Shown piece after piece: positions 1 to 64,000 of a stretch of DNA of 64,000 nt. The notes beneath the pieces were generated by a model. It saw nothing but the letters and a program-made list of their open reading frames with translations, made no database searches and was not told the origin of the DNA. The translations under genes and the position numbers were made by a program. This DNA is from Pseudohalioglobus sediminis (GTDB lineage: Bacteria > Pseudomonadota > Gammaproteobacteria > Pseudomonadales > Halieaceae). Location: contig NZ_VTUX01000003.1 of the NCBI RefSeq assembly GCF_008370495.1, positions 310,001 through 374,000 on the forward strand. The letters run 5' to 3'. Numbering within the stretch: position 1 is the first letter of the stretch; each line of letters opens with the position of its first letter.

Positions 1-1
1 A

Positions 2-682
2 AACAAATTGCTGCACGTATCCAATACGATCGAAACTCGAAGCCAGGCAGCCCGGGATATCTATGACTACCTTGTCGACCTGCTTGCTGACAAGCGCGCC
101 AACCCCAAGGACGACCTGGCCAGCGCCATACTGGGGTTCACCGTCGACGACCGTCAACTGACCGACAAGGAGATACTGGGTATGTATTTCCTGCTGTTCG
201 TCGGCGGGCTGGACACGGTAGCCTCTTCACTGGGCTTCGCCTGGCGCTACCTGGCGGCCAATCCCAAGGCGCAGCAGCAGTTGCGGGAGAATCCGGACCT
301 GATTCCCGGTGCGATCGAGGAGTTCTTCCGTATGCACTCAGTGGTGGAAGTACGGCGCAGCGTGACAAAGGATGTGGAATTTCACGGTGTACAGCTAAAA
401 CAGGGCGACTTCGTCAACCTAATTACAGCGGTGGCCAGCCTCGACAGCAAGGAGTTCGAGAACCCCCTGGAAGCGGACTTTGAGCGCTCCCCCAATCGGC
501 ACTGTGCGTTCGTGTTCGGGCCCCACCGCTGCATGGGATCCAACCTGGCGCGACTGGAGATGCGGGTGGCTCTGGAGGAATGGCTCAACCGGCTGCCTGA
601 ATTCAGCATTGAGGAAGACGCAGAAATCGATGTCAACCTGGGCGCTGTTGTCTCCCTCGCCAGGCTTCCGCTGGTCTGGTAA
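2..682 (+). CDS. Cytochrome P450, CYP101 (P450cam)-like, C-terminal part (5' end outside window)
   Basis: This is the distal half of a cytochrome P450, a heme monooxygenase that hydroxylates small hydrophobic substrates with electrons from a ferredoxin. The frame is open to the window edge, so the gene starts upstream; about 225 of the usual 400 residues are present. Seen: the I-helix oxygen-activation motif GGLDT (about residue 66 of the visible part), the ExxR motif in EEFFR (about 105), and the heme-cysteine loop FGPHRCMG (about 170). From memory of P450cam, the layout GGLDT, then EFHGVQLK, then a C-terminal LPLVW closely follows CYP101, a family known for camphor and other terpenoids. That makes a terpenoid substrate plausible but does not prove it. 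No ferredoxin or reductase is seen downstream. A SnoaL-like gene follows after 44 bp. Confidence 0.9.
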   Translation, partial: NKLLHVSNTIETRSQAARDIYDYLVDLLADKRANPKDDLASAILGFTVDDRQLTDKEILGMYFLLFVGGLDTVASSLGFAWRYLAANPKAQQQLRENPDLIPGAIEEFFRMHSVVEVRRSVTKDVEFHGVQLKQGDFVNLITAVASLDSKEFENPLEADFERSPNRHCAFVFGPHRCMGSNLARLEMRVALEEWLNRLPEFSIEEDAEIDVNLGAVVSLARLPLVW

Positions 683-726
683 AAGTACCGTAAACCCGCG
701 AGACGATAACTAAATCAGGAGCTGAT

Positions 727-1131
727 ATGAGCAAGAGCGTTGAAGAGAAGGTCTACAGGGAATTTTCCGATGCTGTCAACAGCGGCGACCTGGAAGGTGC
801 CTTTAAGAACACCACTGAGGACATAACTTTCAGGCCAATTGGCACCCATCAAGAACTGGGCCGTGAATTCAAAGGGATGCAGGACATCCTGGAAAATTGC
901 TGGATGAAGGTTTTCCAGCATATCGATGAGAACGGCGTCGCAATCACCGTAAATGACATTGTGACAGCGGATGGTATCGCCTTTGTACAGTTCAACGGGA
1001 AAGCAAAGGGCCGGACAGGTATGCCTTACAACAACGAGTATGTGCACCTGCTCCGCTACCGAGACGACAAGATCTGCAGTATTACCGAGTTCCTGGACAC
1101 GAACCTGTTTTACAAGTTACTGGAACAATAG
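727..1131 (+). CDS. SnoaL/NTF2-like fold protein
   Basis: A 134-residue protein of the NTF2-like superfamily, which includes SnoaL cyclases, ketosteroid isomerases and limonene-epoxide hydrolases. The start follows a good AGGAG ribosome site. The N-terminal helix with 'REFSDAVNSGDLEGAF' and the later alternating strands are typical, and the length suits a single cone-shaped domain. The reaction cannot be read from the sequence; candidates are isomerisation or hydration of a small lipophilic intermediate, or a non-catalytic binding role. It lies between a P450 gene (44 bp upstream) and an exported FAD oxidoreductase (21 bp downstream) and is probably co-transcribed with both. It is one of six proteins of this fold in the window. 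Confidence 0.8.
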   Translation: MSKSVEEKVYREFSDAVNSGDLEGAFKNTTEDITFRPIGTHQELGREFKGMQDILENCWMKVFQHIDENGVAITVNDIVTADGIAFVQFNGKAKGRTGMPYNNEYVHLLRYRDDKICSITEFLDTNLFYKLLEQ

Positions 1132-1152
1132 AGCCCCCGACGGAGGAATAGC

Positions 1153-3042
1153 GTGGCCAAGCAAATCACACGAAGAGACTTTCTCAACGGCGTTACCATC
1201 AGCCTGGCCGGCGCGGCCATGGTCAGCCCACAGACAGCACTGGCGGAGGCGGTAAAGTCAGCATCGGGACACTCAGGCGATTACTACCCGCCGGCGTTGA
1301 CTGGTATTCGCGGCAATCATGACGGCGCATTTGAAGTGTCACATGCCCTGGCCTGGAACGGCGAAAAGCCTTCCAGTTACCAGGACCTGGATGAAGAGTA
1401 TGACCTGGTAGTGGTAGGCGCGGGCATCAGCGGCCTGGCTGCCGCCCTGTTCTACCAGCAGAAGGCTCGAAAAAATGCACGCATCCTGCTGCTGGATAAC
1501 CACGATGAATTTGGCGGCCACGCCAGGCGCAATGAATTTCATAGTCAGGGCCAGATGTTGCTCGGCCCCGGTGGCAGCGGTAACTTCCAGGATTCTCACC
1601 TCTATTCCCAGCAATCCAAAAATCTGATCAGTGATCTCGGCTTTGATCTGAACAAGGTGAGGGATGCCATGGCACCCGGCTGGGGCATGGCAGACGCAGA
1701 TGTTGAAGTTGGCCTGTATACCGACAGAAAACACTTCGGTGAGGACAAAATCGTCAACGGTCCCTGGATGGGCACCTGGTTCGGCATGGGCAACTACCGG
1801 GAGCTTATCCAATCCCTGACGGTACCCGCTTCCGAGCAAAAAAAACTCATCGCATTTGTGGAGGGCACCCTTGAGCTCCAGAAGGCAATACCAGAGAAGA
1901 ATATCAAGGGCTTCCTCAAGAGCACGAGTTACCAGGCGTTCCTGACAGATTACGTTGGACTGGCGGAACCCACCTCATCTCTGTGGAACACCATCATCGG
2001 CGTCACTTTCTGCCTGTACCCCGATTCCATCTCGATTGCCGAGGCGGTCAAGTGGGGAGCGCCTGGCTTCAGTGTGCTTGGAGAGGAAGCCTACGCGACC
2101 CTCGCAGACACCCTGATTATGGAAGAATCCGATATCGTCTGGATGCCCGATGGCAATGCTTCCCTGACCAGGCAAATGGTACGTCGACTGATTCCCGCAG
2201 TGGCCCCCGGCGACACTATCGAGGATCTGGTCACGGCCCGCTTCGACTACAACAAACTGGATTTACCGAACCACCCGATACGGCTTCGCCTAAACAGCTC
2301 CGCGGTCAACGCGAGCAATAACCCCGACGGCTCGGTTTCAGTAGCCTACGTGACCAAAGGGACGGCCTATCGGGTTAAGGCCAAGCATTGCGTAATGGCC
2401 TGCTACAACGGACTCATCCCTCACCTCTGCCCGGACATGCCCGAGGAGCAGAAGGAGAACTTGCGTTATAGCGTCAAAGTACCACTGCTGGCGACCAACG
2501 TACTGATTCGTAATCGCCAGGCCTTCAACAAAGCAGGCGTTGAGGTATTTCACTGCCCCACCAGCCACTACCATCTGGTATCCAGCGCGCCACCCGTTTC
2601 GATCGGTGATTACAAGGCAAACGACGATACCGATTCGCCCATGCTCATCTATATGCTGACATCGCCTACGGACAGAAACAACGGCAGCCAGACCGGCCGC
2701 GACCTTTACCGCCAGGCCAGGCATAAACTCTATACCACGACCTTTGCCGACTATGAGCAGGAGATACGCGAGCAACTAACCGGTATGTTTGGCGCTTTCG
2801 GCTTCGATGCCGAGCGCGACATCGAAGCGATCACCATCAACCGTTGGTCACACGGCTACGCCTACGATTACATGGAGCTCTACGACCCGCAATGGCCGGA
2901 AGGCGAAGCGCCTCACGAACTGGGCCGCAAGCGCTTTGGTCGCATCAGCATCGCCAACTCAGATTCCGAAAACAAGGCCTACCTCGACGCTGCTATCGAC
3001 GCAGCCTGGCGGGCTGTCAATGAGCAACTGGACATCGGCTAG
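1153..3042 (+). CDS. Tat-exported FAD-dependent oxidoreductase, SpdH-like
   Basis: A 629-residue flavoprotein with a twin-arginine export signal (TRRDFLNG, Arg 7-8) followed by a hydrophobic stretch ending near Ala 31. It is therefore expected in the periplasm, folded with cofactor before export. The FAD-binding Rossmann motif GAGISG is at residues 89-94, and the family hallmark DNHDEFGGHARRNEF follows at about 115-129. The C-terminal half carries the second dinucleotide-fold elements ('CYNGLIPHLCPDMP' and a final 'RISIANSDSE'). I place it with the spermidine dehydrogenase SpdH-like proteins from recalled motifs; the true substrate is unknown, and this context argues against a polyamine. The GTG start has a clear CGGAGG ribosome site. 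Two further copies occur at 8546-10465 (interrupted) and 60679-62637. Confidence 0.85.
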   Translation: MAKQITRRDFLNGVTISLAGAAMVSPQTALAEAVKSASGHSGDYYPPALTGIRGNHDGAFEVSHALAWNGEKPSSYQDLDEEYDLVVVGAGISGLAAALFYQQKARKNARILLLDNHDEFGGHARRNEFHSQGQMLLGPGGSGNFQDSHLYSQQSKNLISDLGFDLNKVRDAMAPGWGMADADVEVGLYTDRKHFGEDKIVNGPWMGTWFGMGNYRELIQSLTVPASEQKKLIAFVEGTLELQKAIPEKNIKGFLKSTSYQAFLTDYVGLAEPTSSLWNTIIGVTFCLYPDSISIAEAVKWGAPGFSVLGEEAYATLADTLIMEESDIVWMPDGNASLTRQMVRRLIPAVAPGDTIEDLVTARFDYNKLDLPNHPIRLRLNSSAVNASNNPDGSVSVAYVTKGTAYRVKAKHCVMACYNGLIPHLCPDMPEEQKENLRYSVKVPLLATNVLIRNRQAFNKAGVEVFHCPTSHYHLVSSAPPVSIGDYKANDDTDSPMLIYMLTSPTDRNNGSQTGRDLYRQARHKLYTTTFADYEQEIREQLTGMFGAFGFDAERDIEAITINRWSHGYAYDYMELYDPQWPEGEAPHELGRKRFGRISIANSDSENKAYLDAAIDAAWRAVNEQLDIG

Positions 3043-3061
3043 CAAGGCGACTGAATATTTC

Positions 3062-3490
3062 ATGCAAAAAACCGAACTGCAGAACCTTTTAGACTATGTG
3101 GCAATACGGCAATTGAATGCCAAATACAATCGCTATGCCGACCTGGCAGACGGCACGTCGTACTCCAATCTCTTCACGGAGGACGCACAGTTCAATATCG
3201 TTGGCGAAGGAATCTACGTCGGGCGCGAGCAGATTGCCGCACGCTGCAACGCCACCACGACGGCCGTCCATGTGACTACAGAACCGGAAATCGACATCAG
3301 CGGCGATACCGCCCAGCAGCGCGTTCGCATGCTCACTGTTCTCCAGGACGGCAAGGGAACTCGCAATGAATTTGTCGCCTCAGGCTGGTATATCGACGAG
3401 CTGAAGCGAACCGAGGAAGGCTGGCGCTATCATCGGCGCCGGGTTGAACTGGACCTGGATGTGAATGCCGTGGTTGAAAAAGTGAAGTAA
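3062..3490 (+). CDS. SnoaL-like domain protein
   Basis: A 142-residue NTF2-like protein. I chose the ATG at 3062 because a longer reading frame would run far into the FAD oxidoreductase, and homology begins with 'LLDYVAIRQLNAKYNRYAD', the usual first helix of SnoaL_4-type proteins. The latter half contains 'HVTTEPEIDISGDTAQ', again typical. It could be a hydratase, isomerase or carrier for a lipophilic intermediate; no catalytic assignment is possible. It sits 19 bp after the SpdH-like gene and 40 bp before a membrane protein, so the set P450, SnoaL, FAD oxidoreductase, SnoaL, membrane protein reads as one operon. Confidence 0.8.
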   Translation: MQKTELQNLLDYVAIRQLNAKYNRYADLADGTSYSNLFTEDAQFNIVGEGIYVGREQIAARCNATTTAVHVTTEPEIDISGDTAQQRVRMLTVLQDGKGTRNEFVASGWYIDELKRTEEGWRYHRRRVELDLDVNAVVEKVK

Positions 3491-3530
3491 AGCGAAAAAC
3501 AACAAACAGTTATTTTCTATGGAGTTAACT

Positions 3531-4241
3531 ATGAGCACTACCGCTCGATTAGACAGTCAAATCAACAAAGCCACATACCTGTCGGCTATCGTCCTTTTCG
3601 TGTTCACAGCCGTGAGCATGTTCGGCGTCTATGACGCCCCCGCTGGCAGCACTGCCGCCGAGAAAGTCGCCTGGCTGAATGAAAACAACGGCGCCTTTGT
3701 TCTCAGCTGGGTCACCCAGATTGTCCAGGTGTTCACGCTTGCAGCAATTTTTGCTGCCGCATGCTGGAAGGCTTTCAGCATTAACCCGCTGGCGGCAGTA
3801 TCAGGCGGCATCGTATTGATGCTCGGCACCATGGCGATACTAATCACCAAGGGCACCGAACTTTGGATCCTCCCCCTGGCCGCCCAGGATCTGGCCGCAG
3901 GATCAGCCAGCCAGGAGCCGGGGCTAACCCTACTCTCCATTAATAGCCAGTCTTACCCTTACAGCCTGACCAGTTACTTCGATTACCTGGGGCTATGGCT
4001 CTGGTCGCTGTTCGGCCTACTGGTCGCCCGCCCACTGTTCCAATTCTCAACCAGTGCAAAGGTTGCCGCTGTCAGCCTGGGCCTCTTCGGTATTATCTAT
4101 CCCGTCTTCTATGGCTTTCTGGTCACCGGTGTAATCCCTCTGGCCGACATCATGGACTACAGTACCTTCATGCTGTTGGCATGGGTTGGGGCATTTGCAA
4201 TGGGGATTTACTGCCGCGGAGAAGCCAAAACCGGCGCGTGA
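3531..4241 (+). CDS. Multi-spanning inner-membrane protein of unknown function
   Basis: A 236-residue hydrophobic protein with about six predicted membrane segments, around residues 15-35, 55-75, 80-100, 145-165, 175-200 and 208-228. The ATG at 3531 is preferred over an in-frame ATG at 3519 because GGAG lies six bases before it. I do not recognise a catalytic motif. The arrangement resembles small membrane proteins annotated as hypothetical beside SnoaL-like genes; uptake, a membrane anchor or a quinone-linked electron partner for the neighbouring exported oxidoreductase are guesses only. It is the last gene of the leftmost plus-strand run. Confidence 0.7.
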   Translation: MSTTARLDSQINKATYLSAIVLFVFTAVSMFGVYDAPAGSTAAEKVAWLNENNGAFVLSWVTQIVQVFTLAAIFAAACWKAFSINPLAAVSGGIVLMLGTMAILITKGTELWILPLAAQDLAAGSASQEPGLTLLSINSQSYPYSLTSYFDYLGLWLWSLFGLLVARPLFQFSTSAKVAAVSLGLFGIIYPVFYGFLVTGVIPLADIMDYSTFMLLAWVGAFAMGIYCRGEAKTGA

Positions 4242-4389
4242 ATAACATGAACAACGCGATCTGGAAGAACGTGATCAGGGCCTATTGCCGCAGCCGGCAT
4301 AGGCCGCCCTCACATACTACGAGTGACATTTGTATTGTCTGTGATTAGTACTGAATGGCCAGTATATAGACCGTCAGCCAGGCGTTTGG
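4242..4389. other. Intergenic stretch between convergent genes, with one stem-loop
   Basis: This 148-bp gap holds an imperfect stem-loop at 4280-4304 (GCCTAT ... ATAGGC arms with a GCCG/CGGC inner stem). No T-tract follows, so a rho-independent terminator is only weakly supported. A 33-codon frame at 4248-4348 has no recognisable content. I see no other gene. Confidence 0.35.
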
Positions 4390-4812
4390 CTAGTTAGTGA
4401 GGGGACCGCAGAGCATCTCGTTGGCGTGAATGGTATCCAGGTACTCGCGCCGCTCACGGATCAACCCGTCTCTGACGATTATCAAATAGTGGTAGTTGTT
4501 GTGATAGATCTTACCGTCAATACGAGTGCCCAGGGACTCGGCCTCCACAGCAACGCGCTCACCTTCTACGGTCAGCCCCTTCACAGTTACCTTAAGGCCG
4601 CCCGGGAATCGCTCTGCGACAGTGGCGTGTATCTTTTTCAGGCTTGAGAGATCATGGCGGCCGCCCAGTGGCCAGTGGCCCTCTCCCAGTATCCAGAGCG
4701 TGGAATCAGGTGACAGGCGCGCAGCAGCGTCCTCAAAGCGCCCTTCAGAGACTTCTGCATAATAGGCCCTGACCACCTCTTCAGGGCTTGCCATTGAGTT
4801 TGAATCAGTCAC
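4390..4812 (-). CDS. SnoaL-like/NTF2-fold protein
   Basis: A 140-residue NTF2-like protein ('EEVVRAYYAEVSEGRFEDAA' start). The frame begins with GTG at 4812; an ATG six codons later (4794) is an equally possible start because neither has a strong ribosome site. The middle and end ('NNYHYLIIVRDGLIRERREY') have the pattern seen in SnoaL and limonene-epoxide-hydrolase relatives. Function is not readable. It is 19 bp downstream of a secreted cupin gene on the same strand and is the last gene before the convergent membrane-protein operon, so it probably belongs to a cupin/SnoaL transcript. Confidence 0.75.
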   Translation of the reverse strand: MTDSNSMASPEEVVRAYYAEVSEGRFEDAAARLSPDSTLWILGEGHWPLGGRHDLSSLKKIHATVAERFPGGLKVTVKGLTVEGERVAVEAESLGTRIDGKIYHNNYHYLIIVRDGLIRERREYLDTIHANEMLCGPLTN

Positions 4813-4831
4813 TTAGCAGTATAGCCCCTCT

Positions 4832-5314
4832 TTAAGACCCATCTTCCGTTTGAGCATAATCTGTATTGATGATGATTAGCTCCCGATACTTTTCAGGCAT
4901 ATGCCAGTACCCTTTATAACCCTGGGGTACCACCAGGGAGTCTCCCTGATTGAATTCGACAGGGTCCCCGCCATCCGGGGTGAGTATCAGACGCCCTTCC
5001 AGAATATGAACGAATTCGTCATAAACGGCGCCATCAATGTAGACCCTGCCTGGCCCAGCCTCGTAGACAGCAACCAGAATTTTCCCGAAATGAAAATCAT
5101 GCTTATAGGAATCCGAGGTATAGTCATCGTCTCGGGTAATATTTTCGCCATCGAACTCTGATGGATCAACCCTGGTCAGTCCCCTGCCTTCCAGATAGCT
5201 CTGTTCAATAGCAATCGGTATCACTGTCGTTGGCGCTGAATATGACTCCTGGCTCATTACGCTTGCTCCTGAAAGGATAAGTAGTAGAAACGTAGCAAGT
5301 TTAGCGTAGAACAT
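4832..5314 (-). CDS. Secreted small cupin protein
   Basis: A 160-residue protein with an N-terminal signal peptide (hydrophobic 'LATFLLLILSGASV') and a single cupin barrel of the EutQ/ureidoglycine-aminohydrolase type. Seen in the barrel: 'DGAVYDEFVHILEGRLILTP' and then 'GDSLVVPQGYKGYWHMPE', matching the two conserved cupin motifs, although the usual metal-binding histidines are mostly absent. It is expected in the periplasm. It lies downstream of a TonB receptor gene but behind that gene's terminator. It is clearly paralogous to the cupin at 12681-13157 (shared 'ILEGRLILTPD' block and the same position behind a similar hairpin). Catalysis or ligand sensing are both possible. Confidence 0.85.
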   Translation of the reverse strand: MFYAKLATFLLLILSGASVMSQESYSAPTTVIPIAIEQSYLEGRGLTRVDPSEFDGENITRDDDYTSDSYKHDFHFGKILVAVYEAGPGRVYIDGAVYDEFVHILEGRLILTPDGGDPVEFNQGDSLVVPQGYKGYWHMPEKYRELIIINTDYAQTEDGS

Positions 5315-5345
5315 AGATAGTCTCCGGAAGCGTTAGCGTGTTGAC

Positions 5346-5383
5346 AAAAAAAAACCGGAACCAGCACCGAGTGCCAGCTCCGG
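5346..5383 (-). terminator. Rho-independent terminator after TonB receptor
   Basis: Read on the minus strand, a GC-rich stem (CCGGAGCTGGCAC paired with GTGCTGGTTCCGG around a TCG loop) is followed directly by nine T residues. It lies 17 bp after the stop of the TonB receptor gene, an ideal position. Confidence 0.88.
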
Positions 5384-5399
5384 AAAGAGGTATCATGTG

Positions 5400-7706
5400 T
5401 TAAAAGTCATACCGTAGCTCTACAGTCCAACTGGCGGGACGCCCGGGCATATCCCAGAAGTTACCGCCACCATCCCCCGAGGAAATGGTGGTGTACTCTT
5501 CATCCGTCAAGTTGTCGCCCCTGAGTGCTATCTCCCAGCCCTGATCAAGGTGGGCCAGTGCAACGCGCAGGCTCAGCAGGCCGTAGGACTCCTCCTGGAT
5601 TAGTCCGTAGTCCACGTCCGACAAGCGCATATCCCGGGTAATCGGGTCGTCACGCCAGCTATAAATGGCCGATATACTTCCGAGCAGGTTGTCAGCAAAG
5701 GTGACTTCCTGTCGGGCATTAATGGTATAGCTCCATTCCGGTGAATACTCGCGATCCAGGCCCTCCAGGGGTTGCGGTTGATTTTCGCCCACCAGGCCTC
5801 CGGACAGATCAAGAGAAAACTCGTCTGAGTCGGTTATCTCGGCGTCAAGCCAGGCAGCGGCCACACCGAGTTGAAAACCAGGCAGAGCTGAAGGTGCCCA
5901 CACCAGGTCCACTTCCACACCGTAGTGCTCGGCGTCACCCACCGTACCAATTGTGGAGAGAGTACCGCTGGGGGAGCCGTCCGATTCGACCTGGATGCCT
6001 CCCTGGGCGTCCTGGTAATCGTAGAAGAAAGCCGCCGCGTTAATCTGCAGCTCTTCGGTCGGGTTGGACTTCACGCCGATTTCAAATGAATCATTGACTT
6101 CCTCAGCATAAGGCGTCAGCTGGTCATTATTGTCTGTGAATGCGGCGAAGAAGCCACCGGACTTAACACCTCGGGAAAACCTGGCGTACAGGAGTACGTG
6201 GTCGGTTACGCTCCAATCCAAACCAATATGCCCTGACCAGTTCTCGTCCAGGGATGTCTCAAAACCTTCGACATCACCAAGGGGAACTGGGGACCCACCG
6301 ATAATCAATGTAGATAGATAGTCAATGTCCTTGTCTTCATCCGTGTAGCGAAGCGAACCATGAAGGTTAAGGCGTTCGGTCAGGTCATATCCCACCTGGC
6401 CATAAACAGCCCAGGCTTCGGTATCCTGGGTGTAATCTGCGATGCCATGCGTGAATTCCACAAAACCCAGGTCTGCCAGCGTTTGCACTGAGAAACTCTG
6501 TATGCTCTCGTTGGTATCCTCCGCGTAAGAGGCACCCGCGAGCCAGGTCAAAGGCCCATCACCCGTGGATGTCAGACGAAACTCCTGCGACCACTGCTCG
6601 ATATTGGTATCCGCGTCGGGGAACCCCTCTACACTGGTGACAATTTCAAGTGGAGTGGCGTCATAATCGAAGAACTGGTAGTAATCGTAATCGTAATAGG
6701 ACGTGATCGATTTGAAATCCGCAAACCCTAAATCCCAATCTATGTACAAATTGTATCCTGTCCACTCGTTATCCAGTTCATTGATTGGATTCGACAGTAC
6801 GGTTTCACCATTCTTCTTCTGATCAGACGGCAGAAGCGGATCCCCGATCAGGTTGTGGAACCCGAGACAGGTCGAATCGTCACGACGCCCCTGGAGGATC
6901 GCATCACAGTACCCAAAGAATGGCTCATAGGCGCCAGTCGATCTAGCCAGTGTGGTTTCTGACTCATCCTTACCAGAATCGATTTTCAGCAAAAACTCGA
7001 GCTCATCGCTGGGAGCGAATAGCAGCTGACCTCTTATCGCCTGGAAATCGCGATCGCCGTGCTCGTCATCTCCCGGCGTAGCCAGGGAATCCTGCCAGCC
7101 GCCACCCTGGTCCGTATTGACCGCAAGCCGATAGGCCAGTGTATTCTCGATAATCGGACCACCAATAGCGCCTTCAAGGGTCCAGCGGTCCCATTCACCG
7201 TAGGTCCCACCCACGAAACCGCTTGTTTCACTCAGGTCCGGACGCGCAGACAGAATTCTGACCGCGCCGCCAGTGGCATTACGGCCATAGAGACCACCCT
7301 GGGGCCCCTTGAGCACCTCGACACGCTCGACATCGAATAGCCCTATTCCCCCCAGGGCATTGGAGGTCATATACACTTCATCGTAGAAGATAGCAGCGAC
7401 AGGTGTATTGTTGGCGTTGAAGTCGGCCAGGCCGGCGCCACGAATAACCCAGGTAGGCTGTCCGGCACCGCGTGCATCAGAAAGTTGTACGCTGGGGATG
7501 ACATAGGGCAGTTGCTCCAGATTCGTCAACCCCAACTCAGTGAGCTGGGAGCTGTCAAACGCCGAGATCGCGATGGACACGTCCTGAAGGCTCTGCTCTC
7601 GCTTCTGGGCCGTAACAACTATTTCTTCAAGTTGAGCATGAGCCGCGAAAGGTGTAGCTACACCTGCTATGGCCATGGCTATCAGGGTCTTTTGTACGGT
7701 TTTCAT
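5400..7706 (-). CDS. TonB-dependent outer-membrane receptor
   Basis: A 768-residue TonB-dependent receptor. It has a signal peptide ending in 'ATPFAAHA', a TonB box (EEIVVTAQ) immediately after cleavage, a plug domain (about residues 35-160, with 'VEVLKGPQGGLYGRNATGG') and a 22-strand barrel ending in the outer-membrane assembly signal 'VELRYDF'. It would import a scarce or bulky ligand using TonB/ExbBD energy. The substrate cannot be read, but position within a catabolic island suggests the island's growth substrate. Two copies of the island's recurrent operator (7750 and 7778) lie 44 and 72 bp before its start, between it and a divergent cupin gene, so it is probably under that regulator. 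Its own terminator follows at 5346-5383. Confidence 0.95.
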   Translation of the reverse strand: MKTVQKTLIAMAIAGVATPFAAHAQLEEIVVTAQKREQSLQDVSIAISAFDSSQLTELGLTNLEQLPYVIPSVQLSDARGAGQPTWVIRGAGLADFNANNTPVAAIFYDEVYMTSNALGGIGLFDVERVEVLKGPQGGLYGRNATGGAVRILSARPDLSETSGFVGGTYGEWDRWTLEGAIGGPIIENTLAYRLAVNTDQGGGWQDSLATPGDDEHGDRDFQAIRGQLLFAPSDELEFLLKIDSGKDESETTLARSTGAYEPFFGYCDAILQGRRDDSTCLGFHNLIGDPLLPSDQKKNGETVLSNPINELDNEWTGYNLYIDWDLGFADFKSITSYYDYDYYQFFDYDATPLEIVTSVEGFPDADTNIEQWSQEFRLTSTGDGPLTWLAGASYAEDTNESIQSFSVQTLADLGFVEFTHGIADYTQDTEAWAVYGQVGYDLTERLNLHGSLRYTDEDKDIDYLSTLIIGGSPVPLGDVEGFETSLDENWSGHIGLDWSVTDHVLLYARFSRGVKSGGFFAAFTDNNDQLTPYAEEVNDSFEIGVKSNPTEELQINAAAFFYDYQDAQGGIQVESDGSPSGTLSTIGTVGDAEHYGVEVDLVWAPSALPGFQLGVAAAWLDAEITDSDEFSLDLSGGLVGENQPQPLEGLDREYSPEWSYTINARQEVTFADNLLGSISAIYSWRDDPITRDMRLSDVDYGLIQEESYGLLSLRVALAHLDQGWEIALRGDNLTDEEYTTISSGDGGGNFWDMPGRPASWTVELRYDF

Positions 7707-7749
7707 CTCACCACTCCGGCTATTATATTTAAGTGAATCAGGTTATATT

Positions 7750-7765
7750 TATACAGCAATGTAAA
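7750..7765. promoter_or_regulatory. Recurrent operator, site 1
   Basis: TATACA-GCAA-TGTAAA followed by G. Fits the window consensus TnTACA-N4-TGTAAAG. It lies between the divergent TonB receptor (start 7706) and cupin (start 7868). Confidence 0.65.
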
Positions 7766-7777
7766 GCCTATTATTAT

Positions 7778-7793
7778 TTTACAGATCTGTCTA
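7778..7793. promoter_or_regulatory. Recurrent operator, site 2
   Basis: TTTACA-GATC-TGTCTA, 28 bp centre to centre from site 1 in the same divergent promoter region. Its right half-site (TGTCTA) matches that of site 3. A further TGTAAA lies at 7794-7799. Confidence 0.55.
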
Positions 7794-7867
7794 TGTAAAT
7801 TATTGCCAGTCCAGGCTGAGCTATACATAATGCCTACCCGTCGCAACTAACAGAAGGAGGAACAAGA

Positions 7868-8449
7868 ATGGCGGTACTCACACTTACTAGAACACGCTTC
7901 GGCGTACCTACAACTCTCCGCCCGGCGAAAAAGCAAACTGGGCGAATCGGATGCATGGGACTCACGCTGTGTGCGGTCCTGTTGGTTGCGGAGCCCACAC
8001 TGGCGGAACAAGCTGGAGGAAACACGATGGAAGAGATCAAGACACAAACTACACCCTCCCCGGTGAGAATGAATCCCGACAAAATCGCCGGTGTGGATCT
8101 CACGGCGGGAGAGCCGTTCCTCGCTCCCGAGGACCTTCTAGAAGGAAATCACCGACCGCGCGGAGACGCTCTCTATTGGGGCAAAGAGCTGGTCGTTGAA
8201 ATCTACGAAGATGATCCTGGCACGCATGCAATCACCAATCCTTTCCCCGTCGATGAGTACGTGATGGTGCTTAGCGGCAAGCTGATTTTGACGGACGCGG
8301 ATGGTCAGATGCAGGAGTTCGTTGCGGGAGATTCGCTGATGGTACCGAAGGGCTTCACTGGCACCTGGCAGATGCTCGGGAACTACCGCGAGCTGATCGT
8401 CGTGGAAAGGGAGTCCTACGAGAATGCCTTAAAAGCGGGCGAGGAATAG
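7868..8449 (+). CDS. Secreted cupin protein
   Basis: A 193-residue cupin with a long basic N-terminal region and then a hydrophobic export segment ('MGLTLCAVLLVAEPTLAE', about residues 30-47), so it is expected in the periplasm. I keep the ATG at 7868 because a strong GAAGGAGG site lies seven bases upstream; an internal start at residue 30 would also give a normal signal peptide. The barrel shows 'DEYVMVLSGKLILTDADG' and 'GDSLMVPKGFTGTWQMLGNY', close to the cupin at 62771-63235. It is divergent from the TonB receptor and shares its regulatory region (sites 1 and 2). The 3' end faces the interrupted SpdH-like gene, tail to tail. Confidence 0.85.
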   Translation: MAVLTLTRTRFGVPTTLRPAKKQTGRIGCMGLTLCAVLLVAEPTLAEQAGGNTMEEIKTQTTPSPVRMNPDKIAGVDLTAGEPFLAPEDLLEGNHRPRGDALYWGKELVVEIYEDDPGTHAITNPFPVDEYVMVLSGKLILTDADGQMQEFVAGDSLMVPKGFTGTWQMLGNYRELIVVERESYENALKAGEE

Positions 8450-8545
8450 CCGGTCAGAACCGCGCCAGTTATTGCCCTGGGGCGGGTCTTTACGATCAGG
8501 AATGCCCTGTTCGAGTACTTACGCTGTGATTGCCTCGCTAACGGC

Positions 8546-10465
8546 TTATCCAATTATCTCGTTAACGGCTCGTGCAGCCGCATCAATAGCACTGTGCAGA
8601 TAGGCTTGCGCTTCTGAATCACTATTGGCAATACTGATACGGCCTATTGCTGCTCGTCCCAACTCGTGAGGGGCTTGCCCTTCTTCCCACTCTGGATCAA
8701 ACAGACTGTTGTATTCATAACTGTAGCCATGTGACCAGCGGTTGACGGTAATCGCTTCAATATCCTGTTCGGCATCAAAACCGTTGCCACCAAACATCGC
8801 CGTTAGTTGATCTTTTACCTCCTTTTCATAGGTTTCAAAGGTGGTGGTATAAAGCTTATGGCGCCCGAGGCGGTAAAGGTCACGGGCGTTTTGTTGGCCG
8901 TTGTTACGGGGGGCAGGGGCATGAAGCATCACCAGCACCAGCGGGTTGTCGCCACGGCTGCCATCGCGGTAATCACCCAGGCTTACGGGCGGCGCTTTGG
9001 TGACGACTGAGAAGTAACTGCCGGGGCATTGGTATTGTACTGGACCTGAGGCATGAACCGAGGCACCGCTGCGTATAAGTACACTGGTCATAACCAACGG
9101 TACTTTTACACCGTACTTTAGGTTTTCTTTTTGTGCTTCAGGAAGTTCCGGGCACAGGTGGGAAATAAGGCCATTGTAACAAGCCAGGATACTGTGCCTG
9201 GCCTGCACTTTGTAAGGCTTGCCATTTTGGACGTAGGATACCTCTACGCCATCATCAATATTCTTTACATTAACTGCCGTACTGTTGAGTCGAATACGCA
9301 CAGGCGCATCGCTGCGATCGAGCTGGCTGTAGTCAAAACGGTCTGTGAGGATACTTTCCATTGCGTTGCTGGATGCGCCGGATGTGTTGGGAGCAACCGC
9401 AGGAACAAGCTTGCGCACCAGCAGGCGAGCGACCGAGGCGTTGCCATCTGGAAATACCGGAAAACTGATATTGTCGACGAGACTATCCATCAGCTTGTTG
9501 AGCAGCTTGCCGGTATAACCGACGCTGTTGGCACCGGGGTAACCGAGCATGAATGCTGTTTCCACCGACACGGATTCGATGCCCTAACCCATAAATATCT
9601 TATTAAAAGACTCAAACGTCCTGACGGTATCCAATGACAGCCCCGCTTTTTTAATCAAAAACTCCTCGTAGGAGGTGGCGCCGATGTAGTCTTTGGTTTC
9701 CAACAGGGAGAGATCGTCGAGCAGGTCCTTTTCACCATTGATCAGGTCGAGTAAGCGTTGATGTTGTTCCGGGGGCAGTCCCAGCTCCTGGATCAGTTCA
9801 ACGGTTTCTTCGTCACCCTCCAGGGCACTGGGCCAGTGGCCCTGTATAATCTTATTCTGACCGTAATGCTCTTCGTTGAGAAAGTATCCCTGCGACGAGT
9901 TAAGCTGGGCCAGAAGAAAGTCGGGCTCGCGTGCGGCGTCGAGCTTGTCTAAGTCGATGTCCAGTTCACTGATGACTCGTGCTGCTGTATCGCTAAAAGA
10001 GTAGTGTTCGAGATTGAAACTGCCACCAGGCCCCAGCAGGGTACGATCCCCCAGCTGAAATTCGTTGCGCTTTGCGTGACCGCCAAAGTCATCGTGATTA
10101 TCTAATATAAGAATTTTTTTGTCGGCGCCGGCCTGTTGTTGATAGAGGTAGGCTGCCGCCAAACCGCTGATGCCTCCACCCACAATAATGAGGTCATAGC
10201 CCTCATCCAGTTCACTGTATTGTTCAGGTTTGTTGCCGCGCCAGGCCAGGTCATGGGCGATTTCGAAGGAACCGTTGTGGCTACCTCGAATACCCGTCCG
10301 TGTAGGGGGGTAGTACTTTTTTCCCAAGCCATCTGATGCAGGCGTAGGTAATAACTGCTCGACAGAATCTGACGCGATTAAACTTCGGGCGGGCAGTGTG
10401 CTGCCCGCGGCGATCGCGATCGCCGCTCCATTGAGAAAATCTCTGCGTTTAATGCTTTTCTTCAT
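8546..10465 (-). pseudogene. SpdH-like Tat FAD oxidoreductase interrupted by one in-frame TAG
   Basis: Two open stretches, 10465-9584 (293 codons) and a downstream part ending at 8546, are in the same frame and separated only by a TAG at 9584-9586. Together they make an otherwise complete protein of about 639 residues: twin-arginine signal (KRRDFLNG), FAD motif GGGISG at 96-101, 'DNHDDFGGHAKRNEF', and the C-terminal 'RISIANSDSEAQ'. In the paralogue at 60679 the aligned residue is Leu (in 'RGLSGWNMSV'), so a TTG to TAG change is the simplest history. No frameshift or other lesion is seen, which suggests a recent mutation, a sequencing error, or translation past the stop. It follows the quinohemoprotein dehydrogenase gene by 81 bp on the same strand. 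Confidence 0.85.
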
Positions 10466-10546
10466 GCTTGGTTTGCGCCATTTTTGTTAATGTCGCTGCC
10501 GGTTCCCTGGCGAGTCCTCCGGGACGGGGCCTGCCTCCGTCTCCCG

Positions 10547-12643
10547 TTATTCCTGGCCGACAGCTCGTGTATGCGTATTGGCATCCTCGTATGCGCTCCA
10601 GGCGGTGTTAACCAGGTAGGCGTAGAGCGCCTCGGTGCTGGCATCGTCTAGCTCCACCTCTGGCATACGCGGGGCGAACGCTCCGCCCAGCACTGCCTTC
10701 AAGTAATCGATAGTTGGAGGCAGGCGCATGCGCAGGTCGGCTGCCGCGCCCCCGACGGATTGGCCGCCATATCCGTGGCATGCCACGCATCCCGCGAGCG
10801 AATAAATAGCTTCCCCCATCGCCGCCACTTCCGGTGGATATGGGTCGACCGACGGTTTCCGAAAAGTCAGCGGGGCGGCCCATGGGGGCGTCGATGCATC
10901 CCCTCCCAGCACGAAGGCCAACAACCGTGGCCGGCTGCGCGACTCCTTCGTCGAGCTGTAGTCTGTCAATCCGGACGATGCGGTGGATGAGGAAGGCGCA
11001 CCAGCAGGCACGATGATGTACTGTAGACCGTCGGCCATTACTGTCGACGGCGCAGCCCGGATCGCGCCACCGGCTGTGAACGACTCCAGCAGCTCTCCCG
11101 AGGTAGCATCGTAGGCGTTCAGATAGCCCTCGGCCGTCCCCTGGAAGACGAGTCCGCCCGCCGTGTGCAAGGCCCCGCCGTTCAGGGGCAATGCATTGCG
11201 CTGCCTCCACACCTCGTTCTGGGTGACCGGATCCCACGCAACGAGCTCTGCGAATGCCTGCGATTCGGGGCCACTTTGACTGCCGTGCGAGTAATCGTAG
11301 GTGTAATCTCCACTGGCCGTTCGCTCGTACCGTTCAGGCATCGTGATCGCGGGGATGAAGAGCACATTCTTCTGGGGGTCAAATGCCAGAGCGGTCCAAT
11401 CATGCGCACCTGCGCTACTCGGAACAACAATCGTCGACTCACCGTCGGCCGCTTCCCAGTAGCGTGCAGCAGAGTCGAAGATCGGTCGCCCGGTCTCGCC
11501 GTCAAGGCCTTTGGCCCAGTTGACCGGCACGTAGTTGCGCCCCGAGATGAACTCGCCGGTCTTCGCGTCCAGGAGATAGACGAAGCCATTCTTCGGCACG
11601 CTGAGGACAACGCGCCTGTCCTCGCCGTCGATCGGCAAGGTGGCCGTCATGAGCCCAACAGCGGGCTCGTAGTTCCATCCGTCACCTGGCACCTGGCTGA
11701 AATGCCAACGGTACGCACCGGTCTGGGCATCCAGGGCGACGACGGCATTGGTGAAGAGCTCGTCGCCAGCGCCCTTGCCACGTTTGGTCGGATCCGAAGG
11801 TGCCGGTGCGCCGGTTCCGATGATGAGCTGGTCCAATTCGGGGTCGTAAACCATGGCTTCCCAAACGCTGCCGCAGCCCCTGGTCGTCTCATACCACCCT
11901 TCACCCCAGGTCTTCGCCGCCATTTCATAGAGCGCACTATCTTGAGACTTGCTTGGGTCGCCTGGAACCGTGTAGAAGCGCCACAGGTGTTTCCCAGTTC
12001 TCGCATCAACCGCATCCACATGACCGCGATTGAGACCCATATCAGCGCAGGAGTTGCCGATAAAGATCTTGTCGCCCCCAACGCGAGGTGCACCGGTAAT
12101 CATATAGGCCTGGCTGCCATCACAGGTTTCGGTCTCCCATCGCTTGGCCCCGGTCGCTTGATCGATTGCGACGAGCCGGCAGTCTGATGTTCCGATGATG
12201 ACGAGGTCATCAACGAGCGCGACTCCGCGATTAATACTCCTCAACCAGGTCTCCAGAAACGACCCCGGAGGCCTGTCGGCGAGAGGCTCGTATGTCCAGA
12301 GCAGCTTCCCCGTCTGCAGATCGTTGGCGAAGACCTGGCTCTGCGATCCGCCCTGGAAGATTCGTCCATTCCTGATGAGAGGATTGCCAACGAGCCCATC
12401 CCGGGTAGGGAGATCGATCGCCCAGGCGAGCCCCAGGTCCGACACCGTCTCGGTGTTGATCTGGCTCAGGCCGGAGTGGTGCTGCATGTCGGGGGAGTTG
12501 CCGAGCAACTCCCAGTTCGTGGACCTGGCGTCGCTCGCCATCGACGAGGGCACTTGTTCATCAACTGCGTCCATCGCATATCCGGTGCCCACAACTGCGA
12601 AAAGGGCGCCGATCACGACTACGCGAAGCCATTCGATATTCAT
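10547..12643 (-). CDS. PQQ-dependent quinohemoprotein alcohol dehydrogenase
   Basis: A periplasmic quinoprotein of about 698 residues that would oxidise alcohols and pass electrons through its own heme to the respiratory chain. Seen: a signal peptide ending 'VVGTGYA', repeated beta-propeller blades with the quinoprotein pattern 'AxDAxTGxxxWxF', the block 'RFYTVPGDPS', and a C-terminal cytochrome c domain with the heme motif CVACH near residue 620. I start it at ATG 12643 ('MNIEWLRVV') because an upstream frame would overlap the cupin gene and lacks a signal peptide. It is 37 bp downstream of a secreted cupin gene and 81 bp upstream of the interrupted SpdH-like gene, so the three look like one periplasmic oxidation operon. 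The substrate is unknown. PQQ synthesis genes are not in the window. Confidence 0.92.
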   Translation of the reverse strand: MNIEWLRVVVIGALFAVVGTGYAMDAVDEQVPSSMASDARSTNWELLGNSPDMQHHSGLSQINTETVSDLGLAWAIDLPTRDGLVGNPLIRNGRIFQGGSQSQVFANDLQTGKLLWTYEPLADRPPGSFLETWLRSINRGVALVDDLVIIGTSDCRLVAIDQATGAKRWETETCDGSQAYMITGAPRVGGDKIFIGNSCADMGLNRGHVDAVDARTGKHLWRFYTVPGDPSKSQDSALYEMAAKTWGEGWYETTRGCGSVWEAMVYDPELDQLIIGTGAPAPSDPTKRGKGAGDELFTNAVVALDAQTGAYRWHFSQVPGDGWNYEPAVGLMTATLPIDGEDRRVVLSVPKNGFVYLLDAKTGEFISGRNYVPVNWAKGLDGETGRPIFDSAARYWEAADGESTIVVPSSAGAHDWTALAFDPQKNVLFIPAITMPERYERTASGDYTYDYSHGSQSGPESQAFAELVAWDPVTQNEVWRQRNALPLNGGALHTAGGLVFQGTAEGYLNAYDATSGELLESFTAGGAIRAAPSTVMADGLQYIIVPAGAPSSSTASSGLTDYSSTKESRSRPRLLAFVLGGDASTPPWAAPLTFRKPSVDPYPPEVAAMGEAIYSLAGCVACHGYGGQSVGGAAADLRMRLPPTIDYLKAVLGGAFAPRMPEVELDDASTEALYAYLVNTAWSAYEDANTHTRAVGQE

Positions 12644-12680
12644 TGCTGCTACCTGATATTTAGTGGAAGGAGGAGCATCT

Positions 12681-13157
12681 TCAGGAATTGTCGCCGCTTT
12701 CTTCGAGATAGGCGGTATCAATCACGATCAACTCTCGGTATTTCTCAGGCATATGCCATCCGCCCTTGTACCCTTTTGGCACCACCAGGGACTCACCCGT
12801 CTTGAATTCGAATTCCCCGCCACTGTCGGGCGTCAGGATCAGCCGCCCTTCCAGAATCTGGACGAATTCATCATAGACTGCACCATCAATATGGACCTTG
12901 CCGGGTTCGGCCTCATAGACCGCCACCATGATTTTACCGGTATGGAACATGTGGGTGCTGAAACCGGCGGATCCGTCTTCACCCTGGGTAACATTGTCCT
13001 TGTCTTCGAATTCGCTCATATCGCCCTGGGTCAGGCCTTTACCATCAAGAATGCCCTGTTCGATGGCAATCGGTAGAATTCCCTGTGGTTCTGCTGAAGA
13101 TTCTTCGCTCATAACGTCTTGTCCTGAAAGTAGCAAACTGCATGCCGGAATAGGCAT
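12681..13157 (-). CDS. Small cupin protein, export signal shortened
   Basis: A 158-residue cupin closely paralogous to the one at 4832-5314 (shared 'DGAVYDEFV', 'ILEGRLILTPD', 'GYKG.WHMPEKYREL'). The homologous N-terminus there is a full signal peptide, but here the frame opens only at 'MPIPACSLLLSGQDVMSEES', with an in-frame stop about 45 bp upstream. The export signal may therefore be truncated, or the protein may start at 'MSEES' and stay cytoplasmic. It heads the cupin, quinoprotein, FAD-oxidoreductase operon. A terminator-like hairpin and recurrent operator site 3 lie upstream. Confidence 0.82.
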   Translation of the reverse strand: MPIPACSLLLSGQDVMSEESSAEPQGILPIAIEQGILDGKGLTQGDMSEFEDKDNVTQGEDGSAGFSTHMFHTGKIMVAVYEAEPGKVHIDGAVYDEFVQILEGRLILTPDSGGEFEFKTGESLVVPKGYKGGWHMPEKYRELIVIDTAYLEESGDNS

Positions 13158-13201
13158 TGTGAATGGATAGCGTACAACCCGATCCTGAAAACCGTGCGGT
13201 T

Positions 13202-13239
13202 AAAAAGGCCGGAACCGACTCGCACGCCAGGTTCCGGCA
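13202..13239 (-). terminator. Rho-independent terminator after the 13.4-22.5 kb operon
   Basis: On the minus strand GCCGGAAC pairs with GTTCCGGC and is followed by a short T-run. It lies 134 bp after the SnoaL-like stop. The sequence resembles the terminator at 5346-5383, including the flanking AAAGAGGT. Confidence 0.65.
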
Positions 13240-13305
13240 AAGAGGTCTCGCACCCCGAATGCCATAACAGATCTACAGCACCCAGATTCGAAAGATTAAT
13301 ATTTT

Positions 13306-13321
13306 TATACAGATGTGTCTA
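13306..13321. promoter_or_regulatory. Recurrent operator, site 3
   Basis: TATACA-GATG-TGTCTA followed by G, about 149 bp before the cupin start at 13157 and downstream of the SnoaL-like gene. Probably serves the cupin/quinoprotein operon. Confidence 0.55.
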
Positions 13322-13372
13322 GTTTAAATTACAAGCCCTCCAGCTGAAAACTTCCCCGGCTATACCAGACTA

Positions 13373-13774
13373 TCAAGCCGGGCTGATATCCTGCTTGCCG
13401 AGGATATTGAAGCTCTGGGTGGCAATCTTCCACTCGTCGTCCACTTTGTTCAGCTCCCAGTCATAGTCAACGGTAAATGTGTTGCGCTTGAACAGGGTCA
13501 ACATCTTGAGCCGCCCGGTCGCCCGCGTATCGCTGACCACATCGGAGTAGAAGCCCGTCGCATGATGCCCCAGGCAGTCGGGCGCAGACTCGAAGAACTC
13601 CCGGATTTGCTCGTGGCCATCAAAGGTCTTTCCGTAGACTGCACTGGCATCCAGGTGGGCGTCTTTTGCAAACAGGGCCAGTGCCGCATCCCAGTCCTTG
13701 CGATCGCAGGCATCGCAGTAGCGCGCGCCCATTTCGGCCAGTAGTAATTTGTCCGCCAGCAGTTCAGTGTTCAT
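13373..13774 (-). CDS. SnoaL-like/NTF2-fold protein
   Basis: A 133-residue NTF2-like protein with the usual first helix ('ARYCDACDRKDWDAALALFA') followed by 'GKTFDGHEQIREFFE', typical of SnoaL_4 relatives. The start has a good AAGGAG site eight bases upstream. It is the last gene of the eight-gene minus-strand CoA operon, 25 bp after a crotonase and just before the hairpin at 13202-13239. In such operons these proteins are often isomerases or dehydratases acting on ring or enone intermediates; nothing here fixes the reaction. Confidence 0.8.
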   Translation of the reverse strand: MNTELLADKLLLAEMGARYCDACDRKDWDAALALFAKDAHLDASAVYGKTFDGHEQIREFFESAPDCLGHHATGFYSDVVSDTRATGRLKMLTLFKRNTFTVDYDWELNKVDDEWKIATQSFNILGKQDISPA

Positions 13775-13799
13775 CGTTGCTCTCCTTGTGTCAGTAAGT

Positions 13800-14630
13800 C
13801 TAACTATCCAGAAAATTGGTCGCTCGTTTCTCTTTGAGTGCTCGCAGCCCCTCTTTGAAATCGGGTAGCTTGATCGCCGCGTTCATATCCTCAACAGAGC
13901 GGGTGTAAGCCGCAGAAAAATCCCCTTCTGCGTCAAAATTGACCTGCCGCTTGATGCAAGCCATGGAGAAGCCAGAGCTCTCCCTTGCCAGCCTGGCGGC
14001 GTAATCCACTGTTTTCTCGAGAAGCTCTTCCGGCGGGAAAATTTTCTGCAACCAGCCCAGGCGAAGTGCTTCGGCGCCATCAATCCGGTCCCCATCCAGC
14101 AGTATCTGCAGTGCATTACTGCTGCCCATGATCTTCGGCAGTATCCAGCCCAGGCCGTACTCTGCGGGCAAGCCCAGGCGCGCAAACGCACTCTTGATAA
14201 TGTTGTTGTCAGCGCCGAAACGGAGGTCGGCATAGCTGGCGACAATAAAACCGACGCCGGCGCAGCTACCGTTAACGGCAGCGATCACGGGTTTGGAGAT
14301 AGACAACGGGTAGGCGTGATTACGCTGGAATTGCTCTGGTGTATTTTCCGGGTAAGGAGGAAGGTCGAGCTTGCTTTTCTTGTAGTTGCCACCGGCGCTC
14401 TCGATCGAGTTCAGCTCCTTCGCGTCAGCCCCGACACAGAAATCATCGCCACTACCGGTAACCACGACTACCCTGACGCTATCATCTGAATGCGCGTTGT
14501 AAAGGGCCCAACGATATTCCACAGACATCCGACCACCCCAGGCATTGCGTCGATCCGGGTTATTGAGGGTGACCAGTGCGACCCCCCTGGATACCCGGTA
14601 GTGTATTTTCTCGAAGTCTTCAGCTTTCAT
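13800..14630 (-). CDS. Enoyl-CoA hydratase/isomerase family (crotonase) protein
   Basis: A 276-residue crotonase. Seen: the oxyanion-hole region 'GSGDDFCVGADAKEL' (about 60-75) and 'NGSCAGVGFIVASYADLRFG' (about 120-140), then 'ARLGLPAEYGLGWILPKIMG'. One of the two classic catalytic glutamates of enoyl-CoA hydratase is replaced (GVGF instead of GCEL), and the second may be the Glu in LPAEYG. The reaction could therefore be hydration, isomerisation or C-C cleavage of an acyl-CoA. It lies between an acyl-CoA dehydrogenase subunit (42 bp upstream) and the SnoaL-like gene. Confidence 0.88.
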   Translation of the reverse strand: MKAEDFEKIHYRVSRGVALVTLNNPDRRNAWGGRMSVEYRWALYNAHSDDSVRVVVVTGSGDDFCVGADAKELNSIESAGGNYKKSKLDLPPYPENTPEQFQRNHAYPLSISKPVIAAVNGSCAGVGFIVASYADLRFGADNNIIKSAFARLGLPAEYGLGWILPKIMGSSNALQILLDGDRIDGAEALRLGWLQKIFPPEELLEKTVDYAARLARESSGFSMACIKRQVNFDAEGDFSAAYTRSVEDMNAAIKLPDFKEGLRALKEKRATNFLDS

Positions 14631-14672
14631 GTAACCGCCTAATCTCTATGTATTGCTGGTGCCGAATCCGCC

Positions 14673-15821
14673 TCAGGAGTTGGCGAGCCAGGTGGGCGTA
14701 GTCGCCGGGGAACTTGTCGCAGCCAGGGCTGCACTGACGAGCTTTTCCTTCCATTGCCGTAAACCTCCCAGGCGCAATGCCAGGTCCCGGGAGCGCTTCA
14801 AATACAGGTGACAGTCGACCTCCCAGGTATAGCCCATACCGCCGTGCAGGTGCAGCCCTTCTCGCGCGGCAAACTCGAAGCACTCGGTAGCACTGATGCG
14901 CGCCGCGGACGCAGCTATAGGTAGTTCCTCACTTCCAGATGCCAGTGCCCAGGCCCCGTAGTAGGCATTCGAACGTGCCAGCTCATTGTGCGCGTACATT
15001 TTTGCGAGTTTATGCTTGACCGCCTGGTAGGAGCCCACAGCACGGCCAAAAGTCTTGCGCTCTTTGACGTAATCTACGGCCAACTCAAGGCAGCGATCCG
15101 CTCCTCCTATCTGCTCGAAGGCCAGCAGCACGGCAGCCCGGTCGAGCAGCCCGCAAAGCGCCCCACTGCCCTCCCCCCCATTGCCCAATATCTGCGCGGG
15201 GCAAGCGTCAAATGTGAGCTGAGCGTTGCGCACAGAGGGGTCTGCAGACTTCAGCGCCTCCCGTTGTACGCACTTACCACTCGTCCCTGCTGCTTCTGCG
15301 AGATCTACCAACACCAGAACCTGTCCATCTTCAGGCGTCACGGCGCTGACGACCAGGATGTCCGCCAGGGTGCCAGCAGCTACCGGGCGCTTCGCTCCAG
15401 TGATAGCAGCATTCTCTAGCACTACCGTTTTTTCACCGCCATCGCACCACGCCAGCGTGCCGATGAGTTCACCGGAGGCCAGCCCAGGAAGATACCGCTG
15501 CTTCTGCTCTTCAGATCCATACTGCAGAATCGCCTCAGCCGCGAGATAGATACTCGAGGAAAATGGCACCGGTGCCACCACTCTTCCCAATTCTTCCGCC
15601 AAAACACAAAGCTCCAGATATCCCATACCCAGCCCACCATAGGCTTCTGGTATAGCCGCCCCGAGCCAACCAAGCTCACAAATTTCCCGCCACAGCGGAC
15701 TGACTACACCCGGGTCGCTATCAAGGTGTTGGCGGACTTCATCCATCGGACACCTGTCGACCAGAAAGCGGCGGGCATCGTTACGGATAAATTGCTGGTC
15801 TTCGTCAAATTCGAATTTCAT
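14673..15821 (-). CDS. Acyl-CoA dehydrogenase, beta-type subunit
   Basis: A 382-residue FAD-dependent acyl-CoA dehydrogenase-family protein ('FEFDEDQQFIRNDARRFL' start; 'GWLGAAIPEAYGGLGMGYLE'; 'FGRAVGSYQAVKHKLA'; 'LHGGMGYTWEVDCHLYLK'). It ends without the usual C-terminal YEGT catalytic motif. This matches one subunit of the heteromeric dehydrogenases known from steroid side-chain degradation, where a complete enzyme needs two different subunits. Its likely partner is the 401-residue protein at 18199-19404 in the same operon. A second such pair is at 28971-31344. The gene lies between two crotonases. Confidence 0.9.
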   Translation of the reverse strand: MKFEFDEDQQFIRNDARRFLVDRCPMDEVRQHLDSDPGVVSPLWREICELGWLGAAIPEAYGGLGMGYLELCVLAEELGRVVAPVPFSSSIYLAAEAILQYGSEEQKQRYLPGLASGELIGTLAWCDGGEKTVVLENAAITGAKRPVAAGTLADILVVSAVTPEDGQVLVLVDLAEAAGTSGKCVQREALKSADPSVRNAQLTFDACPAQILGNGGEGSGALCGLLDRAAVLLAFEQIGGADRCLELAVDYVKERKTFGRAVGSYQAVKHKLAKMYAHNELARSNAYYGAWALASGSEELPIAASAARISATECFEFAAREGLHLHGGMGYTWEVDCHLYLKRSRDLALRLGGLRQWKEKLVSAALAATSSPATTPTWLANS

Positions 15822-15849
15822 TGAGAAAAATCTATGTTATTGGCACAAG

Positions 15850-16629
15850 TCAGCGCACTTCATGGGGAGATTTTTTTGCCGAGCCCCGGTCAACCTGGCC
15901 GTCACTCAGGTTATTCACCTGTATATAGAGCATTGCCCTGTCCAGGGCCGTGGAGAGGCCGCTATCCAGTGATTGCCAAACGGTCTTGACCGTGCCCTGC
16001 GTAGCCAGGGTAGGCTTGCTGGCAACCTTGGCTGCCAGTTCCCTTGCTCGCGTCCACAGTGCTTCCCGGGATTCCATCACCTCGCTGACCAGGCCGATCC
16101 GCAGCGCCGTTGCAGACGACATTCGCTCGTCATTGCCCAGCAGGTTCATGCGCATAACCTCGCCATAGGCGATCCGCCGGGTAAGACCGATGGGCTCACA
16201 GGCACTGACCATGCCGAAACTCACATGGGGATCAAAGAACTCCGCGTCTTCGGAGCAAATCACAATATCCGACTCGTTGAGCCAGTAGTACGCACCGCCA
16301 CAGCACAGGCCATGTACGGCACAGATGATGGGCTTCCACATTTCGTTCTGCTTGGGCCCCAGTTTCTTGCCCGGGTCCCACTGGGACCAGACCACACCCT
16401 CGCGCCAGATGGAATCTGTTTCCTTGACATCCTTACCCGTGGAAAATGCCCTGCCATCCGCCGCCCTGATCACCACGGCGTGGACCTGGTCATCGGCCTT
16501 GATCAATTCCCAGACTGCCGCCATCTCCTCAACCATCTGGCTGTTGAAGCTGTTCATGGCATCCGGGCGATTGATCGTCACTGTCGCCACATGATCTTCG
16601 TGGGTCTCGTAGCTTATCGTCTCGAACAT
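15850..16629 (-). CDS. Crotonase-family protein
   Basis: A 259-residue enoyl-CoA hydratase/isomerase-family protein. I start it at ATG 16629 ('MFETISYETHEDHVA'): the open frame runs 159 bp further but would overlap the ligase gene and lacks homology there. Motifs: 'ADGRAFSTGKDVKE' (oxyanion loop) and 'HGLCCGGAYYWLNESDIVIC', then 'FFDPHVSFGMVSACEPIGL', where the usual PE(I/V) glutamate is changed to DPH. That suggests a reaction other than simple hydration. It is 28 bp upstream of the beta-type acyl-CoA dehydrogenase and 35 bp downstream of an acyl-CoA ligase. Confidence 0.87.
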   Translation of the reverse strand: MFETISYETHEDHVATVTINRPDAMNSFNSQMVEEMAAVWELIKADDQVHAVVIRAADGRAFSTGKDVKETDSIWREGVVWSQWDPGKKLGPKQNEMWKPIICAVHGLCCGGAYYWLNESDIVICSEDAEFFDPHVSFGMVSACEPIGLTRRIAYGEVMRMNLLGNDERMSSATALRIGLVSEVMESREALWTRARELAAKVASKPTLATQGTVKTVWQSLDSGLSTALDRAMLYIQVNNLSDGQVDRGSAKKSPHEVR

Positions 16630-16664
16630 AGTGCTTCTCACCCTGGCTGGAAATCCAGCCTCTA

Positions 16665-18173
16665 TCAATTTTCGAACAGGCGCCTTACGTCCCCCTGACT
16701 CACTTTCATCGAGGGCGTCCGCGGCAAGGCGTCTACTATCGCAAAGCGCACTGGCACGAAGTAGCTGGTCATATTCTCTTTCGACCATGACTTCAAGGAC
16801 TCCTCGGAAACCCCCTTCGTGCCCTCGACAAGTTCTACTGCTGCCACGGGTACCTGGCCCAGGCGCGCGTCATTGACTGCGACAACGCTGGCTTCTTTCA
16901 CCTGCGCATGCCTCTCCAGAATAGCAGCGACCTCGGTAGGTATGATTTTAAAACCCCCGCGATTAATGGCCGCATCGGCGCGACCACTGAGCCAGACGAA
17001 GCCATCGGCATCTATGCTGGCGAGATCAGTGGTGGACACCCACTCATGTTCCTCTGCCATTTGAACAGACCTGACTTGCAGTATGCCTGTCTCACCTTCG
17101 GCTAGTACCTGCCCACTCTCCTGGTCGACAATTCGAAGATCTACGCCCTCGTAGGCACGACCCACACTGCCAGCTTTTTGGTCGCCGAACTCATTCTTGC
17201 TTTCCAGAGTCCAGCCGCAAACGGCACCAGAGAACTCGGTGGCGCCATAGGTAGGCAGGATGGGAACCCCAAATCGTTGCTCGAAGGCCTGTTGTGCTTC
17301 CACCGAAAGTGGCGCGGTGCCAGATCGAACGCAGATCAGGCTCGAAATCTTGTCGGCGGGCAAATCAGATTCCAGCACCATATTGATCATGGCGGGCACC
17401 AATGAGCATACCCTGATCTGATACTGCTCCACCGCTTGTGCCCAATGCTCCACATTGAACTTGTCCAACAGGCTGATAGGGCGCGCTTCCAGCAGTGAAT
17501 GGACCACCCAAAAAAGGCCGCCGATATGCACTAGGGGCTGGGTAATGAGCGCCGGTTTGCCTTTGATCTTTGCGCCACCGTCGCTGGTCATGCCAACGGG
17601 AATGTTACTGTAAGCAGCGCTGAGTTTGGCCGCGTACATGGGAATCCGCTTGGGCTTGCCAGTGGTTCCGCTGCTTTGTATCAGTACCGCCACCCCGGGA
17701 TTCAGGCGCGCCGATGTGACCTCGTCGACAGATTTGCAATAAGGCAAGGTCGCGAGGTGTTCGGTGCTGCGCGTTTCATCCAGGCTGATCCCAAGTATTT
17801 TGTTCTTCTCGGCGTAGGCCTGCAGCACGGGAGACTCCCATTCCGTCGCGCTGGCGATGAGCACCGCGGCGTCCAGGTCCCGTAAATCAGCCACAATTTT
17901 CTCGGCGGAAGCAAACGGATTGACCGGCGCCACACAGCGATCACTGCAGATTACTGCGCAGAATGCCGCAACTTGGTGGGGGCGATTGCGACACACAACA
18001 GCAATTTCAGCCCCCTCTGGAACATGGAATGCCTGAAATATGCCCGCTAAACCATCAATGGTCTCGGCCAGAAAGGCCCAGTCATACCACTGCCCCTGAA
18101 ATTCCATGGCCCCGGCCTGTGCATCGATCTCGCAGTTGCGGCGCATGATCTGGCCAAAAGTTAACTCACTCAT
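16665..18173 (-). CDS. AMP-forming acyl-CoA synthetase
   Basis: A 502-residue member of the ANL superfamily, which activates a carboxylic acid to its CoA thioester through an acyl-AMP. Seen: the P-loop 'QSSGTTGKPKRIPM' (about 166-179), the ATP motif 'PTYGATEFSG' (about 315), the hinge-side 'WLSGRADAAINRGGFKI' (about 410), and the C-terminal catalytic lysine region 'RTPSMKVSQGDV'. All core motifs are present, so it should be active. The acid is unknown. It follows the alpha-type acyl-CoA dehydrogenase by 25 bp. A second ligase heads the same operon (20872-22497), suggesting two acids or two stages of side-chain shortening are activated. Confidence 0.92.
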   Translation of the reverse strand: MSELTFGQIMRRNCEIDAQAGAMEFQGQWYDWAFLAETIDGLAGIFQAFHVPEGAEIAVVCRNRPHQVAAFCAVICSDRCVAPVNPFASAEKIVADLRDLDAAVLIASATEWESPVLQAYAEKNKILGISLDETRSTEHLATLPYCKSVDEVTSARLNPGVAVLIQSSGTTGKPKRIPMYAAKLSAAYSNIPVGMTSDGGAKIKGKPALITQPLVHIGGLFWVVHSLLEARPISLLDKFNVEHWAQAVEQYQIRVCSLVPAMINMVLESDLPADKISSLICVRSGTAPLSVEAQQAFEQRFGVPILPTYGATEFSGAVCGWTLESKNEFGDQKAGSVGRAYEGVDLRIVDQESGQVLAEGETGILQVRSVQMAEEHEWVSTTDLASIDADGFVWLSGRADAAINRGGFKIIPTEVAAILERHAQVKEASVVAVNDARLGQVPVAAVELVEGTKGVSEESLKSWSKENMTSYFVPVRFAIVDALPRTPSMKVSQGDVRRLFEN

Positions 18174-18198
18174 CTTCTGTTTCGTCCGACTATTGTCA

Positions 18199-19404
18199 TC
18201 ACAGGTCCTTGAATGCCTTGCCCTTGTCCAGGCGCGGCTCGCCAGGCAGGCCCAGGGTTCGTTCCGCGATAATGTTCATTAATATTTCATCGGCTCCACC
18301 GGCAATACGCAGACCGGGAGTCCATAGATAGGCGTCATAGAGCTCGTCCTGCAGCACATGCGTCTGTTCATCCAGGATTGCGCCCTGCTCGCCAAACAGG
18401 TCCATGGTGTAGGCGCTGAGGTCCTGATTTAGCTGACAGGACATCAATTTCAATATCGAGGCCTCGCTGCCCAGCTCGCCCCCTTCGGAAAGCACCGTCA
18501 ACATGCGCGACATAAAATTTTCCAGGGCGCATTTGTTGGCCATTGCTCCCGCGAGATACTGCCTGACATCATCCCGATCTATAGCGCTTGTACCCTCGAT
18601 ATCGCAGCTCTGGGCCAACTCGAGCACCGACAACATCGACGGCATCCGCGTGTTCAAGCGTTTGAAACGCTCAGCCGACAGGGCATGCATGGCCACCTGC
18701 CATCCCTGGTTTACCTCACCGAGACGGCAGGATTCTGGCAGTTCCACGCCATCCAGGAAGACTTCATTGAATTCGCTGTGGCCAGAAATCTGCTTGATCG
18801 GCTGGACCTCCACACCCGGCAGGCGCATATCTACGATAAAGAAGGTCAGGCCTTTGTGCTTCGGCAATTCAGGATCAGTCCGGGCCAGCAGTATCCCGAA
18901 ATCGGCAACTTGCGCGCCGGAGGTCCATACTTTCTGGCCACTGATTTTCCAGCTATCGCCCTCTCGAACTGCCCGGGTTCTCACCGCAGCCAGGTCAACT
19001 CCCGCATTGGGCTCCGAGAACAACTGACACCAGATCAACTCTCCGCGGAGCGTCCGCGGGATCAACTGTTTCTGCTCCTCTGAGCCATAGGTCATGATCG
19101 GTGGCAGGCACTGCCCTATGCCAACCGAGAAGTAATTGAAAGGCCGCGGCAGTCGCCTCTCCTCTTGGTCGAAAATTGCCGCCTGCATCCAGGTGCCGCC
19201 CATGCCACCGTATTCCTGTGGCCAGACCAGGTGGGCATAACCCGCTTCGGCCTTCGTGCGCTGCCACTGACGACAGCGCTCAATATCTGCCTCTGTGTAC
19301 AGCTCATCCGGCGCGGTGGATTGAAGAGCGCCGCCGTTGGCCTTTAGCCATGCCCTTACTTCCGCCCGGAAATTCGCCTCTTCAGGAGTATCACTGAAAT
19401 CCAT
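18199..19404 (-). CDS. Acyl-CoA dehydrogenase, alpha-type subunit
   Basis: A 401-residue acyl-CoA dehydrogenase ('MDFSDTPEEANFRAEVRAWL' start; 'WPQEYGGMGGTWMQAAIFDQE'; flavin loop 'WCQLFSEPNAGVDLA'; 'GQKVWTSGAQVADFGILLAR'). At the C-terminus, where medium-chain enzymes have the catalytic YEGT, it reads 'IAGGADEILMNIIAERTLG', so the Glu at that position is missing. This pattern is known from the larger subunit of heteromeric, actinobacterial-type enzymes. Its probable partner is at 14673-15821. It starts 4 bp after the aldehyde dehydrogenase stop, implying tight translational coupling. Confidence 0.92.
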   Translation of the reverse strand: MDFSDTPEEANFRAEVRAWLKANGGALQSTAPDELYTEADIERCRQWQRTKAEAGYAHLVWPQEYGGMGGTWMQAAIFDQEERRLPRPFNYFSVGIGQCLPPIMTYGSEEQKQLIPRTLRGELIWCQLFSEPNAGVDLAAVRTRAVREGDSWKISGQKVWTSGAQVADFGILLARTDPELPKHKGLTFFIVDMRLPGVEVQPIKQISGHSEFNEVFLDGVELPESCRLGEVNQGWQVAMHALSAERFKRLNTRMPSMLSVLELAQSCDIEGTSAIDRDDVRQYLAGAMANKCALENFMSRMLTVLSEGGELGSEASILKLMSCQLNQDLSAYTMDLFGEQGAILDEQTHVLQDELYDAYLWTPGLRIAGGADEILMNIIAERTLGLPGEPRLDKGKAFKDL

Positions 19405-19408
19405 GGAC

Positions 19409-20842
19409 TTAGCCTGCCGGCAGGTTTATGGACTTGAATTCGAGGTAGTCTTGTAGTCCTTCCTCACCCAGTTCTCGACCAAGCCCAGAGGACTTGTAAC
19501 CACCAAAGGGAGCCGCTATATCCATCGAGAAACCGTTGATGGTGAAATTCCCGGTTTGTATTTTCCGACCTATCTCAATACCGGCTTCCACATCCGCCGT
19601 CCAAACTGAGCCGGAGAGCCCCATCTCGGAGTCATTGGCAATGCCAATAGCGTCGTCGATGTCATCGTAGGCGATCGCACAAACCACCGGTCCGAATATT
19701 TCTTCACGCGCAACCTGCATATCGTTGGTCACATCGGCGAGCAGTGTCGGCTCGACAAAGTAACCCGGTTCAAGGTGCTCAGGTGTTCCACCACCCGTCA
19801 CCAGCCTGGCGCCCTCTTCTACGCCGGCGTTAATACACGCTTTCACACGATTAAAGTGGCGTTCGTGAATCATCGGTCCGAGCTCTGTTTCAGGGTCCGA
19901 TGGGTCTCCCACTTTCATCGATCCATAAGCGTCGGCAAGCGCCGAAACATACTCTTCGTAACGGCTCCTGGGGATGAGAATACGAGTCTGGGCTGCGCAG
20001 GCCTGTCCGCTGTTAATCACAGACGCTTTAGCAAGTTCAGGCACGACAATGGCGAGATCCGCATCGGCGCAGACAATCGCCGCAGACTTTCCGCCCAGCT
20101 CCAGGGCCGCCCGCTTCACCTGGGAGCCACAGATCTCGGCGACCCGCCGGCCGGCGACAACACTGCCAGTAATGCTTGCCATGGCCACGTCGGGGTGCGC
20201 CACCAGGTGCTCGCTGGCATCGCGGTCGGCCGCGAGGATATTGATGACGCCGGCCGGCAACCCCGCCTCCTGAATACACTCAGCGAGGACATAGGAAAAC
20301 AAGGGGGTTTCCACCGGCACCTTGAGCACCACGGTTGAGCCGGAAGCAAGTGCGGGACCAATCTTGAGCATCGCGGCAAATAGCGGACCATTGAACGGCA
20401 CAATCGCCGCGACCACGCCGACCGGTTCCTTGCGCACCAGCACCTGGCCGAAGTAACCCTGCCTGCGTTCTTCAAATTCATAATCTCTGGCAAGTTGTCC
20501 GTAAAACTTGAGCGTCATTCTGGCCATGGCAACCTGGCCTTTGCAGAAGCCGTAGGGCGCGGCGATCTCCTGCGCGGCACAGGCAGCCAGGTCATCCGTT
20601 CGCGACTTGATAGCTGCAGACAACGCATCGATGTAGGACGCCCTATCCTCGCCTGAGGTTGCGGACCATTCCGGTGCGGCGAGGGCCGCCATGGCGGCAT
20701 TTACTGCAGCGTCGACATCCTGTTCGGTCGCCTCAGGACAGGAACCAATGATTTCCCGATTGGCCGGGCACTCTACTGATATACGTTTCCCTGATGCGGG
20801 TTCACGCCATTGCCCGCCTACGAAAATATTCTGATAATCCAT
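19409..20842 (-). CDS. NAD(P)-dependent aldehyde dehydrogenase
   Basis: A 477-residue aldehyde dehydrogenase that oxidises an aldehyde to the acid. I chose ATG 20842 ('MDYQNIFVGGQW'); the open frame extends 201 bp upstream but overlaps the ligase gene. Catalytic residues are present: Glu 248 in 'ALELGGKSA' and Cys 282 in 'SGQACAAQ', plus the coenzyme loop 'VPFNGPL' at about 148. It lies between an acyl-CoA ligase (29 bp upstream) and an acyl-CoA dehydrogenase. The natural reading is aldehyde to acid to acyl-CoA to enoyl-CoA, and the aldehyde may come from the alcohol dehydrogenase at 55573 or from a quinoprotein. Confidence 0.94.
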   Translation of the reverse strand: MDYQNIFVGGQWREPASGKRISVECPANREIIGSCPEATEQDVDAAVNAAMAALAAPEWSATSGEDRASYIDALSAAIKSRTDDLAACAAQEIAAPYGFCKGQVAMARMTLKFYGQLARDYEFEERRQGYFGQVLVRKEPVGVVAAIVPFNGPLFAAMLKIGPALASGSTVVLKVPVETPLFSYVLAECIQEAGLPAGVINILAADRDASEHLVAHPDVAMASITGSVVAGRRVAEICGSQVKRAALELGGKSAAIVCADADLAIVVPELAKASVINSGQACAAQTRILIPRSRYEEYVSALADAYGSMKVGDPSDPETELGPMIHERHFNRVKACINAGVEEGARLVTGGGTPEHLEPGYFVEPTLLADVTNDMQVAREEIFGPVVCAIAYDDIDDAIGIANDSEMGLSGSVWTADVEAGIEIGRKIQTGNFTINGFSMDIAAPFGGYKSSGLGRELGEEGLQDYLEFKSINLPAG

Positions 20843-20871
20843 GACTATTCCAACTGAGGGCCGTCGGCCGG

Positions 20872-22497
20872 TCAGCCCTTTTTGTAGGTTATATCTGACT
20901 GTTCGAGATCCCAGGTGGAACCGGTGCAGCCCTCGTCGCGCAGCTGGTGCTTCAGGATTCTGCCCACGGGGTTTTTGGGTAACTGGGCCCTGAACTCTAT
21001 GTAACGCGGTACCGCGTAATACGGGACATTGTCTATCGCCCACGTTGCCAACTCATATTCGGTCAAAGGCGATCCCGCTTCCTTGACCACAGTGACCTTG
21101 ATGTCGTCTTCGGTGAGCGCGGATGGAACCGCGTGTACTGCTACCTCGTTGACATCGGGATGCAAGGCGAAGGTGGTCTCCATCTCGTAGCTGGAGATGT
21201 TCTCCCCCCGGCGGCGCAGGTAATCCTTCTTTCTGTCGACGAAATAGAAAAATTCATTCTCATCAAACTTGCCGATATCCCCCGTGTGAAGCCACATACC
21301 ACCAAAGACATCCAGGGTCTCCTGCGACCTGCCCCAGTAGCCTTCAAACATCACATTGGGGCGCTTGGGCCTCACCACTATCTCTCCGGTCTGCCCTGTC
21401 GGTACTTCCTGGAAGTCGTCGCTGACGATCATCACCTCGAAGTCGCGATGGTTCAGTTTGCCGGATGACCCCGGTGGTGCGTCTGCGGCTTCATCATAGG
21501 AGAGCATGGAGATGAAGCTCGATTCGGTAAGACCGTAAACATGGGCCCCCACAATCTCAGCGCCGAACCTGTCCCGCCAGACATCCTGTAGTTCTCCGGG
21601 AAATGGCGCTCCCCTGGCCATTCTCAGCTGCCCCTTGCAGCGCAGCATTTCCTCGCTGTCGGGCATATTGGCGATCAGGGGTATCATGGAGCCCAGCACT
21701 GACGCTACCGCGGCACCACTCTTTTCTATATCCGCCCAGAAGCCGGAAAGCGAGAACCGGGGAGTAATCGCAGCGGTGGTCCCGCTTACAACCGAATACA
21801 GGAGGGTGACGACGATGGCATTCAGGTGGAACAGGGGCAGGCAGGTCCAATTGACCTCACCGGGCCGGGGGTCGCACATTTCCCGGGTCCTGAGGGCCTG
21901 GTTGGCAATATAGTTCTGGCTGAGAATACAGCCCTTGGAGGGGCCGGTTGTGCCCCCGGTGTAAATGATACCGGCAATGTCTCCGGGCTCCAGGCGGATA
22001 TCCGTATCGGCACTGTTCTCTGAGTACAGGTCTGTAAATGACTCGCAGGCCATTGCCATCGCCCCGGATTCTCCCCGCACGTAGATAGTCTGCAGATCGG
22101 GCAAGCCCTCCCTGATCGCCTCTACCCGCTCCAGGTATTTGGCTTCACTGACCAGGACTCTGGCCCCGGAATTGGCCAGGGGATTCCTCAGGAACTCGCC
22201 TTTATTGGCAGTGTTGACCGGCACATATATAGCGTTGACCTTGGAGGCCGCAATCAACAGGGCGACTGAATCCGCGTGGCTGTCCAGTAGCGTGGCGATG
22301 CGATCCCTCGGGGCGACTCCACTGCTCAACAGACCCTGCGCCAGGCGGTTGGACAACTCGTCGAATTCGGCGTAGGTGTACTTCTCGTCGTCGTCGAGAA
22401 AGTGCAGGAACACCGTATCAGGCGACGCGGCCACAGCTTCTTTCCACAGTTCGAGTATGGTGTGTCGCTGCTCCGTTCTCCAGGCAGGATTGGTCAT
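20872..22497 (-). CDS. AMP-forming acyl-CoA synthetase (CaiC/FadD-like)
   Basis: A 541-residue ANL-family ligase heading the eight-gene minus operon. Motifs: P-loop 'IIYTGGTTGPSKGCI' (about 178-192), 'HVYGLTESSF' (about 318), 'LHTGDIGKFDENEFFYFVDR' (about 405-425), 'RRRGENISSYEMET' and the C-terminal 'NPVGRILKHQLR' with the catalytic lysine. Long N-terminal 'LELWKEAVAASPDTVFLHF' is like CaiC. The acid substrate is unknown. Recurrent operator site 4 is 91 bp upstream, in the gap shared with the divergent tandem TetR gene. Confidence 0.93.
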   Translation of the reverse strand: MTNPAWRTEQRHTILELWKEAVAASPDTVFLHFLDDDEKYTYAEFDELSNRLAQGLLSSGVAPRDRIATLLDSHADSVALLIAASKVNAIYVPVNTANKGEFLRNPLANSGARVLVSEAKYLERVEAIREGLPDLQTIYVRGESGAMAMACESFTDLYSENSADTDIRLEPGDIAGIIYTGGTTGPSKGCILSQNYIANQALRTREMCDPRPGEVNWTCLPLFHLNAIVVTLLYSVVSGTTAAITPRFSLSGFWADIEKSGAAVASVLGSMIPLIANMPDSEEMLRCKGQLRMARGAPFPGELQDVWRDRFGAEIVGAHVYGLTESSFISMLSYDEAADAPPGSSGKLNHRDFEVMIVSDDFQEVPTGQTGEIVVRPKRPNVMFEGYWGRSQETLDVFGGMWLHTGDIGKFDENEFFYFVDRKKDYLRRRGENISSYEMETTFALHPDVNEVAVHAVPSALTEDDIKVTVVKEAGSPLTEYELATWAIDNVPYYAVPRYIEFRAQLPKNPVGRILKHQLRDEGCTGSTWDLEQSDITYKKG

Positions 22498-22587
22498 TAG
22501 CGCCCTATTCCTCTTAACTCAAGCCAGTAAGTCACTCAACGCCGGCGGCAACCCAGACGGATTCGGCACGGCGACTTGATCTTTAGC

Positions 22588-22603
22588 TTATCACATGTGT
22601 AAA
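22588..22603. promoter_or_regulatory. Recurrent operator, site 4
   Basis: TTATCA-CATG-TGTAAA followed by GTT. Lies between the divergent ligase operon (start 22497) and the tandem TetR gene (start 22752). On the minus strand it sits in a longer block, AACTTTACA-N4-TGATAAGCTAAA, also found at site 5. Confidence 0.65.
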
Positions 22604-22751
22604 GTTAACTGCAAGAATGCAAGTCGCCTCCGGCGATTCAGGTTCAACGCGGAGACGACGCTTTGCAGACTTCATAGCGGTTCTGTTATGCTCGATTGGC
22701 AGAGAGGCCTGACGGATCAGGCCTCCAGACTACAACAAGCTGGATACGACA

Positions 22752-24032
22752 ATGGCATCCAAAATCGAGTCTACGCCTGCGCCAGAGAACGGCTGGTCAG
22801 CCCGCAGCCGGGCGACCCGCCAGAAGCTGATTGCAGCCGCTTCGAAACTGATCGTTGAGAAGGGTATAAACTCGGTATCTGTCGTTGCTGTAGCCGAAGC
22901 GGCAGGAATTACGCGCCCCGGCGCTTACTATCACTTCAAAACCCGCGATACCCTGCTCGAGGCCGTGCGCAACGATACTGACCACCAACTGGTCAGGACG
23001 CTCGCCGGCAGCAAGGAAGACAAATACCTTTACTCACAGGCCGCCGAGTTCGCCGCAGAAGACCAGGACACCATCTATCTGCGCATCCAACGTATGCTAG
23101 AACAGGGCGCAGATGACGTGATCATAAGCTCTCGGCGGCGAGGCCTTACCAGGGCAGCGCGTGAAGGCCTGGTGAAACCTGGCATCGAACCTGATATCGC
23201 CGCCATAATTACCAGCACCACCCTGATTTCATCATTCCTGGCCGTCTCCGAGTTCAAGCAGAAAAGCCGCCGCCACAAGCAAGCCAGGCTTTTTGGTAAA
23301 ACCAATTACCAACTGGTTTTCGATGGCGCCCTGTTGCCGGAAAAGCTCCAACACTGGCCAAAACTGCCCAGGTATTCGCCTGCCGGGGGCGACACGGCAA
23401 AACCTGAAACCGCAAAAGACACTGCGATTCAGGATGGCAGAAAGGCCAAGTCTCTCGAAACCCGCGAGCTGCTGATGAAGACTGCAATGCTGCTCATGGC
23501 AGAGGTTGGGGAGCAGGCCGTCTCCGTATCCGAGGTAGCGCGCAGGGCCGGTGTCACGCGCCCCGGTGCCTACTACCATTTCAAGAAAAAGGAAGAACTG
23601 ATTGCCGCTGTCGAGGAGAAGCTCGACAAGGGACTCATCTACACACTGGACCGTTCATTTGCCAAGCGCGAGTCCTTCGAGGATGCCTCGGATCTCAGCG
23701 CGGAAGACCTGAGTCTGCTCAAGATTCGCATTCAGCAAATGCTCAGGGACGGCGCCCGCAAGGATTCACTTATTGCCCACTACCGCAAACTCTTCCGCTG
23801 GCACGCAAAGCACGGGCATCTGCGGGAGGACATGGACCCGGACATGACCGCCATCATTACCGCGAGCGCATCGCTGGCGGGGCTGTTCCTGGTGCTCAAC
23901 GAAGCTAACTCGGTAAAGGAGCGGGCGAAGCAGGCAAAACGCTTTCGCAAGACCTACAAAAACTTTGTGTTCGAGGGTATTTTCACGCCGCCCGCCAAAG
24001 CGGAATGGCCACCGCCACCGGAACTGGACTAA
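22752..24032 (+). CDS. Tandem TetR-family regulator (two TetR units in one chain)
   Basis: A 426-residue protein made of two complete TetR units. Unit 1 (about 17-205) has the DNA-binding helix-turn-helix 'VAVAEAAGITRPGAYYHF' (about 45-62); unit 2 (about 233-426) has 'SEVARRAGVTRPGAYYHF' (about 260-277). Both continue with matching ligand/dimer domains ('LRIQRMLEQGADD' against 'IRIQQMLRDGARK') and end alike ('VFDGALLPEK' against 'VFEGIFTPPA'), joined by a linker rich in Ala, Lys and Thr. Ordinary TetR proteins are about 200 residues and act as dimers, so this may be a covalent pseudo-dimer. Its central position and own site-4 promoter make it the best candidate to bind the 13 recurrent sites, with a CoA ester or pathway intermediate as ligand. 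Its last 4 bp overlap the convergent thiolase stop. Confidence 0.93.
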   Translation: MASKIESTPAPENGWSARSRATRQKLIAAASKLIVEKGINSVSVVAVAEAAGITRPGAYYHFKTRDTLLEAVRNDTDHQLVRTLAGSKEDKYLYSQAAEFAAEDQDTIYLRIQRMLEQGADDVIISSRRRGLTRAAREGLVKPGIEPDIAAIITSTTLISSFLAVSEFKQKSRRHKQARLFGKTNYQLVFDGALLPEKLQHWPKLPRYSPAGGDTAKPETAKDTAIQDGRKAKSLETRELLMKTAMLLMAEVGEQAVSVSEVARRAGVTRPGAYYHFKKKEELIAAVEEKLDKGLIYTLDRSFAKRESFEDASDLSAEDLSLLKIRIQQMLRDGARKDSLIAHYRKLFRWHAKHGHLREDMDPDMTAIITASASLAGLFLVLNEANSVKERAKQAKRFRKTYKNFVFEGIFTPPAKAEWPPPPELD

Positions 24033-25240
24033 ACCCGCTCAAATACAGCAGCCAGCCCCTGACCCCCGCCAATGCACATGGTTTCGATACCGTAACGGCT
24101 CCCCCGGCGCTCCATTTCGCGCAGCAAGGTAGCGAGGATGCGGCCGCCCGTCGCCCCTACCGGATGTCCCAATGAAATACCGGAGCCGTTGACGTTCATT
24201 CTGTCGAAATCAGACTGTTCAAAGCCCATCCCCCGGGTACAGGCCAACACCTGCGCCGCAAAGGCCTCGTTGAGCTCAATCAGGTCAATATCTGATAATT
24301 TCAACTCCGCGTTCTGCAATACCTTCTGCACAGCCGGTACCGGCCCAATACCCATACGCGCGGGCTCGACCCCCGCAACAGCCCAGGACACCAGCCGACC
24401 AAAGGGCTTGAGACCATACCGTGCGACTGCTTCCTCACTCGCCACGAGACAGGCAGACGCCCCGTCGTTCTGGGTACTGGCGTTGCCCGCGGTTACTGTG
24501 GATTGTGGGTCGACACCTGCCCTGATCGCTTTCAGGCCAGCCAGCGCCTCCAGTGAGGTTTCCCGGGGGGGCTCGTCTTTGGTCACGACGGTATCGCCCT
24601 TGCGACCCGGGACAGTGACGGGAACGATTTCGTCGTCAAACAAGCCCTGCTGTTGAGCGGCAATGGCTCGGCGCTGGGATTCCACCGAGAACATGTCCTG
24701 CTCTTCACGGGATATTCCATACTCTCTACGCAGGTTTTCCGCCGTTTCCAGCATGCCACCCGGGACCGGATAGTTGACACCTCCCGCTGTGACGCGCCCA
24801 CGCGCCAGGGAATCCTGTAATTCAAGCGCCGGCCCCCGAATACCCCAGCGAGCGCGATGGGTAAAGAAAGGCGCGTTACTCATTGATTCAGCGCCCCCGG
24901 CTATCACCACATCAGAGCCACCTGTTGCTACCTGGAGATAGGCATAAATCAGCGCCTGTAAACCGGAGCCGCAGCGCCGATCGAGTTGCAGCCCGCCCAC
25001 CGTTTCCGGCAGGCCTGCGTCCAGCGCCACCACGCGGCCCAGCGCAGGCGCATCCATACTGGAGTAACACTGGGCGAAGAGCACATCGTCCACCCTATCG
25101 GCGGGAAGCCCCATTCTCTCGAGCAGGCCCTTCACTACCGCAGCGCCAAGGAATTGCGCGTCCAACTGCTTGTAGGCGCCACCGAACTTGCCTACCGGCG
25201 TGCGCACGGGCTCACAGATATATGTCTGCCTGATTTTCAT
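24029..25240 (-). CDS. Acetyl-CoA acyltransferase (thiolase)
   Basis: A 403-residue thiolase performing CoA-dependent cleavage of 3-oxoacyl-CoA (or the reverse). Catalytic residues seen: nucleophilic Cys 90 in 'DRRCGSGLQA', His in 'GHPVGATGGRI', and the second Cys in 'MCIGGGQGLA' near the C-terminus. I start it at the second of two adjacent ATGs (25240); the first would add one Met. It is the last gene of the 24.0-31.3 kb minus operon, 17 bp after an SDR gene. A second, distinct thiolase is at 31497-32714. Its 3' end overlaps the tandem TetR gene by 4 bp in convergent orientation. Confidence 0.94.
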   Translation of the reverse strand: MKIRQTYICEPVRTPVGKFGGAYKQLDAQFLGAAVVKGLLERMGLPADRVDDVLFAQCYSSMDAPALGRVVALDAGLPETVGGLQLDRRCGSGLQALIYAYLQVATGGSDVVIAGGAESMSNAPFFTHRARWGIRGPALELQDSLARGRVTAGGVNYPVPGGMLETAENLRREYGISREEQDMFSVESQRRAIAAQQQGLFDDEIVPVTVPGRKGDTVVTKDEPPRETSLEALAGLKAIRAGVDPQSTVTAGNASTQNDGASACLVASEEAVARYGLKPFGRLVSWAVAGVEPARMGIGPVPAVQKVLQNAELKLSDIDLIELNEAFAAQVLACTRGMGFEQSDFDRMNVNGSGISLGHPVGATGGRILATLLREMERRGSRYGIETMCIGGGQGLAAVFERV

Positions 25241-25257
25241 CATTCTATCCCCGCGCC

Positions 25258-26010
25258 TCAGGCGGGCAGCATGGTGTCGCCACCATCAACCCTGAAGGTT
25301 TGACCGGTAATCCAGGCCGCCTCGTCGGACGCCAGGAACATGGCCATATTGACGATATCAGCGGTATCGCCCAGTCTTTTCAGTGCCAATCCATTCACCA
25401 CCTGGTCGAGTATCTCCGCTGGCACCTGCCGGGTGGCCTCAGTATCAGTGGGGCCGGGGGCGATAGCATTGACCCGGATATTGCGCTCACCGAGTTCACT
25501 GGCCAGGCACATTGTCAGCCCCTGCACGCCCAGCTTGGCGACACCGTAGTAGCCTCCCTGTGCCTTCCAGGCTGCCGTGGAAGATTGATTGATCACGCTC
25601 CCACCGCCCCTCTCGGACATTGATTGGGCTACCGCGCGTGTCATTACCAGCGGGCTGTGCATGTTCACTTTCATAATCTGGTAGTAGTAGTCGAGATCCA
25701 CATCCAGCAGGGTTTCATAACGCATGCCATGAAAAATCGCAGCGTTGTTCACCAGAATATCAATACCGCCAAACTGTTCCTGTGCCACACCGGCAGCTGC
25801 TGCTGCGTCGCTCTCGCTAGACACATCGGTTTTCACAAAAACCGCCGCGTTCCCCGCCCGGCAGATTTCGTCGGCAACCCGTTGTCCGGCCTCTTCATTA
25901 AGTTCAGCAATGACCACTGACGCGCCCTGTGCGGCAAAGCGCCTGGCGTAGGTTTCCCCTATTCCCTGGCCACCGCCGGTGATAATCGCTACCTTGTCCT
26001 TGAATGACAT
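25258..26010 (-). CDS. Short-chain dehydrogenase/reductase
   Basis: A 250-residue classical SDR. Seen: the nucleotide motif TGGGQGIG (about 10-17), 'VNNAAIF', the catalytic Ser in 'NQSSTAAW', Tyr and Lys in 'YYGVAK', and a C-terminal 'ITGQTFRVDGGDTMLPA'. Such enzymes oxidise a hydroxyl to a ketone or the reverse; the neighbouring thiolase and CoA-transferase suggest a 3-hydroxyacyl-CoA or a ring hydroxyl. Acidic or neutral residues after the second strand ('VVIAELNEEAG') favour NAD(H). It lies between a CoA-transferase (47 bp upstream) and a thiolase (17 bp downstream). Confidence 0.92.
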   Translation of the reverse strand: MSFKDKVAIITGGGQGIGETYARRFAAQGASVVIAELNEEAGQRVADEICRAGNAAVFVKTDVSSESDAAAAAGVAQEQFGGIDILVNNAAIFHGMRYETLLDVDLDYYYQIMKVNMHSPLVMTRAVAQSMSERGGGSVINQSSTAAWKAQGGYYGVAKLGVQGLTMCLASELGERNIRVNAIAPGPTDTEATRQVPAEILDQVVNGLALKRLGDTADIVNMAMFLASDEAAWITGQTFRVDGGDTMLPA

Positions 26011-26057
26011 CGTAAAACCCTCTGGTATGTTTAATTTGAACGTCTGGTTAGGTGAGA

Positions 26058-27266
26058 TCAGCCACTGCCTACCAGCTTCTGGTCGTGCAGCCGCCCGATC
26101 TCGCCGGGGGACATATTCAACAACTCGGCTAGAATCTGGTCGGTGTGCTCACCAAGGCCGGGCGCTCCGGCAGAGCTCTCCCGATCCAGCCCGGTAAATT
26201 CAAGCGGGCTACCCGGCATCAGCATTTCTCCTATCCCCGCTTGTTCCCGTCGAACAAACAGGGGGTTCTCCTCAGAACATGCCGGATCATTCAGCACCAT
26301 TTCCTTGACACTCTGGTACCGATTCCAACAAACATTTTCTGCCGCAAAGGCCGCTTCAATTTCGCCGATGTTCCTGGTTGCCGCCCAGGACTCAATCAGC
26401 GCTGCGATTTCCCTGCGCGCCTCGTATCGATCCCCCTCGCGACTGAAATCCAGCCTCCTGAGCTGTGCAAGATGCTCCATCTCCACGCCCAGTCCCGTGG
26501 CCGAACAAAGTCCGCGCCACTGCTTGGGCGTGAGGCCAACGACCATGAATTGAAAGCCATCGGCTGAGATAAAGTCTCTCCCGAATGCGCCGTACAGGTA
26601 GTTGCCGGATCTCTCACGATCAACACCCAGTTCCGCCTCGGCGATAAAGCCGAGTGTACCCATGGTGGCCATGGCAACATCTTCCAGTGCCAACTTGATG
26701 TGCTGCCCCTCACCGGTGCGCCTGCGATGCCGTTCTGCGGCCAACAGACCCGAGACAGCCATTTGCCCGGTAATACAGTCCCAGGCCGGTATCACACTGT
26801 TTACAAGGCCCTTATGCTCTTCTGGCCCGGTAAACATCGGAACACCGATGGCGGGATTGACGGTGTAGTCGACAGCGGACCCACCATGGCGATTGCCCAT
26901 AACGGTCAGCTGGATCAAATCCTCGCGGGCCTCTCGCAAGCTTTCATAGTCCAGCCAACCCCTGGGTGGAAAATTGGTCAGCAGGATGCCGGCATCTTCC
27001 CCACTGGCGCAGATAATCGATCGGGCGAGCTCCCTGCCCTCGGGCTTGCGAATATCAATGGCCACGGAGCGCTTATTCTTGTTCAGGCCCTGCCAGAAGA
27101 GGCTGGTATTGTCCTCGGTGACAGGCCAGCGCCGGTAGTCCAGCCCGCCCCGAATGTCATCGATGCGAATCACCTCGGCCCCCATCTGGGCCAGTGCCAG
27201 CCCGGCAGAGGGCGCCGCCACAAAGGCGGAAACCTCAACCACGCGCAGGCCCGCCAGAATACCCAT
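26058..27266 (-). CDS. Class III (CaiB/BaiF) acyl-CoA transferase
   Basis: A 402-residue family III CoA-transferase, which moves CoA between carboxylic acids. I chose ATG 27266 ('MGILAGLRVVEVSAFVAAP'), whose A of ATG overlaps the preceding gene's TGA (TGATG), a typical coupled start; a longer frame exists upstream but lies inside the dehydrogenase gene. Seen: 'AGLALAQMGAEVIRIDDI', 'NKNKRSVAIDIRKPEGRELA', the loop 'GILLTNFPPRG' and the glycine-rich 'GNYLYGAFGRDF'. In itaconate catabolism a family III transferase works with a MaoC-like hydratase and a CitE-like lyase, and homologues of both are at 35864-37589, which may be significant. Confidence 0.9.
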   Translation of the reverse strand: MGILAGLRVVEVSAFVAAPSAGLALAQMGAEVIRIDDIRGGLDYRRWPVTEDNTSLFWQGLNKNKRSVAIDIRKPEGRELARSIICASGEDAGILLTNFPPRGWLDYESLREAREDLIQLTVMGNRHGGSAVDYTVNPAIGVPMFTGPEEHKGLVNSVIPAWDCITGQMAVSGLLAAERHRRRTGEGQHIKLALEDVAMATMGTLGFIAEAELGVDRERSGNYLYGAFGRDFISADGFQFMVVGLTPKQWRGLCSATGLGVEMEHLAQLRRLDFSREGDRYEARREIAALIESWAATRNIGEIEAAFAAENVCWNRYQSVKEMVLNDPACSEENPLFVRREQAGIGEMLMPGSPLEFTGLDRESSAGAPGLGEHTDQILAELLNMSPGEIGRLHDQKLVGSG

Positions 27267-28960
27267 CAGGAGTGGCGCTCCCCGTTGTCCAGCGCATCTT
27301 GTAACAGCTGCCGGGCGATTACCTTCAGGGCCAGCGTCTCTTCGGCGCCCTCGAAAATGGACAGTACCCGGGCGTCGACAAAGTAACGGCTTACCGCGGT
27401 CTCCTCGGCATACCCCATGCCGCCGTGTATCTGCAGCGCCTCGCGTGTAATCCACTCCGCAGATCGGCAGGCAAACAACTTCACCAGGCTCGCCTCCATC
27501 TGTCCCTCACCGCTGTCCAGCAGTGCGCCAACACTGTAGGCAAAGCAACGGCTGACAGCGACCTGGGCGGCCATTCTGGCCAGCTTTGCCTGGGTGAGCT
27601 GGTAGTCACCCAGGTGTGCGCCAAACACCTTGCGGTCCTGCGAGTAGCGGACAGCGGCTTTCAGCGCAGCACGCATCACACCTGACGCTCTCGCTGCCGT
27701 CTGAATCCGCCCCCCCGTAAGGCCGGCCATGGCGAGATAGAACCCCCTTCCCTGGCCCTCAGCGCCGCCAATAAGATTCGCCTCTGGTACAAAGTAGTCC
27801 TCAAACACGAGGTCATAGGAATGCATACCCCGGTAACCAATCGTGGGGATGGAGCTGCCAGTCAAACGGCCGCCTGACTCCTGTTCAAAACAGAATTCAT
27901 GTTCATCGGTGCCCGGCTTCTCCACCAGAAAGGCGCTCAGCCCCCTGTGCCCCAGTGACCTGTCGGTATCGGTTCGCGCAATCACAAAGAGTAACTGTGC
28001 CTTGCCGGCAAAAGTGCACCAGCTCTTGGCACCATTGAGCAGCCAGCCCCCCGGGACCGGTGAGGCCTTGAGAGAAAGCCCCGCCACATCAGAGCCATAA
28101 TCGGGTTCGGTTATGGCAATGCCGCAGAGTTTTTCTCCGGACGCCACCTGGGGTAGCCAGCGGGATTTCTGCTCCTGGGTGCCGCCACTGAGCAGCGCCC
28201 TGGCAAGGATCTCCGGACGTGTAATCAGGCTGCCCGCGGCCGCCAGGGAGGCCTCAGACAAGGCCTCGGTGACGACGATCATTGAGAGATTGTCCGCATC
28301 GGCATCGGGCGCAGTACCGCCGTATTGCTGGGGAACCGAGATACCAAATACGCCCATCTCTCGCAACGGCTGGAGAATCTCTTCCGGTACAGTCAGGTCC
28401 TGGCGATGAATGCTTTCGGCACGGGGCTCGATAATATCGGCAGCGAGCTTGCGAAAAGCCGTTTGCATCATCCCCTTGTCATCGTCGATGTCGACCTGGC
28501 CAACCTCCCCCTGGAGCTGAATCACTTCCCGACCTACCTCCGCCAGGTGAGCCGGCGCAAGACAGGCCTGCATCGCCGAGCGCAATTCACCCCCGCAGAA
28601 AAACCGGTCAAAGTCCGACTGCTCGATACCAAACACCGGCGACAATGGCTCCAGTCGCGCCTTAATGGACTGTACAGCAGTGGCTATGTATATCCCGCAA
28701 AGCGCCTGCTGCATCTGGGTGGCAGGACTGTTGTAACTTTCCCACGCCACTTTCGCTGCCCGATACTCGGCGTAAGCCAGCGCCAATTCGTAACTGGCGA
28801 CCTGCTGTTGATCCAGGCTCTGTGGATCAAGCGCCCCATCTTTGCTGCAGGATTTCGCCAGGCTCTCGGTCGCTTGTTGAATCAGGCCAGGGAATCCATC
28901 AAAGAAACTCCCGAAGCCTTCGCTGTTACTAAAATTGATCATTGAAGATGCTGTTCCCAT
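27266..28960 (-). CDS. Long acyl-CoA dehydrogenase with N-terminal extension
   Basis: A protein of about 564 residues whose last 380 residues form an acyl-CoA dehydrogenase ('GVFGISVPQQYGGTAPDADA', 'CGIAITEPDYGSDVAG', 'NGAKSWCTFAGKAQLLFVIA', 'IHGGMGYAEETAVSRYFVD'). It keeps a canonical catalytic Glu in 'LSIFEGAEETLAL', unlike the alpha and beta types beside it. The first 180 residues are an extra helical region that I cannot assign beyond a resemblance to longer members of the family. The start is uncertain: 28960 ('MGTASSMINFS') or 28942. It starts 10 bp after the upstream alpha-type dehydrogenase and overlaps the CoA-transferase start by one base. Confidence 0.88.
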   Translation of the reverse strand: MGTASSMINFSNSEGFGSFFDGFPGLIQQATESLAKSCSKDGALDPQSLDQQQVASYELALAYAEYRAAKVAWESYNSPATQMQQALCGIYIATAVQSIKARLEPLSPVFGIEQSDFDRFFCGGELRSAMQACLAPAHLAEVGREVIQLQGEVGQVDIDDDKGMMQTAFRKLAADIIEPRAESIHRQDLTVPEEILQPLREMGVFGISVPQQYGGTAPDADADNLSMIVVTEALSEASLAAAGSLITRPEILARALLSGGTQEQKSRWLPQVASGEKLCGIAITEPDYGSDVAGLSLKASPVPGGWLLNGAKSWCTFAGKAQLLFVIARTDTDRSLGHRGLSAFLVEKPGTDEHEFCFEQESGGRLTGSSIPTIGYRGMHSYDLVFEDYFVPEANLIGGAEGQGRGFYLAMAGLTGGRIQTAARASGVMRAALKAAVRYSQDRKVFGAHLGDYQLTQAKLARMAAQVAVSRCFAYSVGALLDSGEGQMEASLVKLFACRSAEWITREALQIHGGMGYAEETAVSRYFVDARVLSIFEGAEETLALKVIARQLLQDALDNGERHS

Positions 28961-28970
28961 CGATAAAGGC

Positions 28971-30188
28971 TTAGCCCAACTGCTCGAACGGTATGTTTTT
29001 GTCCACCCGAACATCACCGGGCAACCCCAGGACTCTCTCGGCGATGGTATTGCGCAGAATTTCATCGGTACCGCCGGCGATGCGATAACCCGCCGCTTCC
29101 AGCCAGGCCATACGGTAATCACTTGCCCGCGATATCGGGTGATCCGGATAGATCGCGCCTGCCGGACCACAGGTATCCATGATGTAGGCTGACTGCGCCT
29201 GTAACTTTCGTGCGATCACCAACTTGCTCAATGCCGCCTCGGGGCCGGGCAACTGTCCCTGGGACAATCCGGTCAGTTGGCGCGCATGGAAGTTATTGAT
29301 GCCCGACTCGGCAACATACCACTGGGCAATCTTGTCGCGCACTATAGGGTCGTCCAGGCCGGATTCGCCATCATCGAACTCCCGCCGCAAAAACCGCACC
29401 GTGTCTTCAAGGGAAGCACCGCCCCCGGAGGCTTCGGTCACCGCGAATCGCTCCTCCATCAAAGTTGCGATGGCCACCTGCCAGCCACCATTGATTTCGC
29501 CAAGGCGGGCGGAATCGGGAACCCGAACATCGGTGAAGAACACCTCGCAGAATTCACCGCCGCCGGCTGCCTGCTGGATGGGCCTGACTTCGACTCCCGG
29601 TGCCTTCATATCGACAAAGAAATAAGTCATGCCCCGGTGCTTGGGCACAGAGGGGTCAGTCCGCGTAATAATGACCCCGTAATCGGAGATGTGCGCCCAG
29701 GATGTCCAGATTTTCTGGCCATTGAGTACCCAGTCGTCGCCGTCGCGAAGCGCGCGAAGGCGAATGCCGCCAAGGTCAGAGCCGGCCGCCGGCTCGGAAA
29801 ACAGCTGGCACCAGATTTCCTCACCCCGCAGCGCGGGTACCAGGTAGCGCTGCTGCTGCTCTTCTGTTGCAAAGCGGCGCATTACAGGAATAGGCATTCC
29901 CACGCTGATGCCAAAAAAGACGGTGGGAAAATCGTACTTTTCTTCCTCCTGATCGTAAATCACCGCCTGCATGGGAGTACCGCCCATGCCACCCAGCTCC
30001 CTGGGCCAGGTGACTTTTGCATAGCCCCTGTCCGCTTTGCGGGCCTGGAAAGCCCTGCCCAGCGCCAGTTGCTGGTCGACGCTCAGCTCACCGTGATTCG
30101 ACAGGTCGTACTCCGCCGCCTGCTCAGCCAACCAGGCTTTAACTTCTGCCCGAAATTCAGCTTCTTCCGGGGTATCTTCAAAATCCAT
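28971..30188 (-). CDS. Acyl-CoA dehydrogenase, alpha-type subunit
   Basis: A 405-residue acyl-CoA dehydrogenase clearly paralogous to the one at 18199-19404 ('MDFEDTPEEAEFRAEVKAWL' start; 'WPRELGGMGGTPMQAVIYDQE'; 'WCQLFSEPAAGSDLGG'; 'GQKIWTSWAHISDYGVI'; C-terminal 'IAGGTDEILRNTIAERVLG'). The YEGT catalytic motif is again replaced by AGGT. I start it at ATG 30188; the open frame continues into the upstream gene. Its natural partner is the beta-type protein immediately upstream (30226-31344, 37 bp away), which supports a two-subunit enzyme. Confidence 0.93.
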   Translation of the reverse strand: MDFEDTPEEAEFRAEVKAWLAEQAAEYDLSNHGELSVDQQLALGRAFQARKADRGYAKVTWPRELGGMGGTPMQAVIYDQEEEKYDFPTVFFGISVGMPIPVMRRFATEEQQQRYLVPALRGEEIWCQLFSEPAAGSDLGGIRLRALRDGDDWVLNGQKIWTSWAHISDYGVIITRTDPSVPKHRGMTYFFVDMKAPGVEVRPIQQAAGGGEFCEVFFTDVRVPDSARLGEINGGWQVAIATLMEERFAVTEASGGGASLEDTVRFLRREFDDGESGLDDPIVRDKIAQWYVAESGINNFHARQLTGLSQGQLPGPEAALSKLVIARKLQAQSAYIMDTCGPAGAIYPDHPISRASDYRMAWLEAAGYRIAGGTDEILRNTIAERVLGLPGDVRVDKNIPFEQLG

Positions 30189-30225
30189 AATCTCTCCAGC
30201 ACTACGCCTGCACCGCGATACGGTG

Positions 30226-31344
30226 TCAGGCCACTTTGCGCTCAAATTCAGCGGTAATCTGTTTCTTCCACATCCCGGGGTCACCTATCAGCACTGCGAG
30301 GGAACGGGAACGGCGCAAAAAGAGATGGCAATCTGCCTCCCAGGTAAAGCCCATACCTCCGTGCACCTGCACGTTTTCTGCCGCGGCGTTTTCATAGGCT
30401 TCAGTGGCGCTTACCCGGGCGACGGCTGCTGCGAGGGGCAACTCATCGGCGCCAGAGGCCAGGGCCCAGGCACCGTAGTAGGCATTGCTGAGCGCCAGCT
30501 GATTACCGACATAAACATCAGCCAGCTTGTGTTTTATTGCCTGGAAAGAGGCAATGGGCCTGCCGAAGGCATTTCGCTCATTGGCAAAGTCGATGGCGCT
30601 TTGCAGGCAAGCCTCTGCACCACCTACCTGCTCAAATGCAAACAGGACCGCCGCTGCATCGAGTACCGCCCTGAACACCGCCCATGCACTGTCGCCGGCT
30701 TTGCCCAGGAGCTGAGCCTCGGCACCCTCAAAAACAAGGGCGCCCTGGTTTCGGGTTGGGTCGATAGAATCCAGCGCTCGCCGCTGCACGCCATCCTGTG
30801 CGAGGTCGACCAGGCACAGGCAGGGTTCATTACTCTCATTGATTGCCAATACCACCGCGGCATCGGCAATCATCGCATCCGCCACCGGCCACTTTTCACC
30901 GTGCAGCCTGCCCTGCTCGCAACGCAGCTTGATGCGACCGGGGGCCGGGAACCCCACACCCTCGGCGAAGGCCAGGGTGCCTATGGTTTCTCCCGCAGCG
31001 ACCGCGGCCAACACAGCGCCTCGCTGCTCTTCACTGCCACCGCGCAAAACAGCCTCACAAAACTGGTAGACCGTCGACGAGAACGGAACCGGCGCCAGTG
31101 AACGCCCTAACTCCTGGGCCATTACACAAAGCTCCAGGTAACCGAGGCCAACACCCCCGTACTGCTCCGGAATCGCTATTCCTGCCCACCCCAACTCCAG
31201 CATTTCACGCCAGACGGCTTCGGCATGAGACATACTGGCATCGTCGAGCACCGCCCTGGCCACTGACAGGTCACTGCGATCTGCAAGAAAGCGCTGCACT
31301 TCACTCTGCAGTGCTTTCTGCTCCTCTGAGAAATCAAAATTCAC
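30226..31344 (-). CDS. Acyl-CoA dehydrogenase, beta-type subunit
   Basis: A 372-residue acyl-CoA dehydrogenase, paralogue of 14673-15821 ('FDFSEEQKALQSEVQRFLAD', 'GWAGIAIPEQYGGVGLGYLE', 'FGRPIASFQAIKHKLADVYV', 'VQVHGGMGFTWEADCHLFLR'). It lacks a C-terminal YEGT. Translation begins with GTG at 31344. It heads the 24.0-31.3 kb minus operon and forms the second alpha/beta pair with the next gene. Operator site 5 lies 56 bp upstream in the divergent promoter region shared with the thiolase at 31497. Confidence 0.92.
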   Translation of the reverse strand: MNFDFSEEQKALQSEVQRFLADRSDLSVARAVLDDASMSHAEAVWREMLELGWAGIAIPEQYGGVGLGYLELCVMAQELGRSLAPVPFSSTVYQFCEAVLRGGSEEQRGAVLAAVAAGETIGTLAFAEGVGFPAPGRIKLRCEQGRLHGEKWPVADAMIADAAVVLAINESNEPCLCLVDLAQDGVQRRALDSIDPTRNQGALVFEGAEAQLLGKAGDSAWAVFRAVLDAAAVLFAFEQVGGAEACLQSAIDFANERNAFGRPIASFQAIKHKLADVYVGNQLALSNAYYGAWALASGADELPLAAAVARVSATEAYENAAAENVQVHGGMGFTWEADCHLFLRRSRSLAVLIGDPGMWKKQITAEFERKVA

Positions 31345-31399
31345 GACTGGATACCCTGGACCATCATTTTTGGTGCCTACTCATAAGATTGCATTTAGC

Positions 31400-31415
31400 T
31401 TATCACCACTGTAAA
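31400..31415. promoter_or_regulatory. Recurrent operator, site 5
   Basis: TTATCA-CCAC-TGTAAA followed by GTT, with the same half-sites as site 4. On the minus strand the longer block AACTTTACA-N4-TGATAAGCTAAA is shared with site 4. Lies between two divergent CoA operons. Confidence 0.68.
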
Positions 31416-31496
31416 GTTTCAACAAGACACTGCAAGCGGGAAAGACAAACAGTCGCCTCTTGCGCAATCCACCCGCCCTACCCATGTGGACACACT

Positions 31497-32714
31497 ATGC
31501 AAGAAGTATGGATTATCGATGCCGCCCGCAGCCCTCGCGGACTGGGACGCCCCGACAAGGGGAGCCTGGCGCACATACACCCCCAGCGCCTGCTCTCCCA
31601 GGTACTGGCCGCCATCGCTGAACGCAACCAGCTGCGAACAGACGCTATTGAGCATGTGATCGTGGGTTGCGGCAATCCCGCAGGCACCCAGAGAGGTGAT
31701 ATTGCGCGCATGGCGGCGCTGGACGCAGGCTGGCTGCACAGCAGCGGCACAACCGTAGACCACTTTTGTGGCTCCAGCCTGATGGCGACCCTGTTCGGCG
31801 CCAATTGCATCAGCACCGGAATGCATGACCTGGTTATAACCGGCGGGGTTGAGATGATGTCTCTACCCGAGAAACCCAACCTGGCCACCGATCAGCACAA
31901 CCTGCAATTGCGAGAAAAGCACCCGATCACCAGCGTGGGTATCTCCGCAGATGTGATCGCCACCGAGGAGGGTTTCAGCCGCAGCGATGTGGACGCCTTT
32001 GCCGCCCGAAGCCAACAGCGGGCTTTACAGGCCATCGACAGCGGCTATTTCGAGAAGAGCATAGTCCCCATCAAGAATGATGATGGTTCACTCGCCCTGG
32101 CCCGTGACGAGTACCCCAGACCTGGGACCACTGCTGAGGCACTGGCAGAATTGAAGCCGGTATTTGCCGACTTCCTGGACTACCCCATGGATGACAACCA
32201 CACTTTCGGTGAGGTCGCACGCATGACCTGGCCCGACCTGGAGATTGACCACGTTCATCACGCAGGAAACTCCTCGGGAATCGTCGACGGCGCCGCTGCA
32301 GTTGTGCTCGCTTCACCCGAATATGCGCGGGCGAACGGTCTCAAGCCGCGGGCCAGGATTGTATCCAGCGCCTCCGTGGCGGGAAGCCCGGAGTACAACC
32401 TGAACGAACCTGTACCATCGGCGCGCAAAGCACTCGCCAGTGCGGGATTAACGGTCGATGATATAGACCTGTTCGAAGTGAATGAAGCTTTCGCGGTGGT
32501 TCCGCTACGCTTTATGAAGCTAATGGGTGTAGATCACGACAAGCTCAACGTGAACGGCGGGGCCATCGCCCTCGGCCACCCGATTGGCGCCACGGGCGCT
32601 ATTCTGCTGGGTACGCTGCTGGATGAACTGGAGCGGCGCGAGCTGAAGCGCGGCCTGGTCACCCTGTGTGCCGCCGGGGGCCTGGCTCCCAGCATGATTA
32701 TCGAGAGAATGTAA
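31497..32714 (+). CDS. Acetyl-CoA acyltransferase (thiolase)
   Basis: A 405-residue thiolase heading the tight plus-strand operon 31497-37589. I use ATG 31497 ('[15 protein letters not shown]'); an open frame upstream lies inside the divergent dehydrogenase. Catalytic residues: Cys 91 in '[12 protein letters not shown]', His in '[13 protein letters not shown]', and the C-terminal '[11 protein letters not shown]'. It is distinct from the thiolase at 24029 and closer in style to FadA/FadI-like enzymes of degradation operons. It would release acetyl-CoA or propionyl-CoA from a 3-oxoacyl-CoA. Site 5 lies 82 bp before the start. Confidence 0.93.
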
Positions 32715-32736
32715 CTGGATCTCCAGACAGGTAGGT

Positions 32737-33528
32737 ATGCAGACAGAAAACAACAGCAGCGCCCCCCCGGTTCAAGTGGAACGGGACCAGGGCATCGGTA
32801 TCGTGACAATGGACAGGGCCGAACGACTCAATGCCCTGAACCTGGAAATGCGGCAGGCCATTGCTGCCGCATTCGGTGAACTTGCGGCAGAACCGGATAT
32901 CCTGGTCATCGTCGTGACCGGCGGCGATGAGGTATTCGCAGCCGGTGCCGACCTGAAGCTACTGGTTGACAAGGGCTCGCAGGAAGTGGCGGAACTCAAC
33001 CTCGCAGGCTACTGGCACGCCGTTGCCTCTTGCGAGAAGCCAGTGATCGCCGCCGTCAACGGTTACTGCCTGGGTGCCGGCTCCGAATTAATGCAGATGT
33101 GCGATATTGTCGTTGCCGATACAAGTGCCCGTATTGGCCAGCCAGAGGCCAAGGTCGGCATCATGCCGGGTGCCGGCGGAACCCAGCGATTGCTGCGATC
33201 GGTGGGCAAGCCCGTCGCCAGCCTGATGCTCATGTGCGGCGAGGCGCTCACGGGTGAGCGCGCGTACCAGTTGGGGCTGGTGAGCGAATTGACTGAAGAG
33301 GGACAAGCCCTGACCAGGGCACTGGAACTGGCACGCAAGGTAACCCGGATGCCGCCCAGGGCCATGCTTGCGATCAAGCGCACCCTCAAGCAGGGCGGTG
33401 ACCTGCCCCTGTCAGAGGCTCTGCAACTCGAGCAGGACGAGTTCCTGCAATTGTTTGACACCGCCGACCAGACCGAAGGCATGACCGCATTCCTGGAAAA
33501 GCGCAAACCAGAATTCACCGGAAATTGA
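32737..33528 (+). CDS. Enoyl-CoA hydratase
   Basis: A 263-residue canonical enoyl-CoA hydratase of the PaaF/crotonase type. Both catalytic glutamates are seen in their usual settings ('[16 protein letters not shown]' and '[20 protein letters not shown]'), and the first oxyanion loop is '[15 protein letters not shown]'. It should hydrate a trans-2-enoyl-CoA to the 3-hydroxyacyl-CoA. It sits between thiolase (22 bp) and 3-hydroxyacyl-CoA dehydrogenase (14 bp), giving a complete hydratase, dehydrogenase, thiolase set. Of the five crotonases here, this and the one at 47824 are the only two with both glutamates in canonical form. Confidence 0.94.
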
Positions 33529-33542
33529 GCCGGACATAAACA

Positions 33543-35069
33543 ATGACAACTGAATCAAATCAAACGATCGCAGTCATCGGCGCGGGAGCCATGGGCCGGG
33601 GCATTGTGCAACTGTTCGCCCAGTCGGGGCACCGGGTAAAGTTTTACGATACCTCCGAGGCTGCTGTCGCGGCTGCTCACGCCTTTGTTACAGACATGTT
33701 TGACAGCAAGGTGGACAAGGGCAGGGTCAGTCGTGAGGAAGCAGACCAGGCCCTTGCCAACCTCGTTCCCTGCACCCAACTGGGCGATATTGCAGACTGC
33801 GATATCGTGGTGGAAGCGGTGCTCGAAGACCTCGAGGTCAAGCGGGGCCTGTTTGCCGAACTGGAAACAGTGGTTTCTCCCTCCGCCGTCATTGCCAGCA
33901 ATACTTCATCCCTGCTGATTGCGGATATCGCGGCACGCTGCAAACATCCTGAGCGAGTAGCCGGCCTGCATTTTTTCAACCCGGTACCGGTGATGCGGGT
34001 GGTTGAGATTATTTCCTCCGTGAGAACCGCAGCCGTTACCGTGGATCGGCTTAAGGCCTGTATAGACACTACCGGACACCGCGCAGTGCTGGCCCAGGAC
34101 CAGCCCGGGTTTCTCATTAACCACGCCGGGCGCGGCTTGTACACTGAGGGATTGCGCATCCTTGAAGAGCGGGCCGCCAGCCACGACCAGGTCGACCTGC
34201 TGATGCGCGAAGCCGCTGGCTTTCGCATGGGCCCCTTCGAACTGCTGGACCTGACCGGGCTGGATGTATCTTCCAAAGTCATGCAGTCGATCTACGACCA
34301 GTTTCAGCAGGAACCGCGCTTCCGCCCGTCCTCCATCATTCCGCCGAGAGTTGCCGCCGGCCTGTTTGGGCGCAAAACCGGTGAGGGGTGGTATCAGTAC
34401 CCCGATGGCAAAAAACTTGAGCCTGCAGGCGCCGGAGAGACCTGCCCCACGCTATCGGATAATTGCAGTGTTTGGATTGATCCCGAGGCCGAGGACCACG
34501 CCGAACTGTCAGCGCTTAGCCAGAAGGCCGGCGCGCGGCTGGCGCAATCACCCGACGATGCCAGCCTGCTTCTTGTCCAACCCTGGGGTATTGATGTCTC
34601 ACAGGCCTGCGCCGACCTGGACCTGGATGCCAGCCGCTGTGTCGCGGTAGACCCCCTCCCCTCGTTGGAAATGCGTCGCACCCTGATGTTAAGCCCCATT
34701 ACCCGTGCGCAGTCCCGGGATGATGCAGCAGCGATACTGGGCGCAGACAACGCCCCCTATACCATCATCAGTGACAGCCCAGGGTTTGTCGTTCAGCGTA
34801 TGCTGGCAACCATTGTGAACATCGGTACCAACATCGCGCAGCGAGGTATTGCCTCGGTAGAAGATATCGATGACGCTGTTCGTATCGGCCTGGGCTATCC
34901 GGCAGGCCCCCTGGCCCTGGGGGACAGTCTTGGCCCACACAGGGTGATGCAAATACTGGAAGGCATGCAGAGAGTCACAGGAGACCCCCGCTACCGCCCC
35001 AGCCACTGGCTGCGTCGGCGTGCACAACTGGGAGAAAGCCTGACCACCGGGGAGGCCGCCAGGGGCTGA
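33543..35069 (+). CDS. 3-hydroxyacyl-CoA dehydrogenase (PaaH-like)
   Basis: A 508-residue NAD-dependent 3-hydroxyacyl-CoA dehydrogenase. The Rossmann motif GAGAMGRG is at about 13-20, the catalytic His in 'GLHFFNPVPVMRVVE' (about 141-155), and 'FGRKTGEGWYQYPDG' closes the first C-terminal helical domain. A second C-terminal domain follows ('SDSPGFVVQRMLATIVNIG', 'RIGLGYPAGPLALGDSLG'), the layout of PaaH/PaaC proteins, not of trifunctional FadB. It oxidises the product of the preceding hydratase. The next crotonase starts 1 bp after its stop. Confidence 0.94.
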   Translation: MTTESNQTIAVIGAGAMGRGIVQLFAQSGHRVKFYDTSEAAVAAAHAFVTDMFDSKVDKGRVSREEADQALANLVPCTQLGDIADCDIVVEAVLEDLEVKRGLFAELETVVSPSAVIASNTSSLLIADIAARCKHPERVAGLHFFNPVPVMRVVEIISSVRTAAVTVDRLKACIDTTGHRAVLAQDQPGFLINHAGRGLYTEGLRILEERAASHDQVDLLMREAAGFRMGPFELLDLTGLDVSSKVMQSIYDQFQQEPRFRPSSIIPPRVAAGLFGRKTGEGWYQYPDGKKLEPAGAGETCPTLSDNCSVWIDPEAEDHAELSALSQKAGARLAQSPDDASLLLVQPWGIDVSQACADLDLDASRCVAVDPLPSLEMRRTLMLSPITRAQSRDDAAAILGADNAPYTIISDSPGFVVQRMLATIVNIGTNIAQRGIASVEDIDDAVRIGLGYPAGPLALGDSLGPHRVMQILEGMQRVTGDPRYRPSHWLRRRAQLGESLTTGEAARG

Positions 35070-35070
35070 T

Positions 35071-35859
35071 ATGACAACAGATACAACAACCGCTGTAATC
35101 GTCACCCGCCCCACCCCACATGTCGCCCAGGTCGCCATCAATCGGCCAGAGGCCAAAAATGCCATTGACGAGACCACCCGCCTTGCCCTGATCGAGGCCA
35201 TTGAGGCGGCGCTGGCTGATGAGTCGGTTCGCGCGCTGTTGCTCTGTGGTACCAGCGGTGTTTTTTGTGCCGGCGGGGATCTCGCCAGCATGCGCGGCAT
35301 GAGCGAAGAGCAGGCCCGTGCACGCATGCAAAGTGGCCACAACCTGGTTCAGCTGCTCTGGAATGCCGACATTCCCGTTGTCGTGGCCATGGAAAAATTT
35401 GCCATCGGCGCAGGCGCCGGACTGGCCCTGGTTGCGGACTACATCATCGCCGGCGAAACCGCCCGCATGAACTTTCCCTTCCTCAACCTGGGCCTGGTAC
35501 CGGACTGGGGCTCGACCCAGTCCCTGGTGCGCAAGGCAGGCTGGGGCACAGCCAGACGCCTGGTACTGGACCGGGCCTCCCTCAAGGGTGAGCAATTGTT
35601 GAATCTCAACCTGGTGGAGCAAATCGTCGAAGACGACAAGGTTATGGCGTGCGCCGTCGACAAAGCGCGCGAATTTTCGCTACTGCCCAGGCTGGCCCTG
35701 CGCCAGTTCAAGGAGACGATGAGACAATCACCCCTGGCTATGGAGTCTGCACTGCAGGCCGAGGAGAGCCACCAGACCAATTGCTTTCTCAGCGAAGAAT
35801 TCGCGGAAGGCCTGACCGCCCTGCAGAAGAAACGGCCAGCGGATTTTATCAAGAGCTAA
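35071..35859 (+). CDS. Crotonase-family protein lacking both canonical glutamates
   Basis: A 262-residue crotonase. The fold is clear ('GTSGVFCAGGDLASM' oxyanion loop; 'MEKFAIGAGAGLALVADYII'), but the two hydratase glutamates are absent: GAGAGL replaces GCEL, and 'MNFPFLNLGLVPDWGSTQ' replaces the PE(I/V) block. An Asp in VPDWG is the likely acid/base instead. An enoyl-CoA isomerase or ring-cleaving crotonase is more likely than a plain hydratase. It starts 1 bp after the dehydrogenase stop and 4 bp before the MaoC-type gene, so translation is coupled. Confidence 0.9.
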   Translation: MTTDTTTAVIVTRPTPHVAQVAINRPEAKNAIDETTRLALIEAIEAALADESVRALLLCGTSGVFCAGGDLASMRGMSEEQARARMQSGHNLVQLLWNADIPVVVAMEKFAIGAGAGLALVADYIIAGETARMNFPFLNLGLVPDWGSTQSLVRKAGWGTARRLVLDRASLKGEQLLNLNLVEQIVEDDKVMACAVDKAREFSLLPRLALRQFKETMRQSPLAMESALQAEESHQTNCFLSEEFAEGLTALQKKRPADFIKS

Positions 35860-35863
35860 CACC

Positions 35864-36721
35864 ATGGACGACGCAACACTGAACACACTGAAATCCTGGA
35901 TTGGCCGGACGAAAACGCTTCACAGTGACCTGCCAGTCTTTGACGCACAGGCGCTGGCTGGCGCCATCAATCACACAGAGGCTCCCGGCCCCGGTGACGA
36001 ACTGCCCCTCCCCTGGCACTGGTTGTACTTTCTCGATCCTACCCGCCGTGACAGCACCGGCGAGGATGGCCATCCCCGCAAGGGCGGATTCCTGCCGCCG
36101 GTGCCCCTCCCGCGCCGGATGTGGGCAGCCGGAACGCTAGACATTGCGCAACCAATGGTGCTGGGTCTGGCCACCGAGAAAGTTTCAACGATCACCTCGG
36201 TGGAGGCCAAGAATGGACGCTCGGGACCGCTGGTGTTCGTCAACCTGAGACACGAATTGAGCCAGCGAGACAATCTCTGCATTACCGAAGAACAGAACCT
36301 GGTTTACCGGGAGGCGCCCCGGGAAAGAACCGAGTTACCACCCGGGGAGATGGCGACAGAAGGACCACAGTTCTCACGGGAAGTGACACCCGACCCGGTT
36401 CTGCTGTTTCGCTACTCGGCACTCACCTTCAACTCGCATCGTATTCACTACGACCGGGAATACGCGGTAAATACAGAACTATACCCAGCACTGGTGGTGC
36501 ATGGGCCTCTGCTGGCCACCCTGCTGCTCGACCTGGTCTATGAAAACTTCCCGGGCGCCAGAATTGACGGGTTCAAGTTTCGCGCGGTAAGACCGACATT
36601 CGACAGCCATCCCTTCACCCTCTGCGGCAGGCGCAGTGGTAATCAATTGCAGCTGTGGTCGGAAGACCATGAAGGCTACCTCTGCATGAAAGCAGAGGCA
36701 ACGATAGCGCACGAGGTGTAG
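35864..36721 (+). CDS. MaoC/HTD2-like acyl-CoA hydratase (itaconyl/mesaconyl-CoA hydratase type)
   Basis: A 285-residue double hot-dog protein: an N-terminal FAS1-like dehydratase half (about 1-150) and a C-terminal MaoC half with the family hallmark 'RYSALTFNSHRIHYDREYA' (about 183-200) carrying Asn, His and Asp. Known relatives include mesaconyl-C4-CoA and itaconyl-CoA hydratases, which add water to methyl- or methylene-branched enoyl-CoAs. The following gene, 1 bp away, is a CitE-like lyase, as in itaconate degradation. Here the pair could hydrate a beta-methyl-branched enoyl-CoA to a tertiary alcohol and then cleave it. The substrate is an inference. Confidence 0.88.
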   Translation: MDDATLNTLKSWIGRTKTLHSDLPVFDAQALAGAINHTEAPGPGDELPLPWHWLYFLDPTRRDSTGEDGHPRKGGFLPPVPLPRRMWAAGTLDIAQPMVLGLATEKVSTITSVEAKNGRSGPLVFVNLRHELSQRDNLCITEEQNLVYREAPRERTELPPGEMATEGPQFSREVTPDPVLLFRYSALTFNSHRIHYDREYAVNTELYPALVVHGPLLATLLLDLVYENFPGARIDGFKFRAVRPTFDSHPFTLCGRRSGNQLQLWSEDHEGYLCMKAEATIAHEV

Positions 36722-36722
36722 C

Positions 36723-37589
36723 ATGAAATCCGATTTTCCCCTGTGGCGCTCTATGCTCTTTATACCTGCACACCGGGACGACTTTGTCGGCAAGGCCAGC
36801 CAAAGAGGCGCAGACGCCTACGTGCTGGACCTGGAAGACAGCGTGCCAGAGGCGCTAAAAAATGAAGCCCGGGAGGCGGTTGTCAGCGCCGCTGATATTG
36901 TGGCCCAAGACGGCGCGGCAGCACTGGTACGTATCAACCAGGGATTGAGTCAAGCCACTGCGGATCTGGAGGCCTGCGTCCACCCTGGCGTGCAGGCCAT
37001 TGTGGTTCCCAAGGTGGTATCCGGATCCCAGCTCCAGGAACTGAGTGAACACATCGACAAGTTGGAAGCGAAACGCAGCATCACCCAGGGGCACACCCGA
37101 CTGATTGCGCAGATCGAATGCGTCCACGGACTGGCCAACCTGGATGACATTGCCGGAAGTTCAAAGCGCTTACTGGGAATGAGCCTGGGCTCGGAGGATT
37201 TCTCCGCCTCCGCTGGTATGGAGCCAACGCCAGAGGGCCTACTGGCGCCCAACCAGGCCATTGTTTTTGCCTGCCGGCGCGCGGGCATATCACCCTTTGG
37301 TTTCCCCGCATCGATTGCTGATTTCAGCGACATCGAACGGTTCAGGAATACCATACACTTTGCCAGGCAACTCGGTTTTGTGGGCGCCCTGTGCATCCAT
37401 CCAAGCCAGGTTGCCATACTCAATGAGAAATTCGCACCGAGTGAAGCAGAAATCGAGCGCGCACAGGCGCTGATTGACGCCTATGAGCAGGGCCTTAGCG
37501 AAGGTAAGGGCGCGGTAGAGTTCCAGGGTTCGATGGTCGACGCTCCGGTTGCGGCCAGAGCGAGGGAGATATTACGCAGGGCTAGCTGA
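36723..37589 (+). CDS. HpcH/HpaI-family CoA-ester lyase (CitE/citramalyl-CoA lyase-like)
   Basis: A 288-residue TIM-barrel lyase. 'RSMLFIPAHRDDFV' (about 9-22) and the metal-binding 'VLDLEDSVPE' (about 34-43), then 'ARINQG'-like and 'SLGSEDFSAS' (about 155), fit CitE-like enzymes that split 3-hydroxyacyl-CoAs such as citramalyl- or malyl-CoA by a retro-Claisen reaction, giving acetyl-CoA and a keto compound. The gene ends the 31.5-37.6 kb plus operon and is coupled to the MaoC-type hydratase. In a branched-chain pathway it could do the job that HMG-CoA lyase does elsewhere. A hairpin follows at 37590-37609. Confidence 0.9.
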   Translation: MKSDFPLWRSMLFIPAHRDDFVGKASQRGADAYVLDLEDSVPEALKNEAREAVVSAADIVAQDGAAALVRINQGLSQATADLEACVHPGVQAIVVPKVVSGSQLQELSEHIDKLEAKRSITQGHTRLIAQIECVHGLANLDDIAGSSKRLLGMSLGSEDFSASAGMEPTPEGLLAPNQAIVFACRRAGISPFGFPASIADFSDIERFRNTIHFARQLGFVGALCIHPSQVAILNEKFAPSEAEIERAQALIDAYEQGLSEGKGAVEFQGSMVDAPVAARAREILRRAS

Positions 37590-37609
37590 AGCACCCTCCA
37601 AGCGGTGCT
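37590..37609. terminator. Possible hairpin terminator between convergent genes
   Basis: AGCACC and GGTGCT pair around an 8-base loop, starting just after the lyase stop and ending 8 bp before the stop of the convergent SDR gene. There is no T-tract, so it is a weak candidate. Confidence 0.3.
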
Positions 37610-37617
37610 GCATCCAG

Positions 37618-38382
37618 CTACTGCGCCGAGAATCCGCCATCAACCGCCACTATCGAACCATTCATCAAGGTGGCTGAATCAGAACAGAGCCAGAGCACCG
37701 CATCACCTATTTCGTGAGGTAAACCCATACGCCCCATCGGCTGGAGCCCGGTGTAGACCTCCCTCAGTTCGGGAGCCTGCGCAAAGGTCTCCTCCAGAAG
37801 ACGCGAATCAACCAAACCAGGGCAGACAGCATTGATACGAACGCCCTCCCGAGCATGATCCAGGGCTGCGGACTTGGTCAGGCCTACCACACCGTGCTTT
37901 GCCGCACAGTAGGCTGTCATACCTGGCACACCATTGAGACCCGCACCCGAGGATGTATTGACGATCGCCCCACTCCCCTGTGCCACCATGTGGGCGAGCT
38001 CATGCTTCATGCAGAAGTAAACGCCCTTCAGGTTGATATCCAATACTTTGTCCCAAACACTCTCTTCCACTTTATGTATGGGGTCTCGTCCAATCTGGTC
38101 TATCCCCGCATTGTTGTGGGCATAATCAAGCCTACCGTAATGGCTGACCGCAAATTCGACCATCGCCTTAACCATAGATTCGTCAGTGACATCCACCTTA
38201 AAAAATGAGGCCTGCCCACCGGTTTCCTCAATCATCGCAACCGTCTCATTGCCGCCGTCTTCGGACCAATCGGCGACCACAACCTTGGCACCTTCCCTGG
38301 CAAATAACCGGGCAGTTTCGCGACCGATCCCCGATCCCGCTCCGGTAACAATGGCTACCTTATCCTGCATATCCTGGTACAT
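37618..38382 (-). CDS. Short-chain dehydrogenase/reductase
   Basis: A 254-residue classical SDR. Motifs: 'TGAGSGIG' (about 14-21), 'HNNAGI', Ser in 'NTSSGAGLNGVPG', 'YCAAK' and 'NGSIVAVDGGFSAQ' at the end. The start at 38382 has AGGAG six bases upstream. 'VVVADWSEDG' after the second strand favours NAD(H). It probably oxidises a secondary alcohol of a pathway intermediate. It is transcribed alone, towards the lyase operon, from a divergent region containing operator site 6. Confidence 0.92.
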   Translation of the reverse strand: MYQDMQDKVAIVTGAGSGIGRETARLFAREGAKVVVADWSEDGGNETVAMIEETGGQASFFKVDVTDESMVKAMVEFAVSHYGRLDYAHNNAGIDQIGRDPIHKVEESVWDKVLDINLKGVYFCMKHELAHMVAQGSGAIVNTSSGAGLNGVPGMTAYCAAKHGVVGLTKSAALDHAREGVRINAVCPGLVDSRLLEETFAQAPELREVYTGLQPMGRMGLPHEIGDAVLWLCSDSATLMNGSIVAVDGGFSAQ

Positions 38383-38482
38383 ATTTGTCTCCTGCGAAAA
38401 ACAATGCGAGTGAAGCGTTGTTATTCGCTATTAATTATTCGCTGACTAGAGAATATTTAGCTACGCACCAGTATATTTTGTC

Positions 38483-38498
38483 TTTACATGTATGTATA
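38483..38498. promoter_or_regulatory. Recurrent operator, site 6
   Basis: TTTACA-TGTA-TGTATA followed by GTT. Lies between the divergent SDR (start 38382) and the hypothetical gene (start 38613). Confidence 0.6.
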
Positions 38499-38612
38499 GT
38501 TTTAACTGGAGCGGATGACGGGGAGGCTATCTCCTCAGGCCTCTCCAGTCTTAACGACCAGAAAAATCGCGCATGACAGTTGTAAATAGCGGCACCTGGC
38601 AAGGAAAACACC

Positions 38613-39032
38613 ATGGAAAAATCAACAGATGCCGAACTCATTGATCGTTGCCTGGCGTTTGCCGCAGATAAGATTGGAGACCTGCACCCGCCGGTCCTGG
38701 AGAAATATCACGACCGACTCCCCGGCGCCAAGGCTGAATTGGCGCGACACGACGATAGTGGCGAGCTGGAACACAGCATGGTCGAGCAGGCCCTGTATTG
38801 CCTGATGACGTGGTTTGTACGGCCCATGGAGGTGCAGATAGTGCTCAGGGAAACTGTGCCACACCATATTCAAACGCTGATGGTTCCTCTGCCCTATCTG
38901 GAGGAGCTTATAAACGCGTTAATAGACGTTGTAGGTGAAGCTGTGCCACTGACGGCAGAGGCAGAGCTCATAACTCTTAACAAGTTGCAGAAAGAACTCC
39001 AACTTATCCTTCGGGAAGCTGTTATCCCATGA
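38613..39032 (+). CDS. Conserved-looking small helical protein, function unknown
   Basis: A 139-residue, largely helical soluble protein that I do not recognise. It begins 'MEKSTDAELIDRCLAFAADK', has a His/Asp-containing middle ('EKYHDRLPGAKAELARHDDS') and a hydrophobic helix around 'LYCLMTWFVRPMEVQIVL'. No signal peptide. An AAGGAAAACACC ribosome site precedes it. It opens a plus-strand run with a SnoaL-like and an NmrA-like gene, 115 bp after operator site 6. A small accessory or ligand-binding role is possible. Confidence 0.65.
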   Translation: MEKSTDAELIDRCLAFAADKIGDLHPPVLEKYHDRLPGAKAELARHDDSGELEHSMVEQALYCLMTWFVRPMEVQIVLRETVPHHIQTLMVPLPYLEELINALIDVVGEAVPLTAEAELITLNKLQKELQLILREAVIP

Positions 39033-39107
39033 GTCACCACAAAAATTATGCGGGGCGGGCGACGCTTCGCCAATAGAGTCGATTTAACACCAGCTGGAGG
39101 ACCGATC

Positions 39108-39614
39108 ATGCAACAACTTAGCCTTCAAACCCTCAGCGACAGGGCATTGATTTCAGACCAACTTTATCGATACGCCAAAGGACTGGATACTCGCAACTGG
39201 GACCTGGTTGCCTCCGTACTGACGGATCCCTTCCACCTGCACGCAGAAATGCTCGATATCGATTGCACCTTGTCTCCCCAGGAGTACATCGAAATGGCGC
39301 CCGGGAAGTTCCTGCCAGGGTTTGAAGCAACCGCCCACCTGAATACCAATCAACTGATTACCATTGACGGGGATCAGGCACATATCGAGACCAGAATGTA
39401 CGCCTGCCACTATATTAATCCACAGGACAACACCCAGACCGAACAGTTGTCCGCGCCGGCCAGTATCCACTGCAATATGCAAATGACCTGGGAGGGTTGG
39501 TTGACGCGCCAGCCGGACGGTGACTGGTTGTTCCATAAAGTCCATATGGGCGTGGCCGCCAGTGAGGGGGATATGAGCGCCATGCAAATTGCCCGATCGC
39601 GGGTTGAAGATTAA
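39108..39614 (+). CDS. SnoaL-like/NTF2-fold protein
   Basis: A 168-residue SnoaL_4-type protein. ATG 39108 is chosen because a GGAGG lies seven bases upstream; the open frame extends 60 bp further without homology. The first helix 'ALISDQLYRYAKGLDTRNWD' and 'QEYIEMAPGKFLPGFEATAH' followed by 'HLNTNQLITIDGD' match proteins annotated as nuclear transport factor 2 family in catabolic clusters. Catalysis is not assigned. It lies 75 bp after the 139-residue protein and 33 bp before an NmrA-like gene. Confidence 0.82.
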   Translation: MQQLSLQTLSDRALISDQLYRYAKGLDTRNWDLVASVLTDPFHLHAEMLDIDCTLSPQEYIEMAPGKFLPGFEATAHLNTNQLITIDGDQAHIETRMYACHYINPQDNTQTEQLSAPASIHCNMQMTWEGWLTRQPDGDWLFHKVHMGVAASEGDMSAMQIARSRVED

Positions 39615-39647
39615 CGACAACCCTTCAAGCTATCAGGACGAACCAGC

Positions 39648-40568
39648 ATGACACTCATGGGAAAACAGATTGTCACAGTACTTGGATCAACCGGAGCTCA
39701 GGGGGGCGGCGTTGTCAGGGCACTGCTTGACCAGCAAGACTGGCAGGTACGTGCGGTAACCAGAAATTCCAGCAGCAAGGCCGCACTGCGCCTGGCGGAG
39801 CTGGGCTGTGAAGTTGCAGAAGCCGACCTGAATACCCCTGCCACCCTGCTCGAGGCACTGCAGGGGTCCTACGGCTTGTTTGCAGTAACCAATTTCTGGG
39901 ATCGCGCCACCCGAATGGGCGAGTTCGAGCAAGGCAGGAACCTTGTCCGTGCGGCAAAGGAAGCGGACATCCAACACTTTATCTGGTCAACCCTGCCGGA
40001 CTACCAAGCTCTATCAGCGGGCAAATACACGGTTCCTCATTTCACCAGTAAAGCTCGCGTTGATACAGAGGTGAAAACGGCTGGATTCCGCCATCATACG
40101 TTTGTAGAAGCCCCCTTCTATTTCCAGAACTTTCTTACCCTCCATGCGCCGAGAAAGACTCCCGACGGACGCGAGTTGTGGCGTTATCCAGCCGATAAAG
40201 ACAAGTGCCGCTTCCCCTGTGGCGATATCAATGAGTTGGGTAAGATTGTGGCTGCGGCGCTAACTCAACCCGAAAAAGCCGGCAACGGTCAGTATCTGGC
40301 ACTCGCCAGCGATTATGTATGTTGGCAAGACCTGGTCGACATCCTGAACGCCCAGGGGCACAAACTCGACTATGAGCGGGTTTGTGCTGAGGAATATGAC
40401 GGCTTTTTCCCCAGCGCCAGGGAATTTCGCCATATGATGGCGTTCTGGGAAGAAAACCACTATTTCGGCCCCCATGGTACGCATAAAATTGCCCTGGCAA
40501 ATGGCTTGATAGAGAGCAGATTGACCCGTTTTGCAGACTGGGCAACCACGCATATGCCACCTGGCTAG
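39648..40568 (+). CDS. NmrA-like NAD(P)-binding protein
   Basis: A 306-residue atypical SDR of the NmrA/HSCARG group. The N-terminal nucleotide motif is 'VLGSTGAQGGGVVRALL' (about 11-27), followed by 'VRAVTRNSSSKAALRLAELG', where the Arg favours NADP(H). There is no YxxxK catalytic pair, so it may be a redox sensor or an isoflavone-reductase-like enzyme acting on an enone or lignan-type compound. An ATG three codons downstream (39657) is an alternative start. It closes the 38.6-40.6 kb plus run. Confidence 0.87.
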   Translation: MTLMGKQIVTVLGSTGAQGGGVVRALLDQQDWQVRAVTRNSSSKAALRLAELGCEVAEADLNTPATLLEALQGSYGLFAVTNFWDRATRMGEFEQGRNLVRAAKEADIQHFIWSTLPDYQALSAGKYTVPHFTSKARVDTEVKTAGFRHHTFVEAPFYFQNFLTLHAPRKTPDGRELWRYPADKDKCRFPCGDINELGKIVAAALTQPEKAGNGQYLALASDYVCWQDLVDILNAQGHKLDYERVCAEEYDGFFPSAREFRHMMAFWEENHYFGPHGTHKIALANGLIESRLTRFADWATTHMPPG

Positions 40569-40628
40569 TGGCACTCTCTATCCAGGCCGGAGGTCTCGCC
40601 TAACGCATCGATTTTTGTTTATTTTATC

Positions 40629-40644
40629 TATACACTTGTGTAAA
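40629..40644. promoter_or_regulatory. Recurrent operator, site 7
   Basis: TATACA-CTTG-TGTAAA followed by GTA, 60 bp before the amidohydrolase start. This is the only gene it can serve on the plus strand, which helps orient the motif to a promoter. Confidence 0.7.
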
Positions 40645-40703
40645 GTATTGGTCAGTTAACTCATCCAATAAGACCTATTGCCACAGAAACATAGGAGCAC
40701 ACC

Positions 40704-42026
40704 ATGAACCTCGAAGACATGATACTGATCAGTGTGGATGACCACGTTGTCGAACCCCCGGAAATGTTCGACCAGCACATGACCCAGAAAGAACTGGAAA
40801 CCATTGCACCCCGCCTCGTGGAGGAAGATGGCAAGAATTTCTGGCTTTACGAGGGCCACAAGATCGGCAATATGGGACTCAACGCGGTGGTAGGCCGCCC
40901 CAAGGAAGAGTACGGCATGGAGCCACTGCGCTATGAAGATATGCGCAAGGGAGTCTACTCGATAGATGAACGCATTGGTGACATGGACGCCAATGGCATT
41001 CTCTCCTCTATCTGCTTCCCAACCTTCCCGACCTTTGCCGGCAACCTGTTCCACCAGGCAAAAGACAAGAAGGGCGCGAAACGCGTCATCGAAGCCTATA
41101 ACGACTGGCACATTGACGAGTGGGCCGGCGCCCACCCAGGTCGCATCATTCCCCTGGCCCTGCTGCCCATCTGGGACAGTGAACTGATGGTCAATGAGGT
41201 CAAGCGCGTGGTCGCCAAGGGCTGCAAGGCGATCAGCTTCCCGGACAACCCAACCTTCCACGGTTTCCCCAGCATTCACAACGCCCACTGGGACAAGCTG
41301 TGGGAGGTCTGCGCCGAGAATGACGTGGTGATCAACTGCCATATTGGCACCGGGGCACAGCCGCCCCACTCATCGCCTGAAACCCCTATCGACGCCTGGA
41401 TTGCCGCCTTCCCCATGTCCATTGCCAACAGCGCGGCGGACTGGCTCTACGGTGAGTTCCTGTTGAAATATGACAACCTGAAAATCTCCCTGACCGAGGG
41501 CGGTGTGGGCTGGGTACCCTACTTCCTCGAGCGCGCCGAGTTCACTCTGGATCACCACGGAGCATGGACGAAGTCAAACTTTGGCGACAAGCGCCCCCGG
41601 GAAGTATTCCAGGAGCACTTCCTTACCTGCTTTATTGAGGATGAGAGCGGCCTGCGCAATCGCGACCTGGTTGGTATCGAAAACATTCTATTCGAATGTG
41701 ACTATCCCCACTCCGACAGCACCTGGCCCATGACGCCCGAAAACACGTTCCGGCAGTTGGACAATGTGGGCCTGAGTGATGAAGAAATTGACAAGGTCAC
41801 CCACCTCAATGCCATCAAGCACTTCAACTATGATCCTATAGCCATTCTTGGAAGAGAAAACTGCACAGTGGGCGCATTACGAGAAAAAGCCAAACAAGCC
41901 GGTGTAGATACTACTGAGAAATCGGGCGGGGGTAACTCGGCCAATATCTCCGACCGCTCCGGACGCATGACCTCTGGTGAGGTACAGAAGTTGTTCGCCG
42001 GTGAGGGAGCTGCGGTAGACGACTAA
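40704..42026 (+). CDS. Amidohydrolase-2 family TIM-barrel hydrolase
   Basis: A 440-residue metal-dependent hydrolase or decarboxylase of the amidohydrolase-2 group (ACMSD/uracil-decarboxylase relatives). Motifs: an N-terminal 'ISVDDHVVEPPEMFDQH' (about 8-25) in place of the usual HxH, 'INCHIGTGAQPPHSSPE' (about 211) and the C-terminal 'FECDYPHSDSTWPMTPEN' (about 330). The family includes ring-opening hydrolases and decarboxylases, and homologues of this length are frequent in aromatic and terpenoid clusters. It carries a strong AGGAGCACACC ribosome site and its own copy of the recurrent operator. It ends tail to tail with an MFS transporter. Confidence 0.88.
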   Translation: MNLEDMILISVDDHVVEPPEMFDQHMTQKELETIAPRLVEEDGKNFWLYEGHKIGNMGLNAVVGRPKEEYGMEPLRYEDMRKGVYSIDERIGDMDANGILSSICFPTFPTFAGNLFHQAKDKKGAKRVIEAYNDWHIDEWAGAHPGRIIPLALLPIWDSELMVNEVKRVVAKGCKAISFPDNPTFHGFPSIHNAHWDKLWEVCAENDVVINCHIGTGAQPPHSSPETPIDAWIAAFPMSIANSAADWLYGEFLLKYDNLKISLTEGGVGWVPYFLERAEFTLDHHGAWTKSNFGDKRPREVFQEHFLTCFIEDESGLRNRDLVGIENILFECDYPHSDSTWPMTPENTFRQLDNVGLSDEEIDKVTHLNAIKHFNYDPIAILGRENCTVGALREKAKQAGVDTTEKSGGGNSANISDRSGRMTSGEVQKLFAGEGAAVDD

Positions 42027-42120
42027 ACCCCGAACCTCGGCCGCGCCAAGGACGGTGCTTAAGCCATAGGTAGACATCAGCATCGAGATGCCCGGTTCAG
42101 TGCTGGCGGCTCGCTGAAAC

Positions 42121-43389
42121 TTACTCTTGGGCCAACGCCTCTTCGAAATCTGGATATGGCCCAAGCGTCAAAAACATCGAGGCGCCGAGCGCCGCAATAA
42201 CAATACAGATAAGAAGCAAACTGTCGTAGTTACCAGTGGCGTCAATCAAGGGGCCAAAGATGAGTGGGGACATACCGCTGCCGAGAGCGACAGTGCCTGA
42301 AACCGTTCCAAATACCTTGGCATAGGATCGAAGGCCAAAATATCGCGACACGAGATAGGCGAGAATGTCGAATTCTGCACCGGCAGCCACACCTACCAAA
42401 ACCGTCGCCATCACCATGAGCACCATGTCCGGGGGCGCCAGCAGGAATATCAGGCATCCGATTGAGGGCAGCACCAGTGCGCAAAACGCGATAAGCGGGC
42501 CCCAGAATTTGTCGAGGAAAAAGCCTCCTGCCAGCCTGCCGGCGACCAGGGCCAAACCAAACGCACTAAATACCACTGTTGCGCCCGACTGGGATAGACC
42601 CTTTTGGACGAGCATAGGAACAATATTGGTAATCATTGAAACCACGACGAAGACAACCAATATCAATGCGACAATGATCGTCCAGAACTGGCGGCTACGT
42701 AGAGTCTCTCGATAGCTGATTCCAGATATCTGCCTGGTAACTCGGCCATTTTCGGGCTCCGAAGAGTTAATTGATAGAGAGCTCTGCTGGTTCGAACTTG
42801 GGTTGCCTGTAGGCAGGGTAAAGAAGCAGACCAGCAAGGTCGCCAGCGGCAAGATACCCATAACGAGAAAGCCTTGCTGCCAATCTGCGGTGCCGACATA
42901 GCCCGCCAGCAGTAGTGGAGAGACAGTGCTTACCACGCCCGAACCCGACAGCAGAATAGCTAATGCGAGACCGCGTTGTCGCTCAAATTTGTCGCAAACG
43001 ATTTTTGTCCAGGTGACCAGCAGCGAACCGCTTCCGACGATCGGCAGCAGAAAATAGAAGGTGTAGAGAAGATTCTGGCTGAGAGATATGGTGCTCATCG
43101 TGATGTATGTCAGTGCATACAACACTAATGAGCACAAGGTGACGCTGCGAAGCGAGAATCTATCCATTAGCCAGCCGGCTAACTGAGATCCTACAGCAAT
43201 ACCAGCGAAGTTCAGGGTAATGCAGCGCTGCAGTTCCCCCAACGGTATGTTCAGCGCCCTGGAAAGATCGGGTGCCATTGGCCCGAAGCTGTACAAGGGA
43301 AGAAAGTGCGCTGAGGTGATTACTCCACTCAGCGCAACCAGCAGCGTTGGCCAGCCCAGGCGAAACTCCGGGTATTTATCCTCGCCCAC
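42121..43389 (-). CDS. Major facilitator superfamily transporter
   Basis: A 422-residue integral membrane protein with about 12 predicted helices in two six-helix halves and a cytoplasmic middle loop (about 190-225, 'QQSSLSINSSEPENGR'). The loop between helices 2 and 3 ('GWLMDRFSLRSVTL') follows the MFS signature. It resembles monocarboxylate or oxalate/formate-type carriers, and would move an organic acid or the pathway substrate across the inner membrane. The start is GTG at 43389. It lies 54 bp downstream of a TonB receptor on the same strand, so outer- and inner-membrane uptake are probably co-expressed. Confidence 0.9.
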   Translation of the reverse strand: MGEDKYPEFRLGWPTLLVALSGVITSAHFLPLYSFGPMAPDLSRALNIPLGELQRCITLNFAGIAVGSQLAGWLMDRFSLRSVTLCSLVLYALTYITMSTISLSQNLLYTFYFLLPIVGSGSLLVTWTKIVCDKFERQRGLALAILLSGSGVVSTVSPLLLAGYVGTADWQQGFLVMGILPLATLLVCFFTLPTGNPSSNQQSSLSINSSEPENGRVTRQISGISYRETLRSRQFWTIIVALILVVFVVVSMITNIVPMLVQKGLSQSGATVVFSAFGLALVAGRLAGGFFLDKFWGPLIAFCALVLPSIGCLIFLLAPPDMVLMVMATVLVGVAAGAEFDILAYLVSRYFGLRSYAKVFGTVSGTVALGSGMSPLIFGPLIDATGNYDSLLLICIVIAALGASMFLTLGPYPDFEEALAQE

Positions 43390-43443
43390 TTAATTTTCCG
43401 CTCTTGTCCCCAACGCCAGCTTCACCCTGTAAACCTGGTTGGA

Positions 43444-45870
43444 TTACATGAAGTTATACTTAAGCCTGACGCCGTAGAATGACTGAGCGCCTCTTGTCAC
43501 CCGCACATATTGCCTGGCAATAAATCCACTGGATTCTGATGAATCGCTATAGAACTCCTCGTCATTGATATTTCTGCCGAACAGCGTTACCTCGTAGCGG
43601 TCTTCTTTGTCTACCATGCTCAGCGAGAAATTCAAAAGCCCGAAGGAATCCTGCACAAGAAGCGGGTCACCATTCAGTGGGAAATTTACCTCGTCCTGCC
43701 ACACATAGTTCACACTGCCATGGATGTCGAAAGAAAGATTATCCAAGGGAAAAATGTGACTGATGCCGATGTTATAGGCCAACTCAGGCGTGTTAGGCGC
43801 ATCCGAGCCGTCCATATCGGTCTGCACCGCCGCGTCCGGATCGGTGACCGGGCTACCGTTCACGTCAATATTACATCCAGTTTCTATGGTTTGCCCGGGC
43901 CAGCAAGGCTGCAAGAGATCTCTGACTTCCGCATCGAGATAGGTGACTGCCGCGGAAATACGTCCATAGTCAGAGTACGCCCAGATCGCGTCGACCTCAA
44001 CACCAAATATATCGAGGTCACCCGCGTTAAGGTTCACAGTCTGAATTGTTCCAGGCAGCAAGGCTGAGGTCTGCAGATCCTCCACATCCTGCCAGAAAAC
44101 CGCGCCGTTGAGCTGTAAGCTATCATCCAGGAGCATGGTCTTCATCCCGAACTCAACAGCCTCAGCCGTTGTGGGCTCAAGAAAAGCTGCGTCTAGGTTT
44201 CCCGTTCTTGAAATGTCCGCCCCGATACCGACAAAGCTTCGGCTTACCGTGGCATACAAATTGGAACTGTCCATGAACTGCCAGGATGCACCCAATCTAG
44301 CAGACCAGTCTGTGTGGTCGGCATCCGCCTCACCGACGGTATGCACCGCGGGCGGTACAGGGTCCGTGAAGTTTACAATATTGTTGTCCAGATCGAACTC
44401 TGAGACGCCTGCACTATCTAGAACCAGATAGGTTGGACTATCGTAGCTTACGTCGACCTCTTCATAGGTCCAGCGGTAACCACCGTAAATATCCAGCGTA
44501 TCCGAAACATGGTAGGTACCATCAAAGAATGCTGAAAACGCTGTCAATTCATCCGTGTTATCTGTTTGTACGGAAGTGGTGTAACCCTCTCCAAAGGCAG
44601 GATCAAACGGGATATACAATGCAAAACCTTCTTTAACGTTCTCCTCAAAATCTGTATAGAACACACCTGCAGTCCAATCGAGTGACTGGCCAGTTTGCTC
44701 TAACCTGAACTCCTGCGTGAAATATTCATTTTCAAATGGACGAGAAAGAGGAATATTACTGGACGGCGTATTGCTGGTATGAGCCAACGCGATGGGCAAG
44801 CCATAACCGCCATTGGAGAGCTGACCTGGCCCGGAATCTATATCGGGATTCACCGCCTCATGCCACTCTCTGTACGCGGATATCGATACAAATCTAAGCG
44901 TTTCGTCGATCTCCCAGGTGAGGTGGGCGGACAGGCCCCAACTATCAAGCTCTTGCTCGGCGAAATCCTTATCATTGAGATTGATCTTGAACATATCGTC
45001 GATCACGCGTTGACCAAGCGCCGGATCGCCATCACCTTGCTGGATTTCCCGCAAATTCAACCCCGGCGCGGGAATACCATCAAGCGAAGGTTCAGCAACG
45101 AGTGTTACTTGTGGAGATAAACCGTGCTCAGCGTCGCGATAGTCGCCGGACAGTAATAGATTCACTGAGTCAGAGAAATTCAGGTCAAGTTGCGCCCGGG
45201 CGCCCCATGACTCAATACCACCACCGTCGTCTCCACCCGGATAAATGTTCTTGAGATGGCCTTTCCTGTCCTGGTAGAACACATTCAGTGATCCTGCGGC
45301 TGTCTCCGTCAGCGGCCCACTCAATCTTGCCCGATACAACTGCTCGTCATCGTCGGTAAAGCTTGCCTCTACATAACCCTCCAACTCTGTACTTGGCCGC
45401 CTGGTAGTAATGTTAATTGCACCGGCTGTGGTATTACGTCCGAACAGGGTGCCTTGCGGGCCCCGCAACACCTCGATTCGCTCCACATCTGCCAGCTCAG
45501 AGATAAACTCACCCGCCCTGGCCAGAGACACGCCGTCGACAACCATGGCGACGCTCGGTTGAATCCCCCCTTCAAAGGTGTAGGAGGCTACACCGCGAAT
45601 ATTGAAGTTGGTGGATGAAGGCGCAAACCCTGCCTGAAAGTTGAGAGACGGGACCGCCTGCGCAAGCGAAACAGTTTCAGTAATGGATTGCTGGTCCAGA
45701 TTCTCGGCCGTTAGCACCGATATCGAAATGGGCACATCCTGGAGATTTTGCTCACGCTTTTGCGCAGTTACCATCACCTCCTCGAGCTGCCCAAGGGCAT
45801 GCTCGGCCACCCCAAGGGAAAGTGTCAGACATCCAGACAAGCCAATTAACTGTTTAATTCTCGGTTTCAT
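43444..45870 (-). CDS. TonB-dependent outer-membrane receptor
   Basis: A receptor of about 808 residues: signal peptide 'LIGLSGCLTLSLGVAEHALG', TonB box (LEEVMVTAQKREQ), plug with 'VERIEVLRGPQGTLFGRNTT' and a large barrel. ATG 45870 is taken as the start; 45879 is possible, and the open frame extends to 45957 without a signal. The barrel ends 'VRLKYNFM': an extra Met follows the usual terminal Phe of the assembly signal. Two operator copies (45968 and 45997) lie 98 and 127 bp upstream. Together with the MFS gene it forms a likely uptake operon. Substrate unknown. Confidence 0.94.
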   Translation of the reverse strand: MKPRIKQLIGLSGCLTLSLGVAEHALGQLEEVMVTAQKREQNLQDVPISISVLTAENLDQQSITETVSLAQAVPSLNFQAGFAPSSTNFNIRGVASYTFEGGIQPSVAMVVDGVSLARAGEFISELADVERIEVLRGPQGTLFGRNTTAGAINITTRRPSTELEGYVEASFTDDDEQLYRARLSGPLTETAAGSLNVFYQDRKGHLKNIYPGGDDGGGIESWGARAQLDLNFSDSVNLLLSGDYRDAEHGLSPQVTLVAEPSLDGIPAPGLNLREIQQGDGDPALGQRVIDDMFKINLNDKDFAEQELDSWGLSAHLTWEIDETLRFVSISAYREWHEAVNPDIDSGPGQLSNGGYGLPIALAHTSNTPSSNIPLSRPFENEYFTQEFRLEQTGQSLDWTAGVFYTDFEENVKEGFALYIPFDPAFGEGYTTSVQTDNTDELTAFSAFFDGTYHVSDTLDIYGGYRWTYEEVDVSYDSPTYLVLDSAGVSEFDLDNNIVNFTDPVPPAVHTVGEADADHTDWSARLGASWQFMDSSNLYATVSRSFVGIGADISRTGNLDAAFLEPTTAEAVEFGMKTMLLDDSLQLNGAVFWQDVEDLQTSALLPGTIQTVNLNAGDLDIFGVEVDAIWAYSDYGRISAAVTYLDAEVRDLLQPCWPGQTIETGCNIDVNGSPVTDPDAAVQTDMDGSDAPNTPELAYNIGISHIFPLDNLSFDIHGSVNYVWQDEVNFPLNGDPLLVQDSFGLLNFSLSMVDKEDRYEVTLFGRNINDEEFYSDSSESSGFIARQYVRVTRGAQSFYGVRLKYNFM

Positions 45871-45967
45871 ATGGGCCATCCCAACTTTATTGTAAGTAGT
45901 CGGACTGCTAAAACTGCACTCCACAAAGGACTGGCCGAAGGAAAACCTCAGGGCCAATCCATCATGC

Positions 45968-45983
45968 TTTACACCTATGCATA
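45968..45983. promoter_or_regulatory. Recurrent operator, site 8
   Basis: TTTACA-CCTA-TGCATA followed by G, preceded by C. One mismatch in the right half (TGC for TGT). Pairs with site 9, 29 bp away, as sites 1 and 2 do before the other TonB gene. Confidence 0.5.
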
Positions 45984-45996
45984 GATTATTTTATTG

Positions 45997-46012
45997 TTTA
46001 CACTTGTGTCAA
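45997..46012. promoter_or_regulatory. Recurrent operator, site 9
   Basis: TTTACA-CTTG-TGTCAA in the TonB receptor upstream region, with the same 4-base centre as site 7. Confidence 0.55.
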
Positions 46013-46080
46013 TATATATCGCCAGACCAGGCTAATGGGTGCCCACGCAAATAGGCCGGTACTGGCCTACAGGACCTGCG

Positions 46081-46242
46081 ATGTCATTCACGAATACCAC
46101 AATCATTGTCACGACAGGCGCGATATCAGTACGCATAGCATGTGGGTTAATAGAGACGAGAGGGTCTCAGCCCAACAAATGTGCTGGCCATACTACGGGC
46201 CAGGTTATAAGCGTCAACGGCGGGTATAGCATGGCCGGCTAG
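46081..46242 (+). pseudogene. SDR relic with large internal deletion
   Basis: A 53-codon frame whose first 30 codons read like an SDR N-terminus ('MSFTNTTIIVTTGAISVRIA', where TTGAISVRI stands for TGxxxGIG) and whose last 15 read like an SDR C-terminus ('TGQVISVNGGYSMAG'). Roughly 190 codons between the two parts are gone, and the nucleotide motif is degraded. No function is expected. It lies in the regulatory gap upstream of the TonB receptor, in divergent orientation, and so may have been a gene driven by sites 8 and 9. Confidence 0.7.
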
Positions 46243-46320
46243 GCCGGCAGTGTCCACACCGCTATTCAGTGAAGGCAACTAAGGGAGTGATACGTTCAAC
46301 AACAGCTTGAACTTCTCCAA

Positions 46321-46815
46321 CTAATCAGAGGAAAGATTGCGCTTATCATCCTCTTTCCACATCGTCATCGGCACATTGGCGTACACAATTTCCAGTGGTC
46401 CATCAGAAATGGTGATGGTGTAATTCCGCTTATTGATGCGCCAGCCTGATTTTGTGCGCTGCCAGAAATCGTGGTAAATACCCCACTGCACCAGGGTTTT
46501 GCCCTCGAACTCACCAGTACCTGCATGGGCGGCACAGAAATATGCATGGCTCTCGGCATTGTCGCCATCTATATCGATTCGTGTATTGGATAAGCCATGT
46601 TGAGTTGCACCGCAAAAAGAATCTTCCAGTAGGTGCGATTTTATTCGGTTAATAACGTTCTCCAGACCGATATCAGCAGTGCCTCCTCCATAATCCCACT
46701 CGATATCTGGAGCAAATATATCAGGTAAAGAACTTAAGTTTTTGTTATCAACACATAAACACCACAAAGATAACTTATCGGAAATTGACTTGTGATCTGA
46801 AAAATTCTTATCCAT
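46321..46815 (-). CDS. SnoaL-like/NTF2-fold protein, AT-richer than neighbours
   Basis: A 164-residue SnoaL_4-type protein ('SISDKLSLWCLCVDNKNLSS' first helix; 'TRIDIDGDNAESHAYFCAAH'; 'FWQRTKSGWRINKRNYT'). The last block is characteristic of bile-acid 7-alpha-dehydratase/SnoaL relatives, so a dehydratase or isomerase role is possible. Its 5' half is visibly AT-richer than the surrounding genes, a hint of separate origin. The start lies 3 bp after the stop of a short frame (46819-46935), suggesting it once followed another gene directly. It is last in the minus run crotonase, SDR, SnoaL. Confidence 0.8.
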   Translation of the reverse strand: MDKNFSDHKSISDKLSLWCLCVDNKNLSSLPDIFAPDIEWDYGGGTADIGLENVINRIKSHLLEDSFCGATQHGLSNTRIDIDGDNAESHAYFCAAHAGTGEFEGKTLVQWGIYHDFWQRTKSGWRINKRNYTITISDGPLEIVYANVPMTMWKEDDKRNLSSD

Positions 46816-46818
46816 GTT

Positions 46819-46935
46819 TTACACCTCTTCCCCATCGTCAGGGGTTAAAACAGGCGTCCCCTGAGAAAATGCTTGTGTATCGTAATGGGTAGTATCGGCA
46901 TGCCAGATCACGCCACGCTCCGCATTGGCACGCAT
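46819..46935 (-). other. Short frame, possible 3' remnant of a lost gene
   Basis: A 38-codon frame ('MRANAERGVIWHADTTHYDT' start, ending 'LTPDDGEEV') stops 3 bp before the SnoaL-like start, the spacing expected of a coupled upstream gene. Its amino-acid composition looks protein-like, and the frame continues four codons upstream of the ATG before a stop. I do not recognise the family. It may be the tail of a deleted gene or a chance frame. Confidence 0.3.
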
Positions 46936-46965
46936 GTAACGGAAATTTTACTCATGCCCTGGAGG

Positions 46966-47751
46966 CTACTTCAGGTCCTGAGTAACAAGAAGCCTGGGTT
47001 GTCCTAGCAGGGAATTCCCGCCACTACAGTGGATGTGCTGCCCTGTTTCAAAGAACTCGGGATGCAGCATCAGGCACACCATTCCCGCAATATCTTCGGG
47101 GGTAGAGATCCGCCCCAGCGGTGTCAGTTCCTTGTAGAGGCCAACAAATTCATCGAAGTCGTTACCCCGCTGCTCGATGCCTTTACGCAGCATCGCCGTA
47201 TCATTGATGGATGGAATGATGGAATTGATGCGCAGCCTCTTCTGCCGATATTCAACCGCAGCCGCCTCTACAAAGCGCTCCGCCGCGGCCTTGGCACAGG
47301 CGTAAGCAGACATCCCGGTTGACACGTCATAGGCCACCAGAGACGAGGTGGTGACAATCGCACCCCCCTCCTCCATCACATCGGCCACCGCACGGACGAA
47401 CCAGTACGTACCGAAGTAGTTCACCTCGGTCATTAGCAGGAGGTGCTCTTCGGTCTCCTCCACAATAGGGCTGCGGGTGGCGAGACCCACGTGATTAACC
47501 GCGAGATCAATCTGGCCAAAGTTCTCGAGCGTGAAATTGACCAGATCGACATTCGCCTGCTTCGAGGTGATATCCGCTTCAAAGGCCAGGCCATCGATCT
47601 CCTGCGCGAGTTCCTTAAGCGGCTGCTCACCGAGTCCCGAAACAACAACCCGGGCGCCTTCCCGGCGCAAGCGGCGCGCCGTGGCGGCTCCCATCCCTCC
47701 TGGTGTTGATGCCCCCATGACTATGGCGGTTTTGCCCTCAAACATACCCAT
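46966..47751 (-). CDS. Short-chain dehydrogenase/reductase
   Basis: A 261-residue SDR. ATG 47751 ('MGMFEGKTAIVMGAS') is chosen because GGAGG lies five bases upstream; the open frame begins 36 bp earlier. The nucleotide loop is 'MGASTPGGMGAATARRL' (about 11-27), longer than the classical TGxxxGIG, followed by 'VVVSGLGEQP'. The catalytic region is 'TSSLVAYDVSTGMSAYACAK'. It is 72 bp downstream of a crotonase and upstream of a SnoaL-like gene. It could be a hydroxyacyl-CoA or alcohol dehydrogenase; the unusual glycine loop makes the coenzyme preference uncertain. Confidence 0.9.
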   Translation of the reverse strand: MGMFEGKTAIVMGASTPGGMGAATARRLRREGARVVVSGLGEQPLKELAQEIDGLAFEADITSKQANVDLVNFTLENFGQIDLAVNHVGLATRSPIVEETEEHLLLMTEVNYFGTYWFVRAVADVMEEGGAIVTTSSLVAYDVSTGMSAYACAKAAAERFVEAAAVEYRQKRLRINSIIPSINDTAMLRKGIEQRGNDFDEFVGLYKELTPLGRISTPEDIAGMVCLMLHPEFFETGQHIHCSGGNSLLGQPRLLVTQDLK

Positions 47752-47823
47752 ATGTACCTCCATTTTCGCCTGAGCCACCAAATTCATTCAGATTTCCATG
47801 CAACCTGACAAACCAGCGCTTAA

Positions 47824-48600
47824 TTACCTCCCCTTCCACTCAGGTGCGCGCTTTTCAGCAAAGGCAGTCGCCCCTTCAATGGCATCCTCACTGGAAAATA
47901 CCGGATCGAGATACTCACCCTGCTTCTGCGCAGCCTCTTCCAGTGTCCAGTCCTGCGCCTGACTCACGACCATCATACTTGCAGCCACAGCCATTGGTCC
48001 GTTTGCCGCAATTTTCGTGGCCATTTCCTGCGCAGCTGCAAAAGCCCCACCACTCTCGACAACACGGTTAATCAGGCCCAGCTCATAGGCACGCTCCGCT
48101 GAAATGAAATCTCCGGTCAAGGCCAGTTCCATGGCGACACGCTCCGGCATCTGCCTGGGCAGTCGGTACAAGCCGCCAGCGCCGGCTGCCAGGCCTCGCT
48201 TGACTTCGGGTATACCAAATTTGGCGTCATCGGCGGCGACAATCATGTCGCAGCTTATGGCCATCTCCATACCGCCGGCCAGCGCATAACCCTCTACTGC
48301 CGCAATAATTGGCTTTTTAGCACGATACTCGGTTAAACCCGCAAATCCTCGGCCTTCGATATAAGGCAATTCACCACTGACAAAACCTTTAAGGTCCATA
48401 CCCGAGCAGAAAGTACCACCCGCGCCAGTAATTACAGCCACTCGCAGATCGGGATCACTTTCCAACTGATCGATCGCAGCGCTCACCCCTTCAGCCAGCG
48501 CCTTATTGGCTGCATTTTTTGCCTTTGGCCGGTTAAGTGTTAACGTCAATACACCATTGTCGATATCAATAATCACTTCACTATCAGAAACCATCTTCAT
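47824..48600 (-). CDS. Enoyl-CoA hydratase (crotonase family)
   Basis: A 258-residue crotonase with both hydratase glutamates in canonical places ('YALAGGMEMAISCDMIVAAD' and 'FGIPEVKRGLAAGAGGLYRL') and the oxyanion loop 'GAGGTFCSGMDLKGF'. It should act on an enoyl-CoA. An ATG two codons downstream is an alternative start. It heads the minus run 48600-46321 and is driven from a short divergent region with two operator copies (48632 and 48658), the nearer only 32 bp from its start codon, a repressor-like position. Confidence 0.92.
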   Translation of the reverse strand: MKMVSDSEVIIDIDNGVLTLTLNRPKAKNAANKALAEGVSAAIDQLESDPDLRVAVITGAGGTFCSGMDLKGFVSGELPYIEGRGFAGLTEYRAKKPIIAAVEGYALAGGMEMAISCDMIVAADDAKFGIPEVKRGLAAGAGGLYRLPRQMPERVAMELALTGDFISAERAYELGLINRVVESGGAFAAAQEMATKIAANGPMAVAASMMVVSQAQDWTLEEAAQKQGEYLDPVFSSEDAIEGATAFAEKRAPEWKGR

Positions 48601-48631
48601 AATCCAAGTTTTGTATTGCTAAAATATATAA

Positions 48632-48647
48632 TAGACACTAATGTAAA
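48632..48647. promoter_or_regulatory. Recurrent operator, site 10
   Basis: TAGACA-CTAA-TGTAAA followed by GTA, 32 bp before the crotonase start, in the divergent crotonase/amidase promoter region. Confidence 0.65.
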
Positions 48648-48657
48648 GTATATATTT

Positions 48658-48673
48658 TATACAGTGCTGTATA
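48658..48673. promoter_or_regulatory. Recurrent operator, site 11
   Basis: TATACA-GTGC-TGTATA, the most symmetric copy: the two half-sites are perfect inverted repeats. It is 26 bp from site 10 and 49 bp before the amidase start. Confidence 0.68.
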
Positions 48674-48721
48674 CTATGTTTTTCTGGAATAAAACCCGCA
48701 GCGACGAGGAATTAGAAAAGC

Positions 48722-50251
48722 ATGGATCGAAGAGATTTCCTTAAGAAGAGTACGGTTCTCGGGCTGTCACTGGCTTCACCAGCCACCAGATCGCTGGAGT
48801 TGAAGACCATGGCCGAGGAAATCACCAGTCTGAGCGCCTCCAGCCTGTCGCGGGCCATTCGAAGCCGGGAAGTCGCCTGTGAAGAAGTGATGCAGGCCTA
48901 CCTGCAGCGTATTCACCGGTACAATCCTGTCTATAACGCGATCGTAAGCCTGGTAGATGATGCGGATTTGTTGAGCCAGGCAAGGCTAGCGGACAAAGCA
49001 CTGCAGAAGGGCGAGTACTGGGGCTGGATGCACGGGATGCCACACGCGGTGAAGGACCTGGCCGATGCGCGAGGATTGGCGTCCAGCTATGGTTCACCGA
49101 TCTTCGCAGGGACAGTCGCCACCCAGGACAGCCTCCCCATCGCCCGGATTCGCGCCCAGGGTGCCATCTTTATCGGCAAAACCAACAGCCCGGAGTTCGG
49201 CCTGGGCTCTCAAACTTACAACGCTGTATTCGGCACTACGCGCAATGCCTACAACCCCGCATTGATTGCGGGCGGCAGTAGCGGGGGGGCCGCAGTCAGT
49301 CTTGCAGCGCAATTGGTACCCGTCGCGGATGGCAGCGACATGATGGGTTCACTGCGAAATCCGGCGGGCTTCAACAATGTGATCGGCTTTCGCCCGAGCC
49401 AGGGAAGAGTACCAAGCCCATCGGCGGAGTCGAAACTGTACTACGACCAGTTGGCGACTGACGGCCCCATGGGCCGCAACGTGGAAGACACCATCCGACT
49501 GCTTGGTACGATGGCCGGCTACGATTCGCGTGCCCCGCTTTCACTGCGGGACACGATACCTCCCTACGAGGAATTCCGGCCGGCTGAGCTCAACAAACTG
49601 CGTATTGGCTGGATGGGGGACTACCAGGGCTACCTCCCCATGGAAGCCGGCGTATTGCCACTGTGTGAATCGGCCATGCAACAACTGTCGATTAACGGAA
49701 CGGTCGTCGAGAACTGCACACCTGACTATGACATGGCCAGGTTATGGAAAACCTGGCTGACATTGCGCCACTGGTCCTGGAGTGACGCCAGGCCACTCTA
49801 CGATAACCCCCAAACCAGGAAGCTGCTGAAACCGGAACTGCAGTGGGAGATCGAAGGTAGCTTTGATATGACAGCCGCGCGAATTTCCGAGGCGGACAAG
49901 GCCCGCTCAGACTGGTATCGGGCGCTGCACAAACTGTTTGAGCGCCATGACCTGCTCGCCCTGCCCACTGCGCAGGTTTTCCCTTTTTCAGCGGATATCC
50001 ACTGGCCAAAAGCCGTCAACGACAAATCTATGGACACCTATCATCGGTGGATGGAGGTTGTCATCGGCGGCACATTGGCGGGGCTCCCTGTGGTCAATCT
50101 GCCCGCAGGGTTTGATTCGGACGGGCGTCCGATGGGTATCCAGTTTATCGGGCCCATGGGCCAGGATCGCAAAGTACTGGAATTCGCAATGGCCTACGAA
50201 GCGGCTACCAACCACCTCGACAAACGCCCTGCCCTGGCAGAGAAACTGTAG
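48722..50251 (+). CDS. Amidase-signature hydrolase with twin-arginine leader
   Basis: A 509-residue amidase-signature enzyme hydrolysing an amide (or ester) bond. The Ser-cisSer-Lys triad is visible: Lys 111 in 'HAVKDLADA', Ser 186 in 'AGGSSGGAAVS' and Ser 210 in 'DMMGSLRNPAG', with the 24-residue Ser spacing of FAAH. The N-terminus 'MDRRDFLKKSTVLGLSLASP' has a twin-arginine motif, so it may be exported. The block before the nucleophile (GSDMMGSLR, where most have GSDIGGSIR) is unusual. It is driven from the shared site 10/11 region and ends tail to tail with a metallohydrolase gene. Confidence 0.92.
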   Translation: MDRRDFLKKSTVLGLSLASPATRSLELKTMAEEITSLSASSLSRAIRSREVACEEVMQAYLQRIHRYNPVYNAIVSLVDDADLLSQARLADKALQKGEYWGWMHGMPHAVKDLADARGLASSYGSPIFAGTVATQDSLPIARIRAQGAIFIGKTNSPEFGLGSQTYNAVFGTTRNAYNPALIAGGSSGGAAVSLAAQLVPVADGSDMMGSLRNPAGFNNVIGFRPSQGRVPSPSAESKLYYDQLATDGPMGRNVEDTIRLLGTMAGYDSRAPLSLRDTIPPYEEFRPAELNKLRIGWMGDYQGYLPMEAGVLPLCESAMQQLSINGTVVENCTPDYDMARLWKTWLTLRHWSWSDARPLYDNPQTRKLLKPELQWEIEGSFDMTAARISEADKARSDWYRALHKLFERHDLLALPTAQVFPFSADIHWPKAVNDKSMDTYHRWMEVVIGGTLAGLPVVNLPAGFDSDGRPMGIQFIGPMGQDRKVLEFAMAYEAATNHLDKRPALAEKL

Positions 50252-50280
50252 TTAGAATTGGGCAGCATTACATATGGGTT

Positions 50281-51471
50281 TCACCGCCCAGGTCTTCGCT
50301 CCCACCACCTGGGGAAATGGGTATCACTGGAAACATCGACCAGCTGGCCGATAACAGGCGCAACGAGAGGAAAATCCTCTTTCTCGGCGAGTCGACTGAT
50401 TGTTTCAATCGGTTCAAACCAACTGTGCAATGCCAGAGTGAACATCCCCCAATGCACAGGAAAATATCTCTGGGCGTTCAGATCGCGAAACGCCATGACA
50501 CCGTCTTCCGGCAGCATGTGGATCATTTTCCAGGCCTCGTTATATTGACCCGTTTCGATGAAGGCAATATCGAACGGCCCGAACCGGTCACCAATTTCTT
50601 TAAAATGCGGGGCATAGCCACTATCGCCACTGAAGTAGACGCTGTGGCGGCCCGATTGCATCACCCAGGAGGCCCAGAGTGACTGATTGCCGCCAAATCC
50701 ACGGCGCCCGGAGTAGTGCTGCGCCGGCGTCGCAGTAAATGTGACTGCCCCGTGCTCCACCGATTCCCACCAATCGCGCTCAATGACACGATTCGAGTCA
50801 ACGCCCCAGGCTGACAAGTGGGATCCCAGGCCCAACGGGACTATAAAATTTGTGTCTTTGTCCGCGAAGTATCTCACTGTATCCGCCTCGAGGTGATCAT
50901 AGTGGTCGTGAGAAATGAGAACGACGTCGATCTCCGGTAACTGCTCTACAGTGGATACCGGCGGCATATAACGGTTCCCGAAAAAGCTGAATGGGCTGGC
51001 GTTACCAAACACAGGATCCACCAGAATAACCGTCCCTTCCATATTCAACAGGAATGAACTGTGCCCAAACCAGATCAGTTTGAGCCCATCGCCTTCAGCC
51101 AGAAAACGCCCATAGTCAGGAATCTGCTGCGGCAGGGCCTGGGCCGGCTCACGCTGGTTTTCGGTGAGGAAGTAATCGCGAATGTTTCGCCAATTGGTCG
51201 CCCTGCGCTGGGCATCATCCATCTCTGACTGGTTTGGGTTAACAAAGCTACCTCGGACGGAGTCATAGTTACCAGACTGCAGGAATCTGTCCCGCAGGCC
51301 AGCGTCCGCGCTACCTCCCAGACTATCCAGCACGCCCAGTGAAAAATACACCACCAAGGCCAGCATAGCGAACAGCCCAGCTGTGCGAAGGTTTTTCAGT
51401 GAAATCCCCCAGGGGACGATGGGCGACCTCCTGCCCCCGAAAAATTTAGAGAAAACCGCGCCAACCTGCAC
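50281..51471 (-). CDS. Metallo-beta-lactamase-fold hydrolase (NAPE-PLD/UlaG-like)
   Basis: A protein of up to 396 residues with an N-terminal hydrophobic segment (about 30-50) and a metallo-beta-lactamase fold. Metal ligands seen: 'SHDHYDHLE' (His 188, His 190, Asp 192, His 193), 'FSGDSGYAPHFKEIG' (about 288) and 'PVHWGMFTL' (about 345), with 'WFGHSSFLLNMEG' before them. This is the layout of N-acyl-phosphatidylethanolamine-hydrolysing phospholipase D and UlaG-type lactonases. It is probably periplasmic and membrane-anchored. The start is uncertain: the frame opens at GTG 51471 without a good ribosome site. Operator site 12 is 42 bp upstream. Confidence 0.87.
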   Translation of the reverse strand: MQVGAVFSKFFGGRRSPIVPWGISLKNLRTAGLFAMLALVVYFSLGVLDSLGGSADAGLRDRFLQSGNYDSVRGSFVNPNQSEMDDAQRRATNWRNIRDYFLTENQREPAQALPQQIPDYGRFLAEGDGLKLIWFGHSSFLLNMEGTVILVDPVFGNASPFSFFGNRYMPPVSTVEQLPEIDVVLISHDHYDHLEADTVRYFADKDTNFIVPLGLGSHLSAWGVDSNRVIERDWWESVEHGAVTFTATPAQHYSGRRGFGGNQSLWASWVMQSGRHSVYFSGDSGYAPHFKEIGDRFGPFDIAFIETGQYNEAWKMIHMLPEDGVMAFRDLNAQRYFPVHWGMFTLALHSWFEPIETISRLAEKEDFPLVAPVIGQLVDVSSDTHFPRWWERRPGR

Positions 51472-51512
51472 TCCGTTAAACTGCCAATTTAGTCCGTCAC
51501 ACTATATATAAC

Positions 51513-51528
51513 TTAACAATCATGTAAA
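51513..51528. promoter_or_regulatory. Recurrent operator, site 12
   Basis: TTAACA-ATCA-TGTAAA followed by AT, between the divergent metallohydrolase (start 51471) and the exported protein gene (start 51597). Confidence 0.58.
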
Positions 51529-51596
51529 ATATTCAAGAGACAGTATACGCTCACTTTTTTCATGTATTTATCGAATAACAGGCCTCAGGAATCCCC

Positions 51597-52169
51597 ATGC
51601 ATCGCAGTCTACTATTCACCGTCACGCTAGCTCTTCTTGCTATCACAATGCCCGCCACTTCCGAAGAACCAGACCAGCACGAGATCTATTTCAGTCACCT
51701 GGAATACGAGTACGGCAACCGGGCTCGTACCTACATCGGCATGGAAGTGGCCGCAAAAGCATCAAGAGACTCAGACAGAGGCCCCTTCTTCCAGGCGTAC
51801 TATGAAATGGAAACGCTCAACCGGGAAATCTATGGCCACATGAAGGAGGAACTTGACGTCGACTACCAGGTCAACTGGTTCGTCGGTATGGGCATAAAAG
51901 CAATTGGCTACCTGGGCTGGCGCTTCCTCGACGCACAATGGTTTGTGGACATGGTCATACCCTATCTTCCCAAGCTGGAGGAGATGCGATCACTGTCAGA
52001 CCCGCAACACCGGCTGTTCTTCGACTATGTTATCGCCCAGGAAGAGGTTCAGCTTGCCGCTAGTCAGGCGGTGGTAGACGGCACTTGGCAAGACGGTGCT
52101 GACCTTATCCAGGCCTTCCTGCCTCAGGCCCGGACGGTACTTGAACAACTCACTCAATCTCCTGACTAA
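51597..52169 (+). CDS. Exported helical protein of unknown function
   Basis: A 190-residue protein with a cleavable signal peptide ('LLFTVTLALLAITMPATSEE') and an all-helical mature part. Glu/His-containing helices ('FFQAYYEMETLNREIYGHMK' and 'FFDYVIAQEEVQLAASQA') recall ferritin-like four-helix bundles, but the metal motifs are not clear enough to claim that. It lies 17 bp upstream of an NhaC-type antiporter with which it is surely co-transcribed, and 69 bp after operator site 12. A periplasmic partner of the transporter is one possibility. Confidence 0.7.
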   Translation: MHRSLLFTVTLALLAITMPATSEEPDQHEIYFSHLEYEYGNRARTYIGMEVAAKASRDSDRGPFFQAYYEMETLNREIYGHMKEELDVDYQVNWFVGMGIKAIGYLGWRFLDAQWFVDMVIPYLPKLEEMRSLSDPQHRLFFDYVIAQEEVQLAASQAVVDGTWQDGADLIQAFLPQARTVLEQLTQSPD

Positions 52170-52186
52170 TACGCGGACCTTGGCCA

Positions 52187-53536
52187 ATGACACCTGAATC
52201 GACCTGGCTATCACTGATACCTGCGGCTGTAGCCATCGTAACTGCGGTACTCAGCCGCCGACCGATAGAGTCGCTTCTGGCAGGTGTATTTGCCGGTCTG
52301 TTACTGCTTGGCCCCGGCTCTGCAGTTGTCAATTTTTCCTCCATTCTATTGGAGGTGATGATGGATGAGACCATCGCCTGGGTGATTATCGTCTGTGGAC
52401 TGATGGGCAGCCTGATTGCCCTACTGATGCGAGTGGGTGCCGCAGACGCTTTCAGTCACGCCCTGGCTTCAAGGGCAAAGGATGCCCGCAGTTCGCTCCT
52501 GTACACCTGGTGCCTTGGACTGGTGATCTTTATCGACGATTACCTCAATGCCCTGGCGGTGGGCTCAGCCATGCGCAAGGTGACCGACAAGTTCCGGGTG
52601 TCACGTGAAATGCTGGCCTATGTGGTGGATTCCACCGCAGCGCCGATCTGCGTCCTGATACCTGTCTCCACCTGGGCAGTGTTTTTCGCCGGGGTGCTGG
52701 AAGTCTCCGACGTGGCAGAGCCGGGCGAAGGCATGGCTCTTTACATCAGTTCCATTCCCTACATGCTCTACGCCTGGATAGCGGGCCTGATGGTGCCACT
52801 GGTTGCCACCGGTCGCATACCACCTTTGGGCATGATGAAAATCGCCCAGGCCCAGGCAGCAGAGAACGGTAACGCCTCACATGACGATGAATTCGACGTG
52901 GCCGCGAGTAATAACCCCGAGCGGGTCCGTATCTATCATTTCTTGCTTCCACTATTTGCACTGATCGGGTTCAGCCTCTGGTACGACCTGGACGTACAGG
53001 TCGGCGTGCTAATGGCAGTCGTCGTCACAATCGTGCTGTATGGGGTTCAACGGCTGATGGCCTGGACCGAGATGTTTGATGCGGTACTGGAAGGCATCAA
53101 AATCATGGTACCTGCCCTGATCATCGTGGTAGTCGCATTCATGTTCAAGGAGGTCAACGACCAACTGGGCCTGGCCCAGTTCGTAATCGAAAACGTGACA
53201 CCCTACATGACACCCACGCTACTGCCCCTGGTGGTATTTGTGACCGTAGCACTGATCGCCTTTGCCACCGGCTCCAGCTGGGGCGTGTTTGCCATTGCCA
53301 TCCCCATCGTGCTACCGCTGGCAGACAGCGTGGGGGTCAGCCCCCAACTGGCCATCGGCGCGCTGGTCTCAGCCAGCGCCTTTGGCAGCCACGCCTGCTT
53401 CTATTCTGACGCTACTGTTTTGGCTGCCCAGGGCAGCGGTTGTGGAGTAATGGAACATGCACTAACGCAAATTCCCTATGCAGTCATCGCCGCTCTGCTC
53501 GCCGGTACCGGCCTGACACTCATCGCGGCCTTGTAA
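52187..53536 (+). CDS. NhaC-family Na+/H+ antiporter-like transporter
   Basis: A 449-residue integral membrane protein with roughly 11 helices. It matches the NhaC group: 'ALVIFIDDYLNALAVGSAM'-type segment ('LGLVIFIDDYLNALAVG', about 105-122), 'VVDSTAAPICVLIPVSTWAV' (about 145-164) and 'FATGSSWGVFAIAIPIVLPL' (about 360-380). The family exchanges sodium for protons or amphiphilic solutes such as malate-lactate or tyrosine. In this island it may couple uptake of an organic acid to the sodium gradient, fitting a marine host. It follows the exported helical protein by 17 bp. Confidence 0.9.
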   Translation: MTPESTWLSLIPAAVAIVTAVLSRRPIESLLAGVFAGLLLLGPGSAVVNFSSILLEVMMDETIAWVIIVCGLMGSLIALLMRVGAADAFSHALASRAKDARSSLLYTWCLGLVIFIDDYLNALAVGSAMRKVTDKFRVSREMLAYVVDSTAAPICVLIPVSTWAVFFAGVLEVSDVAEPGEGMALYISSIPYMLYAWIAGLMVPLVATGRIPPLGMMKIAQAQAAENGNASHDDEFDVAASNNPERVRIYHFLLPLFALIGFSLWYDLDVQVGVLMAVVVTIVLYGVQRLMAWTEMFDAVLEGIKIMVPALIIVVVAFMFKEVNDQLGLAQFVIENVTPYMTPTLLPLVVFVTVALIAFATGSSWGVFAIAIPIVLPLADSVGVSPQLAIGALVSASAFGSHACFYSDATVLAAQGSGCGVMEHALTQIPYAVIAALLAGTGLTLIAAL

Positions 53537-53553
53537 ATGACCGGGAGGATCAA

Positions 53554-54501
53554 CTAATTAGGGGTACTGCGACCTTGATTCAGATCCAGCTTTCGTCCCA
53601 GGAAAGCGAACACCGAGTCCCAGTGCAGCCGGCCCGGTGAGGACGCCGGTAACAGTGTTTCCATACCGTGTACCCCTCCCTCGGTGACAAACAACTCACA
53701 AGCGACCCCGTCGGATTGCAGCCGCTCAGCGTAGGTCACGCACTCCTCATAGAACAAATCCAGATCGCCAATAGCCAGCAAGGTCTCGGGCAGGCCGGCG
53801 AGCGATTCCCGGCGTGCCGCTACGGCGTGGGTGGGGGCCTCGGGCAAACCGGGATCCTGCCCCAGGTACCGTTGCCATCCCCCCCAGTTGTTGCGATTGT
53901 TCCACACGAAATGCTGCTCCGCCGTTAAGTCCGCACGTGTGGCGGTGCGATCATCAAGCATCGGGGCCAATAGCCATTGCGCCACGGGCTGTGGGCCACC
54001 CTCATCGAGTAACCGCTGCGCCAGTGTCGCGGCCAGCCCACCGCCGGCGCTCTCACCGGCGACAACGACCCGCTGCGGATCGACACCTAGCTCTACACTG
54101 TGCTGTTGCAGCCATTCCCAGCTAGCCACACAATCATCCAGCGCCGCGGGAAAGGCGCTTTGGGGCGCCAGGCGGTAATCCACCGATACCACGGTTATAC
54201 CCAGGGCATCCACGATGCGGCGGCAGGTAGCATCGTCAGTATTGGCACTAAAACACAAGTAACCACCGCCATGAATCCACAACAGCGCGGCATCGCTTGC
54301 CGGGCTTGCAGGCTGGTATATCTTGCTACGTGATGGTCCATGCGCTGCCCAACGAACCGTGGTAGTTGCGTCCCCTTTAAAGGGGGGTATCAGTTTGACC
54401 AGAGCGTTCACCAACATTCGAACCGGCGGCCAATGATAAGGCAGCGCCGGGATCCAGCGCGCCGAACTTTGATAGTCAGGGTGTACTTTATTGAGCTTCA
54501 T
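53554..54501 (-). CDS. Alpha/beta hydrolase, HSL-family esterase
   Basis: A 315-residue esterase of the hormone-sensitive-lipase group. Seen: the oxyanion motif 'WIHGGGYLCFS' (about 75), the nucleophile elbow 'GESAGGG' (about 148), and the Asp/His partners in 'AIGDLDLFYEECV' and 'EGGVHGMETL' near the C-terminus. It would hydrolyse a short or medium ester, perhaps releasing an alcohol (for instance an acetylated terpenol) for the alcohol dehydrogenase in the same run. It is last in the minus run ADH, SMR pump, NAD(P)-binding protein, esterase. Confidence 0.92.
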   Translation of the reverse strand: MKLNKVHPDYQSSARWIPALPYHWPPVRMLVNALVKLIPPFKGDATTTVRWAAHGPSRSKIYQPASPASDAALLWIHGGGYLCFSANTDDATCRRIVDALGITVVSVDYRLAPQSAFPAALDDCVASWEWLQQHSVELGVDPQRVVVAGESAGGGLAATLAQRLLDEGGPQPVAQWLLAPMLDDRTATRADLTAEQHFVWNNRNNWGGWQRYLGQDPGLPEAPTHAVAARRESLAGLPETLLAIGDLDLFYEECVTYAERLQSDGVACELFVTEGGVHGMETLLPASSPGRLHWDSVFAFLGRKLDLNQGRSTPN

Positions 54502-54530
54502 TTCGGCCGTTTCCGCCAGCGATTGAAATA

Positions 54531-55184
54531 TTATCTTTGAAGCAACATCACGGCATCCGGCACCGGAATATCACCGTCTGTAAGCTCTATAATCTCTCGA
54601 CGAATCGCGGGGGTATCAATGAGCGCAGCTAACATTTTTGCGACGCTGCCTCGAGCCACACAACCGTAGCTGATGGCCAGTCCTGCGTTTACCAGGCCGT
54701 TACCGTCCTCACTGACAAGCGTTCCAGGGCGCAGAATGACCCAGTCCAGTTCCGACGCAGCCAAAGCATTATCGGCCTGCCTTTTCACTTTCATATAGTG
54801 CTCGAAGCCATCTTTCCTCGGCTGAGCGCGACCCGCATCCATAAATGCGGAGACCAGATAGACACGCGCTATACCATTCGCCCTGGCCGCATGAATGGTT
54901 TTTATGACGCCCTCCCCATCGATTGCTGTGGTGCGCTCGAGTCCACTGCCAGCGGCGCCGGCAGAGAATACAACAACATCGCAATCCCGCGTGAATTCCG
55001 TAAGGTCTTCTACGGTCAGAGTCATGATGTCACCAAGTCGGGGGGTAATACCCGCATTTTCAAGCTTGCCTGCCTGTTCAGGCTTCCGGTGCAGACCAGC
55101 TACATCGTGCCCTGCATCGACAAGCATTGGACCAAGCCGGGAGCCCACGCCCCCGGTGACTCCAATAATGAAGATCTTACTCAT
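54531..55184 (-). CDS. NAD(P)-binding atypical SDR
   Basis: A 217-residue NAD(P)H-binding protein with 'IIGVTGGVGSRLGPMLVDAG' (about 6-25) and 'VAGLHRKPEQAGKLENAGI', where the Arg favours NADP(H), then 'VVVFSAGAAGSGLERT'. It is in the YwnB/NAD_binding_10 group of small atypical SDRs without the Tyr-Lys pair, so reductase activity is uncertain and a sensor role is possible. It lies 25 bp after the SMR pump gene and 29 bp before the esterase gene. Confidence 0.85.
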   Translation of the reverse strand: MSKIFIIGVTGGVGSRLGPMLVDAGHDVAGLHRKPEQAGKLENAGITPRLGDIMTLTVEDLTEFTRDCDVVVFSAGAAGSGLERTTAIDGEGVIKTIHAARANGIARVYLVSAFMDAGRAQPRKDGFEHYMKVKRQADNALAASELDWVILRPGTLVSEDGNGLVNAGLAISYGCVARGSVAKMLAALIDTPAIRREIIELTDGDIPVPDAVMLLQR

Positions 55185-55209
55185 GTTATATTCCGCCTCA
55201 GGAGCGTCC

Positions 55210-55536
55210 TTAAGTTTCTATGCTGGAAAATACCCGCAGGACAACAACACCACTGATAATCAGCGCGATACCCAAAATGGCCGGTAAGTCCATTTTCTGG
55301 CCAAACATCACTGCGCCCACGATGGTTATCAGTACAATGCCAAGGCCAGCCCATAGTGCGTAGGCGACGCCTATGGGAATCGTTTGGAGGACAAGCGACA
55401 AGAAGTAGAAAGAAGCGCCATATCCCGCCACCACCAGCAGACTGGGCACCAGCCTGGAAAAACCTTGTGACTCCTTCAGCGCACTGGTTGCCAGCACTTC
55501 AGCAACTATTGCGATTGTCAGGTACCAATAGCCCAC
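55210..55536 (-). CDS. Small multidrug resistance (EmrE-type) efflux protein
   Basis: A 108-residue protein with four membrane helices, very like EmrE: the essential Glu in 'TIAIVAEVLATSALK' (helix 1), 'GYGASFYFLSLVLQTIPIGV', 'AYALWAGLGIVLI' and 'FGQKMDLPAILGIALI'. GTG 55536 is preferred because CGGAGG lies five bases upstream and the length then matches EmrE; the frame opens nine codons earlier at a TTG. It would export lipophilic cations or toxic intermediates using protons. It starts 36 bp after the ADH stop in the same transcript, perhaps as a solvent or alcohol tolerance function. Confidence 0.92.
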   Translation of the reverse strand: MGYWYLTIAIVAEVLATSALKESQGFSRLVPSLLVVAGYGASFYFLSLVLQTIPIGVAYALWAGLGIVLITIVGAVMFGQKMDLPAILGIALIISGVVVLRVFSSIET

Positions 55537-55572
55537 ATTGTCCTCCGGAAAAAACTGGATCAAAAATGGCTT

Positions 55573-56685
55573 TTAAGGCCGCAAAACAGCCTTGATCACT
55601 TTCCCCTGCTCGGTGTCTTCGACCGCTTTATTGATGTCGTCGAGCTTGTAGAATGTGACCAGCTTGTCAAAAGGGAAGCGGCCCTGTTTGTAGAGCTCTA
55701 TCAACCTTGGAATGAACACATCCGGAACACTGTCGCCTTCGATGATGCCACGCAGGCTCCGTCCGAACATAATGCTGTTCATATCGATCGCGCACTCCGT
55801 CCCAACAGGCGATACACCGATCAGCCCGCATACCCCCGTCAACGTCAGCGAATCCACAGCTTGCCGGAGAACCTCGGGTATTCCCGTGCACTCCAGCGTA
55901 TAGTGAACCCCTGTCGGCCTGATTTGATGGATGCCCTCGATGGGGTCGCCCTGAGTCGGGTCGATTGCATGGGTAGCACCTAATTCACGCGCCAATTCAC
56001 GCCGCGAAGCATTGGGGTCGACGGCGATGATTTGACCACATCCTGCGACCTTTGCCGCCATCACTGCGGCGAGCCCGACCGAACCACAGCCAAATATCGC
56101 GATGCTCATACCCGGTCGTGGGTTGAGCGAGTTCATTACGGCGCCGGCCCCTGTCTGAATGCCGCAGCCCAGTGGCCCTAACAGATCAAGCGGAACGTCA
56201 TCCGGTACCTTTACCGTGTTCTTTTCAGTGGCCAGGGCATGCGTTGCGAAAGAGGATTGATTGAAAAAGTTGCCGTGAATGACTTCATCACCCTTACGCA
56301 GGGTTGTGGAGGCATCGAGACGGGTCGCGGCGAAGTTGCAATCGTAGAGCTCGTGGCAGTAACCCGGACTGTGTTCGAGGCAAGGCTCGCAGTGGCCACA
56401 AGAGAGAAAGCTGAGCACGACGCGGTCGCCAGGCTTCACCTTGGTGACTGATTTCCCAACGCTCTCGACAATCCCGGAGCCCTCATGGCCAAACACACAG
56501 GGCAAGGGTACTGGGAAGTACTGATCTCGACACACGAGGTCCGTGTGGCAGACCCCGACACCCGCTACTCGTATCAGGACTTCATCACTGCGTGGCGCCT
56601 CAAGGCTTAGATCCTCGATAAGGAATTTCCCAGACTTCTCGCGGATGACTGCTGCTTTAACGTCGACTGATGCTTCGCCTGGCAT
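55573..56685 (-). CDS. Zinc-dependent aryl/allyl alcohol dehydrogenase (benzyl alcohol/geraniol type)
   Basis: A 370-residue medium-chain zinc alcohol dehydrogenase, with ATG 56685 preceded by GGGGAG. Catalytic zinc ligands Cys 46 ('VGVCHTDLV') and His 67 ('FGHEGSG') are seen, with structural-zinc cysteines at about 96, 99, 102 and 110 ('[16 protein letters not shown]'). The coenzyme loop is '[10 protein letters not shown]' with Asp in 'AVDPNASR', favouring NAD. This is the XylB/GeoA style of enzyme for benzylic and allylic alcohols. It is divergent from the LinD-like gene, and in linalool/geraniol degraders a GeoA-type dehydrogenase oxidises the geraniol made by LinD. It heads the run ADH, SMR pump, NAD(P)-binding protein, esterase. 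Confidence 0.92.
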
Positions 56686-56750
56686 GGTTTTCTCCCCGTG
56701 GCAGTTAATTGAACCTTCATCTACCGAATCGAAAGTCCGCCTCAATACTT

Positions 56751-56770
56751 TACATGTCACTTGACATGTA
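56751..56770. promoter_or_regulatory. Perfect 20-bp palindrome in the ADH/LinD-like promoter region
   Basis: TACATGTCA-CT-TGACATGTA is a perfect inverted repeat in the gap between divergent genes, 66 bp before the ADH start. It shares the TGACATGT element with the region before the TetR gene at 59307-59876, so that regulator is a candidate ligand. Confidence 0.65.
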
Positions 56771-56795
56771 GCATATTATCATCCGAGTATCGCTA

Positions 56796-56811
56796 TAATC
56801 AACTGTGTAAA
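56796..56811. promoter_or_regulatory. Recurrent operator, site 13, overlapping a -10-like TATAAT
   Basis: TAATCA-ACTG-TGTAAA followed by GTA, 17 bp before the LinD-like ATG. TATAAT at 56794-56799 overlaps its left half, a classic repressor position. The ribosome site GGAGAG follows. Confidence 0.65.
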
Positions 56812-56827
56812 GTATTCGGAGAGAGCA

Positions 56828-58450
56828 ATGGTAGCATTGATAGCGTCAGCGGCCCTGGTGACCGCACTTGTTATTCCCGGTGTCGGCTTTGCCGCTGATC
56901 CGGATCCCGCGGACTATCCTGCGTTATCCACTGAACAAGTGGGCCACGTGCGCCACATGATCAATATAGCGAACGACCTTCCCGGTGACTTTGAACTCCT
57001 GGGAGAGATGGACCCCGTTTACTATATGAGCTTCCATGCCTACCAGTTTCAGTTCGCGTTTGCGCATTACGCTTTGGCATCCGCTCATTATCACTACACC
57101 CCCGCCCATCGCGATCTCTATCAAGACACGTCGGCCAAATTGATTAAAAGAATGATTTACAAGGATGTATGGGATTATTGGGCGCACGTGAGCAAGTTTG
57201 ACCTGACAGACAGAACCGAAACCGAAGCGGGCGAGGTCATGGTCAATTATACCGAGGATGACTGGTACGGCTGGATCGATCCCAACATCAAGAAGAACAT
57301 CATGTACAGCGGCCACCTGTTGCAAATGGTTGGCCTGCACGAGTCCCTGTTTGACGATCACCGCTACGATGAACCGGGGTCTCTCACGTTTCGCTATGCG
57401 CCAGTTGAGTACGGCCAGCCCCCCGTAGAGATAAAGTACGACCACAACCGACTGACAACGGTGATTTACGATCAGTTTGTAGAAGATCACTTTCGCGGGA
57501 TCGAGTGCGAGCGCAACGCCGTCTACGCCGAGTGCAACCAGCACCCTATCCTCGGCCTCATGTCCTATGACCTCAAGCACGGCACAGAGCTGTCACACGA
57601 GGTCAGGACCAAGTTCAAGCAGGTGATGCAGAAGCGGCACTATATAGACCCCGAAACCAGAACCACGATGTATTTCCTGAAGGTCAAGCAGGACGAGGTT
57701 GTGCCAGCAACCTACGCATGGGCCGATGGCTGGAACGGCCACGCTCAACACGTATGGGACAAGGAGTACATTGAGAGCCTTTACCCATATCAGCAGAAGC
57801 GCTACATACCGTCGATGCTGAAAGGCACGCCAGGGGACAACATGGGCTGGACTGCATCATTCGATTTCGGCTGGTTTGCTCTTCTTGCCTCAGAGGTCGG
57901 TGATAAAGAGACGGTTCAATTGATGACCGATTACGCGGATGCAAACTTCAGCCCAACGTGGATCGATGGGGGGCTCTATTACCCGTCCACCGCGGACTAC
58001 TCATATAACTTCTCCCGCGACGAAAATGGGCTCATACAGAACGTAGGACCGGTTACAGGTAACGTACTGATTGGTTTTTCTCGTATCAATCCGGCGGACG
58101 GGCTGTGGCACATTTACAACAGGCCCTTTGAGTCATCACACTTCGCAAGCCCGCACATTACCGATATCGACTACCTTGAGGCCAGTGTCACGCAAGCCGT
58201 TTTCGATAGCGCAAAGGACGCTCTGGTCGTAACTCTTTCACCGGGGCCCGTGGAGAGCGGCTCCACTTCGTTCACCGTTCGTCAATTGGATAAAGCGAAG
58301 ACATACGCATTAATCAAGGATGGAAAGACTCTGGGCAATATTAGCGAAAAAGGTCAGTTACCGTCCGGCACCCAATGGCAGGATGACGGATCTCTGCTCA
58401 TCACAACGGATTTGCGTGAACAGCACTCTTTTATAATAAAAGCGAAATAG
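56828..58450 (+). CDS. Linalool dehydratase/isomerase (LinD)-like periplasmic enzyme
   Basis: A 540-residue exported protein (signal peptide 'LVTALVIPGVGFAA') whose core matches LinD of Castellaniella as I recall it: 'KKNIMYSGHLLQMVGLHE' (about 155-172) with the catalytic-type His 163, and 'GIECERNAVYAECNQHP' (about 224-240) with Cys 227 and Cys 236 at the same nine-residue spacing as LinD Cys171/Cys180, then 'DLKHGTELSHEVRTKF'. LinD interconverts linalool, geraniol and myrcene in the periplasm. This protein is longer than LinD (about 397), with a C-terminal beta-rich extension (about 455-540), and the LinD Asp/Tyr pair is not clearly conserved, so the substrate may differ. A DsbA-like gene follows after 29 bp and a GeoA-style dehydrogenase is divergent. 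Confidence 0.85.
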   Translation: MVALIASAALVTALVIPGVGFAADPDPADYPALSTEQVGHVRHMINIANDLPGDFELLGEMDPVYYMSFHAYQFQFAFAHYALASAHYHYTPAHRDLYQDTSAKLIKRMIYKDVWDYWAHVSKFDLTDRTETEAGEVMVNYTEDDWYGWIDPNIKKNIMYSGHLLQMVGLHESLFDDHRYDEPGSLTFRYAPVEYGQPPVEIKYDHNRLTTVIYDQFVEDHFRGIECERNAVYAECNQHPILGLMSYDLKHGTELSHEVRTKFKQVMQKRHYIDPETRTTMYFLKVKQDEVVPATYAWADGWNGHAQHVWDKEYIESLYPYQQKRYIPSMLKGTPGDNMGWTASFDFGWFALLASEVGDKETVQLMTDYADANFSPTWIDGGLYYPSTADYSYNFSRDENGLIQNVGPVTGNVLIGFSRINPADGLWHIYNRPFESSHFASPHITDIDYLEASVTQAVFDSAKDALVVTLSPGPVESGSTSFTVRQLDKAKTYALIKDGKTLGNISEKGQLPSGTQWQDDGSLLITTDLREQHSFIIKAK

Positions 58451-58479
58451 AAGCGTACTGCCTGGAGGCAACAGACTGC

Positions 58480-59256
58480 ATGTACTGTGCTCTACGAAAT
58501 CTGGTTGCGCTCACCCTTGTTCTTGCGATTGCAGCCTGCGGGTCCAGCGACCCCGGCCCCTCCTCTACGGGTAGTCTTGACCCTGAACAGGTAAAGGAAT
58601 ACCTCCTCATGCACCCTGAAATAGTGCTCGATGACGCGGAAGTGAGCGATGCGATCCGCAAAGCAGGTCTCCGACGTGAACAGGGACGCGCTGCCGAGGA
58701 ACGGCGGTCGTTATTGAAAGCTTACTCCGACCTGCTGCAATCACCACTCACGCCCTCTTCAGGCGGCACAGACGCAGACATCACCGTAATCGAGTTTTAC
58801 GACTATCAATGCGCCCCTTGCAGGGCCAGTTACCCCGAGCTTAAACAGGCCCGAGCCACGGAGCCCGGTATTCGCTACCTATACGGCCAACTCCCCATCT
58901 ATGGCAGCCACTCGATCATGGCTGCTCGGGCAGCCGTCGCCGCTCACCGCCAGGGTCTATTCGAGGAATTTCATCACGCCCTGATGACGACAGATTCGGC
59001 GCTGGACATGGAAGTGATCTTCGCCACAGCTGAAAAAGCCGGACTCGACATTGAGAAACTACAGGCCGATATGCGCGACCCGCTGGTCCATCAATACCTG
59101 GAGGAGGTTCGAGCGCTGGCGGAAGCGCTCCACATAACAGGCACGCCTTCGTTTATCATAGGAGATGCAAAGCTGAGCGGCGGGGTAAGGGCTGGCGATC
59201 TGAGGAGCGAACTCGGTCGCCAACGAGCTCAGATAAAACTCTCACCGCGGCAGTAG
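58480..59256 (+). CDS. DsbA-family thioredoxin-fold lipoprotein
   Basis: A 258-residue thiol-disulfide oxidoreductase. The N-terminus ends in a lipobox (LAIAAC, Cys 20), so it is anchored to a membrane facing the periplasm. After a helical spacer with the DsbA N-terminal pattern ('LDPEQVKEYLLMHPEIVLDD') comes the active site CAPC (111-114, 'FYDYQCAPCRASYPEL'), and the cis-proline loop 'TGTPSFIIGD' closes the fold. It resembles Com1/DsbA-like proteins. Its position 29 bp after the LinD-like gene suggests that it sets the redox state of that enzyme's cysteine pair, though this is inference. Confidence 0.92.
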   Translation: MYCALRNLVALTLVLAIAACGSSDPGPSSTGSLDPEQVKEYLLMHPEIVLDDAEVSDAIRKAGLRREQGRAAEERRSLLKAYSDLLQSPLTPSSGGTDADITVIEFYDYQCAPCRASYPELKQARATEPGIRYLYGQLPIYGSHSIMAARAAVAAHRQGLFEEFHHALMTTDSALDMEVIFATAEKAGLDIEKLQADMRDPLVHQYLEEVRALAEALHITGTPSFIIGDAKLSGGVRAGDLRSELGRQRAQIKLSPRQ

Positions 59257-59306
59257 GAACCAGGCGCCAAGCCGATTGACCTGGCCGTCGAGCGACAGAT
59301 GCTTAT

Positions 59307-59876
59307 TCAATGACTTTTTCCATACCGGTTCTCAACAAATTTGAGAATCGTGTCCCGGACCAGGCCACGGTCTTTTTCCCATCGCCTTCCCTCGCCGGTG
59401 AAAAGTGACTCACCCTCCAATAACGACATAAGGCATAGGGCTTCACCGTGTGACGAATCGACCCCGGCCTCTTCCATGGCATTCACCAGCAATTTCATGT
59501 ACTCGGCATAGACTTCTTCGAGCAGATCAGAAACCAGCGGCTCAACCTGCTCCATCGCCCACAACTGCGGCCAGAGCCTGTCACTAAGCAATGCGTCTCC
59601 CGGCGCGGAAGTCTCTTCCAACATAAAGACCGCAATATCATAGACAGTCGGGCCATCGTCCAGTCCTCTATGTGCCCAGGCATTCTTGATCTGCTCCTCG
59701 ATCAAGCCTACCAGGGCCCGCAACAGCTCTTCCCAGGTTCGAAAATGATATTGAAGAGCGTCCAGTTTCATACCGCTTGCTCTTGCCAGTGATCGCATCG
59801 TCAGACTGCTATAGCCTTCGTCCGCGATAATTTCGATGGCGATCTGCAGAATTTCCCGCCGGCGTTCACCCGCCAT
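59307..59876 (-). CDS. TetR-family transcriptional regulator
   Basis: A 189-residue TetR regulator of normal size. The N-terminal helix-turn-helix is 'LTMRSLARASGMKLDALQYHF' (about 26-46), followed by a helical ligand-binding domain that I cannot assign to a ligand. It faces the DsbA-like gene tail to tail. A 10-bp inverted repeat (59895-59934) lies 19-58 bp before its start, a likely autoregulatory site, and the repeat shares TGACATGT with the palindrome at 56751-56770, suggesting control of the LinD-like and ADH operons. Confidence 0.92.
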   Translation of the reverse strand: MAGERRREILQIAIEIIADEGYSSLTMRSLARASGMKLDALQYHFRTWEELLRALVGLIEEQIKNAWAHRGLDDGPTVYDIAVFMLEETSAPGDALLSDRLWPQLWAMEQVEPLVSDLLEEVYAEYMKLLVNAMEEAGVDSSHGEALCLMSLLEGESLFTGEGRRWEKDRGLVRDTILKFVENRYGKSH

Positions 59877-59894
59877 TCTCTAGACCCTCAATTG

Positions 59895-59934
59895 ACATGT
59901 CGTACGGGATGCTAGAACTTGTCATACGACATGT
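59895..59934. promoter_or_regulatory. Inverted repeat before the TetR gene
   Basis: ACATGTCGTA (59895-59904) and TACGACATGT (59925-59934) are exact inverted repeats separated by 20 bp. The left arm extends to TTGACATGTCG. Probable autoregulatory operator. Confidence 0.6.
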
Positions 59935-60040
59935 AAAGCAATTGTGGTCGTGCCCCATCAAACAGTGCTATGTTGAGCCATACGGTCCCTGCCTCCAACA
60001 GGAAGTGTGTTCTCGGCAGTCACAGACTCACCGGGCGTGG

Positions 60041-60487
60041 CTAATCGTGCGGATACGAGACACTGATCTTTTTGATCGGGCTGAGCTGACGCCATGTGCC
60101 ATTGAACCCCTTGGGCATTACTAACGCATCACCGGGCCCATAGATCCTGGCGGAGCCACTTTCATCCGTAATCTCTACCTGCCCCTCAACAAAGTACATC
60201 ACCTCATGCACCGGCCAGTCGGCGAGCTTCAAAGTGACCTCTGAGCCGTGGTAGAAATCAACTTCGAACTTGCCATCATTTGAGTGGAACTTGTTCAAGC
60301 TGCCTGCCACCGGATTATCTCCTGCGATTACCTGCATGTAGGGGTGCTCGGTAACTGCATCCAAGGCGACATTTTCCATTTCTGAAGGATCCAGGGAAAC
60401 TATAGTCTTATGCATCATTTCTTCCTCAGCCAGGACGATGCCGCACAACATAGCGGCAGAGAATAAAAAGGTGGAAAGTTTCTTCAT
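60041..60487 (-). CDS. Secreted cupin protein (cupin B)
   Basis: A 148-residue cupin with a signal peptide ('MKKLSTFLFSAAMLCGIVLA') and a barrel showing 'HEVMYFVEGQVEITDESG' and 'GDALVMPKGFNGTWRQLSP'. It is expected in the periplasm. Its 5' half ('TIVSLDPSEM' to 'VIAGDNPVAGS') has a decayed copy at 62652-62777, on the other side of the SpdH-like gene. It is the most downstream gene of the minus-strand cluster and follows a cupin 3' fragment (60511-60656). Whether it is an enzyme, a sensor or a binding protein is unknown. Confidence 0.87.
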   Translation of the reverse strand: MKKLSTFLFSAAMLCGIVLAEEEMMHKTIVSLDPSEMENVALDAVTEHPYMQVIAGDNPVAGSLNKFHSNDGKFEVDFYHGSEVTLKLADWPVHEVMYFVEGQVEITDESGSARIYGPGDALVMPKGFNGTWRQLSPIKKISVSYPHD

Positions 60488-60510
60488 TACAATTCTCCTT
60501 TGCGAAACCG

Positions 60511-60656
60511 CTAACTTTCAGGTTTATTCATCATGACAACCATTTCCCTGAAATTGCCCTGCATCTCCCAGGTACCTGTGAACCCCTTCAGCACCAGGAC
60601 GCTTTCCCCCGCTTCGAATCTCTGCGGGGAGCCGCCGTCGGCAGTAAGGATCAGTT
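60511..60656 (-). pseudogene. 3' fragment of a cupin gene (copy of cupin A)
   Basis: An open stretch without a start, encoding about 48 residues ('LILTADGGSPQRF', 'KGFTGTWEMQGNFREMVV') and ending in TAG. About 130 bp match the 3' end of the intact cupin at 62771-63235 with only about ten mismatches by eye. It lies between the SpdH-like gene stop and the start of cupin B, so it is a truncated duplicate. Confidence 0.85.
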
Positions 60657-60678
60657 TCGAATTGATATCTAATGACAA

Positions 60679-62637
60679 TCAAACTGTCTGCTCTTCAACG
60701 GCACGAAAGGCAGCGTCCCAGGCGGAATCCATGTAAGCCCTTGCCTCCGAGTCGGAATTGGCTATGGAAATACGACCAAATTGCGCTCTTCCAATCTCGT
60801 GAGGAGCCTGTCCATCGGGCCACTCAGGGTCCTCCAGAGCGAGGTAGTGATAGGCGTACCCATGAGATATCCGGTTCACCGTGATCGCTCGTATATCCAC
60901 TGCATGATCGAACCCCTGTGGACCCAAAATGGCCTGTAACTGTTCGCGAACCTGTTTTTCATAGACATCAAAAGATGTCGAATAGATCAGGTGTCTAGCA
61001 TATCGGAACAGGTCCCGAGCTTTGACGCCCTTCTGGGGCGCCTGAACGGGAAAGGACATCATGAAAATTGCCATTGGATCATCCGCATTGCGGGGCGGTT
61101 GATAACCACCGACCGACATGGTGGGCGCTGCGCTGACGAATTGAAACGGATCTCCAGGGCACTGAAACATGGTCGCCCCGAGCTTATGGAAAGCGCGCCC
61201 GTTATCCAGCAATACGTTGGCATAGACGAAAGGTGTTTTAACACCGTATTTCAGTGCCTCTTTCTGCGCATCGGGCATCTCGGGGCAAAGGTGCGGAATC
61301 AATCCATTGTAGCAAGCAAGTATGCAGGACTTGGCACTTACACGCACAGGTTTGCCCTTTTGCACATAGTCAACCCACACCTGCTCATCATCGGTCTCGC
61401 GCACTCCGACTACTGTGCTGTTCAACCTCAGGCGGATAGTTTGTTCTTCCGCATCCAGAGCCGCGTAGTTGAAACGCGCGACGGCGACATCTTCCACACC
61501 TTTCATAGCGGGCGCGACATTTGGAATCAACTGCTGGACGAGCAAGCGCGCTATCGAGGCATTCCCATCCGGAAACATCCTCACCTCCATGAGACTGTCG
61601 CTAAAGCGCATGGCCAGCGTTTGTGCAAGATTACCCAGCCAGCCCATGGCACGCAGCCCAGGTGCACCCGAGCCTACCGCTTCCAGTACAGACATATTCC
61701 AGCCGGAGAGGCCGCGATAGATCAGCAGCAAGTTGTCAAACAAGGTCAGCGTGTCTTCCGCCAGACCGACACGTTCGGTCAGGAACTGGTTGTAGCTCAC
61801 GGTTTGGGCATAATCGTATTTCTCACCCAGGGACAGTTCATCAAGGTAGTCACGATCACCACCCAAAAAAGCAATTAACTTGTCTTGCTCTTTCTTGGGC
61901 AGTGGTAGACCGCGCAACGTGTCAGCGTAGCCATCAAAGCCGAGCATGACCTTGAACCAGTTTCCACCCTGCACCACGTGTCCATTAGGACCTGGTAGCA
62001 CAATGCCATTGGCGGCATCCGGGTTGGCGCTCAGTGCAAAATCATCTGGTGTTGCGGCAGCGATGGCATCCAGGGCGGCCTGATCTATACCCAGCCCGTT
62101 CAGTAGGGCGGTTGACGACTCACTGTAACTTCCCGGGTTCTCCAGGTTTTGCGCGCCGCCCAGACTTAAGACCATCCTTCCTTGGTGATGAAACTCGTTG
62201 CGCTTTGCATGGCCGCCAAAGTCATCGTGATTATCAAGGATCAGTATGCGCGCTTCGGGCCCCAGCTTATCTCGGTAAAACCAGGCTGCCGCCAGACCGC
62301 TCATACCCCCGCCGACTACAACGAGATCGTAGTCTTCATCCAGGGTTTCGTACTGATCGGGTTTTTCGCCATCCCAGGCCAAAGCGTGGGCGACCTCATA
62401 AGAACCATCATGACTACCCCGCATACCGGTGAGCGTGGGTGGGTAGTGGACTCCCGCATCTGGCGCACTTAAGCTCGCGGAAGTCTGTGTTGTCACGCTG
62501 GCCGAGGAGTCTGGCCCACTGCCGCACGCCGGCAGCATCAAGCCACCCGCACCAATCGCGACTCCATTCAAAAAGTCACGTCGCGTTACACCATTCCTGG
62601 TGGAACGGGTTTCGCGTCTGGAGGTTGATTTACGCAT
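60679..62637 (-). CDS. Tat-exported FAD-dependent oxidoreductase, SpdH-like
   Basis: A 652-residue paralogue of the proteins at 1153-3042 and 8546-10465. It has a long N-terminal region with a twin-arginine motif (TRRDFLNG, Arg 19-20), then 'GGLMLPACGSG', whose Cys could be lipid-modified. FAD motif GGGMSG at 109-114; 'DNHDDFGGHAKRNEFH' at about 135; C-terminal 'RISIANSDSEARAYMDSAWD'. No catalytic substrate residues can be named. It is expected to work in the periplasm next to the cupins and the quinoprotein that surround it. It is flanked by duplicated cupin fragments, which suggests it moved in as a unit. Confidence 0.87.
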   Translation of the reverse strand: MRKSTSRRETRSTRNGVTRRDFLNGVAIGAGGLMLPACGSGPDSSASVTTQTSASLSAPDAGVHYPPTLTGMRGSHDGSYEVAHALAWDGEKPDQYETLDEDYDLVVVGGGMSGLAAAWFYRDKLGPEARILILDNHDDFGGHAKRNEFHHQGRMVLSLGGAQNLENPGSYSESSTALLNGLGIDQAALDAIAAATPDDFALSANPDAANGIVLPGPNGHVVQGGNWFKVMLGFDGYADTLRGLPLPKKEQDKLIAFLGGDRDYLDELSLGEKYDYAQTVSYNQFLTERVGLAEDTLTLFDNLLLIYRGLSGWNMSVLEAVGSGAPGLRAMGWLGNLAQTLAMRFSDSLMEVRMFPDGNASIARLLVQQLIPNVAPAMKGVEDVAVARFNYAALDAEEQTIRLRLNSTVVGVRETDDEQVWVDYVQKGKPVRVSAKSCILACYNGLIPHLCPEMPDAQKEALKYGVKTPFVYANVLLDNGRAFHKLGATMFQCPGDPFQFVSAAPTMSVGGYQPPRNADDPMAIFMMSFPVQAPQKGVKARDLFRYARHLIYSTSFDVYEKQVREQLQAILGPQGFDHAVDIRAITVNRISHGYAYHYLALEDPEWPDGQAPHEIGRAQFGRISIANSDSEARAYMDSAWDAAFRAVEEQTV

Positions 62638-62651
62638 ATTCTAGTACTTCT

Positions 62652-62777
62652 TCAAAATGATACTGACGAGCTACCTGCCACTGGATCATCGCCAGCAACG
62701 ACCTGCATAAAGGGTTTCTCGGTAACGGTGATCAACACGACACTGTCCAGCCCTGTTGAATCCAGGGCAATTACTGT
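62652..62777 (-). pseudogene. 5'-half fragment of a cupin gene (copy of cupin B)
   Basis: A stretch of about 41 codons without start, ending in TGA 14 bp before the SpdH-like start. It reads 'TVIALDSTGLDSVVLITVTE' and then 'MQVVAGDDPVAGS', aligning with cupin B ('TIVSLDPSEM...VTEHPYMQVIAGDNPVAGS'). The signal peptide is missing, and the fragment is joined directly to the 3' end of cupin A, whose TAA stop lies inside it. Confidence 0.8.
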
Positions 62778-63235
62778 CCTTTAGATCCATTCATCACGAC
62801 AACCATTTCCCTGAAGTTTCCCTGCATCTCCCAGGTGCCTGTGAAACCCTTCGGTACCAGGACGCTTTCCCCCGCATCGAATCTCTGCGGGGAGCCGCCG
62901 TCGGCAGTAAGAATCAGTGTTCCACTGACAACCATCACAAACTCGTCGATCTCATAATCTTCCAGGCGCAAATTCATTGGCTTGGCTTCGTATATCGCTA
63001 CATTTATATCTCCCGAATAGAGAAGCTCATATCGGTGCTCCGATACACCCGACAATACATCCTCGTCTGGCCAGGGGGGCATATCCGTCCGCATCCTCGA
63101 ATATGGAATTTCGGTAGGCTCGAGCCGCAGCGGAACAGCCGCACCCTGCTGCTTGCTTTGTTCGCTGACCACTGTCAAAGGCACGACAAGACACAAGGCA
63201 CCAAGGATCATTTTCAACACAATCGTTTTTTTCAT
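62771..63235 (-). CDS. Secreted cupin protein (cupin A)
   Basis: A 154-residue cupin with a signal peptide ('MKKTIVLKMILGALCLVVPL') and a barrel containing 'DEFVMVVSGTLILTADGGSP' and 'GESVLVPKGFTGTWEMQGNF'. It is expected in the periplasm. Its last codons ('MNGSKGQ') run into the cupin B fragment, so the original C-terminus may have been replaced at the junction (compare 'MNKPES' in the truncated copy at 60511). It follows a quinoprotein gene by 47 bp on the same strand. Closest relative in the window by motif is the cupin at 7868-8449. Confidence 0.88.
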   Translation of the reverse strand: MKKTIVLKMILGALCLVVPLTVVSEQSKQQGAAVPLRLEPTEIPYSRMRTDMPPWPDEDVLSGVSEHRYELLYSGDINVAIYEAKPMNLRLEDYEIDEFVMVVSGTLILTADGGSPQRFDAGESVLVPKGFTGTWEMQGNFREMVVVMNGSKGQ

Positions 63236-63282
63236 TTTGCTTTCTCCAGCGTGTTTGGGCCAACCACTACAGACAGAGTGGC

Positions 63283-64000
63283 TTACTCAGATGCAACATG
63301 GAACGCGAGCAATACATTTCCCGCAGTGGTCCCGAGAATCGCGTATCCGGAACCCCAATAGACCATCCCATCGACGATCGTGGGCCCAGGGCCGCCCACC
63401 GACCCGCCGCGCGCCTCAATACCATTGACCGTGTCGAACGGGCGATTGCTCGAATAGCTCCAAATCATGGCGCCATCGGCACTTGAGTAGGCTCGCATAG
63501 TACCGTCCACTGAACCCGTGAACACCACACCTGGAATAGCAGTTACAGCAGCTTGGTTAGCGGACGTGCAGTATGACGATGCCGGATCCGGACAATCGGA
63601 CGGCCTGGGAACTACCGTAGTCCACTGTATCTGGCCGGTTTCGGGGTCGACCGCCACCAGCCCTCCTTCGACGTCCAGGCCCTTGGCGCTTTCAAACTCC
63701 TTGTAGACCTTGTAGCCAAGAGGCACGTAAAGATACTTATCATCGATTGCGGGGCCAAGGTTGCCCCCAGTTGATGTAGCGCGCGCCGACGGAATGCCTT
63801 GCCAGATGATGTCGCCATTGCGATCCGGGTCGAGCACACTAATCCTTCGACTCTCCTGCGAGGCAATCACTACTTGCCGCCCGCTCTGGAGAGTGTGGAT
63901 TATGGGAGGGGCGCCAATATCGTCGTTCGGCCCTGCGGTCTTTCCCGGGCAGTTCTTCTGATATTGCTCCGGTGCATCACCGCAACTGAAATCATTTGCG
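63283..64000 (-). CDS. PQQ-binding-like quinoprotein, polyvinyl-alcohol-dehydrogenase type, C-terminal part
   Basis: The C-terminal ~238 residues of a beta-propeller quinoprotein; the frame is open to the window edge, so the 5' end lies beyond 64000. Blade motifs are clear ('ISVLDPDRNGDIIWQG', 'GGLVAVDPETGQIQWTTVVP', 'GSVDGTMRAYSSADGAMIWS'), and a final 'GNVLLAFHVASE' resembles PVA dehydrogenase and similar secreted alcohol oxidases. Several cysteines ('FSCGD', 'KNCPGK', 'DCPDPASSYC') suggest disulfides in the periplasm. With the cupin and SpdH-like genes downstream it repeats the set seen at 8.5-13.2 kb. Confidence 0.82.
   Translation of the reverse strand, partial: ANDFSCGDAPEQYQKNCPGKTAGPNDDIGAPPIIHTLQSGRQVVIASQESRRISVLDPDRNGDIIWQGIPSARATSTGGNLGPAIDDKYLYVPLGYKVYKEFESAKGLDVEGGLVAVDPETGQIQWTTVVPRPSDCPDPASSYCTSANQAAVTAIPGVVFTGSVDGTMRAYSSADGAMIWSYSSNRPFDTVNGIEARGGSVGGPGPTIVDGMVYWGSGYAILGTTAGNVLLAFHVASE

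Follow-up and report, generated by a model that had tools for sequence, protein, structure and literature searches.

The catabolic regulons of the TetR-family regulators KstR and KstR2 are each organised around one palindromic operator that is repeated across a large acyl-CoA-type catabolic region, and both regulators are ordinary homodimers of single-unit TetR proteins that use operator sequences other than the one described here. In the linalool dehydratase/isomerase pathway of Castellaniella defragrans, the LinD gene lies beside an alcohol dehydrogenase gene. A third described system is Mce3R, a double-TFR repressor of Mycobacterium tuberculosis; its description (PMC11667970) places cholesterol-metabolism enzymes among the regulated genes, reports helix-turn-helix units that are non-identical, and gives a 25-bp asymmetric site, with two operators 53 bp apart in the Mce3R promoter. 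Here we describe a palindrome, CTWTACA-N4-TGTAWAG, that recurs through what is probably a large, terpene-like degradation island in Pseudohalioglobus sediminis; the window is the whole 64,000-nucleotide stretch of the initial annotation. We regard it as the candidate operator of a double TetR protein encoded by the island itself (22752–24032, + strand), a reading to which we assign a probability of roughly 0.8.

Results

The initial annotation had listed 13 sites of the form TnTACA-N4-TGTAAAG, and all 13 are present where it placed them, with a 4-bp spacer. That literal form is exact in only 3 of them (7750 and 40629 on the + strand, 38483 on the − strand), but the family is real, the 13 together giving the symmetric palindrome above. 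With up to 3 mismatches allowed, the window held 60 oriented matches to the literal form, whereas 23.8 were expected, and 0 of 100 shuffles reached that count. A 22-bp matrix built from the 13 sites was run on C17:230001–454000 (224 kb) and on fetched loci, genome-wide searches being made with IUPAC patterns. It separated the sites better than the literal pattern, since the 224 kb held 17 sites above 16 bits (the 13 known, three just left of the window at −7186, −4063 and −629, and a satellite at C17:430861, ~57 kb right of the window) against means of 0.25, 0.20 and 0.10 in simulated DNA (Markov orders 1, 3 and 5; 20 simulations each); such a scan with controls had been proposed beforehand. 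Leave-one-out scores of the sites ranged from 12.6 to 28.8 bits, with the minimum at 56796. Within the window only the 13 sites scored above 10 bits and 0/13 lie inside mapped genes, which bears out the annotation both in calling every copy intergenic and in seeing no good copy within genes; the 31400 site falls within a longer mechanical ORF (31098–32714), whose homologues align from the later start adopted here. The constancy of the spacer was likewise upheld, half-site pairs above 16 bits numbering 17 at spacer 4 and at most 3 at every other spacer from 0 to 14. The claim that left half-sites vary more than right ones did not survive, being partly an effect of orientation: for the 16 sites of our own island the inequality had p = 0.024, or 0.12 once the score threshold was allowed for, and for 48 pooled sites, which are not independent, p = 0.001 and 0.034, respectively. 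Unequal half-sites, considered as a sign that the two DNA-binding domains differ, were rejected as support.

The sites cluster in the promoter gaps of genes with linked functions: in the island, where the intergenic fraction is 6.4%, they occupy 9/9 divergent gaps of 40 bp or more, 3/10 tandem gaps and 0/6 convergent gaps. The exact pattern TWWNCA-N4-TGTAAAG had 8 matches in the whole 4.43-Mb genome, 8/8 in the island (control, 1), while a looser pattern had 35 oriented matches against 19 in the control, at 16 distinct places in the island and satellite and 9 elsewhere. Six of those 9 were fetched and scored 1.7–15.9 bits; the highest, C11:463134, counts against a clean separation, as it exceeds the score of 56796 when the latter is left out of the matrix (12.6 bits). 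Taken together, the genome-wide specificity, the occupation of all nine divergent gaps and the conservation in relatives described below strongly support the view that a single regulator would serve one family of operators throughout the island. The initial annotation had proposed as much for 35–40 genes; the single regulator stands, but ~59 genes lie behind the sites, plus two satellite genes. Its use of the sites as bounds of the gene set also needed adjusting, since the set starts ~7 kb beyond the window's left edge and takes in the satellite genes.

Following the sites from left to right (operator coordinates carry no strand), the one at −629 precedes 8–4241 (+), encoding a P450 that starts left of the window, SnoaL, an FAD oxidoreductase, SnoaL_4 and orf3519. 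Operators 7750–7765 (21.4 bits) and 7778–7793 (20.5 bits) form a doublet between the unit of TonB receptor 1, a cupin and SnoaL (4390–7706, −) and a second cupin gene (7868–8449, +), and in G196, G197 and G104 this receptor is likewise preceded by a doublet 28 bp apart. Operator 13306–13321 (25.4 bits) is upstream of a unit with a cupin (12681–13157), a PQQ alcohol dehydrogenase and two FAD-oxidoreductase-like ORFs (8546–13157, −), and is found in the same gap in G198, G196, G197 and G104. Operator 22588–22603 (24.3 bits) occupies the divergent gap between acyl-CoA ligase 2 and the tandem TetR gene; the ligase belongs to a unit (13373–22497, −) of two acyl-CoA ligases, an aldehyde dehydrogenase, two acyl-CoA dehydrogenases, two crotonases and SnoaL, and the site recurs in the same gap in G195, G196, G198 and G199 and in L021 of G197. 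Operator 31400–31415 (21.8 bits), also in the same gap in G195, G196, G198 and G199, separates acyl-CoA dehydrogenase 5 from thiolase 2. To its left lie three acyl-CoA dehydrogenases, a type III CoA transferase, an SDR and a thiolase (24029–31344, −), the dehydrogenase at 27266–29170 matching methylsuccinyl-CoA dehydrogenase 8ciw; to its right lie a thiolase, two crotonases, a hydroxyacyl-CoA dehydrogenase, a MaoC-like gene and an HpcH/HpaI lyase (31467–37589, +). For HpcH and one MaoC-like protein, no match among solved structures fell within the limits applied. Operator 38483–38498 (23.8 bits) is in the divergent gap between an SDR gene (37618–38382, −) and a unit of orf38613, SnoaL_4 and NmrA (38613–40568, +), and operator 40629–40644 (29.7 bits) precedes amidohydrolase 2 (40704–42026, +), as it does in G198, G197 and G196.

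Further right, operators 45968–45983 (21.9 bits) and 45997–46012 (23.0 bits) form a doublet upstream of TonB receptor 2, which shares its unit with an MFS transporter (42121–45957, −); a doublet 29 bp apart is also present in G198 and G195. The doublet of 48632–48647 (25.1 bits) and 48658–48673 (22.5 bits) lies between a unit of a crotonase, an SDR and SnoaL_4 (46321–48600, −) and an amidase gene (48722–50251, +); in G198 and G197 this crotonase is preceded by one site, not a doublet. The spacings of the three two-copy regions, put at 26–29 bp in the annotation, are indeed 28, 29 and 26 bp, and the other 10 of the island's 13 control regions hold one site each. Operator 51513–51528 (22.1 bits) is in the divergent gap between a metallo-beta-lactamase-fold hydrolase (50281–51471, −) and orf51597 with a member of the Na+/H+ antiporter family (51597–53536, +). 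The last operator, 56796–56811, separates a unit of Zn alcohol dehydrogenase, SMR, NAD(P)H-binding and alpha/beta hydrolase genes (53554–56760, −) from linalool dehydratase/isomerase-like and DsbA-like genes (56828–59256, +). The LinD-like gene therefore has its site, as annotated, but at 16.7 bits this is the weakest and the least conserved: its counterpart in the same gap of G195 scores 14.5 bits. LinD itself was not found in G196 and G199 (2/5 relatives), so it is not a constant member of the regulon. The substrate would presumably be of terpenoid type.

Conservation in related genomes, which the annotation had made a test of its claim, was found. In five relatives, mostly fragmented environmental genomes, the sites accompany island genes and are retained in the same gaps although neighbouring genes are rearranged, and in seven of the 13 island control regions (hand-picked according to which relatives could be compared, 2 to 6 genomes per region, some stretches extending slightly into neighbouring genes) half-site columns were invariant in 94/96 cases versus 379/1008 for the rest of the gaps. 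Across genomes with the regulator, sites precede the same genes; the exceptions are the satellite of G196, which has no site (best score, 4.0), and LinD of G198, around which no site within 1.6 kb exceeds 12 bits. The strict pattern places 6/6 matches of G196 (control, 1) and 6/7 of G198 (control, 0) on one island contig. G195 and G197 are not independent because their tandem TetR genes are near-identical. G104 has island pieces with sites; a close tandem TetR was not found there, possibly owing to its state of 290 contigs. The strict pattern also turns up outside carriers, and this counts against the proposed regulator: one or more matches occur in 95/195 genomes, counting our own, some non-carriers match as often (G193, 8 vs. 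4 controls; G137, 7 vs. 5), and G112, one of the four genomes where a close tandem TetR is present, has 4 matches vs. 3 controls. The tandem TetR was unmatched in 72,556 plasmid records searched for plasmid carriage.

The 22752–24032 protein (426 aa) matches Pfam TetR_N in two stretches, giving it the two DNA-binding domains of a double TFR, and its halves, each a full TetR unit, are 39% identical over 199 residues (E = 9e-42); judged from its sequence, it consists of one TetR unit duplicated and fused. The recognition-helix sequence TRPGAYYHFK is present in both halves, so one chain could fold as a built-in pseudo-dimer. An identical recognition helix occurring twice suits a palindromic site. 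The gene's own promoter holds the 22588 site, as it does in five relatives; a promoter scan of 22450–22800 gave no sigma-70-like site. In both solved-structure searches the top match of the protein was Mce3R (9b7y), at a low similarity (43 bits).

Discussion

We strongly infer that the regulator would be the tandem TetR protein. As a pseudo-dimer, one chain would set an equivalent helix-turn-helix unit on each half-site of an operator, and it would bind in this way before the island units, its own gene included. These units would most likely stay repressed until an intermediate of the pathway, probably an acyl-CoA, frees the protein from the DNA, and the doublets at both TonB receptors may give tighter control of uptake.

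Other readings of the sites carry less weight. That one operator is instead bound by a dimer of two double chains is a possibility of secondary standing: doublets 26–29 bp apart could mean higher-order assembly, and Mce3R forms a homodimer with each chain on its own duplex (PMC11667970), but the same source has one chain spanning one operator, and most island control regions have the single site noted above. It is fairly unlikely that the regulator is encoded elsewhere in the genome, with the tandem TetR gene as merely one target. The link between this protein and the sites comes from sequence evidence only, and isolated sites of 18.4–22.7 bits occur in G003, G009 and G070, where no close tandem TetR was found; near the motif matches in these genomes and G057 (12.6–22.7 bits), island proteins have only low-identity counterparts (24–44%). 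Yet the seven other genomes of the genus, searched for both, have no close tandem TetR and 4 motif matches in total vs. 4 controls, the sites travel with island genes in the five relatives, and Pfam found no DNA-binding family besides the tandem TetR among the 59 mapped island genes, 4 of which had no Pfam match.

A single-domain TetR (59307–59876) adjoins the island, and in G199 its 76% homologue lies next to an island-type site (18.5 bits), but we consider it very unlikely that the sites belong to this protein because it seems, by eye, to have a palindrome of its own and is patchily present. The different repeated palindrome (~TGACATGTC...CGACATGT) stands upstream of its three copies in our genome, as it does for the G199 homologue. 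In the DNA preceding those three copies the matrix reaches at best −2.4, −5.1 and −1.3, and G195 and G196, both maybe incomplete, keep the sites with no close homologue found in either. Chance is extremely improbable as an explanation: the island gaps are AT-rich and the matrix gives scattered matches in AT-rich Gram-positive loci (up to 21.3 bits, in L033), but the simulations, the half-site conservation and the spacer control all speak against palindromes simply arising in AT-rich promoters.

With the tandem TetR protein as the preferred regulator, we would give even odds to a broader proposal: that a fused, same-helix TetR works on its palindrome as a dimer held in one covalent chain and commands a patchily distributed catabolic island of ~59 genes and its satellite, with operators that stay with their genes through reshuffling of gene order between genera and so mark membership of an uncharacterised terpenoid-type pathway. 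If this is true, an uncharacterised degradation pathway would be delimited by its regulation and not by enzyme guesses, and two questions become testable: why double-TetR fusions come about, and whether a palindrome can be served by one chain alone. A literature search, thin on subscription journals, found neither this regulon nor a double TetR with a palindromic operator described.

The repetition of one palindromic operator through an acyl-CoA-type region is as in the KstR and KstR2 regulons. As in the C. defragrans pathway, the LinD-like gene adjoins an alcohol dehydrogenase gene, but the encoded protein scores only ~60 bits to the solved LDI and was not found in the two relatives named above. 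Like Mce3R, the island regulator is a single chain of ~400 aa with two TetR units; unlike Mce3R, with its non-palindromic operator and non-identical helix-turn-helix units, it has one recognition-helix sequence in both halves and a palindromic site, which would make it the symmetric-operator counterpart of that protein.

The operator and its placement

All 13 operator copies listed in the initial annotation were at their places with a 4-bp spacer throughout; the literal consensus proposed there matched exactly in 3 of the 13, and the claimed asymmetry between left and right half-sites was unsupported. The motif is a symmetric palindrome: in a both-strand matrix the half-site TnnnCA never varies at positions 1 (T), 5 (C) and 6 (A) (26/26), the most frequent half-sites among 48 distinct sites pooled from this genome and its relatives being CTTTACA (34) and CTATACA (11). 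When C17:230001-454000 (224 kb of the contig, window included) was scanned with a 22-bp matrix built from the 13 sites, 17 sites scored >16 bits and the next match 14.0, against means of 0.25, 0.20 and 0.10 such sites in simulated sequence of orders 1, 3 and 5 (20 simulations per order). Half-site pairs >16 bits numbered 17 at a spacer of 4 and at most 3 at each other spacer in the range 0–14. The matrix is without specificity in AT-rich DNA, its matches in AT-rich Gram-positive loci reaching 21.3 bits.

Three of the 17 sites lie just left of the window start, at -7186 (upstream of an aldehyde dehydrogenase gene), -4063 (between nitronate-monooxygenase-like and MaoC-like genes) and -629 (between a thiolase-like gene and a P450). 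One more, at C17:430861, is upstream of an acyl-CoA ligase and an aldehyde dehydrogenase in a satellite cluster ~57 kb right of the window; on its other side a 212-aa ORF, an FAD oxidoreductase and a cupin are transcribed towards it. In the relative G199 a site occupies the matching position of the orthologous cluster, whose ligase is 96% identical; the cluster of G196 has none there.

Between the first aldehyde dehydrogenase and the TetR beyond the LinD unit, counting gaps ≥40 bp long, a site occurred in 9/9 divergent, 3/10 tandem and 0/6 convergent ones, intergenic DNA making up 6.4% of the island. If the units lack internal promoters, a hand count places 59 mapped genes, regulator included, behind the sites. 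The idea of a common regulon was supported, at a larger size than first proposed, shorn of the half-site asymmetry and of the weight given to LinD.

The strict pattern TWWNCA-N4-TGTAAAG has eight exact matches in the 4.43-Mb genome, 8/8 inside the island, against one for the reversed control. A looser form, TWDNCA-N4-TGTMWA, gave 35 oriented matches versus 19 in the control, corresponding to 16 distinct places in the island and satellite and 9 elsewhere. Of the nine outside places, the six that were scored have 1.7–15.9 bits, and the top one is not clearly separated from the site at 56796 (16.7 bits; 12.6 when excluded from the matrix).

Conservation among relatives

A genome-contig scan returned 18 loci, six of them close (77–95% identity). 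The close ones come from records named Halioglobus, Luminiphilus, Halieaceae, Porticoccaceae and Haliea, with Haliea represented by two fragments. When island proteins were mapped onto relatives, sites were found in the corresponding gaps, and were kept despite changed neighbours, as G195 and G197 show at the aldehyde dehydrogenase. In seven chosen gaps, 94/96 half-site columns were invariant versus 379/1008 other columns. Strict matches fell on one island contig in G196 (6/6) and G198 (6/7). G104 has island fragments and sites, and a search of 195 genomes found no close tandem TetR in it; isolated sites scoring 18.4–22.7 bits are present in G003, G009 and G070. Those of G003 (same genus, without a close tandem TetR) are motif-like sites ~2 kb apart, at 3465 (22.7 bits) and 5627 (18.4 bits) of locus L090.

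At TonB receptor 1 the two sites are spaced 28 bp apart in the window as well as in G196, G197 and G104; at TonB receptor 2 the spacing is 29 bp, shared by the window, G198 and G195. Because the double operator is conserved at both receptors, it suggests stricter control of uptake. Where the window has a doublet in its crotonase/amidase gap, G198 and G197 have a single site at the crotonase.

Predicted pathway

Judged by its enzymes, the island would oxidize a hydrophobic, methyl-branched compound. Comparison with solved structures, made with the G198 homologue of the P450 (89% identical), placed the camphor P450 closest. The acyl-CoA dehydrogenase at 27266-29170 matched (2S)-methylsuccinyl-CoA dehydrogenase (662 bits), the CoA transferase was closest to 2-methylfumaryl-CoA isomerase (529 bits, under the model cut-off of 725), and the HpcH/HpaI protein was closest to citrate-lyase-beta and itaconate-degradation lyase models, both under cut-off; these matches suggest an end route via mesaconyl-type CoA esters to acetyl-CoA and pyruvate. 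The substrate could plausibly be a terpenoid. LinD is optional: it was found in 3/5 relatives, its site is the weakest, in G198 it has no site >12 bits within 1.6 kb, and in G197 the contig end cuts off the upstream side. At 8546-10465, two neighbouring same-strand ORFs match separate regions of a single oxidoreductase model (PigB); together they could represent a split counterpart of the longer FAD oxidoreductases encoded at 1153-3042 (629 aa) and 60679-62637 (652 aa).

Candidate regulator

The best explanation, to which we give a probability of about 0.8, is that the 426-aa tandem TetR (22752-24032, + strand) probably acts on the island operators. It has two TetR_N domains, its halves are 39% identical over 199 aligned residues (E = 9e-42), and both contain TRPGAYYHFK at what we take to be the position of the recognition helix; two equal helices would suit a palindrome, and one chain would bind the operator. 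A site is present in its promoter also in G195, G196, G198 and G199 and in locus L021 of G197. A close tandem TetR occurs in 4/195 genomes: this one and G022, G096 and G112, taken as the same genomes as G199, G195 and G197 given identical match coordinates. The four carriers have 8, 6, 8 and 4 strict matches versus 1, 0, 2 and 3 controls, and seven other genomes of the genus have 4 together versus 4. G193 (8 versus 4 controls) and G137 (7 versus 5) have many matches yet no close tandem TetR, and 95/195 genomes have at least one, such per-genome counts being weaker evidence. Since carriers are not uniquely rich in the pattern, we lowered our estimate for the tandem TetR from 0.83 to 0.80 and slightly raised that for a regulator encoded elsewhere in the genome owning the sites, which we still consider improbable.

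The single TetR beside the island (59307-59876) is also an unlikely owner, having a different palindrome of its own (by eye) and no close homologue found in G195 or G196. It has two further copies in this genome, and palindromic repeats (~TGACATGTC...CGACATGT, by eye) lie upstream of all three copies and of the G199 homologue (window 59877-60040; C17:427663-427900; C17:438876-439110; L070 1600-1760), and may represent another operator system next to FAD oxidoreductase/cupin clusters.

Loci L019 and L021 encode nearly identical tandem TetR proteins, though from environmental genomes placed in different genera, which would reflect either recent island transfer or a binning error. G049 has a single-domain TetR that shares 29% identity with the C-terminal half of the tandem protein. 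Weaker sites resembling the operator lie on either side of it (L088 478 and 1356; 14.2 and 12.8 bits), with a TonB receptor and SDRs nearby, and it is perhaps a single-unit cousin.

The closest solved relative of the tandem TetR is Mce3R, described as a double TFR, with two non-identical helix-turn-helix units in one chain and a 25-bp non-palindromic site (PMC11667970); the same paper calls double TFRs an infrequent subgroup, an earlier study having predicted 204 members in Actinomycetes (PMC11667970). As Mce3R is the best solved relative and its site is non-palindromic, whereas the operator here is symmetric, the tandem TetR looks like a double TFR with a different operator symmetry.
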